Positions 1-64,000 of a stretch of 64,000 nucleotides of DNA are shown here, piece after piece. The notes beneath the pieces are model-generated. The model searched no databases and was not told where the DNA came from. It saw nothing but the letters and a program-made list of their open reading frames with translations. Location: NCBI RefSeq assembly GCF_041260155.1, contig NC_091940.1:32419841-32483840 (forward strand). The letters are read 5' to 3'. Each line of letters begins with the position of its first letter. The first letter of the stretch is position 1. The position numbers and the translations under genes are program-made. This DNA is from Ptychodera flava (taxonomy: Eukaryota; Hemichordata; Enteropneusta; Ptychoderidae).

Positions 1-532
1 TAAAAAGAACAGCTGCGCATATCCTCCTTAGGAAACTGAAGGGGGTTTAATGTCAGCAAGAATATTTTAGTAACTGTGTATCGTTCGCTTGTTGAGAGCA
101 TCTTAACGTTTAATATTGTATCCTGGTACGGGAACCTCTCATTAAAGGACAAAATGAGATTAACACAAGTCGTCAATCTGACAGGAAAGATTGTTGGTAA
201 AAACAACGGCAACTTTCAGTAATACATTACCAATCTTTGAAAAGGAAAGCCTTTCAGATCCATCGGGATCAAATATCCACTCAGCACAGAATTCAAAATC
301 CTCCCGTCAGGTCGACGACTTAAGGTACCCTTTGCGCGTAAAAACTTGCACAAAAGGAATTTTTATTCATTCAGCTGTGGCAGTTTTATACGTAATTTAT
401 TGATTTTTTCAAGATTATGTATATGTGTGTGTTTTTATTGTAAGCCAGGAGCTTTGTGGTGCCTAGGGAAAATTTTCCATATGTGCATGTTTCATTAATG
501 GACAATAAAGTAATTTAAATGGAATTGAATTG
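1..532. other. Window edge, downstream of copy A; no gene recognised
   Basis: No exon or recognised repeat was seen here. On the minus strand this is the region beyond copy A's last exon. A candidate poly(A) signal (AATAAA on the minus strand, 541-546) lies about 107 nt past the copy A stop. Confidence 0.4.
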
Positions 533-1392
533 AATATCGATTTATTCATTAACTGAGAAATTTTCGATGGTATCACTATATCACTGTACTTTGCAAATGT
601 AGGACACCTAAAGACGTTGTTCAATTTGAAAAACCAGTGTATGCACCTATAATTACACACTCATTGGTGGCTCGTAGAATTTTTGAGTCCCTACCTTTGC
701 CTCAGTCGCTTCGGCTTTGAAACGAAATTTTGGTGTGAAATTAGGATCAGTTAGAGCCTTGCGATCCATCGTAAACGATTCGATGGGATACTCTGTCTTT
801 CCATCGATGGCCATCTGACTCAGGATCTTCAAAGCAAAGAGCAAAATCTGAAACAGGAAATAAAAAACACTAAAAATTTCCAAATTAAGGAACAACAAAC
901 TGAAAGAATTCAAATAGTCCGTTTTCACGATCCAACCGCAACTTGCTTGTACGTGCCGTCTCATCAAATGAAACTGCTCTGCCAGACATTCGACAGCAAA
1001 AGTTTTTGACATTTTCAAAAGACTTAATTTATCTTCTAGTACTTCAGTTCCAAAGAAGTGTGAAAACACACAGTCGATTGATCATAAAGCAGTACCAAAT
1101 GATCAAGACGTTTAACCATTACTTCAACATTACTATGAAAATGAACACAATACTATCCTTCGTAGGCTGTAGAGGAGGATAGTTTCGTCATCGTTTATTC
1201 TACCTTCGTTCCATAAACGCCTCGGTATTTAAGGCCACAATAGCTGCGGATGTAATGCATTATTTTATGATTTTATTTTCAAACCAAAGTTGGTTCGCAT
1301 AAATGTGCTAAATGAATGATGTGTATAGAAGTATCACTGCTTGATAATTTGGACCATGTCTGCACGTTTTAATATGTTAAGTAATTAATACT

Positions 1393-2310
1393 CTGGTGCC
1401 GAAGCACAAAACCCAAAAATTTCGGCCCCACAGTGGTTCTTGGTGGTTTCTGTATCTTCAAAGCCTACTGAATCAGGATCTGCGTGATACCACCCTGGCA
1501 CCGTACCCTTTGGCATTTTCAAGATGGCCGCAGATTTTCATGGTTGATTTTATAGCAAATATAACAAAAGATACCAATTCTTTGACCCGTAAAACATGCT
1601 CAAAGACACCAAAATCAATGGCATAGTGTATTGGGATATGACTTGTTATATACTGACACAGGCATTTGGGCGGCCATCTTAGATTTTTATGCAAATTGAG
1701 GGTTGTACATGTCAGTCAAGGAAAGATATCAATTCCATGACCCAATGTACCTGGCAAAGAATACCAAAATGACTACAACAGCTTCTCATTGAGCTGAGAT
1801 ATGATATTTTACCTGTTTTTAGGTCATTTTGGCAGCCATCTTGGATTTTTATGCAAATTAAGGGTTGTACATGTCAGGCAATGAAAGATATGAGTTCCTT
1901 AACCCCATTTACCTGGCAAAGGAGACCACAATGACTACAACAGCTCCTCATGGACATGAGATATGGTATTTTGCCTGTTTTTGAGGTCATTTTAGCAGCC
2001 ATCTTGAATTTTTATGCAAATTAAGAGTTGCACATGTTCGGCAATGAAAGAAATGAATTCCTTGGCCCTGTTTACCTGGCAAATGACACCAAAATCACTT
2101 TGACAACATTTAATAAAGCTGAGATCTTACCATTTACATGTTTTGGCGGCCATCTTGGCGGCCATCTTGAATATATTAAAATGCCCAAGGGTGCCAGGGT
2201 GGCATCATGCAGATCTTGATTAAGTTGGCTTTGAAGATACAGAAACCACCGAGAACCATTGTGGGGGCCGAAATTTTTGGGTTCGACCAAAAATCAGTTT
2301 TCGGCACCAG
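1393..2310. mobile_element. Long-TIR element with internal ~160-bp tandem units
   Basis: Ends are inverted copies starting CTGGTGCCGAA, with about 120 bp of recognisable inverted similarity (1393-1530 against 2170-2310). Direct ACT trinucleotides flank it at 1390-1392 and 2311-2313. The interior holds about 3.5 degenerate units of 160-165 bp, marked by ATGCAAATT at about 1689, 1850 and 2015 and by repeated GGCAGCCATCTTG-type motifs. No coding capacity. It lies in the last intron of copy A. Architecture (arms plus core repeats) recalls pearl/DINE-type non-autonomous elements, but the class is uncertain. Confidence 0.7.
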
Positions 2311-2948
2311 ACTGTAAGGGGTGCCGCACAAGTAAAATGGCGTCCCACTGAAAAGTACAAAAAATGCAGTCTTTCGTGCACATACACCGTCCTGACCATC
2401 CAAGAAACAGACATGATGCCATTTAGTTGAATACACAATTTGTTGTTGTAATCTTTATTTTCTCTGTCACGTGATTGTTTTTTTTTGAAAATGGGGGAAT
2501 CTAAAATGATACTAAAACTGTTGCAATGACGTGCCAATTTAGACACTTATGACAACAGCGTTATACACTTTTTCAGCCTTTTTTTAATGGGTCTTATTCA
2601 AAGAAAAAACTGTTGGAAAACCGAGGATATTTTGATTGGTTTATTAAACATTCACTGCTATTGTGGCTTTAACGCAAAATGCACGTAACTGTACAGCAAA
2701 CTTCGTGATGCTATTGTACATTTGACAAAAGTCGGATGCAATTAGTGTGGTGAGGGTGTTTGGCAATTCCTCCCTTCAAATATATACCGGTGTGACTTCT
2801 TTTTGTCTCGTGCTCACTGTTTAACCGTGTTTCTTGCTTTCGATATTGGACAGTTTACATGGCAAGTCTCTAATTAATTATGTATATCCGTTTACCAGCA
2901 CTGTTTTACACAAAATAGTCCTGCATATCTGGTTATCAGCGCAGTTTA

Positions 2949-3780
2949 AAGTGGCACTCCCACTTTGTAACTTTTTTAAAACACATTTTTTAATGCTAAC
3001 GGTCGATATTTGAGGTGACGACTGCGCGCGGATCTCGAGATATCGATAAAAACATGTCCTCAAAAAAGTAAAAGTTTGAATTCCGGTGGCCCACCTAAAT
3101 TCAGCTTCCGCACATCGAACGTTCGGCACTGGGGCCATTGTCAGCAAAGCTATGGAGTACGAGTCTACGCTAACGCTGCTGTACGCAACAGTATCACTGG
3201 CGTCGGTGATCGGTCATGCCCTGTGGGGAAAGCCGAGTCTTACTGACTCGGAGAAAGAGGAAAACAAAGTTTGCTGTTTCACCAGAATTCACATCGGTGA
3301 CTAGTACAGATACGTGCGGTTGATAAATAGCGGCCGCCGCGTGGTATGCGAACCACGCGTAACCGTTTGGTATTGGTTCAAAATATAATAGAACTGATGA
3401 GAATAATGAAAATGACAAAAACTAAGGAAAAGTTAAAAAAACTTACCTGAAGTGAAGGCATAATGCTGTATGTAAAGTCTTCGCAGTGAGAGGTATAATT
3501 GCATCCTTCTAACTTATTATGACTCCCCAGAATATCGTCAATCAGCACAACAACAAACCTTCGGTGGATTTCGGGTCATAATCAGAAACAATCGTACAAC
3601 TTCGGGATGTGAAGAATAGGCTCGGGAAATGACATGTTTTTATCGATATCTCGCGATCCGCGAGCAGTCGCCACATCAAATATCAACCGTTGGCCTTAAA
3701 AAAATGTGTCGCCACGTCAAATATCGACCGTTGGCCTTAAAAAAATGTGTTTTAAAAATGTTACCAAGTGGGATTGCCTC
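2949..3780. mobile_element. TIR element in copy A, absent from copy B
   Basis: Terminal inverted repeats begin AAGTGGCACTCCCACTT on the left, with a matching right end (AAGTGGGATTGCCTC). They are flanked by direct TTTA at 2945-2948 and 3781-3784. Inverted similarity reaches the ATCGATAAAAACATGT blocks near 3045 and 3630. The corresponding point in copy B, near 23990-24010, reads straight through without the element. The core (3085-3380) is more GC-rich than its surroundings. No transposase was recognised. Confidence 0.72.
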
Positions 3781-4312
3781 TTTAGACAAAGAAACTATCC
3801 GCTGTTGGTAAATCCATACAAAATAAGTGAGCGTCCGCAGCTCGTTAATTTATACAGTGGAAAAATTAAAATATCTATGGTTAGCATCGTATATGCGCAC
3901 GCATGATGACTGCGGCTCTTGAAAAGTTTTGCACAAGCATCGGGTCAATGTCTTCTTGATTTACATTTACGTAGAAAACAAAAGTAACTCACTTGAATGC
4001 ATAGCCAGCGCCGTTACAGAATATAACTTGTGGGAAACCTTTCTTTTCCAGCGTGTCGACGACAAGGTTACGGTCGGGAGGCATTGTGTAAAGACAAGTC
4101 TTGGTATACAGCAGTGGTCCCACAGCCTAGAGGAAGGAAACACATCAGCGACAAAAGAAACTACTAGTTTGTCATGTGGTGTGGTGACGTTTATTCGGGA
4201 AGCAACGAGCATTATCATCGATTTCTTATAAAATAACAGACTGAGATACTACAAGGGAAAACCTACTACCCGTACATAAATAATTTTCTACCAAAATTTC
4301 CATTACATCGCT

Positions 4313-4316
<4 letters not shown>

Positions 4317-4406
<90 letters not shown>
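4317..4406. repeat. (TA)n microsatellite, 90 bp
   Basis: Uninterrupted AT/TA dinucleotides in an intron of copy A, between exons 7 and 6. Open frames through it encode only alternating Ile-Tyr and are artefacts. Confidence 0.98.
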
Positions 4407-4409
<3 letters not shown>

Positions 4410-5349
4410 ATGAACTGGCCCGTATCTCCACCTGTGTGACGTACACCAACACAGATAAGAAATCCATATTACCCCTGTTGTACGTCATCAACCGGAACTT
4501 TTTTCCTGCAATGGTACCGTTCGTACGTGCACGTCGCGATACAGACCGATTTGTCGTGATCGATGCCGTGCTCTCATGTCATTTTGACAAAAAGATGACC
4601 CGATAAATCAAGATATTTAAGCATAGAAGGCACGTCCAACGAAATTTCGAGTCGCTAAAGCTTTAGCTATTCCCAAGAATCGAATAATTATAGACCGTCA
4701 ATCGTTTTAATGGCTCAGTAACGTCACGGCTAAAGTCGTAAGGCTCAATGTGGACGTCGTCGTACCTGGCGGATACCGTTGACGGAAGTGCCCACTACAA
4801 GCGCATAAGCTGACACACAGAGCGCATAAGCTTACACTCTGTGTGTCATTGATCTGAATCTTTCGGGCTCGCCAAGGTCGTAAACTTGTGATATTTTAAA
4901 AGCCACGGCATCTCTAAGAATGATAACTACTGTTTCGATTGTGTCATTGCATTAACTTCATAAATATAATTGTAAATATTCTAAATAACTCAAAATACTA
5001 TGGTTATCTGTCGCTAGCGCGGTGAAAGCTATGTCCGCCGATGGCAGACTTGCCTTGGCATCGGTCCAGCGCGAGACAATGATTGACACGCGCACGTGAC
5101 CGAATCCGTATGTCTGATTGGTGGAGATACCATTCGGTGTATCAAAATTTAGGCTTAATCGGTTTTATGAATGAAAGTATACCTGTAAACATTTGCACGT
5201 CTCCTGGGTGACGGGCCGCTTTACTCATTAAATGAAAGTAATCCGCGTAAATAAATCACAAAATCGCGATAAAAATCATGCAATTTGCTACAATAATATT
5301 GATCCATCCACATCAAAGACAAATAAGTAGACTGTTTATGTGATAAATA

Positions 5350-5478
5350 TATAATCCCATGGTATTTTTCTCTGTTTGATGTCATCGTATACGCGTGTTT
5401 TTCGCGGAGCCGCACAACTTCGAGCCGAAGGCTCCGCGAAAAACACTCGTATACGATGACGTCAAACAGAGAAAAAAG

Positions 5479-5485
<7 letters not shown>
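5350..5485. mobile_element. Foldback MITE abutting a (TA)n tract
   Basis: Inverted arms of about 55-60 bp (5350-5409 and 5427-5485) share TCATCGTATACG and GTGTTTTTCGCGGAGCC around a loop of about 17 nt. The outer ends read TATAATCC and GGATTATA, and the right end runs into a TA microsatellite. This suggests insertion at TA, as in Tc1/mariner-type MITEs, but the family is not settled. Confidence 0.65.

Positions 5486-5545
<60 letters not shown>
5486..5545. repeat. (TA)n microsatellite, 60 bp
   Basis: Pure TA repeat directly downstream of the foldback element. Confidence 0.97.
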
Positions 5546-5548
<3 letters not shown>

Positions 5549-6421
5549 CGTCCTGCAGAAGAAGGTTGCGTTCTGCGATGCGCATTCGTATCAATTTTGC
5601 ACTTGACATTAAAGCGGCGATTTCCGTTTTCTTATGTGGTGTGAGAACAGTCACAGCAAAATTCGAAAAAATCTGAATTCTTACATGTGTGATTTTTTAC
5701 CTTGGGAAAGTATTTCTCCAAAAATTCGAGGCACTTGTTCTCTACAACTGGTCAGCTGTAAAATTCCTGGTTTCCGGTGTTACCGCTGGCCCTGCAGCGT
5801 CGATTCCTACTTTGGTTTCCGTATTGCCATGGATTGGGCAACCGTAGAAGTCATACTTCGTATCGTGAAAGACCCAATATGGAAAGCTGTTAAAGCGAAT
5901 GAAAAGCAATTGTTGAACAGCAAAATTGTACGCAGTTCGTGTAGTTGGCACATGACGTCAGAGAGTGGGATTGTTGAAACGTTCTTGATGTCAATTTTTG
6001 ACAATTAAATCTTAGGTAAAGTGTTAAACTTAAAATCAAGCATTCATCTATCAAATATGATAACTATCGATGTAGTGGTATGTGAGAAAGAATATGCTTT
6101 TCATCGAATAATAGGAAGAATTGACCAAATTTGTATGTGCAAATTTCGTCGTTCAACTATGCCGGATTTCTGACGAACGGTTTCAGATGAAATTTAAAGC
6201 CGACGTATACGTTATATCCACAGAGTTACTCATATTGTTTGGTCGTCTATCAAACTCACTTCTCCTTGGTGAAGTCCTTCATATTGGGAGTAGCTACATA
6301 CGTGGCCTGTTCCTGCGTCACTGTCAACGGAATATGCACACCAACAGATCCTAACACGTGATTGATCCAAGCACCAGCGCGACAACGAAATATGCCCTGG
6401 TTTGTGTAAACCTGAAGAGAA

Positions 6422-6422
<1 letters not shown>

Positions 6423-6477
<55 letters not shown>
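6423..6477. repeat. (GA)n microsatellite
   Basis: GA repeat directly upstream of copy A exon 5 (on the minus strand), within the intron 4 polypyrimidine region. Copy B has an equivalent tract at 26127-26183, so it predates the duplication. Confidence 0.95.
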
Positions 6478-6483
<6 letters not shown>

Positions 6484-7559
6484 GGTATTGCATAAATGTT
6501 TTGTTAACCCTTTTTTCGTAGGACAGTGCTCACATTCTTTGCATGCTCGGTCGATGCCAAGTTAATTAAATCGCAATAGTGCTGTTTGTCAGATTGTGAC
6601 TTGGTGACATCAGAAAATCAGACAAATAACCGGAATACAAACCAGTACATGAACACCATCTGTATCCTTGTCCAGTTTCAATACGTTGCAATTCTCGACT
6701 ATGGTGGCGCCATGCTTTCTGGCATGTGAGTGGCGTTCGCCATGGCAGCATCCACCAAGCCGGAGTCCTTCTGGTAGAGACCAATGATGTCAGATCCTAT
6801 GTTAAACTGAGGGAAACGCTCACTTATCTGATCTCCAGTCAAACGCTCGTACCTGTTAAAGTATAGATATATACATACAGTACGATAGGAATCTACTCGT
6901 GGAAAATTTCTCCAAACTACCTGTCATGATTCTGTTTTATAGGACGGAACTTGAGTTATATAAAAAAATGCGCGTAAGAGTACATACATTTCTGAGTTTC
7001 TTTTATTGGATTAAGTTTACGACGGATTATTTTGAGAGCCGAAAAGAAAATATCGACTGTTTCTTTTTCACTGTCATAAACGAAAATATAGATAGCCACT
7101 TTATGTTGGGAAAACAGCAATACAAGGACAACATGCAAAGGTCGTGTCAGTATCACAATTACGCGAAATTTGCTTTGATTTAGCTCTTCTTGCACGCTTT
7201 CAGCATTAGTTCCGAGCACTTACGAAGATATCCAATGATCACCTAAAAAATTAAATGTTTGGGCTTAAAGATAGGGGGTGCACCTCCATGTTTCAGCACA
7301 AGTTACTCACGGGATGTTCTGTTGTCCATAGCAGCTGCATAGTCTCCTATTATTTTGACCCACTCGGGAACCGAAGCATGACCAAGGTGGATACCGCCAC
7401 ATTTGTACACCAACTGTATCCCAGACTCCTTTTCGACTTCTCTGAATGTAGTGAAGGTATCTCTAACCAGTTTGGTGTAGCATTCTTCGTGATACAACAA
7501 ACGTCTGCAAAGGAACATTATATTTGTGTGGTTAGAGCTCGTTTCCGACAACATTCTAT

Positions 7560-8256
7560 CACAGAGAAACATACACAGAGTCGCAACGGGTATTGTTTAG
7601 GCGTGAAGCGGTTACGTAACCCATCCATGTTCGCCTCGCCTCAGGTTGCTCTCGCCTCTCTTTTCCGAAGAGTGCCGACCATGCATCCTTCGTAATTTTC
7701 GGATTTTCGCCAATTGTTAAGCGAAAGTATGTTCGGCAAAGTTTGTGTTGTTGTTGTCGTGTGGTGCTGAGCGGAATTGACGTGCTGGCGAAAAGGGGAG
7801 TGTTTTGAGCTTCAGGAAAGTGAGTTTTACCGTTTTAAAAATTCCTCTCATATTTTTATGAATATATAATGAGTGTGTTTGAACCAAATTTGAAAGTCTT
7901 TTATCGATACTGTCTGGTTTTACTTAATGGTTTACGGTCAGCCATACCGTCTTTTACAAAGTGCGTCAAGGAAGGACATGTTTATGAAACTGCTGGCGTG
8001 TTATGTTTTGATTGGCGTGAAGCAGTGTTTCTGGCCTGAGAGCTCACAAAGTAACTATGGTTGCTACGCGACTGGCAGTACGATGCCATCTCGTCCTATT
8101 TTTCGCATAATCTCGTGTAATTATCAATCACAAACAAAGCCTCCAAAAAGTTAACACCTTGAAGCTCATTTTAATATGGAAAGCCAATAGTCTACCGAGA
8201 CGACCATGGAACAAAAGGCATGCAGCGTTTCAGTCTGTCAATACTATTTGTCTGTG
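7560..8256. mobile_element. Non-autonomous DNA transposon with 7-bp target duplication
   Basis: Ends are CACAGAGAAACA (left) and CACAGACAAATA (right, inverted). They are flanked by direct ATTCTAT at 7553-7559 and 8257-8263. Copy B has the unoccupied site near 28985-29005. The right 140 bp (8115-8256) recurs in inverted orientation at 17833-17990, starting exactly at the CACAGACAAATA terminus, which supports it being a true end. No transposase frame seen. The 7-8 bp duplication hints at hAT, but the TIR is not diagnostic. Confidence 0.75.
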
Positions 8257-9379
8257 ATTCTATGAATCAGATCATAGTGTCCAAGTAGCTCGGAGGGGAT
8301 TATTGTCTTGAAATACGATGAAACTGTTACCGATTATGTCGAAGATAAAATTTTACCAATTTATCTTTCATCGCACTAACATTTACGATATATATGACAA
8401 ATCATACTATTGGTTTATCGATGTAAATTAATCAATTTGTATTTAATACAGTGTCGTGTGCGGCAATTAAAACACGTTCGATTGGCGGTTAATTTTGTCT
8501 TAATAATGTATAGATTTATATTTCAAGTGTTACATGAGTGTCCGAATTTTTTGAAAAGGTCTTTTCATTGATTCACCAAAGATAAGTTCCTCTTTATAGT
8601 CACGGTATCGTGTAACTTACTGGCTTTATAAAACTGAATGCCCTGACTTAGGCACTTGGAGATCAGATCATTTGGATTCAGCATTGACATGGATGTGAAT
8701 GTGATGAAAAATGAAAACTTAACAAACTTATTGATATTAATGGAATATAGGCCAGAAATGCATTAATACAGAATATGATGTAAATCGCCTCTGCAATTAT
8801 TGGTGTTAAACTTAACACAGAACGATCTCTGTTTATAATAAACACTTGTAGGATAATACTGCATGTATCTAGTCGTTGCTTCCGAAACTCTTTCTTATTT
8901 CAAATTGACCAGACTTTGTTTAGAATGTGCTGCCCAAACAACACTTGGCCAATAATCAAGGTGACTTCGAAACAGTTTTGTGTCTGAGTCAGTCCTCATC
9001 ACGACCGTAAACACGGTAAAAGCGACCCCGAGTCCAACAAAAGTAAAGCGTATAGCAAGGCATTTATTTAATACAGTATACAACCATGCGAAGAGTTCAC
9101 ATACCAGTGTTAAAAAAGGGTGACTTACAAGATTCGAGAGTGGTCTTGTGAGCCGCCATTATCGTGTCCAAGTTTGAACTGCTCAAGGCCAAGTACATCT
9201 ACAAATATGAAGCATTGCATATTTTGAAGGTTATCGTGTCCTGACAAATACCTGAAGGGAATATCCTCGTCACTCTGATTCCGTCTTATTATCTAGCATA
9301 GCAATAATTACACTTTTGCTTTAGCGCTTTTAAGGACATGCGATTGTGGTTTGAAGCACAGGGAACCTAGAAATCTGAT

Positions 9380-9640
9380 CGCTGTTGTTGTTGTTGTTGT
9401 AGTTATTGTTGTTGTTGTTTATGATTATATTAGTCGTGTTGTTGTTGACCGATAAAATTCAACTAACATAATTAATGTATTGTTGTTGTTTCAAAAGTAA
9501 TGTGGATGTCATAAGAAACACTACAAGGACACTATCATTATTTGACCCAGTGCAACTCTCTCCCAACGTACACTCTCAGCCCTCATGACATTTCCATTAC
9601 TTTTGAAACAACAACAACAGTGGCGCCAAACACTTGTGCC
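9380..9640. mobile_element. TTG/CAA-rich foldback element, truncated copy
   Basis: Related to the element at 10055-10421: the same order of (TTG)n, a TAAAATTCAAC block, a central CTCTCCCAACGTACACT block and an inverted CAA-rich arm. The outer right arm is missing. Lies between exons 2 and 1 of copy A. Confidence 0.6.
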
Positions 9641-10054
9641 GGTGGCCATTCCACGAGCGGACTGACATTTCGTTTCACTGTATTGCGACTACTATTACAA
9701 CCTTTTCCTGTGACTTTATAGTTGGCAGATACACGTGAAATAATAAAACGCACCTTTTAGTCTCTAAGGTTTTATAGACATTGTGTTAATCGATAGGCAG
9801 ACTGCAGAACTACATGAGCTCTTGTGTTTTCGAACGGAAGCTAAAAACGAAAATCGGTATCTGAAAGAGCATCTGCTGCTAAAGTAGACAGATTCTTGGC
9901 TCGTTACGATTGATTTTGTTATTCGAATATCACTACTGGTCACAGTAGCACCTCACCTTGGTTACGGTGTAAGCTACGGGGAAAATTCCTGAGCTATGTT
10001 CACAGGGGTTCGGCGCATTCTTAGTGTGTATAGCTGCTCAGGTCGACGCAGCAA

Positions 10055-10421
10055 CAGGGGACCCAGTAATCTGGTTGTTGTCGTTGTTGTTTGTGTTATT
10101 GTTATGTTGTTTTTGACCAATAAAATTCAACGAACATAATTGTGTTGTTGTTGTTTTAAACATAATGTCGATGTCATAAGAAACACTACAAAGGACATGC
10201 ACTATCGTTATTTGACCCAATGTAACTCTCTCCCAACGTACACTATCTTCCTGAGAGTTGCATGACATCATCGATACGTTTGAAATAACAACAACAACAA
10301 CATAGTTATGTTCATTGAATTTTATTGGTCAACAACAGCAGGAATAATAACACGACTAATGTAAACATAAACAACAATACAAACAGCAACAACAACAACC
10401 ACCAGATTACTGGTTCCCCTG
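10055..10421. mobile_element. TTG/CAA-rich foldback element, complete; hAT-like ends
   Basis: Terminal inverted repeats read CAGGGGACCCAGTAATCTGG on the left and the inverse, with one change, on the right. Subterminal inverted blocks include ACCAATAAAATTCAACGAAC. CAGGGG-type ends resemble hAT. No clear 8-bp target duplication remains. Copy B lacks the element (site near 32255-32275), so it inserted after duplication or was lost from B. Confidence 0.68.
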
Positions 10422-10699
10422 TAAATGCACCAACTTTGAAGCAGCCAGCTCACGGCCCCAGGGCTACAGTTATTGCGGTCAACTCTTATGTACAGTTCTG
10501 TGATGCGATTTCACATCTACACACTATTACAAGGCACTGTGCCGTTGTATGCTAGCACTATATTTGTACGTAGGGATGTATCTTAAAACAGATATGAACT
10601 GAAAATGCTCACGTGTTTCATTATATATTGCATTTATGTGCAAGTTTGAACCTTTGCTACATGCTTTGCTACATTTAAAGTGTTATGATCAACACAATG

Positions 10700-11145
10700 A
10701 ATTTCACCACAGATCAATTCTAAAGGTCATTAAGTATTCAAATATGTAATTAGCTGAAATAAAAATAATTAATTTCTTTGAGTACTGTCATTGTATCACA
10801 ATATAGCATGTGTAATTACCTTTGGTCAAGTCCTTCAAGCTCTATATGCCAAACCGTGAAAGCTTGTTAGCTATTTATGCAAATTATGAATTAGCTGACA
10901 TGAAAATGCAAAATGACTTTCAATACTGTTATAACCTGGTATAATGATCAATGTACACAGCATGTTTCGCCAAATTTATCAAGTAAATGCCAGTATATAT
11001 CCCTAATTTGGAAGGTTCATTAAATATGCATATTGGGAATTGGCTGAAAAAAATGTCAAATGACTTTCAATAATCTTGTATCATAGTATCTTTAATGTAC
11101 ATAGCAAGTTTTGCCAACTTTGGTCAAGTCAAAACAGATAAATAT
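10700..11145. repeat. Imperfect ~145-bp tandem repeat, about 3 units
   Basis: Degenerate units share an ACTTTCAATA-type block (about 10778, 10919, 11069), a TTGTATCA block, an ATGTACATAGCA block and a TTTGGTCAAGTC block, spaced about 141-150 bp. AT-rich, non-coding. Unit size matches the array at 19290-20270, but the sequence differs. Confidence 0.55.
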
Positions 11146-12371
11146 CGCTAATAAATGCGGGATATCGGACCGCAGGCGGGCGAAGATTGCATTATAAGCG
11201 CGCCAACCCAAACTCACTGCATGGACATCACATTTACGAAATCGAAGTCCAAAGTCAACTACGTCATTGTTAGAATAAGAGAGGTTTTCCATCACACGGG
11301 AGCATACCACCACAAATTTTGCACAGATGGCGTTGCACTGGCATTGAAAAAGGGTGCATGGGAGTATGGGAACGCGGGCAGTTTCCCTCGCTATGGGTAG
11401 GAAATGCATTGAGCAAGACACACTTCCGGGTTCGCAAAAAAACGAGGATCCCATTTACGGGGCGCTCAAATATAACTATTTGCTGTGATACATAGCAGAG
11501 GCGTATATGTTTGTGATGCTGAGAATAACATCAGTAAATAAATGACGGGTTTTAAAAGTTGACGTTTTTGCGATGAAACAGACTTCTGAAGGTAGCTCGC
11601 TTGGGGAACACGTCATCCCGGCCGCTGTCCGCTTTGACCCCAGTAATTCACACTGGTTTTGGTCGGCCCCAGGTACCCAAGTCACTTCGACCCCGTCACA
11701 CTTTTGCCTACATGTCCACGGAGACGATTCAACATGTTCCACAACAAAGCCAAGACAAAAATTGAAAATATCAATAAAATGGCTTCACAAAGGCTGAAAT
11801 ACACGATACTCGATGAAGTATGAAGTTTATGAAATGAAATCAAAATTGACAACACAAGTGTTTGTCTCGGGTAATACCACTTGAAGTAGAACAATTCTAC
11901 AGACTGTTTTTTCCATACAGTGCAGTATTTGTCAGTGACAAATTAATCTTTGCAATACATTTTTTTGCGATGAGCTGGAAATTTGATTAATATCGAGTTA
12001 ATGTACATAAATATTCCGTTATTTACTGGGACACGTTTATTTTCTCGATCCGCTATCTGCGGACTACGTGCTGAAGTACATTGACTGTTCATGTCAACGA
12101 TCGTTTCTCCCTCTGCAGAGTTTCTGTATCCCGTTCAACAACGCTGTACCTCGATCACACGATAGTGACGCTATGTAGCTGTGCAGTATTGAAACTTATC
12201 ATAAAATGGCCACCTCGTCTAACAGTAACACGTATTGTCGGGATTATCGTACGGAAAAAAGACTGCCAAAGTAAGACTTATGAATCTTCATCAGAATTGA
12301 ACACATCATGATTGTACACGAGTATCAACCGTGAATGCACGTTGAGCTCGGCAGTTACACAAGCATGGTAC
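11146..12371. other. Copy A first-intron spacer; no feature recognised
   Basis: Unique-looking intronic sequence between the core-repeat region and the Mutator-like foldbacks. Short open frames on both strands near 11092-11454 show no recognisable domain, splice context or homology that I can name. Confidence 0.35.
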
Positions 12372-12381
12372 GCTACATGCA

Positions 12382-12487
12382 TAGCCCTACGAGTATGGCG
12401 ACTGTGTCCGGCTTTGGCTACGCCGCCTACCGGAGGTGGGAGGCGGCGTAGCCAAAGCCGGACACTCTCGTCATACTCGTAGGGCTA
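12382..12487. mobile_element. 106-bp Mutator-like foldback MITE
   Basis: Near-perfect hairpin starting TAGCCCTACGAGTATG and ending with its inverse. Direct 10-bp GCTACATGCA flanks it at 12372-12381 and 12488-12497. It shares the TAGCCCT terminus with the 600-bp foldback at 12944. Target duplications of 9-10 bp are typical of Mutator-like elements. Confidence 0.82.
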
Positions 12488-12943
12488 GCTACATGCACTG
12501 CCGCGATGCCGATCGTATGCATTCCAAGGCCTATCCCGGAATTTGTTTCACAAACAACCTCAAAGGAGAGCAAACATACTTCTATGGACAATGACGAACA
12601 CGTTTCTTGGCGAAGCAAAATCAAAACAGTGCAGAAGTACATGAAGTAGGTCATGGCCTTGGACTCTGTGCACGAACCTGATTGGACACTTCAATACCTT
12701 TGACCCAAAGTTATTATTCATCAGCACTTCCATGCCATGAGGCAAGGTAGAGAACGTATGTACTCATTTCTGGCGATCGAGCAGCGAGGGAAACAATCAA
12801 TTACCAAGGATAAAGCTAATTTGCTAAACGATATTTTATCTTGAATAGTGAGTTGAATGAGTAATAAAATATCATATTTTTAATGTTCAATACGAGGTTG
12901 AAACACGGAGGGACCGTGGTTGAAACCAGAGCTATCCAGCTGT

Positions 12944-13543
12944 TAGCCCTGCGTACGATGCTGTGTGTTCCGCTACAGCTAATAGCCCCGCTCACCACAG
13001 CCCTGCAAAGACCCGTACGTAGAGTTGGTGACTTCAAATCCATTTTTGGACTTGACGTAAAAAGCCAAATTACTGCCGAAATTCAGCGTTCTTGGGCCCA
13101 AGTCGTATCCCTGCCTACCTCAGCTACTCGATCGCTTCCAAAAATGCCAGTCTTTTATTCTTTTTTCGTAAATAACCGTCGATGTCGGCAACTCTCTCGC
13201 TAGCCCTGCGTACGTACGCACTGTACGCTGTGCATTTCCTGTGTGCGTTCCTAACACACAGCGTACAGTGCGTACGTACGCAGGGCTAGCGAGAGAGTTG
13301 CCGACATCGACGGTTATTTACGAAAAAAGAATAAAAGACTGGCATTTTGGAAGCGATCGAGTAGCTGAGGTAGGCAGGGATACGACTTGGGCCCAGAACG
13401 CTGAATTTCGGCAGTAATTTGGCTTTTTACGTCAAGTCCAAAAATGGATTTGAAGTCACCAACTCTACGTACGGGTCTTTGCAGGGCTGTGGTGAGCGGG
13501 GCTATTAGCTGTAGCGGAACACACAGCATCGTACGCAGGGCTA
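12944..13543. mobile_element. 600-bp Mutator-like foldback MITE
   Basis: Almost perfect palindrome: arms 12944-13232 and 13257-13543 with a loop of about 24 nt. Termini read TAGCCCTGCGTACG, and the same motif recurs at the inner ends of the arms. A direct 9-bp TCCAGCTGT flanks it at 12935-12943 and 13544-13552. The arms differ by very few bases, implying a recent origin. Open frames across it are mirror images of each other and not genes. Confidence 0.88.
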
Positions 13544-13767
13544 TCCAGCTGTAGCCAACCTGGACAAGCACATTTCACAGCGCCCTCAAACAGTCGATTG
13601 TTTTCACTTGTCATACGCGGCGTAACAGAAAAATTAAACTTTCATAACTTCATTAATATCCAAGCCACGCCCACCAAAACCTTTTCAGTTCTAGCCATTT
13701 GAATTCTGAAGATGTCTACCAAATTTGACTGAAATACGTTCAGCCGTTTTTGAGAAAATGGACCAAC

Positions 13768-13801
13768 AGACAGACAGACAGACACACAGACAGACAGACA
13801 T
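13768..13801. repeat. (GACA)n microsatellite
   Basis: GACA/CAGA tetranucleotide run in the first intron of copy A. Confidence 0.9.
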
Positions 13802-14850
13802 CGCTGCGACATATGCTCACGTGTTCACACGTGAGCAAACAAATGTTAAGCCTCAATGCTTGCTGTGCACTGACATCGTGAACTAATAGGGTTGATATTC
13901 TTTTGACAGGGGATTGTAAAAGTGCGAAAAAACCCAACTGATTGATAGTGTGCATGACTATTGTGACCCCAACAGTACCAGTCACCGGCTAGAAACCCTT
14001 TGGAAAGTAGCCAGAGACGTCTGCCCGTCTCCTCCCTGGCCCCCATTCCTACGATTCCTTTCCATGGAAGTCGGTCACTCACAGTCCATACTCACTTGTA
14101 CCGGCACGTTTTGACAACCAATACACGGTACCGCTGCCGATTCCACCGCAGCCGACAACGATGTACTCGAAGTACTGAGGTTTGCTGGGGCTCGCCGTCA
14201 TGCTCACTCAACTTTCTAACATCAGACTGGGCATCAGACCAAATACATTTTATCATCCCTTTGGTAAAGGTCACATCCTCGAGGTCAATAACAGGTGTTA
14301 GGTGAACTGGGTCACAGGTGCCTGGAGTTGCAAGTGTAGTTTATTAATGCCTCGATGTGACTGCAAATCAGTGCATTGATTTGAATGGGGACATCCGGGG
14401 AGTTAGCGGGCCGGTGAAGATGTACTGACCGGTTTCCATGATTACCTGGCCAAGTGACGCCCTTCGACGTTTTCGACGTCATAGTAGACGCTTAACGCTA
14501 GATGTAAAATAGCAAATATTTATTTATTTAGCCGTGTATACATACGTAACATTGGCATAAAATGAAATACAAAACAAAAGAATTACAAGATTGAAAAACT
14601 TTGCAAGAAAGATGAAAAAAATCATCTCAAAATTACATGTTATATATAAGCTTTCATCAGCTCATTAAAGAACTTTGCAGTAATATGCACAAAGGAATCA
14701 TCAGAACAAGACATTATGTATATCCATGCGCGCACTGCTATTGTGACTTTCGTTAAAATATGTTTGATGCTGTTCGATGATGGTAAAATTTGAAAAATGC
14801 CCTGCATGTAAATACATGTCATATAGCGTTAACTGTGGCATGCAATGAAA

Positions 14851-14972
14851 ATATTATTGCCTGAATACATGGGCTGTGTGCCCTCGCAGCAGGGGCCAAA
14901 TTGCTCTCCTGGAGTCGGGCAAATTGTCACCTGCTCTCGGGCACATAAACCCATGTATTCAGGCAATAATAT
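14851..14972. mobile_element. ~120-bp foldback MITE
   Basis: Inverted ends ATTATTGCCTGAATACATGG (14853-14872) and the inverse ending at 14970 surround a GC-richer middle with its own partial dyads (TGCTCTCSTGG and GGGCACA-type blocks). Upstream of copy A exon 1. Family not assigned. Confidence 0.65.
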
Positions 14973-15370
14973 ATAGAGAGAAGGGGGAATGTACGATTTG
15001 TGTTTATTTTCGACTCGGGCAGTTTTATTTGCAGGCCGGATAAGTCCGTTTCATACCTTTGTGGATATTCTACGTATCAGTATGTCCAACGTAGCATAAC
15101 TCTACACTATAGACTATCCCAGTCCACATACGCCTGTGGGGACTCTACACGCACGGCATGTTGATTTTCAAACTGTCCTTTATGTAAAGGCACATGCGCA
15201 CGTCATCGAATTAACTTGACAAGTTTGCGTTTGGCATGATAAATGTGTCGTCATACAAGTAAACAAAGTATTATATATTCCCGCTATAAATTGGGTCAAA
15301 GTTTATCGCAAAGCATTAGAAAGAAGGGGGAAGTGTCTAGACAAGGATACTTTCGCACTTAAGAAAAAAT

Positions 15371-16160
15371 AAAATATATCAATATTTTTAAAGCAAAATG
15401 ATTAATTTGCGCAATCCGTGACAAAATGCGTCCATCCCTTCTGATGTTGTGATACTTGATACATCTTATTCTAATACACCTGCTTTGACATTTTTGATAT
15501 CGTATAAATTTCGATAATTTCAATCGTACTAATGCATAATCCATCAATCATTTACCTGGATTAAAACAGTAGGGAGATGAAAGATATCCCACTTTTCGTA
15601 GATTTTAAGACAACGGCATGCTTTAAATTCAATAAGTCAAGTTGTCGTTTGTTCCATATAGTTGCTAAGTGGCATGTTTCTTGATTGTTATCATTTCTTT
15701 CCCATTGTCCACTCTACGTAAGATAGTGTGAAAGTAGCACTTGTCGTATTTCTTAAATCAAAGTTATTATTTGTAATGACATTCCTTTGCGCTGGATGAA
15801 GAAATTCGTTGAATTTCTGATACAATTTTGATATCACCATGGACCCTAGGGCCTATGATATCACCTAATGTTTTCTATAACTTGCTTTGTTTCATACAAT
15901 TTATGATTTAAACTATAAGGCAGAGAGTCAAAGTGGTTGTAACTTTGTCCTTTATCAGCTATTTTAGAGCATGATACAGTCTACCAATCATTCTAACACG
16001 GCCCGAAATTAGCGGTAGTCCCGCGTCCACAGACTACCAACTTTTCTCTGGGGCTACCAAAATCCATGAAATGGTAGCCCACACGGACTACCAAAGCCTT
16101 GGACCTGAAATTCAGTCATTACTTGGCGTGCAATATCCGGTCCGTAAATAAGCGACGAGT
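15371..16160. other. Spacer between duplication unit A and Harbinger-like element
   Basis: AT-rich sequence with no exon, clear repeat or RNA gene recognised. Confidence 0.35.
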
Positions 16161-16163
16161 TAA

Positions 16164-17827
16164 GGCCGCGTTTAAAAAAAATGGTGGGGGGGGGGGGGCT
16201 GGAGGAATCGCGATTGAAATTTATTTTTTTCAGATCCCCCCCTCAATACCCTCAAAAATTTTCAAGTCCCCCCCCTCAATACCCTCAAAAATTTTCAAGT
16301 CCCCCCCCCAAATTACCATATAGCCGAAAATTTATTAGGAATGCACGCAGGGTAAAAAAAAAACACGTAATGTGTCGTTCTGCACGCAGATGTTCAATAC
16401 TACCTCTTATCAGCAGGTTGTAGAGCCATATACCTAGGGCAAGTTCTTAAATTGATTCATTTTTAATGCATCAGTGAACTTTTTGGATTTCTCAGTCTAA
16501 GCCGACTTGAGTTTATCCAACTCTGGCCAGTTCAATGGCACCAGCTGAAAGCACACAAAATGACAATCATGAGAGAGTATGAAAATTATGTATTTCTAGC
16601 TACATTTAACCAAATTGTGAAAAAAACGAGCACAGTGACCTACCGAAAATTTTTTTTTCAAAAGTACAAGACATCTACAACTTAGATGCCACTTATAAAA
16701 TGTTTTACAAAATTGACAATACTGGAAGGTTAAAATATTCCATGAAATTAATGTTTTAATCTCAGAAATTTTGGGTGTAATAATGGCAAATTTGATAAAA
16801 AATAAAAGATTCCATTTAGTCACACATTTTTCCATTTATATTAGAGTCTTTACTGTTCAAAGTTTTACTTTTGTGTTATTGGTACAATGAGATGTGAAAA
16901 TTTCATTCACTGCATGAACTTGAAATGAATGGTTTTATATATTGATTTTAAGTGATTTTAGAAAAACTGACTTTTCATCGTACATTTGTATAAGATCAAG
17001 TATGGTGACCCCATCTTTTTTCTCTAAAATTTGATTGTTCTCATATGCCAGAATTCAAAAATCCATGGTAACTGTTAGTCCCCTAGTCTTCTATGTATTG
17101 CTCTCTGGATGGATCTTGTGTACAAGTAGATGTATGTTTCACTGTCAATTGAGTGTCCTATGACCGAAACTCTTCTTAAACTACAACAGAGTCAGAGCTA
17201 CATGTATACTGTCACTGCCAGTATGTAGTAGCAGGGCAGTAGTTGTATTAACTTTTATTTTGACAATATTTTTGTTCAGTTTATACAATTGTGTTCTTGT
17301 TCTACTCCCTACAGAATGTTGAGCTATCCAGTATTCAGCTTGCCAACACAGCCTACGTGTACCGTGCATTTGCATCATTCAATTATCACCAATATTTAGA
17401 CAAACGGGCTTTGTTGACAAACTGAATATTGTGTTTTTCAGCAGCATGCTATTGCTGTAGAGAGACACCAAGAAACTGTGTTTGATACATTGCATAGAAA
17501 TATTGAAAAATTATCAACAGTTGTAGCTCCTGCCCCATTACAAGGCCAACTTGTTCTACGAAAATTTAATGGCATTCATACATTTTTAGACTTTTTCGAG
17601 ATTAAAGACATAAAATATGACAAAACGGTTCTAGATTTTGTTTAATTATTACTAACATTAGAACCATTGGACGACATCAAAATGTTGGGAGTCAAATATT
17701 TTCACGTCCCCCCCCCTATAGGCAGAGCAAAACTTTCAAGTCCCCCCCCCTCGACTACCCCAAAAATTTTCGAATCCCCCCTGAATTCCTCCAGCCCCCC
17801 CCCTCACCACTTTTTTTGAACGCGGCC
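16164..17827. mobile_element. PIF/Harbinger-like element, copy 1 (1.66 kb)
   Basis: Terminal inverted repeats begin GGCCGCGTT(C/T)AAAAAAA followed by G/C-runs. Direct TAA flanks both ends (16161-16163, 17828-17830), fitting the 3-bp TWA duplication of PIF/Harbinger elements. Subterminal ~30-bp units with CCCTCAAAAATTTTCAAG occur near both ends. Two segments look exon-like on the plus strand: 17315-17426 after CTACAG (36 codons to a stop) and 17442-17645 after TTTTTCAG (67 codons to a stop). No DDE transposase was recognised. A second copy at 26187-27835 is roughly 95% identical. Confidence 0.78.
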
Positions 17828-17832
17828 TAAAT

Positions 17833-17990
17833 CACAGACAAATATAGACAGACTGGAAACGCGGCATGCCTTTTGTTCCATGGTCGTCTTGGTAGACTAT
17901 TGGCCTTTCATATTAAAATGAGCTTCAAAGGTGTTAAACTTTTTGGAGGCTTTGTTTGTGGTTGATAATTACACGAGATTATGTATTCTT
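17833..17990. mobile_element. Inverted partial copy of the 7560-8256 element
   Basis: Begins CACAGACAAATA immediately after the Harbinger-like right flank. It matches the right end of the 7560-8256 element in reverse orientation through the TGCATGCC/CATGGTCGTCT and GCTTCAAAGGTGTTAA blocks, then the similarity ends. Confidence 0.75.
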
Positions 17991-18928
17991 CAAAATACGT
18001 TTTTGTTCACAGACTTGTACCAAGTCGTCAGAACTGCGGACGCGCCACTCCCTTTTCATTTCATGTCATACCAATTGACTTGTGGGAAGGTTTGAACAGT
18101 AGCGTAAAGGTTATACGCAATATCATCCTACATACGGACACAGTTAATTGAAGGAAAAAGAAAACCAGGTTCTATGTAGGGAAATATTTTGCGAGTACTA
18201 TTTTTATGATGAACATTTAACTGTCCAGTGGTGCTGGGGAAACATATCTGTCACATGTTGGAAGGAATCAACAGATATCTGACTGGCTCCGAATCATCAT
18301 AAGCTATTCTAAAAGCCAGCTTCAGTAATTAGCACGATTTGTCTTGTTACCCCCTTGACAAATAGTGCAGTAAACCTCTGACGACTACCACGAAAGTAGA
18401 CCTACATCAAAGATGGCAAATACATAACAAATTATTGCAGTTTTAAATCGTCAATTAATTTCAATAGGACACTATTCTATATGTCCAAAATCATAAATTG
18501 TTATCATAAGAGCTATGTTTATTTTATGGATTTTATGGGGACTAGAGGAAATAAGTATTGCAACACATTTTTATTTAACCATCTTGGCAGCATTTATTTT
18601 CCAAAGGTTACCTTGAAACTATTTTGTTTTTGTCCAGGAGATTCAGAGCAAATTTATTTTGCAACCAAAAAAAATTATTTTAACGAGGCCAAATATTAGC
18701 TTTATATAGAGGTGTTTCTATATGCATAGTAATACAGTTCCTTTCTTTATTTTTCACCTGTCAGGGTGAAATCGTTTACCGGTCATATCTTTTTGAAATT
18801 TCCACTATTGTTAAACAAGTCATCGTTGATGACACAGTCCCCACTTGTTAATGGGTACTTTGATTACAGGTCCTCAGACAGGAAAGAGTCCTCGTCATTA
18901 GATAGGTCTGTGTTAACATGGAGGCATC
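17991..18928. other. Spacer; nothing recognised
   Basis: AT-rich sequence. Short open frames at 18481-18699 and 18766-19056 show no domain or splice support; the second runs into the SINE. Confidence 0.35.
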
Positions 18929-19275
18929 ATGGGCCAGTGGCTAGAGCAGTGGACTCACGATCAAAGGATGGTGAGTTCGAGCCCCGGCATGGCTGTGGTG
19001 TTGTGTCCTTGGGCAAGGCACTTTATTCCTCATTGCTTCTCCCCACCCAGGAGTGATGGGTACCTGGTAGGACAGAGGTTGTTATGTGTGCGTTTAGCTC
19101 TGCTGCGCTTATTGGCTGCACATGTGAGCTGTTGTCTGCTCCCCAGGGAGTTGAGTGGTATCATATTAGGTCCAGTGACCAGGGGTAATAATAATTGTAA
19201 AGCGCCTTGATCACATCTACTTGTGGATATGTGCGCTATATAAGAACCAAATATTATTATTATTATTATTATTAT
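18929..19275 (+). mobile_element. tRNA-derived SINE
   Basis: The head has pol III internal promoter boxes: an A-box-like TGGCTAGAGCAGTGG and a B box in GAGTTCGAGCCCC. The tail ends GTAAAGCGCCTTGATCAC...GCGCTATATAAGAACC (fixed motifs separated by a short middle) and closes with (TTA)n at about 19250-19275. The GTAAAGCGC...GCGCTATATAA tail is shared by many deuterostome and marine invertebrate SINEs. The copy looks complete. Confidence 0.85.
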
Positions 19276-19279
19276 AAAA

Positions 19280-20335
19280 ATACTTTTGAGTAAATTCGCT
19301 TGATACATGTCTGAGTTGTAGTTGAGGGCATGAAGAAATCGTAATAAAATGAACACACGGCGGCCATATTGGATCGTATCACAAAACAAATCAATGTGCA
19401 TATGTATGACATAGGTCAATGTCCTTGTACCAACTTTGATTAACATCTGTTGAGATACGCCTGAGTTATGGCTTTGTACATGAAAAACTCATAACAAAAT
19501 GGCCGCACAGCAGCCTGCCATATTGGATCGTATCACAAAACAAATTAACGTGCATATGTACGACATTGGTCAATCTCCTTGTACCAACTTTGGATTAATT
19601 CGCTTGATACATGTCTGAGTTATGGTTCTGGACATGAAAAAACGTAATATAATGACCACACGGCGGTCATATTGGATCGTATCACAAAACAAATCGATGT
19701 GCATAGCTATGACATTGGTCAATCTCCTTGTACCAACTTTGCATAAAATCTGTTGAAACATGCCTAAGTAATGACTCTGTACATGAAAAAATCGTAATAA
19801 AATGGCCGCCTGGTGGCCATATTGGATTGTATCACAAAACAAATTGACGTGCATATGTATGACATAGGTCAATGTCCTTGTACCAAGTTTGAATAAAATC
19901 GGTTGAGATATGCCTGAGTTATGGCTCTGTACATGACAAAATCGTAACAAAATGGCCGCCTGGCGGCCATATTGGATCGTATCACAAAAAAATTGACGTG
20001 CATATCTATGACATTGGTCAATGTCCTTGTACCAACTTTGAATAAAATCAGTTGAAACATGCCTGAGTTATGGCTCTGTACATGAAATAATCGTAATAAA
20101 ATGGCCGCCTGGCAGCCATATTGGATCGTATCACAAAACAAATCAACGTGCATCTGTATGACATATGAAGTAATCCTTGTACCAAGTTTGAATGAAATCG
20201 CTCCAGGTATCTCTGAGATATCTGCGTGAACGGACGCACGCACGCACGCACGCACTGACGCACGCACGCAGACACGCACGGACATGACCAAACCTATAAG
20301 TCCCCCGGACGGTGTCCGTGGGGACTAATAACCAA
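19280..20335. repeat. Six-unit ~150-bp tandem array with hairpin end
   Basis: The core GGATCGTATCACAAAACAAA recurs at about 19371, 19525, 19674, 19824, 19974 and 20123, a spacing of 149-154 bp. Each unit also carries GGCGGCCATATTGGATCG, a CTTGTACCAA block and a CTGAGTTATGG block. The last unit runs into (ACGC)n at 20228-20280, then a hairpin formed by AGTCCCCCGGAC and GTCCGTGGGGACT (20300-20327). Core repeats, a microsatellite and a terminal hairpin together resemble pearl/DINE-1-type Helentron-associated elements. The long minus-strand frames across it are repeat artefacts. Confidence 0.8.
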
Positions 20336-22423
20336 GTCAGTGTTTATGTCAATGTCAACATGTGTGACAGAAGACTAAAGGTTATGATGAAATGAATATC
20401 ACAAAACAAAATATTTTCTGACATTTGAATTGCAGCCGAAAAGTGTTTTCTTCGTTAAATAGTTCATCAAATGACACTGCATATATGAAATTGTCATCGC
20501 CAGTACTTTCTTTTGCAATAAGAATCGATTAAACTTTGACATGGATATACGTCACAACTGATTTTAACAAATATTGACAATGGGTTATCTGACACTTAGC
20601 AGTAATGCATTTGCAAACAACTTGAAAATATATTAAAAGGAAAACAAGTATATACGCATCCATGCACACTCTGGTTTCTGCTCGTTTATTTCCGTTAAAA
20701 CCCATTCATGTCATATATCCTATGCATTAGAACAATTGTCAACTATGTATGAAATCTGAGCCATAATTAACCGCCGTAGCCGGCAGCTCTAGAGACAACT
20801 GTAGACATAGTCAACTGTCTCGAGTATGGCAACACATTTTTACAGATTTCCTTGAAGCGAATTTTCCCTGCCCACGGTCAGACAATTTTCCTTATGAATG
20901 GTGAGCAACAATTTTTCCCCAAAACCTCCAGAACCTCCAGGGAATCAAACGGTCTATCCCTAAGCAGCATTTAACCAAACTAACGGTTGCACCAGTAGAT
21001 CTTCGGAAGGGAAGTAAAAAAATGGGGGAAAATTTGCGTAGCAGACTTTGCTAAGTTTTGACAACCATGATGATTTTTGACATTATCATTCTCTGGTCAG
21101 TTGGAGAGTGTCAATTCGTAAACAATAATCGTACACACACAATGCAAAATCGCTCCGATCCATCCCCCCCCCCCCAAACTTTGGAAATCCTGACTGCTCC
21201 ATCCAAAGATTCAATGGTAAATCCCCTAGCATTACGAAACAATTGAATGGTTTCTTCAATAAACAGTTCGTTACGGAACAAGAAACAGCATCATTACGTT
21301 TCACATTATACTGATCATTCACACCATCTCCGTAGGTGGCAATAACTTTGTATTTTGAACGTGTAGTGAGGACAAAGTTTCCAACATAATTCAATGAGAC
21401 TAAAAATCCAATGCAATAAATGAAATCATAGGGCATGGTGGAGATTATCTCATCACCTCTCCTACCCTGTTTGGTATTCTTTTCGTCCTGTTCACCAAGC
21501 TTAAGGAAAAAAGTTGATATCGGGAGAGGTACATAAAGAACGGGAAACGTGACATATTTATGTTCCATACATACCACCTAGACTCGCTCAGAGACAGAAC
21601 ATGGAAAATAGCTGTGACGCTTTCTTTGTCTACACCAGAAAATATATGACACTTTACGTATAACTGTTTATTACATATAGTAACGTAAGACTTGACGCGT
21701 ATTATGTATTATTGTGTATTGTCACACACGCTCTGTTGCAAATCGTTATTCTATGGTCACGTGACATGAGTCATTTTGACGTTCATACCGGTTAACAATA
21801 TCTAAAACTGTTAACAGTTCGGAACAACTGTTGACTGGGAAATATGACAGGGCCTTCTACGCATGCGCACATTCTAGAACTAGTAAAGAAGATGAAGTGT
21901 CGTATGCGACTGAGACGAGTGGTGATAGCTATTAAAGGAACTTCTCGATTTTTCGGCGAGAATAGCGGATGAGGTGTGTTACAAAACATGTGGACTGGCC
22001 ATATTCGGGTTAAAGCATACACTTGTGTCCCTAGGGCCTGAGAGTCGCCCAAACCAGTCTTTGTCCCTCTGCCTAGGGCCTCGTGAAACACAGTTTTAGG
22101 GCAACTGTCAGGCCCTCTGGCAACAAACATATGCTGTTACCCTCATAGCCAGTCAATATGTGAACAGTGTTATACTAACAGCTTGGACTCATGGTCTGTT
22201 TGAAAGATAAGCTATATGTCTTGACATGTGAGACAAAAAGCTGTGTTTCTTCTACCTATAAATTATGTACGTTTCCTTCAAGGTTTTATAGTTCACGGTG
22301 TGAAATACGATTAATAAAGTATATCGATGTTGGAAGAAATAATCTTCTAGTGAAATTATATATAGCAATCGAATCGATAGTGAAACAAATGAGTGAATGG
22401 TCGATAATGCAAGCGTTACTGCA
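20336..22423. other. Spacer upstream of unit B; no gene recognised
   Basis: Contains a 163-codon minus-strand open frame (21577-21086) crossing a poly-C tract. It has no recognisable domain, splice context or match to the neighbouring gene families. No RNA gene seen. Confidence 0.35.
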
Positions 22424-22429
22424 TATCGA

Positions 22430-22435
22430 TTTATT
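22430..22435 (-). promoter_or_regulatory. Candidate poly(A) signal of PIPOX-like copy B
   Basis: AATAAA on the minus strand, about 160 nt downstream of the copy B stop codon. The equivalent position in copy A (541-546) also keeps AATAAA. Confidence 0.5.
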
Positions 22436-22594
22436 CCATCACTGAGAAATTCTCGATGGTATCACTATATCAGAGTACATTGCAATATGGGACACCTAAA
22501 GACGTTGCACATTGTGTTTCTTAGATTTCAATTTGAAAAACCACGAGTATGTACCAAAAATTACGCTCATTGGTGGCTCTTAGAATTCTTTAGT

Positions 22595-25500
22595 TCATAA
22601 CTTTGCCTTTGTCGTTTCGGCTTTGAGACGAAATTTCGGTTTGAAATTAGGATCGGTGAGAGACTTGCGATCCATCGTAAACGATTCAATGGGATATTCC
22701 GTCTTTCCATCGATCGCCATCTGACTCAGGATCTTGCCAAGCAAACAGGAAAATCTGAAATACGGAAATAAAAACCATACATAATTTCCTATTTATGGAA
22801 CAACAAACTGAAACGATTCGAATTATCCGTTTTCACGATCCAACTGCAACTTGCTTCATCAAATGAAACTGCTCTTGCAGGCATTCGACAGGAAAAGTTT
22901 TCTACATTTTTAAAACATTCAACTTTAGTTTCTAGTACTTCAGTTCCAAAGAACTGTGAAAACACACCGGTCGATTGGTAAAGCAGTACCAAAGGATTAA
23001 GAATTTTATATCATCACTTGAACATTATTATCAAAGAGTACGAAATACTTTTCAAGGATCTAGAGGAGGATAGTTTCGTCACGTTTTATTTTACTTTCCT
23101 GTCATAACTGTAGAGGTAGTTAACACAAGATGCAATGTAAACTGTACGGCGATGACGTTGCGCATCTGATGAAAGTCGGATGCATTAAGTGTGGTGGTGC
23201 TTTGAAATTCCCTCATCTCCCGTGCCTATTGTTTGAACCATGTTGCTTGCTATCGACACTGGACAGTTAACCGGACAAGTCTATAATTACTGTCGTATGC
23301 AGATAAGAATGGACAGTGAAATTGATCTAAATGTTGTCAAACTTGTGTAATTGGTTTGTAAAGTTGTTTCAAAATTTACTACAGGATCTGTAACTTAAGT
23401 TGAGTTGCGGCAAACTAAAGACAGATGATAGTGTTGTTGCACAGTAGGCTTCTGCTGTAATTGTTGATATAAAGCAATAAAGTAGACACTGATTAGTGTC
23501 TGTGTGTGTAGGGTAAAGATTTCCTGAATTTCTATCGCCGTACATTTCGACAACTTTCTCACTTACTACTTCTGGCGTATGTTCACCTCTTTACCTGTGA
23601 TCGTGATTTTTTTTTTTGCCAAAGAACTTCATAAAATGCAAAGGCAACGAGAGTCTAATGACAACTAGACTCTGACTTGGCTGTGATACAATGTAACTCA
23701 AAACAGCGGTATATAAGGAATGTAATATGAGTCTGTGTATGTGAAGTGCACTGCAAAGTGTACTCCCTGGTGTGTGTTTATTATGGGTCCATAAAAGCTC
23801 TTTGATTTTCACCGCAGTTATAACAAGTCAGTGCAACTTCCGTGGCAAGTTTTGGAACAACTTTACAAACCAATTACACAAGTATGGCAACATTTAGATC
23901 AATTTCACTGTCCATTCTTATCTACATACCAGTGTAATTCTCCATTTCAGTTATCAGTATTGTTTTACACAAACAATGTGTCCGGGATAATAAGTACAGT
24001 TTTAGACAAAGACATTATCTGCTCTTGTTATACCCATACAAATGAAGTGTTCGCAGCTTGTTGAGCAATGCCGTGGAGAAAATTAAAATATTCATGAAGT
24101 TAACATCTGGGAATGATAATTAACTAATACGCGGAAGTGTCAATACACAAAATTACCACAAGTTGGCCTAAGGGTACACCTTGCCGATGTGCCGAAGTAG
24201 ATCAAAGTTTGCATGAAATTGAGGAAAGCTTGAGTATTGGGCTAAAATGAGAAGCAAACAAATACACACAATATTTAAACTGGTCTGAGACATACTTTAC
24301 ATTTGCACAAAATGAATTGAACAGTTCAGTAAATATCAGAAGTAGACCCCGGCCTAGGAAAAATAACATCGCACAATGAATAAAATAGTGATGACGGATT
24401 ACTCATAAAAATTGCACATGACAGTTTCATAAACAATATGACCATCTCCGCGTTTCATACTTTTACCAGACTGAGACCCAAAAAGTGGCAGCTATCCCGT
24501 TAACGACCTCGTACTACAACTACCATTTACTGATAGCTCAGCACAGAAGGGACATCATCACGAGCTACCATCGCCATGCTTAAAGAGTCACAGTCGTTAG
24601 CTCTCCCTCAAAAGTCGTATGGGTCCCATGCTACATGATAGAGCCTGCAGATTTACATTTGAGAGCATAAGATGCAAATATGATGTTTCTGATGGCATAA
24701 ATGGGAACACCACACTATTTTGATTTGTTTACTAGTTGTGACCGAGAAAAACGTACATGCGCATGCGTGACGACTGTGGCTCTTTAAAAGGTGTTCAACA
24801 AATATAAGATCCATGTTGTTTAGACAGAAAACGAAAGTTACCCACTTGAATGCATGCCCAGCGCCGTTACAGAATATAACTTGCGGGAAACCTTTCTTTT
24901 CCAGCGTGTCGACGACAAAGTGACGGTCGGGAGGCATTGCGTAGAGACAAGTCTTGGTATACAGCAGTGGTCCTACAGCCTGGTGGAAGGAAACACATAA
25001 GCGGTAAAAAGAAACTCGTAGTCATGTGGTCTGGTGACGTTTATTCGAGAAGCAACGAGCATTATTAATCGATCGTGGTAAAGTAATTTTGATCTTTTTC
25101 TATAAAATAAACGATAAAGAAAAAAAGGGAAAACCTATTACCTTTACATGAGGTCGTGGATTTTCTCTCAAAATTGTCTATCTGATATATATTTTTTTCT
25201 ACACTGCATGGTAGGGTGTCTCCGTTAGAAGCAGTCAAAAGAAAACCGGAAATCTTACAGTATTTGTTTTACCTTGGGAAAATATTTCTCCAAAAATTCG
25301 AGACAAAGGTTCTCTACAACTGGGTCAGGTTTAAAATTCCTGGTTTCTGGCATTACTGATGGCCCTGAAACATCGGCTGCAACTTTCGTTCCAGTGTTGC
25401 CATGGATTGGTAGACCGTAGAAGTCATACCTTGCATCGTGAAAGACCCAATACGGGAAGCTGTTAGAAAACGAATGAAAAGCAACTGATGAGAGCCAATC

Positions 25501-26122
25501 ACGACGCAGTTCTTGTAGTGAGCACAGAAGGTGGTCGGGCGGAATATTGATGCCAGACGGCTTTGAGTTGATGGTTGAAGCATTTGTAATGTCAAATTTT
25601 TGCAGTGAAAATTTGAATAATTTTGTGAACTCAATATCAAGCATGCATCCATCAACTATGATAATTTAGTTATCAATACAGTGGTATGTGAGAAAGAATA
25701 CGTTTTTCATCAAAAACAGAAAGAAATGACAAAATCTGCATATGAAAATGTTATCGTTTAACTATGCCGGCTTTCTGACGAACGATTTCAGATAGAATTT
25801 GAAGCCGACGTTCATGTATATACGTTATGTCCACAGAGTTACTCAGATTGTTTGGTTGTCTATAAAACTCACTTCTCCTTTGTGAAATCCTTCATATTTG
25901 GTGTGGCTACATACGTGACCTGTTCCTGGGTCACTGTCAATGGAATATGCACACCAACAGATCCTAACACGTGATTGATCCAAGCACCAGCGGTGATGAT
26001 GACGCGACGACAACGAAATATGCCCTGATTTGTGTAAACCTGAAGAGAAGCAGATACCTTTGTTCAAAGACAGACTGTAAAATAACCTTACAGACTCGAT
26101 ATGCGTCTGTGGCGCATTCGCT

Positions 26123-26185
<63 letters not shown>

Positions 26186-29100
26186 AGGCCGCGTTCAAAA
26201 AAAATGGTGAGGGGGGGCTGGAGGAATCGCGATTGAAATCTTATTTTTTTCAGATCCCCCCCCCTCAGTACCCTCAAAAATTTTCAAGTCCCCCCCCTCA
26301 ATACCCTCAAAAATTTTCAAGTCCCCCCCAACATTACCATATAGCCGCATATTTATTAGGAATGCACGCAGAGTAAAAAAAAACATATAATGTGTCGTTC
26401 TGCATGCAAATGTTCAACACTACCTCTTATCAGCAGGTTGTAGAGCCATATACCTAGGGCAAGTTCTTAAATTGATTCATTTTTAAGTGCATCAGTGAAC
26501 TTTTTGGATTTCTCAGTCTAAGCCGCTTTGAGTTTATCCAACTCTTGCCAGTTCAATGGCACCAGCTGAAAAGCACACAAAATGACAATCATGAGAGAGT
26601 ATGAAAATTGTGTATTCCTAGCTACGTTTAACCAAATTGTGAAAAAATGAGCACAGTGACCTACCTAATTTTTTTTTTCAAAAGTACAAGACATATACAA
26701 CTTAGATGCCACTTATAAATTTTTTTACAAAATTGACACTACTGGAAGGTTAAAATATTCCAGGAAATTAATGTTTTAATCTCAGAAATTTTGGGTATAA
26801 TAATGGCAAATTTAATGACAAATAAAATATTCCATTTGGTCACACATTTTTCCATTTAAATTACAGTCTTTACTGTTCAGAGTTTTACTTTTGTGTGATT
26901 GGTACAATGAGATGTGAAAATTTCATTCACTGCATGAACTTGAAATGAATGGTTTTATATATTGATTTTAAGTGATTTTAGAAAAACTGGCTTTTCATCG
27001 TACATTTGTATAAGATCAAGTATGGTGACCCCATCTTTTTTTTTCTAATATTTGATTGTTCTCATATGCCAGAATTCAAAAATTCATGGTAACTGTTAGT
27101 CCCCTAGTCTTCTATGTGTTGCTCTCTGGCTGGATCTTGTGTAATTGTTTCACTGTCAATTGAGTGTCCTAGGACCGAAACTCTTCTTAAACTACATCAG
27201 AGTCAGAGCTACATGTATTACTGTCACTGCCAGTATGTAGTAGCAGGGCAGTAGTAAACTTTTCATTTTGACAATATTTTTGTTCAGTTTATACAATTGT
27301 GTTCTTGTTCTACTCCCTACAGAATGTTGAGCTATCCAGTATTCATCTTGCCAACACAGCCTACGTGTACCGTGCATTTGCATCATTCAATTATCACCAA
27401 TATTTAGACAAACGGGCTTTGTTGACCAACTGAATATTGTGTTTTTCAGCAGCATGCTGTAGGAAGACACCAAGAAACTGTGTTTGATACATTGCATAGA
27501 AATATTGAACAAATTATCAACAGTTGTAGCTCATACCCCATTACAAGGCCAACTTGTTCTATGAAACTTTAATGGCATTCATACATTTTTAGACTTTTTA
27601 GAGATTAAAGACATAAAATATGACAAAACAGTTCTAGATTTTGTTTAATTATTACTAACATTAGAACCATTGGACGACATCAAAATGTTGGGAGTCAAAA
27701 TATTTTCAGGTCCCCCCCCCCTATAGGCAGAGCAAAACTTTCAAGTCCCCCCACTCGACTACCCCAAAATTTTCGAATCCCCCCCCCCTGAATTCCTCCA
27801 GCCCCCTCCCCCCCACCACTTTTTTGAACGCGGCCTAAAGGTATTCCATAAATGTTAACTCTTTTTTCGTAGGGCAGTGCTCATATTCTTTGCTTCATTG
27901 GTCGATGCTAAGTCAAGTAACTCGCAATAGTGCTGTTTGTCAGATTGTGACTTGGTAACATCAGAAAATCAGACAAATAACCGGAATACAAACCAGTGCA
28001 TGAACACCATCTGTATCCTTGTCCAGTTTCAATACTTTGCAATTCTCGACTATGGTGGCGCCATGCTTTCTGGCCAACTGTATGTGTGTGGCGTTCGCCA
28101 TGGCAGCATCCACCAAGCCAGAATCTTTTTGATACAGACCAATGATGTCAGGCCCCGTGTTAAACTGAGGGAAACGCTCTCTTATCTGATCTCCAGTCAA
28201 ACGCTCGTATCTATTTAAGTATAAATATAGAATATTTACTCGTAATTATTAGTTCTAACTCTTTCTAAAAAATTCTCGAAAATACCTGTTTTGATTCTCT
28301 TTTTATAAAGGCTTTGTTATCGGAAGACCATTTTTAGCTAAAAGAAACGTTATAAATTGTGTTAAAATGCGCGTAAGAATTACGGTCCCTCAGCTACATC
28401 CATTTATTGGTTTCTTTTGTTTGATAACAAGGTTTGTGACGGTTTTTTCCATGTCATAAATGAAAAGATAGGTACCCACTTCATGTAGGGGAAAACAGTA
28501 AGGGCAACAGTTTAAAGCTTCACACGTCAGGAAAAGTCGGGTCAGCTTCACAATTATAATTACATTCAAAAGGCTGCGCGAAACTGATTTTGATTTTGAT
28601 GTCGTTCTTCTTGCAACAAATTCAGCATTAGTTCCGAGCGCCTCCGAAGATACCCGACGCTCAATTAAAAATTAATGTTTGAGTTGAAAGGTTGGGTTAC
28701 CCCTTCCCCCCCCCCCCCCCCCCAATGTTTCAACCCCAGTTATGGTTACGTACGGGAGGTCCTGTTTGTCCATAGCAGCTGCATAGTCTTCGATTGATTG
28801 TACACACTCAGGAACCGAAATGTGACCGAGGTCAACACCGCCACATCTGTACACTAATTGTATCCCAGATTCCTTTTCGACTTCTTCGAATGTAGTGAAG
28901 GTTTCCCGAACCAGTTTGGTGTAGCATTCGTCGTGGTACAGCAAACGTCTGCGAGGGAACACGTACTTGATTGGTTAGAGCATGTTTCTGACAACATCTA
29001 TGAATCACAGAACAGTACTAGTGTCCAAGTACATGAAGCTCGAAGGGGATTATTTTCTCGAAATATGAAGAAAAAACTGTTACAAATTATATCGAAAAGA

Positions 29101-32100
29101 ACATTTACCTAAGCTTTAATTACAGTAATATTTATGATATAAATGGCAAACCATTCTAATTGTCTTACTAAATGTAAATTATTTTTGTAGTCAATACAGA
29201 GTCATGTGCCTCAGCAATTGAAACACGTTCGTCGGTCAATTAATTTTGCCTTAAATGCGCCTCGAAAGTGAAAGACTTAAACTTTTGCTCAAATTTTCCT
29301 CAAGTAATCTTTCAACTATATTCACTTTCAAAATCAAAAATAAAAATCGGGGGTCACCGTGCAAATTATTGTACTAGAGAGACAAATTACCTCAGATTTA
29401 CCGATATTTGAAATTCAAAATGGGCCACCATCTCTATTTTAACTCTATGTTGAAAAATAAAATTTTCGCTATTTCATTCATTATGAATGAGGTCAATCAC
29501 CTATGTATAAATGGCAGGTGTTGATATTTACACAGACCGATCTCTGTTTACAATCAACACTTGTAGCATAATGGAGCATGTATTTACAGTCGTTGCTTCC
29601 GAAACTCTTTCTTATTTCAAACTGACTAGATTTCGTTCAGAATGTGCCGCCTAAACAACACTTGGCGCACAATCAAGATGGCTTCGAAGTAACCTTGAAT
29701 CAGTCCTCATCACGAACTTAAACAAGGCGACAACGATACTGAGTCCAACAAAAGTAAGTTGTAGCTAGGCACTTATTTCCTTAAAGGGACAAAGTCGGCC
29801 ATTTTTCATGAATTTTGTTTGCTACGAGATACTACTCATATTGTTTGACATGTTGAAAGATACTGAATGAATGGGTGACCATGAATATATTTGAACCCAG
29901 TTTTCGACACCGTGACGATACATGAAACCATCGCGAAAACAGTTAATGGTCATGACCATTAATTCATTTTCGCGATGGTTTCATTTAATTTGTCTAAAAC
30001 CGGGGTCGAATATATGCATTCACCCATTTATTCAGTATCTTTCAACATGTCAAACAATATGAGTAGTATCGCTTAGCAAATAAAATTCATGAAAAATGGC
30101 CGACTTTGCCCATTTAAGGACACCGACCATACCGACTGTGTACATACTCGTGGTAAAGAGGGGTAACTTACATGATACGAGAGTGGTCTTGTGAGCCGCC
30201 ATTATCGTGTCCAAGTTTGAACTGCTCAAGGCCAAGAACGTCTACAAATATAAACCATTGCATATTTTTTAAGGTTATCGTGCCCAGACAAAGGGAACAT
30301 TCACGTCACTCTGACTTCGTCTCATTATCTGGCATAGAGACCAAGGACGTATCGTAAAAGTTTTAGACCGAATATTTGTCCCCGGGGCGCATTCGACCTT
30401 CACCTGCATGTCGGACAAACAATTGATGTTCATGTTATATTTACAATCATCAAACTAGTCATTTCTAACATTAGCTGTTTTGAAAATGTATGAACACACA
30501 TATATTCTACTCGTGATGACTATGTCATATCTATTTTTGATCATCGATAAATTCCCTCTTTGTTTAACAAAGTTTCGTTGTATGATTGAAACCGTGCCTT
30601 CAGTGTACAGTTAAACAGCCACAACTGTCGAAGGACCCAAGAAACAGTATTGAGAAGACGCACAGTCATGAGAGGGTGTACGAATCTTGTGTTTGAAATA
30701 AAGTCTATGAAATAGAAATGGCGTAAGACAAAAACCTCTCTCAGTTATGTGTAACATGGTGAAAAAGGCAACAGAGCCAAGATGAATAGAAGTCCTCGAG
30801 TTTTGTTCAGTTATCAAATATTTTTTTTAATCGCAGGGAGTACAAAAAACTTGTCAATATTTCACTTCAGAACCTAAGACTTCAACCTATTGCCCCACAG
30901 AATGGCCCAACTGAACGCTTCAGCAGCACTTTGGTTGACGTGTTTTCCATACGTTTGATGATTGGCAGAAAGATTAGGATCGCTGCTTTTTCACTTTGCG
31001 TGTCGTGTTAGCTATTTGAGTTCACAGTATTGCAAGTGTATTGTTATCCTCTTTCATACATATATGGAAGAGATGCACTTTTTCTATGGATGAACACAAA
31101 ATATGCATTCTGAACTTGAAATTTTGGCAGATATTATAAAGTCACAGCCCGAAAGTTATCGAGAGAAAATGTTGAGAAGTAGCCTACTCAAATAAAAGTG
31201 CGGCATGATCGGAATCTAAACTTTATTTCAATTTTGCATACTCGATAATTACACATGTAATATCACTTTTCAGTTAAATTCGATCAGCGGTTTTTGAGGC
31301 ATTGTGTTAATGGATGATAGATAGACAACAGGGCAACATGAGCCCTTGTGTTTTCGAACGGGAGATAAAAACGAAACTCGATATCTGAAAGAATCTGCTC
31401 CTACTACGTTCGGCGTATCTTAGGGAGCCATCATTATCTATGGCACGGGGGTCGGAGAAATCTGAGGAGGTCACTCAAAAATTGAAAGCTACAAGGGGGG
31501 CTGCTCAAAATGTTGAGAGAAAGCAGGGGGTACTCAATTATGGTGAAAAAAAATTGAAATATCTCTCAGATTGCACCATTGCACACATCCATTTCTCAAA
31601 ATTTTCGATGCCAAAGGGGATACCCCCTTTCGTGTTCTCCCCTGGGATGTTCTAACAGTTTACTTTGTAAAAATCAAATTGAAAACACCTCTCAGATTGC
31701 ACCAGACTGCACAATTGCACACACGAATTTCTCAAAATTTTCCATGAAAGAGAGGGGACACCCCTCTGACACTTTCCTCTTGGTTGTTCTCCCCCTGTAC
31801 TTTCAAATTCTACCACTGCAGATATCCTATTGAAAATCCTGTCATGATATCCATCCAAATTAAACACTACTATATAGTTGGATACTGGTTATAGCATGAA
31901 CTTTTATATCTATATTTCCTATTTTGTTGGTTTCACCTTTGTCAACCGTCATGAGATAACCGACGGGACGATATTCTAGTAGGGTACACCAGGATTCGAA
32001 AGGTCTTTAGGCCTACTATTGCTCTATTTCTGTAAATTTTACAAATAAATGTATTGATATTTAACTTTTCTAAGAGGGCGGGGGGGGGGGTTAGTCAAAA

Positions 32101-32956
32101 TTTCTGTGTTAGAGAGGGGGTCACTATAATTCACCATGGTTGGCAAGGGGGTTACTCGAAATTTCAGTTTCCGATGATATTCCTCCGATCCCCCCAGGCC
32201 GTAAATAATGATGACTCCCTCAGTGTGTAGGCCTATATAGCTGCTCTGATCGACGCAACAACATCAACGCTAAAGCAGCAAGCACACGGCCCCGGGGCTA
32301 CAGTGATTACATCCAACTCTACATGTATATACGGTTCTATGATTCTTTTTTTCACCGACACGCAATTACATGCAAAGCGATGTGCTGTTGTATGCCAGCA
32401 CTATATGTATATTGTATGGACAGATCAACTGTTAAGCCTCAAGATTGCTGTGCGCTAACGCTGTAAACTCAGGCGGTTGATATTATTTTGACACGAAATT
32501 GTAAAACTGCGAACAAAAACAAATAATGATTGTGTGCATGACTATATTGTGAACCCAACACTACCAGTCCCTGGCACAGTCACGTGTTTTCTAAAAATCC
32601 GCTCTGCGCCGTGCCCAATAGACGTGCGCACATAATGCTTGAGAAGAAGAGCATATCTATGTACACACACGTCTACGGGACGCATAGGCGCAGAGTGGAA
32701 TAGAACACAGGTGACTGTGGTCACTTGCTAGGAATGCGTACTCCCTTTGGACAGTAGCGAGACGTCTGCCCGTCTCCGGATCTCCTTCCTTGTCTCCCCA
32801 TTCCTACGATTCCTTTCCTTGGAAGTCGGTCACTCACAATCCATACTCACTTGTACCGGCACGTTTTGACAACCAATACACGGTACCGCTGCCGATTCCA
32901 CCGCAGCCGACAACGATGTACTCGAAGTACTGAGGTTTGCTAGGGCTCGCCGTCAT
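22595..32956 (-). CDS. PIPOX: Peroxisomal sarcosine/L-pipecolate oxidase-like enzyme, copy B (intact)
   Basis: FAD-dependent oxidase of the monomeric sarcosine oxidase family. Members oxidise N-methyl or cyclic amino acids such as sarcosine or pipecolate, giving H2O2 in peroxisomes. Eight exons: 32956-32851, 30241-30172, 28948-28754, 28210-27994, 26039-25873, 25459-25273, 24979-24846 and 22754-22595. Every join is GT-AG and keeps one frame, giving 1236 nt or 411 aa, close to about 390 for human PIPOX. Residues 17-22 are the FAD Rossmann motif GCGGIG, with E41 in the following LEQ. VIITAGAW is at 209-216 and LTVTQEQVTY follows. C325 in KTCLYAMPPD matches the cysteine that binds FAD covalently in this family. 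The chain ends AKL, a type 1 peroxisomal targeting signal. The start has GAGCATGAC context. Exact substrate cannot be read from sequence. Intron 4's donor (CTG|GTTTGT) is the weakest join. Confidence 0.93.
26127..26183. repeat. (GA)n microsatellite
   Basis: GA repeat in copy B intron 4, orthologous in position to 6423-6477. The Harbinger-like copy 2 inserted right at its end. Confidence 0.95.
26187..27835. mobile_element. PIF/Harbinger-like element, copy 2
   Basis: Same TIR (GGCCGCGTTCAAAAAAA) and direct TAA at 26184-26186 and 27836-27838. It sits in copy B intron 4; copy A at 6478-6490 has the unoccupied site. Collinear with copy 1. The 36-codon exon-like segment is still open (near 27323-27431), but the 67-codon segment is disrupted here by a short deletion and substitutions. 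Confidence 0.8.
29255..29475. mobile_element. TTAA-flanked MITE, truncated copy
   Basis: Starts TTAA then ATGCGCCTCG and matches the element at 48524-48875 in reverse orientation for about 220 bp, then stops. Lies in copy B intron 2. Confidence 0.65.
29785..30113. mobile_element. 329-bp foldback MITE with TTAA duplication
   Basis: Long inverted arms start AGGGACAAAGTCGGCC on the left and the near-inverse on the right. TTAA flanks both ends (29781-29784, 30114-30117). The centre is a perfect ATTAATGGTCATGACCATTAA-type dyad. TTAA targets suggest piggyBac-like mobilisation. Absent from copy A. Confidence 0.78.
30362..31422. other. Copy B first-intron sequence
   Basis: Partly alignable with the copy A intron (for example near 31290-31420 and 9770-10030). 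No independent gene or repeat recognised. Confidence 0.35.
31423..32219. mobile_element. ~800-bp TIR element in copy B, absent from copy A
   Basis: Inverted ends read GGGAGCCATCATTATCTA and the near-inverse, bounded by TTA (31420-31422) and TCA (32220-32222), a probable TNA-type 3-bp duplication with one change. Copy A has the empty site near 10020-10030. The interior has several GGGG-plus-CTCAAAATTT units. Possibly Harbinger-like; no transposase. Confidence 0.7.
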
Positions 32957-33260
32957 GCTCACTCAACTTTCTAACATCAGACTGGGCATCAGACCAAAGC
33001 AGCAGCACGTTTTATTCCTTAGATATGGGTCACGCCCCGAAGGTCGCTGTACAGTACATTGTATGTTGATTTTCCAACTAACTGTCTTTTATGTATTTCT
33101 ATTATGCATGTCACCGAATGAATAGCCTAATTGTGCCGTAAAAATAGTACACAAAGTAGTTGAAATAGGCCTATATCCTGCTACAACTTGGGTCAGACTT
33201 TATCGCAAAGCATTCGAAAGAAGGGGAGGGGGTTTAGACAAGGAACTTTCGCAAATAAAG

Positions 33261-34056
33261 AAAAATTCACAGATTTCCTTTTTTTAAAGCAAAATTACAA
33301 ATTTTGCGCTATAAAATTATGTTAAATAAAGATAAACTTTAGGTCTCTGTGCAATTTGTTCCACACGCAAAAGACGCTAGTAAAGGCTTTAAAAATATTA
33401 AATTAGCCACTATGTATGTTCAAGTGCGTTTGTGTAGAAGGAACTTGATTTCGGAATTTCACCGAAAAGTGTCATTTCACCACACAGTGGAGTCTATGGG
33501 CAACTATGAACACGTTACTTCCCATACAAAGTTATAGCTGTATCTGTGCATTTATGTATTTGACAATTGGGCTTTAACGTCTTTATAACATGCATCACTT
33601 GCAAATTTTCACTTCAAATTTTTAGGCTAATTTGCAAATGACAATCATGTTTTATTTCCATAGCCAAATCATCAACGAATAGCGCATTGATGTAGGCCCT
33701 ATTTCAATTACATTTATGCGGTTGATCGACATTTAACGCATAAGTTTTCTAAAAAAAAACCCAGATTTTCTGCGGCAAACATGTGATTTGAATATTTTTA
33801 AACCCGAAATTATCAAGTTTAATTTAGTTCAGGGTTCCTTTCAGTCAAATGATGACTATGTCATCAATAATTACCGTACTATCCTATAGGGCACGCGACA
33901 TTCGATATGGCATGTATTAATACTAGTATGTATTTCACTAGAATATTAGAAGAGTATGTTTGTACAAATATGATATTGGAATTTTACCAAAACAAAGCTT
34001 AAGATTTCATTGGAGTCTCGGGGAAAACTATGGAAAAACCCCAATTATATATAGGC

Positions 34057-34141
<85 letters not shown>

Positions 34142-34922
34142 TCGAGTGCGTATAAATTTGTTTGTTTATTTGTTTTATTTGTATGTTTGTTACTTATTCA
34201 ACTTTCTATGATGTTGCATCTTTGTTTGTTCGTTTGTTTATTTATCTATATTTATGTTTGTCTATATATTTGTTATTATTTATTTATGTATTTGTATGCT
34301 TGTTTGTATGTTTGTATATTTTTTGTAAATTTGTTTGTTTGTTTGTATGCTTGTGTTTTGTTTTTTCCTGGCTTCCCTTTGGTGCGACACAGCTTATTAG
34401 CACAAAATAAGAAATGGTGAGGCAAGGAGTAGACAAGTTAAAGTAGACAAGTTAAATTATTTAAAAACTTCTGGTAGATATCGAGAAGATACAGAGATGC
34501 AGTATCGAAATATGTCAAGTCTGTTTGTTATATATGATGAGCGATGTCAGTCCCAGCTTTAACGCAAACAAGTCAACTGAAGTTGTCACTTTGGGTCAAG
34601 GGTCAATGTTCACATATTTGGCATGTTTCAGGATGTTTAAGTTAGATGGGTATGCTAACCCGTTCAGGGCACTGGGTACCACCACTAAATAGTGGTTCAA
34701 GATGACTCTTTTGTTATTGTCATTTTCTATTTGTTCCTTCGACTTGATAAAATTACATTTATTGGTAAATTGTATTAACTGGTAAACCTCGAATGTTACT
34801 GATTATTACTCCCGGGGTTATTACTCCTGTGTTTGTTGTTTTATTCCGACATCATATAGGCAAAGTACATGTTTACACTTACATATTTTTCGCTCCCGAT
34901 CTTAAGCTTATCACGATACTAA
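33261..34922. other. Spacer with low-complexity tracts
   Basis: AT-rich. Holds (TA)n at 34061-34104, (TG)n at 34113-34140 and a degenerate TTTG/TATG-rich stretch to about 34350. Open frames here are low-complexity artefacts. No gene or promoter element could be assigned, though this is upstream of copy B. Confidence 0.5.
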
Positions 34923-36369
34923 TAGGCGAGCGGCAGACTCACCTATTTTTCACACTTAATGTACCCACCTTACATACGGCCACATCCTACGTCATTTGAA
35001 AGCTTATTATCTCTACTTCAAGAAAATTGACGATGTGGAGCTGCCAAGTAGGGCCATAGCCCCCTTATTTGCATAATTCACACGGGTATCCAATTTGCAT
35101 AAATGCGATATAAAATTAGAAATTTCATTGTTAACTACTCTAAACATACTTTTAAACTATCGAGTGATATATCAAATGAAAGGTATTTGCATGGAGAATA
35201 CAATATGAATATCCAAAGAGATATCTAAATTGATTTCACTGAAATATTTCCATATTTATTGTGAAAACATTATTTTCCTCTTTTGAATAACAATATTTTA
35301 AAAATTATAACACATGCAGCCACATCATACAGCCACATCATACGTCATTTGAAAGCTTATTATCTCTACTTTATAAAAATGGACAATATTGAGCTGTCAA
35401 GTAGGACAATAGCCCTTAATTTGCATAATTTACACGGGTACCCAATTTGCATAAATGTGATGTAAAATCAGAAATTTACTGTTAACTACTCTAAACATAC
35501 TTTTAAACTATCGAGTGGTATATCAAATGAAAGGTATTTGCATGTAGAATACAACTTTGATATCCAAAGAGATATTTAAATTGATTTCACTGAAATATTT
35601 TCATATTTATATTGAAAAATATTTTCCTCTTTTGAGTAACAATATTTTAAAAATTTTAATACATACAGCCACATCATACAGCCACATCATACGTCATTTG
35701 AAAGCTTATTATCTCTACTTCAAGAAAATTGACAATGTTGAGCTGTCAAGTACGGCCATGGCTCCTAATTTGCATAATTCACATGGGTACGCAAATTACA
35801 GAAATGTGATATAAAATTAGGAATTTATTAACTACTGTAAGCATACTTTAAACTATCGAGTGATATATCAAATGAAAGGTATTTGCATGTAGAATACAAA
35901 ATAGATACCAAAAGAGATACTGAAATGATTTTATTGAAATTTTTCATAATTATATCGAAAAATATATTTTCCCCTTTTGAATAACGATATTTTAATAATT
36001 TTAACACATACAACTACGTCATACGTCATACATCATACGTCGCTTGAATGCCTATTACCTCTGCTTCACGAAAATTGACGATATGCAGCTGCCAAATAGA
36101 GCCGTAATTCTTTAATTTGCATAATGCACACGGGTACCTAATTTGCATGAGTCTGATATAAAATTATAAAAATCCATTGTTATGTACTCTTCACTTGCTT
36201 TTAAACTATCGAGTGATATATCAAATCAAAGGTATTGGCATGTAGAATAGAACTATGAATTCCAAACACGTATCTAAAATATTCTTATTTAATATTTTTA
36301 TTTAAATCGCGAATATCTTGACATATTTTTAATATTCATAAATTGTGCAGTAAATACGAATAATGCCCA

Positions 36370-36670
36370 CATTATGCAAAATAAGAATAAAATATATACA
36401 AAATAAGAATAATTCAGCAACACACAGAACAAATATCGCTCGAACTGAGATTCAGAGACAATGTATGATTTTCATCGGAGCCCAACACGAGCTTAATAAA
36501 TTCATATCAAACATAAAAAATACATCCTACTCTAGAATTTTCGAAAGCTCTTCTCAAAAAATCACATCTTTAGACCTCATTATCTGTGAAGGTCATCGAT
36601 GCAACAAATTAACATTCTCGACTTAAGAACACACACACAAAACCATCAGATAACAGATTGCAGTTCATGC
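36370..36670 (+). mobile_element. Penelope-like retroelement fragment (reverse transcriptase part)
   Basis: The plus-strand translation includes HELNKFISNIKN, then ITSLDLIICEGHRCNK, and a little further on THTKPSDN. This order resembles the conserved stretch after the catalytic motif in Penelope-like reverse transcriptases (FLDLxIYKG...THxKPT). Only this small, decayed piece was recognised, nested inside the 4.4-kb element. The assignment rests on remembered family consensus. Confidence 0.45.
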
Positions 36671-36784
36671 AATCAAACGGCAACATTCAATGATTTCTTA
36701 AAGGCGAAACATTACGATAAATTAGAACAATTATGCCACAACAATACGATACAAAACACAAGATTTTTTTCGAGATAAAAGTAA

Positions 36785-37058
36785 AGTAATGGAGTAAAAA
36801 TAAAAAGTAAAAGTAATTCTAGATCTTGTTTGATTATTCTAACTTTAGAACAATCGGATGACATTTAATTGTTATTCGATTTTCATTGAATTGCCTTCGA
36901 AACCTTGGAATCGCAAAAAGTAAAAGGGAACCAAAACATTTTCAGGTCCCCTATAGGCAGATCAAAACTTTCAAGTGCTCCTCTACTATCCCTCAAAATT
37001 TCGATTCCACCCCGAATTCATCCACCCCTCACCACCATTATTTGTGAACGTAGCCTAA
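36785..37058. mobile_element. Old Harbinger-like remnant (right end)
   Basis: Matches the right 270 bp of the 16164-17827 element, with TTCTAGATC, CCTATAGGCAGA and GAACG(C/T)(G/A)GCCTAA blocks in order and many substitutions. It is the oldest of the three copies seen. Confidence 0.7.
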
Positions 37059-37863
37059 TCACATACATATGAAACAGAAATATGAACGTTACACCTATGC
37101 CAAACAAAACGTTCAACAGCTCGATCTCCGATTTTACATGAGCATCCACAAACACAACCAGACCGAAACGGTAGACATTCTAGCTTCCTTACTTGAACAA
37201 ACTTAACGTCAGTGAAACAACGTGGTAAAGTAGTGCACACGTTTCACAACCGAAAATGAATTTTAAGCGACTTATGAAGACAACTCTATTCTCGAAAGGT
37301 AGCATCAAAGGATCGCAGTATCACAGTAGTCTTTCCACTCCAGTGCGGGTTCAGGGCAGGATACGTAAATTGAGGGTACGTCTCGCCATGGCAAATCAAC
37401 AGTTTACACAAAACAGCCAAACATAACATACACAAAATTCAAACAGCTATGAGATATGAACGATGTGTGGAGTTTGCTTTCTCTCTACAAGTCACCAGTT
37501 GTGTCTGCTGTCAAATTAATCTTCCATGCACAAGGAAGCTATAACTGTGGCAACCCTTTTACTCATGACAAAACTGTTTAAGAAGAGGATGATAAATTTG
37601 TAGAATGACTAGATGTACTGGAAATGCATGACACTGTATATATCGCCATGAATGACTAAGGATCATGAATCATGCCATAACTTTGATTACAGCTTACTCT
37701 CACACATTGTTTCGGCTACATAGTTACTTTTCAACAACTACAATAGTGTCGTTCATGGGTTCTTTCTTTATGTTTGGACTTAATAGTAATTGGTGATATT
37801 TTCCTAACACATCTTGACGAAAAAATGTCGGCGTTCAAATCATTGACCATATATGTTAAAAAT

Positions 37864-37865
<2 letters not shown>

Positions 37866-37949
<84 letters not shown>
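37866..37949. repeat. (TA)n microsatellite, ~84 bp
   Basis: Pure TA repeat in the middle of the 4.4-kb foldback element. Confidence 0.97.
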
Positions 37950-37951
<2 letters not shown>

Positions 37952-39629
37952 TAGTGCTGTTGCCTTGGTTACAACATTACAAGAAAATGTTGGTATACTT
38001 GAGTAACATTAAAAGGTTTTCATATGCTGTGAATGTGTATATTGTACTCCATACAAAGGGCATGTTTGGAGAAACACTCTCTGACCTATAAAAACTAGAC
38101 ATCGGTATCGGATAATAATGCACACAAGAAGAGCTATTCATATGTTTTGAAACATACATTAAACAAACAAAATATTCATTTCCAGACCTCATTTCAGCTG
38201 TATGTTCTCCGTGTTCTATGCACTTTTTGCACATCATAATGCATGTGGTTGCATTGATACTGCTGTTAAAACTTAAAATACCGTTATTCAAAAGGGGGAA
38301 ATAACTTTTTTCACTACAAATACGAAAAAATTTCAGTAAAGCCACTTTCTATATCTCTTTGGATGTCAATTTTGTTTTTTACATGCAAATACTTTTCATT
38401 TGATATATCACTTGATAGTTTAGAAGTATGTTTAAAATAATTAATGAATTTTCTAATTTTATATTGCATTTATGCAAATTGCTTACCTATGTGAATTATG
38501 CAAATTAAGGAATACGGCCTTACTTGATAGTTCAACATCATCAATTTTCTTGAAGTAAAGATAATAAGCTTTAAAATGACGTATGATGTGGCTGTGTGAT
38601 GTGGCTGTATGTGATGAAATATTTATAATATTGTCATTCAAAAGGGGAAATAATTTTTCAATATAAATATGAAAATATTTCAGTGAAACCAATTGAAATA
38701 TCTCTTTTAATATCCATTTCGTATTCTACGTGCAAATATCTTTCATTTGATATATCACTCGATAGTTTAAAAGTATGTTTAGAGTAGTGAACAATGAATT
38801 TGTAATTTTATATTGAATTTATGCAAATTGGGTACCCTTATAAATTATGCAAATTAGGGACTATGGCCCTATTTGACAGTTCAACAATGTCAAGTTTCTT
38901 GTAGTAGAGATAATAAGCTTTCAAATGATGTATGATGTAGCTGTATGTTGTAGCTGTATTTGTTAAAATTTTTAAAATATTGTTATTCAAGAGAGGAAAA
39001 TATTATTTTCAATATAAATATGAAAATATTTCAGTGACATCAATTTAAATGCGTCTTTGGATATCAAAGTTGTATTCTACATGCAAATATCTTTGATTTG
39101 ATATATCACTCGATAGTTTATAAGAATCCCAGAGTAGTTGATAATGAATTTCCTAATTTTATATCACACTTATGCAAATTGGATACCCGTGTGAATTATG
39201 CAAATTGGGGGGGGGCTATGGCCCTAATTGTCAGCTCCACATCGTCAATATTCTTAAAGTTGAGATAATAAGCTTTCAAATGACGTATGATGTGGCCGTA
39301 TGTAAGGTGGGTACATTAAACTCCTAAAATAAGGCCCTTTTTGTGGATTCGCCGCTCGCCTATAAGCTGAATATTTGGAAAATACTATAGAATCTCGCAG
39401 AACAGGAAGTTGTAACTTGGACTGTTTTATATTGTCAAGCATGTTTGAGTGTGAGCTCTGTTGTTCCACACACATCTACTATCTCGCAAGTGTTTCCTTT
39501 GAACAAGAAATGGCTGTTTTATACAGATATGCAGGTGTAACCGCGCATGATCATGACTCCTTACGTTTGCAATACGGTAGTCATTCACTGAAATCCGAAA
39601 GTCCATCCCATTCTAAATTTAATAGCCGT

Positions 39630-39655
39630 TTTACTACACCAAGATGGCTGCCCCC
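39630..39655 (+). promoter_or_regulatory. YY1-like motif at the PIGU start codon
   Basis: CAAGATGGCTGCC overlaps the initiation codon and fits the AANATGGCNGC YY1 consensus that often sits just downstream of transcription starts in animal housekeeping genes. It also gives a good translation-start context. Binding is inferred. Confidence 0.45.
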
Positions 39656-42600
39656 ATCATCGTGATCGGGTTGCTGGGTATTTCAGTTCGTTATCTGCTT
39701 ATAAATTCCCCTCTCGCCGATTGGTTATCCAACAGGGTGGAAATAGTGACACCGATCACATGCTGGGACGGAGGTGAATATTCCAAATCAATTTTATCTG
39801 TAGGAAGTGAAAGCAAACTCGGAGTTCTCGCTTGACGCATGCACTGGCGAAGGACTCCGCGCTCCGCGGGCAGCCGTAGGCAGGGTGCCATGCCCATGTC
39901 GCGATGTCGCAAGGTTGCAGTAATAATGCTTTCAATCACGTGGCCTTACCAAAATTTCAAGCTCCTATATGGTATACTAAGCTAGCTGACCAAGCTACAG
40001 TGGCATCGCCTCGTGTTGCTATTCTTGATAATTAAAAGCAACACCTGTGTACCATGGGACGTCACGCGATGCCCGAACAAGTTTGTAGCATTTGATATCG
40101 CCTGACCCCTGACTGTTTCGACCCACCAGCCCTGGTCACCTCAACCCCTCCACTGTGGTCACCTCGACCCCTTTAAAACTTTCCTTCGTATTAGGAAAAC
40201 TTGTATCATTTATCTCGAAAGTACATCATCAATTATTCCTCATACTACTTTGAAGGACTATTGTAATATACTAGGAAGTTAGTAAAGCCGGGAACACACC
40301 ATGTGCCAAAAATAGGGTGACCAGACGATTTTTAAAACTGTAATTTTTTGCCAAAATCTTGATGGCACCTGTTGAAAGTGTTGGTACAAAGTCAAAATAT
40401 GAAAAGATAATTTGGCTAATAAGCATGATCACAATTTGGCAGCCTCTAGAAAATCAAAGTTTCCAAATTCTTTCCCCGGGAATATTGTAATGAGGAATAA
40501 TGAGGCAGTGTGACCAAAAAGCGGATCAAATATCGTTAAAATGGCTCAAAGATGACTAACTGTACAATAATGAGTCAGGTGAAAGGTACATTGATAGTTT
40601 CCAAATCATTTCTGTGAGAATATTGTATGTGAGAATATTGATGACTAACTGTACAATAATGAGTCAGGTGAAATGTACCGCACATTGATAGTTTCCAAAT
40701 CATTTCTGTGAGAAATTGTATAGGTTGATAAGTCCAGTGAACGAAAATGGAAGATTGTCCTCACGCTGACCTTTGTGTTTCCAGTATCATGGATACAAGC
40801 CATTGTTTCTGGTCAGAGACCGGTGCGCACGGATGAAAAAGCACGTTGTTCAAGTACGGCACTGTTGCGAACCTTACTTCCTGCTTTGGGAAATTTGCGC
40901 TGCATAGCTGAGCCGTTTTAGAGCACAAAACAAGTAGAAAAATATCTAAGGTACAAATTGCCCGCATGGCTATTCCTTCCCTTCTTGGAAAATGATGCCA
41001 AAAGTCATAGACGTTACAAAGTAAAACTTTCGTCAGCAGTTTCTCGGAAGAAAAAAGACCTTTTTAGGAAATTTTTGCACTCATCTTGACTTCCTAGTCT
41101 TCACAACATTCACTGTGAAATGCAACTGTTTCCGTTCACGCGATCTCTCATAGCGACCGTTCGAGTGCGAGTAGACGACTTCCAAGATGGCATCCCTTCT
41201 GACGTTTGTTGACAAAATGTGTTCATAAACTTCAAGATTTTCACGTCATTACCTTGTTCACAGACATAAATGTGCACTACTGTTGCATACTTAAGGTGAA
41301 TTTGTACAATTTATCACTACCTGGGTTCCCCTTTAAGCCTTTGATTTCGCGCATTCACTCTCAGAAAACTTGTGTCAGCCCCATTGTAGGGAATAGGAGG
41401 GCCTCTCGTCCGGTCACCCTACCAAAAACATCCATGGCCAAGCGTGGGCAAGAAAGATACATTGTACGTGACCACAGCCCAATTGTCGCCACAAACTATG
41501 CACAGAGGCTGGGCCGTAGAGCCTGCATTTTGCGAATCAAAACAGCTAAATTATTGATTTGAATTAGCCATGATTCTATTCTATTCTATGCAAGTTGCAT
41601 GATATATTCAGTAAAATGCTGTCATGTAACAAGAAAAGTGTGACAAGGTTAAAGTGATGCGTATCGGGTCGAGGTGACCATAATTAGCGACAAGAGGGAG
41701 TGAAATACTGGAGTTGAAACGGATAGGGGTCGAGGTGACCTGCTGCCATTGCTATAACACACCTGCACATGGGGTGTCCAATGTGGTATGCCCTTTTAAT
41801 GCTTACTCTAACGCTGAACTCTCCAAGCACCTTTGCCACATGACAGTTCATTGCCAGGCTCAATCGTATAGCTCTGTACAAGATGCATGCATGCCACTGA
41901 CAAAATTTGTCTGCACTTCAGGCAGACGTGTCCGATGAAAATTATCAAATTATTTAAAGTTTTGGCTACTGTCCCTTTAATGCTTGCAGAAATGAAAATA
42001 TCACACAGAAAGGCCTCATTGTGTCACTTATCACACAAAATATGAATAATTTTCTGTTTGTCATTTCAATTTTTCCACAGTTGTGGAAGGCCTGGCTCTG
42101 TATGAGAATGGCATTTCCCCATACTCTGGTGATGTGTTTCATGAGGTGAGTGTACCGATACATTTGTGATTCATGTCTGTCTGTCGACAGTCTGTTCATC
42201 CTTTGATCCCTGTTTGTCTGTGTATGATTTTTAGATAATTGAGTGCAATGTTTGAAATTTTGTTGTCAATGCACAAAGTAATACCACTTTAATAGACCAT
42301 GTTCCGAACCGCGCGAGACATTCCGAGATATCGCGAGAATATGTGGTTCGCAGTGGACGTGTTCTCGCAACACAGGACAAACTGCGTAAAACAGGACAAG
42401 TCGCTAATTATGTTAAACACTGCATAAAATATATGAAGTTGCAATCTTTGCTCAGTTCTGCACTTTTTCTAGTTCCATACAAAGTTTGACTTGTATTACT
42501 AAGCTGGAATCCTGTTTCTGCGGGCATGTATTAAAGTCTCGCGAGATCTCGCAATCAGCGGAACATCGTCTATTGTGTTCGTCAAGTAATGGTAAAATTT

Positions 42601-45600
42601 AAGTTTCCTACTTGAATTTTCTAAAAAATAGACTTATATATATGTACCGTACAAGGATGTGTGCACAAAGTATGCAAGAAAACATTTGTTGCATGACCGT
42701 TGTTCAGGCTTTTACAAGGGCACACCATTTAACTGTACAATCTCAGTCTACAAAATCTTGGCGGAAAGTTTGTAGACCCTGTGGTTTTACTGATGTTGTG
42801 TTCCCCTGTGTATTAACCTAAGGAATTGTATGAAGGCACTGCAAAACATTTCTGTGGTTCACAAGCTGTTTGCCTGTCTAACCAGATCTTGAGTTCTTCT
42901 GATAAATGTTTGCTGTTTTTGCCTTTTGTACAGACTCCCCTGACATTGTTGATGTTCCACTACATGAAGAACATATCAGCCGAGTTGATACCCATTGCGT
43001 TCATCATTGTTGATGTGTACATTGCATGGCTACTTAGGAGCATCACAGTGCTGTCTTCAAGACTACTGGTGGGTTGCAATTTCACTGTATTGTTGACATG
43101 TAATTTATTTATTGACAATGCAGCACAATGCTGTTCCTTAAAAGTGGCAGTAGTGCATGTATAGTGTAGAATTTTTCCTGGTATGTATTTGAACCTGTAT
43201 CCAAATGTTCCTGTATAAGGTGTCTGACACCATATGGAAATATTTTAGGGTTTTTGCCATAGGCAGTCAGTAGAATAAGAACTATTTTGTACTGTCTATG
43301 GTTTGACCAACGGCTAGTGTTGTGACATGTAACATGGAGATACTACATTTTACCGATGTCAAACTTTATAGTGAACACATCAAAGTTGGTGTAGAGACCA
43401 GCAAAGATACAATGAATGTAACAGGGTGCCTTTTTGTGTACAGTAGTTCTGAAACTGACTCAGCTTAGAAATTTCCTGAAAATTTCCAGGTTTCTACCCG
43501 ATGCAAAACACATGTGAAATAAAAAATTCTGGAGTTAAAGGGAACACTCCTGAGTCAGTGGTGTGTCATACCATATGCCCTCTAACTCACAGAAGCTTTC
43601 AGTCAGCTTTGAAATATTTGGTGTTAGTCCCATACAGTATACGTAGAGTACAATGGTTGCTTGTATTCGAGTGCATACCATGGGTATTTTCACTGCAGTG
43701 CAAATACCAAATATATTATTATTAGCACTGGTAACCGGAAATATGTTTGTTTGTAAACAAATATTATCTTGGAAACAAACCAAAAATAGTCATCTGCATG
43801 GGCGAGAAATAACATATCGATATAAAATATTCCACAGACAATAGCTATGACAATTCTTGCTATCTAATGAGTCTTTAAAGGTAGGGGAATCGATCCCAGG
43901 GATCGAGTTTGTTCTAGTCAGTAAGAGGATTATAAAGGTGTCATAGCCTGTTGTTTTCCATTGAAATTGTAATCTAGTAAGTAAATTTCCTGGCAAGACA
44001 ATCTGGCGCCTGAACCATGCCTTTAATGAAAACATGTTGTTTTGTGCTCTTCTTTCCAACCATGATTGCAGTCAAATGCAAATGAGTTGTAACATATGTG
44101 ATAATAATAGAACCCCACGGCAAGACAACAAGCACACCATACTTGGGGTATTTGCAAGAGTGCTTACATTGTATTCTGTTGTCCTTGCATGAGCATATAG
44201 CGAGTGCTTGGAAGGTTGCAGAATACACCACAAGCTCTCATGCAAATACCACGTGTACGTTGCCCTTGCACTGTCTTGCCATAGGGTTCTGTCATAATAT
44301 GTAAAAGTTTCTGGCACCACCACTTGAGTCCATCGACATCACCTATTCTCAAATGTACTCCCTCTATGGGTAAACACTTCTAACCCATAACTGTGAGTAT
44401 CTTGATCCAAACACAGCTCGACAGGCAAGTCCAGATGAGAAAGAGATTTGCAGATGATATTGATAGCATACTTATCAAATTATCCAAAGTAAGGGAGCTG
44501 CCAGACCAAGTTGCTGCATTGTAAGTATAAGAGTGTATACCCTAAGTTATTTGGATCGCAGATAGACTTAGACTTTAGTGGTGGTCAATGGAAATTAGAC
44601 TGCTCTCATACATGTGTGATGACCTTTCACAATTTGAGAGGCCAAAAACTTATTGACACAGACATACTCATATGACAAGATATGTTTATTGTTTCCCAGG
44701 AATAGACATTTGCTTTTCCTTGCTTTTCAAAGCAATGTTGCCAAATGCCCATGTTTATATCCTGTGTACATACATCATACACATGTACTTTTTAAAGTGG
44801 TAAACAGACACCCTAAGCAGAGATTAATTATTTGTCATATTGTATTGATTTGTTAGATATTTATTGAATCCATATACCATAGCAACATGTGTCGGCAAGT
44901 CAACTATATTATTGAACAACTTGGCAATGGCCTTGGCACTTCTCTACACCTTAAAAGGTAAGATTTTCCTTCACGCATTGTCTGTGTCTTCAGCAAGACC
45001 ATTAGGGGAAGAGTGCATCAACTTGCTGTGTACCTGAAACCAGAGTTCCTAGCTCATAACTTGGGTCACAAATAAAAGACAAGTAATCCTTAGAATAGTT
45101 TGAGTTTGACTGGATGCCCTATGTTGTGAGTTCGAACCCAATTGAAAACTAGCTGTATTTCATTCAAAGAAAAAAAAATGAAATTTCCCGTTTCTAAATA
45201 TTGGCTTCAGCTTTTTATTGGAACCCCTCATTACTTGACCACATAATGCTGTTAGCCCCGGCCTGTAAACACTTTCAAATGAGCTTCCTTGTTTAACTTA
45301 CAAACTGATTTAATCAGTCAGTCAACATCTCACGATATACTAATTGTCTGAAAGAAAGAAAGGGACGCAACATTCAAAACCTGTGTCCAGAAATTGAGCT
45401 ATTCCAATAAGGTACAATCATAAATCAGTACGATTTCACTAACAGTGTCTGCAATGGCTAGAGGAAGGTTGCACGACAATAACAGATATTGAATGTGATT
45501 ATAGGGGCTAAATATTGATATTTTGAAACTTCAAACCCCCAATTTTCAATTTTGATGTGTTCAGAAAACTGTTTGTAAAAATTTCGTGATAAATTAGTTA

Positions 45601-48600
45601 CGTTCAATCCATGGACAACGCGACTGTATTTCGACATGTATGGTGCTTACATATCGGACATGGGCTGTCTCTGTTTGTTGCTTTTGACACCTTGTATCGT
45701 ACGGTGTGTTAACTTCGCCAAGTTTGTAGTGCCCGAAATAGCTTCTACCGAAAAAAAACAACACTATTCATGACAGGACAGCAGCGTTACCTGACTTAAT
45801 ATGCGGTGGCATGACTTGTAAAACGCTATCAATACAGAGCGAAGTGAGTGCAATGAACAGCATGTTATTAAATGTCTGAAAACTGAGGTCGTCTGAAAAC
45901 TGTCACACTGAATGTACACCTGGCAACTAATATATTATCTTATCTTTGATTGGGAAAAAATTTCATGTGGTGCTGTTTACCCGACCTACTCTAATTTTTA
46001 CCAGTTGATCATAAACTTTTCAAATCCATTTGTAAATGCAAAAGTGAAAACGTAACATAGAAATGATGCAAAAATTACAAATCAGCAAGAATGTCAGTGA
46101 CATCTATAGCATCATTCATTGTTGCAAGCTACAAATAAGCAACATGAAACAGCAGCTTGCAATGTCCATGATGTGCACTGGGTTTCATTCAGCCAATCTG
46201 ATCATGTACATGGAAAAAAACTTAGTTGGCTGCTGTTTATTGCAAGCTGATTTGCAAACAAATTATTCAGGGATGTCACCCAGGTATTTCTTGTTTTCCA
46301 GGTGTTTTCTTGTAAGGACAATCCAATCACTTTGTGTTGAATGTGCCAGTGATATTGCTGGGCTGTTGCTTTAAGTGCAGCAAATTAATATCAATTTTGT
46401 ATGTTAGAAACCCTTTGAGCGCCAAAGTCAATTTTTGTCCCCCTTATAAATTATACCTCAGTCAATTTTTGTCAGATTTTTGCCAAAATTTTGATAAAAA
46501 ACTGAGGCCAATGAAATGTTGCGTTCATTAGGTTCAAAATTATCAGAAAAATTACAGAAAAGTTCTTAAAAATTGTTAAAATGTTGGACTAACATTTTGG
46601 TGGGCAAAAAATACAGCACTCAAAGGGTTAAGCTAAAAAGAATTTTGCCCTGAAATATGTTTGCTTCAGTTGTGAGCGATTGTAAGAAGTTTCAGAAATG
46701 TGAGAGCATGGAGACGCTTTGAAGGAAAATACCAAGTGGTTAGGGGTTTCAGATAAGGTATTAAGTAAAGTAGGAGGAGACCATTGATAGAAAAAACAGT
46801 TCTTTATGGGAAATATCACAGATATCATCAAAAAGATAGATGAATTTATTGATTTTCATACCCTTCCATATGCTAAAAGTAGACCCTTCAGTACTAGTAT
46901 TGCGTGTAAGCCACAAGATATTATATTTTGAAATATTGAGGTATGATATTAATTCCCTGATAACAAAGCAGAGAAGTGGGTTGTCTGGGAGCCTTCCTGT
47001 AATGTGAATTCAATCATTAAAAATAGATTAGTCCCTAGACTTGCTTCAAATATGTGGGAATATCAATGTCAAACCAGTAAATTCAAGCACTATATTCAGG
47101 CAGACAGTCAAGTAGATAGTGGGTTGAACACAATTGCTTAGCCAGCCAGTAACTGCTGCATATGTCCGAGAACAGCCAAGTAACTTGGGGCAGTCTAATT
47201 ACTAGTAGCCCCAGTTCATTGTTCGTCCTCTGCCATCAGGTCATATTGCTAAACACTAGCAAACGGTGACCATGATGATGTATTCAACATACCCCTATCA
47301 GGTCACATTGCTAAAAACTAGCAATTCAGCATACATTATTTCCGCTAATTTTTGATATTAATAGTCATGTTAATTAAGCTAATTTCCATAATTTATATAA
47401 CAATGCCTAATATGGATATTTGAATGCTGTGCAAATACATTCTTTTTTGTGGTTATTAACATGCAAATAAGTCGGCAAAAAGTGGGTGGCCCACCCTTCT
47501 AATCCCCATATTCAAAGCTCTGCATAGATGAACATGGATGATTTTACTATGACTCTACATAATAGCATGTGTCACACACGGTCTCCTGGTTACCTTGATT
47601 TTTATGCAGATTTTGAAGAGCTTACCTTGCAAAATGCATTCCATAGGCTTTGCATTCAAGTAAGACAGAAAGATATGCAGGTGTTTTTCGTGGCACTAGG
47701 TTTTCTGCTGAGGAAATTATGATACTGGATTTGAACTCAGTGTGTACCTTATCAGGCCACTTCGTATCAGAACCAAAATTTATACTGGTTTTGCATGGTT
47801 GAAAATGATGGTGAACTTGATTCAAGGTATCTGCACAAGTGGGCAAATCCATTTATATTTGGTTGTGGCAAGCACCAGTAATGAAGCAAAGTGATGCTAC
47901 AGACCAGTGTTTATATCAGTCAAATATGTATTCTCACGGTCCCTCCACAAATTGCCCACTACCAGTGGAATGGTTTGTAAAAGAAGTCCCTGGACCTAAG
48001 TCCATTGACTTTTTCTATGACCCATGACTCAAAATAATGAAATATTTTGTTTTCTCAGGTCACAGGGCGATCTCCACTCTTGCCATTGCCGTAGCAACAT
48101 ATCAGTCATTTTACCCAGGGATGTTGATAGTACCTTGTGCAATGTACCTTGCTCAGGTTGGTTTAAATAATCAAATCACCCCATGATTTCTTTTCAAACC
48201 TCGCTTCACAACTCAAGCATGACTTTTTGGATTTTTAGAACTCCAAGTCCCTCGTCTCATTGAGACTTGAATAGCTGCTTGTCAACATGGAATATTTTGG
48301 TGCAAAAATTCATGATTTACTGTGTAGTGCATAACTATATAGTTAGATAGAGCAAAGATAATTTGATTTGAAAGTTCATCACAGATAACGCATATTTTCT
48401 ACTAGTGTTACTTTAGTCTTTGCAAACTGTACTCCTTCAAGTTCAAAGAATATAGGATGAAGTGATATCTCATCCTGACGAATAGTTTACAATGATGACA
48501 TGAAGTTAATGAAATGTCTTTAAGGTAGATCGCACCTCGGGGACAGATATTCCGGCTTTCAAACTTTATCAATTCTATTCTGATCTGCCCCTTTTTGGGG

Positions 48601-51600
48601 TTCATTTTAAAGCTCTTGGTGAAAGAAAACTTTTCACCGTGTTAGTTTTTCGAAAATCAAAAATTTTATTTTTCTCCATAGAGTTAACACAGAGATGGCG
48701 GCCATTTTGAATTTTAAATATCGGTAAATCTTAGGTAAACTGTTTCCGTAGAACTAAAATTTGCTGTGTGACCCCCAGATTTTTATTCTTGATTTTAAAA
48801 GAGAATGGGTGAAAGATTCATTGAGGAAAGTTCGAGCAAAAGTTTAAGTCTTTCATTTTCGAGGCGCATAATACCTTAAACCAATACCAACTTGTTAAAG
48901 GAACACTGAAAGTGTTACACCCAATATGTTTTTGAAAAAAGTCATGACTTGCAAATGCAACCACACATTGAATAAATCACCCTACCTTTTATTCCATTGC
49001 CGTTTGGGTTTTTTTGGTTCAACTCAATACGTATTCTTTCAGAAAAACAAAATGGATTTTGACTACACCAGTAGAAGTGCAGTGACATCTATGCTCAAAA
49101 CTATCGCTGTTTACTCTGTCTGGTTGCTATGGCTACTGTTGCTATCCTACCTGATGTTTTCCTCCTGGGATTTCCTTTATTCAACCTATGGATTCACGTA
49201 AGTATATAAGAAGAGACATCCATTTTAGGGTATATGGTACATACATGAACATTCCACCTAGCAACATACTCATCAAATAATCATGATACTACACTGAACT
49301 TCTTCAGCATTTGCTGGTATTTTACTTTCTGACAAGGTAGCAAGTTTTTTTCCAATGAATGGTTGCTAACAGGTTACAGGTACACACAATTGTGAACATA
49401 TAAAATCGTAGAAAAATTCAGAGCAACAAGGTGTTTTAACTAGTTCTGGCATCTTCGCCAGCTAGGCGGTGTTTGTTCAGGCATGGACCCTCCCAAAACA
49501 GTCCCTGGTGAGACAGACCTACAAATTACATAATTAATGGGCGCCATCACACAGCTATGAATAACCTGTTAGAAGCCAAGCAGATAGCTCGTCAGTGCTG
49601 TGCCATAAATGTCAAAGTGGCAAAGTTCATGAGACCTGTGAGCCAGGGCTTGTGTGCCATCTGTTGGAACATATGGCACACCTACATGTACTTACATCAA
49701 GAAATTGACTATCAATCAAGGAAAGGCAGTTAACCCTTCGATCACCAAAGTCTATTATTGCGGCCTGTAGAAAATATGCTCCTGTAAATTTTTTCAGCTT
49801 TTTGCAAACATTTTGATAAAAAACTGTAGCCAATGAAATCTGATGTCTCTTTGGTCCAAAATTATCAAAATAATCACAGAAAAATTCATAAAATTTGGTA
49901 ATGTTACACTCAAATATTGGTGGGAAAAAATTACAGCTCTCAAAGGGTTAACATGAAACAGAAACCCCTTTGTTATAAACAACACTGGAAGCAGCAAACC
50001 CTTAACATTGTCATCCTAACCAAAGTAGCGCTAGTAGTTGGTTAATGTGATGATGTTGCTTTTGGCTAAAATATGCTCCACACAAAACTGTAGGGCATTC
50101 ATGCATGGGTCGGTTAGGACAAGTTTACAACTGACCCAGGCAAGCCTTGTGGATCAGATGATGCTAATCAAGAAGAGTTCAGGGTATAGAAACTTCCATC
50201 CATCATCCTTATAGGCGTGGCAATCATTCTTTCAACTGCCTGCTCAACAAATCACAAACTGAGAAAAACTCAAAAGTTTCCACACAGATTACCCCATTTT
50301 GCTCAAAGAATGATGACACTATACTCTGGTTTGATGTCAAACTTACCAGCTATGCAAAAGTACATCAATACACTCTGAAAATTTTAATGGATGTACAAAT
50401 TTTGAGTTCATAAAGTGGTGATTGTCCATAGTTGGCTAGCTGTTGACAAGGCAATAAGCCAGTGACAATAACTTAAAGTCAACATATACGTTTGGACTGT
50501 CATTGTAATTGACCTCCCTAACTTGTGTACAGTTCAGTTTCCTACGCAACGTCATCTGGCATGCTAAGCAAGGCAAACTCAGACAGAGGTTTGTCAGGAA
50601 CATTTACTGCTTCTCATGGAGGAAATTGCTCACATGGGCAGAATTCTGTAGAGTTTCAAAATTATGCATGAAATACCTTGCTCTTGTGGTTGAATAGATT
50701 ATGCTGTACATACCAGAATCATGAAAAGCACTTCTGCATTCTTGAAAATGGCCTTTGAAGTAAATGAAGTTTTGACATCATATGATGTATTTCAGGATTT
50801 GAATTCCATTTTTCTGTTTCTGTAGGTCTCATTTATTGACCCTTTTGTCGTGTATCTCAAAGACCCAGATATCACGTGTCATCAGATGGACCACTGTTGA
50901 CAGAGCTAGGGATGTTTTTGTTTCCATTTTGGATCCGTTCAACCGGCACACAGTCCATGTAGCCGACAATGAGATGCAAATGATATGCGGTTAAGGTCTC
51001 CTAGACTAACTTTCACCTGGTTGCTCACTTTCTACTATTTTTGTAGTATTCTATACAAAGGCACAGACTTATTCTACCTGCAACTTAAAACTGATAGTGA
51101 TTTTGTAGCTCATTCTTTACTATTCTTCATAGTTTTTTGTAGCTGGTAACAGACACTTCGTGTTCGTGTCAGCTACATGGACGATCTGCCGTTCAACCAC
51201 TGTCAAGTTATGAATTATCAACTGTAGTGGGGGAACTGGGTGATAGTTTGACCAATTTTGGCCAGTTTTTACAAGGTCTAAAACCAAATTTACAAGTTAA
51301 ATGAAAATATTCTTCTAGACAACAGTTCTTTCCTCCATGGGCAATTGTAAACATTGGTTGGCTCTTCATACACTGTCAGTTGGTAGATGTTGGTTCCCAA
51401 AATATAATGGCATATTTTTTCATGTTTCTTGATATTTTTGATATCGCTTTAGTATGATACATTTTTGGACATTTAATATGTTTTTCATAGATGCATTCTG
51501 TGATTTTACACATCTTGCCTGCCAAATTTTCCAATGTATACATGCTCATTTAGTCAGTAAATATGAACTGAGAGATATTCATATTTAGAGATGTGTAACC

Positions 51601-54600
51601 TACCAGCTGACAAATCGGCAGATACATGTAGCTGCCTGTGTAATACATCGCAGATGGGGTAGAGTAACTGTGTCACAGCTGAGAATTTATTCATGCATGA
51701 GATTCAGTTTATGAATTGGTGGGTGCCCATTCTTTGACTAGTAAACAGCTTCATGTTGATGCATGCCAGCAATCTACAAATCTCATTAATGAACAATAGA
51801 AATTCATGCACTCAGAAATGCAATTCACATTATTCGGTGCAGTGGCAAAAGATATCTATTTTCTCATTGTCTTGATTCTTTTGTTTTTGTTTTGTTTTGT
51901 TTGATATTTCCAAACGCCTATAACTGTGCACAGAATCAAACTAGACATGAATTCCAAAATTATCACGCATTCCTTTGTAATGTATTTATTGCTTTATGCT
52001 GTCATAAGGAATCGCACGCAATTGAGGAAGAAAGGAAGAAATATTTTTTTTTGATTGATGCAGCATAGTGAGACAGAGTATATATATTTTGTCTTCTGTT
52101 AATTGATCCACACACGCAAAAGGTTTTGTGGTTAATATCAGCCTGTGTTGGGTTTCAGAATAGCACCCTGACAAGTAATGACACGATTTGACTGATCACC
52201 ATGAAGTGTACCATAGCCTGATATGATTTCAAAAATTTTTCCTTGTATCATTCTGAAGGCAGCATATATTTTACAGAAATATGTACAAATTTTACAGAAT
52301 TCAGTGTTCTAATTTGTGTGCCTTACCACAGTTTTGTACAGTACATGAGAGATTAATTTTACTTCTGCACTCAGCCTATTGCTTTACAGTTTGATGGTGT
52401 CTCACTTCATTTGTTTTATAATACTGTCCTGACTTTAAACCTGTCTCATTCACAATTTAATACACCCCCAATTATCAAGATTGATAACTGACCAGTCTTT
52501 TATGCCTAGATTACAGTCCAAGAAAAGAAGGGTGAATGAAGTCCCCTTTTGTGTTAACAATTTTTACTTCTTCAGTTTTATACCTTTCTTCATATGAATT
52601 GATGTAATTTGTTGATGGGGATTTAAATGTTGATTGTCTTTCATAAAGCACTATCCATGCCACACAGAGAGTCTACTTTGGTGAGGCTGAAGAATAGTAC
52701 GTCCACACTGAGCAAGTGAAAAAAATCAACATTGTCCTAGTAGGTCTAGTTGCTGCACAAAACCACAGGGCCCTCTAAGAGAACCCTGATTATTTTCATC
52801 TCAAAGATGGTGGCCATTGTTCTTCAGCTGCACCAGCACTTGTTTGCAGTAACCATATGACTGATGGTGCTTTCTGATGTCAGAATCTTACAATACGTAG
52901 AATAGATAAGGAAAATTCTCGAGAATGTGAAAGAAGCAACATTCACTTATTTCTATGGTGACATGCAAAGGTCCTTACCCCTTTCACTGCAATGGTTTGA
53001 CCCAAACCCATTGTTATCAATGGTGAGTGTGACCCTGTTTACAGGGAATTAGGGGTGAACACTGTGATAAACACAAATACATGCATGACAGATATTGCTG
53101 ATCAAACATATTCAAATTCTGTCAATATTGTTACAAAAATACAGTAGGTCTCAGACTATTCAGCGTAGGCTGAACAAAAAAAATTGGGCCGTTCCGATAA
53201 CCCGACTTACACTATTTTTTACCTGCCGACCCTACACTTTTTAGACCTACGTAAACATTGAAGTAAAACAGAAAGAAAAAACCCGTAAAGCCACTTGTTC
53301 GTTACTTGGCATTTGATTTTTGCTTGAACAAGGATGACTTTTATGTTTTTATTCCTTTATATGCTATGATAGGTTTTTCTGGATATGTTGTTGCAAGTGT
53401 TTGACTGCCCTGAACCCCTGAAAATGCATATTTAAAAATTAAAATATTTTGGGAAAAAAAAAAATTCCTGTTTACCCACCTACCCTATTTTTGAAAACCA
53501 TGTAATCGGAACAGCTCAATTAACTTTTTTTTTGCCTTATGCAGTGTCCAATTTGTCTGACAAACTTTTGGTTGTCTTTACCAAATTAAAGGAGCTCTGT
53601 AAACGTGGTGATAACACAGATCATGACAAGTAATTTGAATGTCTCGTCTACTGACCTCTGACTCATACATAATGCCATGCTGACCTCTGACTCATAAGAG
53701 TCCCACTCTGACCTTTGACCCTTACAATCCAAACCTACTGTGTCCCCAATGCCTTAATATCAAATAGTTGTTTCTGCCATTCATTTATGCGATACTGTAA
53801 TGTTATTTCTTCTTTTCTTTATTGCAGTCTGTCAGTGCCAAACCTCAGACCTAACATGGGCGTCTTCTGGTACTTTTTCACCGAAATGTTTGAACACTTC
53901 AGGATATTTTTCATTGTTGTGTTTCAAATCAATGCATTTATCTACACATTACCTCTTGTAATTAAACTCAGGTAGGTATTTCTCTGTGTCTATCATTTTC
54001 CTGTGTTGCTTATGTCTCTCTTCCTCGCATTTCACATCAATTTTTATTTTTTACTTTCGTGGGTAAGTTGTAAGTGATGTTTATTTTGCAAAAAAGGCTG
54101 TTTTACCAGTATCTAACAAACAACAACTGATAACAACTGGTCAAAGTTACTCTCTTGATCAGTCCTGTCAGACCCTGCTAATCCTGCCCGTTTTATTAAT
54201 TTTTTTTTTATAATGCTCAATTTAGTGAATGAAAGACATTGGTTAAAAGGGGGATGTTACCTTCTACTGATGCAATGCACCAGTTGGCTCAGTTGTAGAG
54301 GGACTGTGCACTGGTCTTACAAAAATGACGCACAAATTTATTGTTTCTCTCAGAAGGCCAATCAACACAAGTTCAGACTGAAATAAAAGGGAAAGATGAC
54401 CGCTTTGCCATTTGAACATCTACCACTTGCCTTAAAGAATGTTTATCAGTGAAAAAAGTGCTGTAAATTGCATTGAAAGTACTTTTGTCTCATATTGAAA
54501 GTAATGAGGTAGTCAGCATGAGAATGAAGGTAAATTCTTGATTTTATCCCAGCAATGAGGAACACGTATTCTATTTTGTGTCAGATTTCCACACAATTCA

Positions 54601-57462
54601 CGGACATTTGCGATTTGTTTTTTTCAATAGAGAGCATCCACTGATGGTGATGTACATTCAGTGTGCACTGATTGCCATATTCAAATCCTATCCAGCATTT
54701 GGTGATACCGTTGTCTACTTAGCGTTGTTGCCAGTCTGGTCACATACATATGTTTGTAAGTACTTTTGTCAAACTCATTCTGTGGTCAAAACACATGTTA
54801 AGAAGCAGAAGTAGTCAAAAAATTATTGTGGCATTTTTTCAGTCCATTTTATTCTCATCAACAGTAACCTATAACTTGCAAATTAAAGTGTTGCATTTTT
54901 TAGCTACTATAGACTATAGTCTATAGAAGCTATTGGGATGGGTATCCGTCCGGCGTCCGTCGTCAGTCTGTATGTATGTATGTATGTATGTATGTATGTA
55001 TGTATGTATGTATGTATGTATGTCCGTTTGTGAGGCGTCCGTCCACTCAAATATCTTGAGAACCGCAGTACTTACTGATTTGATATTTGTTGTGTAGATG
55101 AAAAATACGATTTTGAGAAACTATTTTTTTAATTTTTTGATATTGTTGAAAATAGGCAAATTAATGCCAAAAAAGGTGTTTTTGGTAAAAAATCTTCTTC
55201 TTCATAACCGCTGGTCAGACAGCTTTGTTATTTGGTATACAGGTCCCTAGGGGTAACCCAACTTAGACTTGTTCAAATTGTGATGAAATATGCAAATCTG
55301 TATTTTTAAGGAATTTTTTTGTCATTTTTGGTCAAAATTTGACTTACATTGTATGTAATTCTTGTACTGTATAAACCCTATCAATTCACCCAGAAAAAAA
55401 TAATTAATATGATTTTAAATAATTGAATTAATTAGGAAATCATCAAAGCCAAAATAATTTTAGTGTAGAATTATCAGAAAGTTCAACTTTTTTGACAGTT
55501 CATAGTGAAATGCTTACCATCTTGGAGGATTAAAACATGTAAAGGCAACTTTCCTGAATCCCAACTTTGACATATTCTGAACCGTCATTTATTGTGCCCT
55601 GTATGTTATCTAAAAGAAATTGCTCAAAATAGTCAATAGAGATAGAGATAGAGATAGAGAAAGTTCTAATTTTCATTTATGGTTGACTTGGTAAGGATAA
55701 AATAAAATTACTTTTTGAGGAAAAAAATAGAGTGGTCAATTAAAAGAGTGGTCAAAGTGATAGGGTTTTTATGGTAAAGCTGGGCTGTATAAAGATTCCT
55801 CATGTGCTATTTATAGCAATTATGCAATCTGTGTAAACAGTGCAATGAAAGTGTAACATGATTCCTTATAATGCTTTTGATGACCTTGAACTTCTTAAGT
55901 TTCAAACCTTTGTCTCTTCAGTGTGCTTTCTCTGAGTATGTACAGTCTCAACTTATTAAACAGAACTCACAATGTTAATCAAAGATATCCACCTTCTTCA
56001 TCAATACATGTGTCACAAAGGTTATTCTCTACATAACTCAACAGAGCTCTGTCAACTGTTGAGTTGCTTGTTCTTTCAAAACCGCTGGTCAGACAGCTTT
56101 AATATTTAGTTTACTTGTCCGTAGGATGACCTTAGTGAGATAATTTCATACAGTAAGGAAATACTTAATTTTGTATCCATGTCCATAGTAGCTTCAGGGA
56201 CTTTGGCCCTATGTTTTATGTACTTTGCTCAAGGAGACTTTAAACTATTCTCTGTTACTATGAACAAACAAGTATGGGCTTACGATTAGAATTAGAGAAA
56301 AATGTTTTACCAGATTCCCATGTATTCAAAATGGCCACCATTCTCAGTTGTAACTCTGTGGGAAAAATAAATCTATTTTCTCAAGAGCAAGAATTTGAAA
56401 ATGGAGTGTTTTGCACTGGTTTCAAAATGAATCTATACAAGCAGTGTACCAGAAAACAAACTGAACATTTTGAGAGCATGAACGAGTGGTTGATTTTTTA
56501 TAATCATTTTCCCACAGAGGCTGACAAATAGTTCAGAAATCACTCACAAAGAAATTGGTCTTCCTGTAATACAGAAACTGCAATGAATATTTCTTTGCAA
56601 GTAAACAGCCAGTGTAGATAAAAAATGTGAAGACTAACCTCTGTATCCTATTAACCCATTGCGTTAGTACTGGCCGATTGTTTACAAAAGTTGTAAAAGA
56701 CCCATATTTATGGATTTGCTTGGATTGTTCCCAACCATTCCAATATAGAATAATTCTGTTCTTATTTAAAAAATCTTTCCAGATCTGAAGAACAGTCTAG
56801 TTGTTGGTGTGATGTATGTGGTATCGTCAGTACTAGCCTTTGTTGTTTGGCATCTCTGGATCTATGCGGGAAGTGCAAATGCAAATTTCTTCTTTGCCAT
56901 GACACTGGTCTACACAACAGCTCAGGTGAGTTGGATGACACTTGTAACAAAATTTTCACAGTAATCATTTGATATATTTCTCCTCAAGTTTACATTTTAT
57001 CCCCTCCTTAGACAATATGGAATCAGGCAGACTACACATCAACAATGACTCTGTCCTGTTTAGTTACCTGGGAGGGATTATAATGATCTCTTTATGTACC
57101 AGTATGGTTTACTATAGCCAGTGTTGATACATAATCATTAAATGTAAATTTTGTACCAGTCATGGTTATGAAAATGCAAGAATTTTTGTCATATCTTATC
57201 TTGAACTGTAAAATACCAATTTTTGCATCAATTTTGCTTTTTGAACAACAGTGTGTGTGTCACAGTAAAATTTTCAAACAAATTGCAAATTAACTTTTCA
57301 TCTACAGAATCATAAAAATATTGTTTTTTTATTATTATGTGTCTCCAGGTTTTCCTTGTGACAGATCTCCTGTATGCCTTTCTGAGACGAGAGTATGAAC
57401 TCACTCATGGGAAACAGCAAATTGGTCCAGATGGGAAACCGCTCACCGTAATCTTACAGTGA
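39644..57462 (+). CDS. PIGU: GPI transamidase subunit PIG-U
   Basis: Subunit of the ER-membrane GPI transamidase (with PIGK, PIGT, PIGS and GPAA1), which attaches GPI anchors to proteins. Eleven exons: 39644-39773, 42081-42145, 42934-43068, 44417-44520, 44857-44957, 48059-48156, 49043-49197, 53828-53971, 54631-54755, 56783-56925, 57349-57462. Phases agree at every GT-AG join, giving 1314 nt, 437 aa; human PIGU has 435. Recognisable blocks in order: [16 protein letters not shown] at the N-terminus, [110 protein letters not shown], and [15 protein letters not shown] near the C-terminus. Multiple hydrophobic segments fit a polytopic protein. Introns 1, 2, 3, 5, 6, 7 and 9 carry transposon copies, but all exons are intact. 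Confidence 0.97.
40134..40170. repeat. Paired GGTCACCTCRACCC motifs
   Basis: Two copies, at 40134-40147 and 40157-40170, recur inverted at 41666-41679 and 41727-41740, flanking the hAT-like element in PIGU intron 1. Confidence 0.6.
40313..41421. mobile_element. hAT-like non-autonomous element in PIGU intron 1
   Basis: Ends are inverted TAGGGTGACC(A/G)GACGA. They are flanked by direct CCAAAAA at 40306-40312 and 41422-41428. TAG-starting TIRs and a 7-8 bp duplication fit hAT. The interior has an ~89-bp direct duplication (units starting about 40551 and 40640) and a minus-strand 68-codon frame (40967-40761) with a signal-peptide-like start but no recognised domain. Confidence 0.75.
42291..42574. 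mobile_element. 284-bp MITE in PIGU intron 2
   Basis: Inverted ends AATAGACCATGTTCCG and its near-inverse ending at 42574, with subterminal GCGAGA-rich inverted blocks on both sides. No clear target duplication. Family unassigned. Confidence 0.65.
44106..44290. mobile_element. 185-bp MITE in PIGU intron 3
   Basis: Inverted ends AGAACCCCACGGCAAGACA and AGAACCCTATGGCAAGACA (reverse strand), plus subterminal inverted GGTATTTGCA(A/T)GAG. Target duplication not clear. Confidence 0.68.
46411..46627. mobile_element. piggyBac-like MITE (CCCTTTGAG ends), copy 1
   Basis: Inverted CCCTTTGAG ends; TTAA intact on the right (46628-46631) and degraded on the left. The interior, with TTTTGATAAAAAACTG and ATTGGTGGG-type blocks, matches 49734-49947. 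In PIGU intron 5. Confidence 0.72.
48524..48875. mobile_element. 352-bp TTAA-flanked MITE in PIGU intron 6
   Basis: TTAA at 48520-48523 and 48876-48879. Inverted ends GGTAGATCGCACCTCG and GGTATTATGCGCCTCG. A truncated relative lies at 29255-29475 in copy B. Confidence 0.72.
49734..49947. mobile_element. piggyBac-like MITE, copy 2
   Basis: Inverted CCCTTCGA/CCCTTTGAG ends with perfect TTAA on both sides (49730-49733, 49948-49951). Diverged relative of 46411-46627. In PIGU intron 7. Confidence 0.75.
49952..53181. other. PIGU intron 7 interior; no feature recognised
   Basis: AT-rich intronic sequence. Short frames on both strands lack any recognisable domain. A small hairpin with GTAGCTG/CAGCTAC arms lies at about 51137-51178. 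Confidence 0.35.
53182..53521. mobile_element. 340-bp MITE in PIGU intron 7
   Basis: Inverted ends AATTGGGCCGTTCCGATAAC and the near-inverse (GTAATCGGAACAGCTCAATT). The interior has two inverted ACCTACCCTA-type blocks. A partial relative may lie near 45970-46010. Confidence 0.62.
54901..56217. mobile_element. TATG-containing core-repeat element, copy 1
   Basis: Starts TAGCTACTATAGAC followed by a TATAGACTATAGTCTATA palindrome and TATCCGTCCGGCGTCCGTC, then (TATG)n at 54967-55023. It ends with inverted CTATAGTAGCT near 56190. Inside are repeats of CGCTGGTCAGACAGCTTT and GGTCCCTAGG blocks. Copy 2 at 59849-61537 is highly similar and diverges beyond the same end. Sits in PIGU intron 9. The layout suits DINE/Helentron-associated elements, not proven. 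Confidence 0.78.
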
Positions 57463-59848
57463 AAACCACATTCCTTGCAATGGCAATGCAATAACGCCTT
57501 TACAGGAACATTTTTGGGGTATTTTTCACCACCGACATCTACAGTCCTGCTTCAGTGACTCAAAGGGTTAACAGTTAACCTGCAACCTGATTTCAGTTTG
57601 TGGCTTGCTTTTTTGCTTAAGTGAGACTGTATGGTTGATCATTATTGATGAACATCACCCTGAAATTTTCCAGTTTCTTGATTACTTGTCAGATTTAACA
57701 TACAACGGCTTACTTCATTGTTTATGCTTGGACAGTAAAGGATGACAACTCTCCTGCAAGGAAGAGTGGCAGAAATGAAATACGGACAAAACAGATCAAG
57801 TAATTAGTCAGCAAGACTTTGCTTAAAAGTAGTAATTTTGCTGCTAATCTTCAAAACAATTCATTGCAGTAGTTAAGAAAAACACTTGTTAATTTGTAAG
57901 ACAGGAGTAAATAGTAGCCTCAACGACCTGAAACTGTCCATCAACCTTTTTTAAAGAACTGTTTCAAGTGAAAAAGAGGATAGTTTATTCTTATGCTTAG
58001 CATTGCTGTTGAGTTGAGCACATTGCATGTCCATGACAGCTACTGAGATCTGTCAGTGCATGTCTTTTAACATCGATGAGAGTATACGATCTGTTGGTTA
58101 TTAGGAATGTAGAACACTCTACGTTGCTCACAGCATACGTGGTTTTAGACGTAGGGTGTGAAAGACTAGATGGTCTTTTTTGAATAGGGTTGTTCCCAAA
58201 TGATGTCATTGTTTGCTCATTAATATGCAAAAATAAATATTTGTCGGCATTTTCAGATGACACTTTTTGGAAATAAGGCATGCAAGAATGACGAAAATAC
58301 ACCAAGTAGGGGACTTTTAGTGTTGCAATGAGTGCTAAAAGATATATGATTCAGACTATGAGCTGCAACAACGGCCATGCATTCATGCAACACTGACAAA
58401 ATTTGTCTGCCTTTCAAACAGCAGTAACACATTTTCAGCTACATTTAGTAACTAACTTGTAACGGCACACAGCACAATAGCGTCAATGGCAATGCTACTT
58501 CACTACATACCACTTAAACTGCCGAGTTCCTAGTGAGAATCATAACGTAAACTCGGCCAACTTAAAATTTTCACCGCCTTGATTCACATTCTAGCTGTAT
58601 CGTTCATCAGGTAGAGTTACCTCAACGGTCATCCAGTTATCCCACTTGATGCTAGCAGAAACCTAGTGTACAATGACAATAAAAAGGGGCGGTTCTTGAA
58701 GAGATTTATGCGCTATCAGCTGAGCTTAACACCTGAATGACTAGAGATGTCATTTTTAAGTACCCTGTCCACTGTCAGAAATGTTTCTCATATTTTATAC
58801 TGTTTTCATACTGCACAAGAGACAAAAAATGCAAAAAAAGTTTGGAGAAATTTAAGTACGTTTTCTTTTGAGAATGATACAAGAACACAAATGGTAGGGA
58901 TGTGCACAGACCTGTGCATCCTTGATAATAGCTGATGTGTGATATTTAAATAATGACAACATTTTGTATTTCTCCAAGAGAAATAAAATAGGTTGAATAG
59001 AACCACCAGCTTTACTGTGTTGACTTTACACCAATGACATACTACAACAATGGCTTGCAACACTTGCAGTTGACAGAACAAGTGTAGGATTTATGAAGTT
59101 TTCCATCCATTTAGGAAAGTCATAAACAGTCGTGCAACAGTCAGTGGAATGGACATGTACTGTATGTACATTTCATATCATTACAGCTAGTGAATGCCGA
59201 ACAAAGAATTTTATGAAAGGCGCCCTGTTGCATCAAACCAGCTACATCAGTTCAAGGAAAAAAAATAGAAGTCTGATATTTTGTAAAATTTCAGCTTTTA
59301 TTTCAGGAAAGCTATACACTTCAATAGTGAAATTCATAAACAATTGTGCAAAAAGTTATTTCTACAATTGTTCTACATGCACAGCAAACCAGAAATATAA
59401 TGTGAATACCACCTTATGAAAATAATTTGTTTCTGTCAGTGAATATATTGCACTAGTTGTGTCAATAAATTTATTCTGTGGTTCTGTCTTCTTTGACAAT
59501 GGGGGAGCATCAAGACACTTAACAGTTGCAGCTTCAATTACTACTCCCAAAATCGTCAAATTGCCGCATTTTCAAAACGTTGATACAACCTGTATGTGTG
59601 CAATGGTCAATGCTATTGTTGAGAGCCGAATCTTAGTCCTGACCAGAATTTATTTGTCAACAATAATGTGAAGATTTTACACATACAGCAACTATGTATG
59701 AATGTTCAAGTGCAGCATTTTTGTAATAAGGCCATTTAAAGAAAATTCCTTGTTTGCCGTCCTTGGATTTTTGAAAAACCTACCAGCCAGCCAGGGAACA
59801 AAACAAACACAGACAAAAAACACAGGTGTATTAACTTAAGCTCATTTT
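57463..59848 (+). other. PIGU 3' UTR and convergent intergenic region
   Basis: Follows the PIGU stop. A solo CTCAAAGGGTTAA (about 57559) resembles one end of the TTAA MITEs. Candidate AATAAA poly(A) signals occur at about 58982 and 59463. No other exon recognised. A GACAAAATTTGTCTG motif at about 58396 also occurs at about 41898. Confidence 0.45.
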
Positions 59849-61537
59849 TAGCTACTATATACTATAGTCTATAGAAGCTATTGGGATGGGTATCCGTCCG
59901 GCGTCCGTCGTCAGTCTGTATGTATGTATGTATGTATGTATGTCCGCTTGTGAGGCGTCCGTCCACTCAAATATCTTGAGAACCGCAGTATTTACTGATT
60001 TGATATTTGTTGTGTAGATGAAAAATATGATTTTGAGAAACTAATTTTTTTAATTTTTTGATATCGTTGAAAATAGGCAAATTAATGCCAAAAAGGCATT
60101 TTTGGTAAAAATCTTCTTCTTCATAACCGCTGGTCAGACAGCTCTGCTATTTGGTATACAGGTCCCTAGGGACAACCCAACTTAGATTTGTTCAAATTGT
60201 GATGAAATATGCAAATATGTATTTTTAAGGAATTTTTTTTGTCATTTTTGATCAAAATTTGACTTACATTGTATGTAATTCTTGTACTGTATAAACCCTA
60301 TCAATTCACCCAGAAAAAAATAATTGATATGATTTTAAATAATTGAATTAATTAGGAAATCATCAAAGCCAAAATAATTTTAGTGTAGAGTTATCAGAAA
60401 GTTCAATTTTTTTTGACAGTTCATAGTGAAATGCTTACCAGCGTGGAGGATTAAAATATGTAAAGGCAACTTTCCTGAATCCCAACTTTGACATATTCTG
60501 AACCATCATTTATTGTGCCATGTATGTTATCTAAAAGAAATTGCTCAAAATAGTTTGTCATGATAGGGTGGTCAAATAAATAGAGATAGAGAAAATTCTA
60601 ATTTCCATTTATGGTTGACTTGGTAAGGATAAAATAAAATTACTTTTTGAGGAAAAAAATAGAGTGGTCAATTAAAAGAGTGGTCAAAGTGATAGGGTTT
60701 TTATGGTAAAGCTGGGCTGTAAGATTCCTCGTGCTATTTATAGCACTTATGCAATCTGTGTAAACAGTGCAATGAAAGTGTTACATGATGCTTTTGATGA
60801 CCTTGAACTTCTTAAGTTTCAAACATTTGTCTCTTCAGTGTGCTTTCTCTGAGTACATACAGTCTCAACTTATTCAACAGAACTTACTTACAATGTTAAT
60901 TTGAAAGTTAAAATGTGCCTGGTTAATAGGATGAAAATACAGATAAAAAGATAACCAGCTTAAGATTCTTTATAACCTGACAGGACGTCCGTCCACTCAA
61001 ATATCTTGAGAACTGCAGTACTTACTGATTTGATATTTTTTGTGGGGATAAAATATATGATTTTGAGAAACTCTTATTAATTTTTGATATTGTTGAAAAT
61101 ATGCGAATTAGCACCAAAAAAGGCATTTTTGGTTAAAAATCTTCTTCATAACCACTGGTCAGACAGCTTTGTTATTTGGTATACAGGTCCCTAGGGATAA
61201 CCCGACTTAGATTTGTTAAAATTGTGATGAAATATGCAAATCTGTATTTTTACGGAATTTTTTTTTCCATTTTTGGTCAGTTCATCCTGAAATGAGCTAT
61301 CAAAGATATCAACCTTCTTCATCAATACATGTGTCACAAAAGGTTATTCTCTACATAACACAGCAGAGCTCTGTCAACTGTTTAGTCGCGTGTTTTTTCA
61401 AAACCGGTCAGACAGCTTTAATATTTGGTTTACAGGTCCCTAGGATGACCTTAGTGAGATAATTTCATACAGTCAGGAAATACTTAATTTTGTATCCATG
61501 TCTATAGTAGCTTCAGGGACTTTGGCCCTATGTTTTA
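59849..61537. mobile_element. TATG-containing core-repeat element, copy 2
   Basis: Same start, palindrome and end as 54901-56217, with a shorter (TATG)n (59917-59942). The CGTCCGTCCACTCAAATATC block and what follows recur at about 60985-61280, so this copy has one more core unit. Lies between PIGU and HACL1. Confidence 0.78.
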
Positions 61538-63445
61538 CTTGGTTTTCTTTGGAAAAAGAATATTTTTATTTGTATTAGTGTTAACATTGTGTTTGTTTTC
61601 TTAATTTTCTCTGAAAACCTATCAGCATGTGGACGGCAAACAAAGAATTTTATTTACGGTGCCTAACATTATGATACATCTTACATTGGAGACTAGGGCA
61701 ATGCATATAGGCCAAGCAGTGACCATTTTCATGCAGTGTCACAATATGTACACGTAAGCTTTGTTGACAAGGTGAACACAGCGTTTTGACATGACGTAAG
61801 AATTGAACAAGAAACTGCATTTTACAAACAGACCCCAAATTCTGGAAAATGGGGGAACAGTTCCAGAATTCAAAATTACTGTTCCGGTATCTTCAAAAAT
61901 TTAGCTGGGTTAGTATGCTAACTCTGAATATACCATAACAAATTTAGCTCTACCCAACACTGTCAACATTTACTTAATGATGCACAAAATTAATGATACA
62001 CATAACATTATTGGTGTTGTACAGGTGTTTTGTTTGATATGAAAAGTTGTTTGACTTCTTGAAACATGCTGAAATACTGGTCAACTTTTCACAACCGCAA
62101 CTCTGTTTGCAGTCAGACAAGATTAAATATTAAGTGACACATTTTATGGTCTGTACCAAAAATCAAGTTCTGTGCACAACCCCCAGTGTGTATGGTAGAA
62201 CATACCGGTACAACGTTACATAAAGTTTGGATCTTATGCAAGCTTTTGTAATTTTAATTTGGCGGTGCCTTTCTTATTGACAAGGATAGTAGCTTTCCCA
62301 TACATTGAGACGATGACTGTTTGTCACAGGACAGGAATAGAAAAATTCCATTTTGTCTAGAGGTCACAAACAAAATCAGGTTTTGCATTCAGCAAAGGGG
62401 TAATTTCTGACACTTTTGCAGTTATGTACTGTCATCATTTTGTACACAGTGATTTAATGCAAGTATTCCGTGTTTTCTTGACATCACAAAAAGGTAAAAA
62501 ATAGAGCAACGTTGTTCCTCTATTAAATATAAGTACAAAATTTTGATGATCTGGTGTCAAATTTGTGTATGATACACAATTATCATCTCACAAACAATTC
62601 CCATACCAGTGTATATAGCACTATGTTTCTTTGAAAAACAACTCTTGCAATTCTTTTCATAGAGTGAATGGTAAAACACCATGTGAAGGTTATGTACCAT
62701 TAAACTTTACAGAACTTGCAAGAACTTGCAATCTCTGAATATGTCTTAGATCTTGAATCACTACTTTTTGTCTCTGACATCCATATGTATATATGATAAA
62801 TTACCAGTGTGATTTTTATCATGGACTATCAAAACTATTGTACCCAATGGGAAGAATAACTTCTGCATGATTTAATCCCAAAACCCAGTAAAATAAATCA
62901 GGTAATGTCACTAGCAGGTTATCATACAATGTCTAAGTTGCCTGATTTGTAGACTGAAATCAACACCTTAAATGTTTGTGAGGTGCTCAGCACAAGGATG
63001 AACTTTGACCATCAACTTGATAGTGATCAGTCACAACTGTTACTGATTTTTTTTTTCCCAACAAATGCAATTCCTGAGAAATAATCATCCCTGAAGACAG
63101 AATAATCCCACATGTATTTTTTTCTTATCAATGCAAATGAGTTCTTGCTGCTATGTGCTGTAATAGAGTATGACAGCCAATGAATTCAATTCCTACCGGG
63201 AAACAGACAGCAAACAGCTAGATTTGACATGAAGGTTATCTGACATTTGACGGCTTCAGTTCAAGTATACATAAATAATTGGATAATTTCTTCCAGAATT
63301 CCTTGACTGCATGAATGAAATTGTTAAATCTATTTCTTGCGAACATTTCAGTACTGTCAATTGTCAGAGATGTCAAAATCAAGGTATTTGCAATGTAATC
63401 TTCACTGCCATTGTTGCGCTGCAAAGACTGTTTATGGAAAAGCTG
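61538..63445. other. Region downstream of HACL1; probable 3' UTR in part
   Basis: On the minus strand this follows the HACL1 stop, so part should be its 3' UTR. AT-rich, with no further exon, clear repeat or RNA gene recognised. Confidence 0.4.
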
Positions 63446-64000
63446 CTACATTTTGCTTCTTGTCAGCCATTGGAAATCCTGAAAGAGAATGAGATCAAAG
63501 CCATTGATTGGACTTGTTGTATACTTCTCAAATCAAATGCAACACCTGCGGTATCTGGTCATGGTTACATGAAAATCTTTCTGTTACAGACAAATTCAGT
63601 TGCAATAAGGCAACTGATGTCATCAGGGCCGAAATTTTGATTGGCACCACGATGCACACAAAATTCTGACCTCTGTGAAAACTACAGCTACTGGTGATAA
63701 AGACAAATGGGTAAGAGTTTCTGATATACACATTGCACTGGATGATAGCCAGTTGATAGGTGTAATACACTGAGAGTATATAGCGCCATCTACAGTCAGT
63801 AAAGTGTACATTGACACTGTGATATGAAAAGAAACTAACCTGTGCTTTCCTGTCTGCCGATGGACTGATCATAACATTGATCAGTGATGGGGTAGTGGGG
63901 TCTACATTCAGGCACGAATCCAAAGCTTTCTCTAACTCTTCTGGGGTTTGCACAAAGTATCCCTTACCTCCGAATGCTTCTATCATTTTGTCATAGCGGG
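63446..64000 (-). CDS. HACL1: 2-hydroxyacyl-CoA lyase 1, C-terminal exons (partial)
   Basis: HACL1 is a peroxisomal thiamine-diphosphate enzyme that cleaves 2-hydroxyacyl-CoAs to formyl-CoA and an aldehyde in alpha-oxidation of branched fatty acids such as phytanic acid. Two exons are visible: 64000-63840 (open at the window edge) and the last one, 63478-63446, separated by a 361-bp GT-AG intron in phase 0. The first encodes EAFGGKGYFVQTPEEL, then PSLINVMISPSADRKAQ, which matches the conserved C-terminal end of the enzyme family. The last adds DFQWLTRSKM and a stop, parallel to the human ending DFHWLTRSNM. The final SKM is a type 1 peroxisome targeting signal variant. The gene converges on PIGU. 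The catalytic and cofactor domains lie beyond the window. Confidence 0.94.

Follow-up and report, generated by a model that had tools for sequence, protein, structure and literature searches.

Vertebrate PIPOX, a member of the sarcosine/N-methyltryptophan oxidase superfamily, has a GHGFK loop, a His at the position numbered 269 in monomeric sarcosine oxidase (MSOX) and a C-terminus of the PTS1 type, a class of peroxisomal signal to which a C-terminal AKL also belongs. The cysteine that links the flavin in MSOX is, in the numbering that we take to apply, Cys315. In one account of MSOX, Arg52, Tyr55 and Lys348 are described as anchoring the carboxylate and His269 as an active-site residue (PMC12582975), and an equivalent of Lys348 is described elsewhere as taking part in covalent flavinylation (PMC6222107).

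The locus analyzed here lies in a 64,000 nt stretch of the Ptychodera flava genome (hereafter the window). Self-comparison of the window and a finer search of one copy against the other revealed two minus-strand copies of one gene, the downstream copy A and the upstream copy B (Table 1). A first-pass annotation made from the letters of this DNA had described a tandem pair with one intact and one dying member. This description agrees with our results, as each copy has eight exons and lesions are present only in A. When the eight exons of B (32956 to 22595) are spliced at their GT/AG introns, they yield 1236 nt that encode 411 amino acids plus a stop codon, contain no lesion and end in TKAKL, which corroborates the earlier statement that B alone reads through in frame to an AKL end. 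Copy A (14201 to 689) retains all eight exons, the ATG and 14 of 14 splice dinucleotides. The A exons are not chance matches to B, since a tblastn search of the window with the B protein recovers all eight at E values of 2e-9 to 2e-29, whereas the three other matches have E values of 6 to 8.

Table 1. Positions in the window of the two gene copies, their exons and associated elements.
Feature	Position	Strand	Remarks
Repeated unit of A	531-15415	minus	downstream copy
A exon 1	14096..14201	minus	retains ATG; one substitution over 106 nt
A exon 2	9129..9198	minus	no indel
A exon 3	7311..7504	minus	1-nt deletion near 7322
A exon 4	6643..6852	minus	7-nt deletion near 6723; first stop of spliced reading at 6841
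A exon 5	6260..6411	minus	15 nt missing in frame at about 6380/6379, ahead of AGAW
A exon 6	5701..5886	minus	1-nt deletion near 5750
A exon 7	3993..4126	minus	no indel
A exon 8	689..847	minus	1-nt deletion near 830; stop and AKL lost
A exon-1 block	14046..14243		near-identical to B 32801-32998; candidate gene-conversion tract
Extra DNA of about 0.9 kb	14244..15140 (edges approximate)		absent from B; adjoins A exon-1 block upstream
Second copy of intron-4 element	16161..17831		in spacer between A and B; 93.6% identical
Repeated unit of B	22420-33312	minus	upstream copy
B exon 1	32851..32956	minus	ATG at 32956
B exon 2	30172..30241	minus	
B exon 3	28754..28948	minus	
B exon 4	27994..28210	minus	
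B exon 5	25873..26039	minus	
B exon 6	25273..25459	minus	
B exon 7	24846..24979	minus	donor GTGGGT
B exon 8	22595..22754	minus	AKL and TGA at end
DNA-transposon-like element in B intron 4	26184..27839		inverted ends GGCCGCGTTC; TAA flanks included

A Pfam DAO domain (PF01266) spans residues 13-371 of the B protein (E 9.6e-46). The protein passes the cut-off of the NCBIfam model for N-methyl-L-tryptophan oxidase SolA (NF008425; 280.4 bits against 257) and stays below that of soxA_mon (TIGR01377; 240.9 bits against 479.65), and copy A, read through with 12 X residues, scores 247.6 bits on the SolA model and so lies under its cut-off. By sequence, the solved structures nearest to B are bacterial sarcosine oxidases followed by MTOX, and the homology to MSOX extends over the full length (PDB 7exs, 1l9c and 9u3b; E 4e-49, 2e-44 and 4e-44, respectively). 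Searching the PDB with a predicted structure, that of the bacterial relative L014 (mean pLDDT 90.7) and not of A or B, likewise places 7exs at the top (TM 0.89), and the order of matches by fold is the same as the order by sequence.

Equivalents of MSOX Arg49, Arg52, Tyr55, Tyr254, Lys265, Cys315 and Lys348 are retained in B. These include the carboxylate-anchoring set (R60, Y63 and K359 for Arg52, Tyr55 and Lys348), the flavin-linking cysteine (C325, a putative covalent link) and the O2-activating lysine (K277 for Lys265). B differs from MSOX in having Asp281 in place of His269 (Asp in A too) and Val257 in place of Met245, and in a loop before GHxFK that is one residue shorter. Among the best 80 of 162 relatives described below, 55 carry Asp and 25 carry His at the His269 position, SQDHSRIIR is present in 63 and the shorter loop in all 80. 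B also ends in the PTS1-like tripeptide AKL, and we infer that it is active in peroxisomes, where it would probably oxidize a secondary amino acid and make H2O2.

The relatives were collected by a search with the two-sequence alignment, which returned 201 stretches and 162 relatives, the best 80 of which were used (L011-L090). The SolA-like relatives were found through LEQF[KE]LGH or VTQEQV[TS]Y and come from Chloroflexota, Rubrobacter, Latescibacterota, cyanobacteria and others. A search of genome contigs with B alone gave 26 pattern matches and no relative, an alignment of seven sequences gave no conserved stretch, and a family search of two plasmid records gave four loci (L007-L010) that were left out of the comparisons. 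The nearest proteins found among the best 80 of 162, from Caldilineaceae and Latescibacterota, are about 51% identical to B, and a SolA encoded on a Paracoccus plasmid is 41% identical. The names of these relatives, or their discovery here, go back to sequence alone, and B differs from them in its eight exons and AKL end. A tree in which A and B were the sole eukaryotic entries placed the two together with sequences of cyanobacteria, Chloroflexota and Latescibacterota (local support 0.969); given this sampling, the placement does not show the origin of the gene.

The label ‘PIPOX-like’ given to the pair in the first-pass annotation needs narrowing. It is adequate at the level of the superfamily, and both B and PIPOX have a PTS1-type C-terminus. 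It may not extend further, as the nearest relatives of B among the best 80 of 162 are prokaryotic and SolA-like, the TIGR01377 cut-off is not reached, the GHGFK loop is missing and Asp occupies the His269 position. No molecule named PIPOX is present among the 30 PDB sequence hits of B.

Copy A retains the architecture of B and departs from it in length at five exons. The differences in exon length (A minus B, exons 1 to 8) are 0, 0, -1, -7, -15, -1, 0 and -1; four gap-penalty settings all give this net result, with one compensating +1/-1 pair added in exon 3 by two of them. Frame-breaking deletions in exons 3, 4, 6 and 8 and an in-frame 15-nt loss beside the AGAW motif of exon 5 had been reported from first inspection, and all of them are reproduced here, the frame-breaking ones measuring 1, 7, 1 and 1 nt. 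The 15-nt loss removes the five residues RVIIT immediately before AGAW. When mapped on the L014 model, it takes out an entire strand of the core (residues 195-198), and the 7-nt deletion in exon 4 lies within a helix. Two of the three single-nucleotide deletions sit in short runs (AAA to AA and CCC to CC). If A is spliced unaltered, codon 128, located in exon 4, is a stop, which leaves 668 nt up to the last exon junction. At the other end of the gene, the TGA of B has been altered in A by substitutions, and the last frame of A continues past AKV to AKVGTQKFYEPPMSV. The next stop lies at 655-653, which is why the pair had originally been drawn to begin at 653. With both the stop codon and AKL lost, A is without the peroxisome signal, as had been noted.

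The best 80 of 162 prokaryotic relatives permit an assessment of which copy changed. Among the 45 readable amino-acid differences between the copies, the relatives favor B at 21 and A at 19, with five ties, and the FastTree branch of A (0.056) is no longer than that of B (0.077). Mean identity to these 80 sequences is 0.456 for B and 0.449 for A; B is the closer copy for 58 of them and A for 12, and 10 are tied. Where a site is conserved in at least 97% of the 80, A alone deviates four times (I59L, V237A, F335L and H356Y) and B alone never, and at sites conserved at 80% the corresponding numbers are five and two. A also preserves the equivalents of Arg49, Arg52, Cys315 and Lys348. The symmetry between the copies is the main point against A having been dead for long, and the pattern of sites fits a long constraint on both copies followed by a short, recent relaxation on A, although the symmetry and the preserved motifs of A would likewise be consistent with A being a living gene.

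The exons of A and B are identical at 1095 of 1211 compared nucleotides (90.4%), and the 116 substitutions between them distinguish the copies. The first-pass annotation read this similarity as early pseudogenization and proposed a dN/dS estimate between the copies. We obtained a dS of 0.270 and a dN of 0.059, and the ratio of 0.218 (bootstrap 0.141-0.330; 399 codons) is a signal of purifying selection. Had A evolved neutrally ever since it was duplicated, we would expect a ratio above 0.5; the pairwise value is dominated by the constrained period. By eye, dS differs from exon to exon (0.09 to 0.48), and a chi-square test on the counts is not significant (p 0.083). The 399 readable codons of A contain no nonsense codon, whereas neutrality along its entire branch predicts 5.0 on average (P 0.009 for a complete absence); a neutral fraction of at most 0.5 is compatible with this absence (P 0.073 at 0.5).

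Indels provide a further clock. The aligned non-coding DNA of A and B differs at 564 of 3305 columns and contains 95 indel events, counted after removal of transposon HSPs (16161-17831), of HSPs in dinucleotide repeats (A 6416-6479) and of any match located past 34000. The claim that the copies share introns as well as exons is thus true of these columns and not of the other intron DNA, which is unalignable. A wholly neutral A branch would have accumulated 28.1 exon indels, and five deletions are observed. By our arithmetic, 5/28 corresponds to 0.18 of the branch (Poisson range about 0.06-0.42), a timing that uses one indel-to-substitution ratio from alignable introns and is biased towards conserved DNA. 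A would thus have lost constraint in roughly the last fifth of its separate life, with a wide error. The dS of 0.27, the low dN/dS, the lack of nonsense codons and the deficit of indels together indicate an old duplication and a late death of A. Judged by these comparisons, A is a copy that was under selection for most of its life after an old duplication. The notion of early pseudogenization survives insofar as the decay appears recent for the age of A, but the exon identity on which it had been based is misleading given a dS of 0.27.

One part of the gene departs from this divergence. The exon-1 block is identical at 195 of 198 positions (98.5%) and has abrupt edges, and its silent sites differ at 3 of 110, as against 593 of 3355 elsewhere. 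It was the only block, together with its non-coding flanks, to stand out in a scan. Shuffling equaled it in 4 of 2000 trials with windows of 110 sites, a width that was chosen to match the block, and in 10 of 2000 trials with 100-site windows; with 60-site windows the lowest window is instead at 6571-6630 (126 of 2000). The binomial P of 1.2e-6 for the single block is post hoc. Gene conversion at exon 1 would be the simplest reading of this pattern, and constraint on the 5′ end is a possible alternative source of the similarity. Upstream, the extra DNA of about 0.9 kb in A separates the block from DNA that is homologous to the upstream side of B.

A more far-reaching reading would be that the pair represents a little-studied clade of peroxisomal amine oxidases shared with cyanobacteria, Chloroflexota and Latescibacterota, distinct from PIPOX and possibly gained from bacteria, in which conversion at exon 1 is still copying between the twins. 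We regard this reading as rather unlikely. If it were true, ongoing conversion would mean that the dead A can still change the living B.

The same block bears on whether A has been kept for a role other than that of an enzyme, be it as a truncated protein of about 127 amino acids, as a regulatory RNA or as a conversion donor to B. The 98.5% identity over 198 nt would suit such a role, as would the partly retained homology on the promoter side and the intact splice sites of A. However, intact splice sites are expected anyway if A died recently, and a truncated fragment would be without the equivalent of Cys315. Furthermore, a stop far ahead of the last exon junction normally triggers mRNA decay, and the exon-4 stop of spliced A has this layout. 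A retained non-enzyme function is therefore improbable.

A 1.66-kb element resides in intron 4 of B and has no counterpart at the corresponding site in A. Together with the copy in the spacer, which likewise has GGCCGCGTTC inverted ends and TAA flanks, it presumably resembles non-autonomous transposons of the PIF/Harbinger type; a comparison of the element with phage records gave no match. The site in A is a few bases off a clean empty site, and the element may have been inserted before the duplication and later lost from A. Other repeats are also found in the window. The A-B spacer contains a 150-bp tandem repeat in six copies (19285-20200). A 349-bp tandem repeat forms two arrays (34973-36266 and 38273-39303) in opposite orientation about 2 kb apart. 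Long direct repeats (54897-56218 and 59845-61537, with pieces 88-93% identical) lie between B and a HACL1-like gene, and a short open stretch on the plus strand (46-220), YRSLVESILTFNIVSWYGNLSLKDKMRL, may resemble the tail of a LINE reverse transcriptase. An Rfam gathering search and a tRNA search of the window found nothing.

The HACL1-like gene (2-hydroxyacyl-CoA lyase) is represented at the right edge of the window by its last two exons (63998-63840 and 63478-63446, minus strand). Their best PDB match is 2-hydroxyacyl-CoA lyase 1 (E 5.5e-10), and the Pfam TPP_enzyme_C domain scores 19.5 bits, below its cut-off of 21.9. The protein ends in DFQWLTRSKM, in which SKM is a PTS1-like end, and would be another peroxisomal enzyme.

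The first-pass annotation also raised the possibility of a haplotype-level or assembly-level artefact, in which the assembler would have set two haplotypes, A and B, in succession, with a null allele on one of the two. Heterotype false duplications, some of them adjacent on one scaffold, are described as a major assembly error (PMC9516828). Under such an arrangement, it would not be surprising for one allele to be intact and the other broken. Stacked haplotypes are also expected to share flanks, yet the 7 kb upstream of A (15416-22419) barely match the DNA upstream of B (33313-64000), where only 150-bp and 58-bp repeat pieces match, at 36.8-37.1 kb. The unit is thus delimited in the way expected of a true duplication. 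Moreover, the window is without any N, and a dS of 0.27 is far above allelic divergence in most animals. The unmatched upstream flanks, the element present only in intron 4 of B and the 7- and 15-nt deletions all disfavor an artefact, which we consider highly improbable.

That A is a living gene whose lesions are mostly uncorrected sequencing errors is very unlikely: its three 1-nt deletions, two of them in short homopolymers, are of a kind made by read errors, and its splice sites are intact, its 399 codons free of nonsense and its dN/dS low, but 7-nt frame-breaking and 15-nt deletions are atypical of read errors, its stop codon was lost by substitutions, four sites that are near-invariant in the best 80 of 162 relatives are replaced in A and none in B, and B has no lesion in 1236 nt.

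We consider it very probable that an old tandem duplication was followed by long constraint on both copies and then by decay of A alone, with B remaining intact. Specifically, A and B would descend from one gene, duplicated in tandem, whose product was a flavin-dependent amine oxidase of peroxisomes within the sarcosine/N-methyltryptophan oxidase superfamily, and purifying selection would have acted on both for most of the time since. A alone would then have lost constraint, gained frame-breaking deletions, had part of its core fold removed in frame, and lost its stop codon and PTS1, whereas B would have retained everything. We infer that the lesions of A are present in the living genome and that A is without a useful product.

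None of the matches listed in our literature searches was a published account of this gene pair, which provides a clean example of a duplicate that can stay under selection for long and then be lost. High exon identity by itself must not be taken to indicate a young duplication, and A should not be annotated as a gene. Of broader interest is the enzyme itself, as B is an intron-bearing, AKL-ended member of the SolA-like proteins whose closest relatives among the best 80 of 162 are prokaryotic and known by sequence only.

Copy A is homologous to an intact gene and retains introns, and its reading frame is disabled by four frameshifts, one in-frame core deletion and the loss of its stop codon. 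These are the features by which duplicated (unprocessed) pseudogenes are recognized, and A is apparently a recently dead pseudogene of this ordinary kind beside its intact parent. Duplicated pseudogenes located next to a working parent are likewise tandem and on the same strand, keep their introns, and carry frameshifts and lost terminal signals. There is no essential difference between A and such pseudogenes, and A stands out solely by the extent of past constraint that can still be seen in it.
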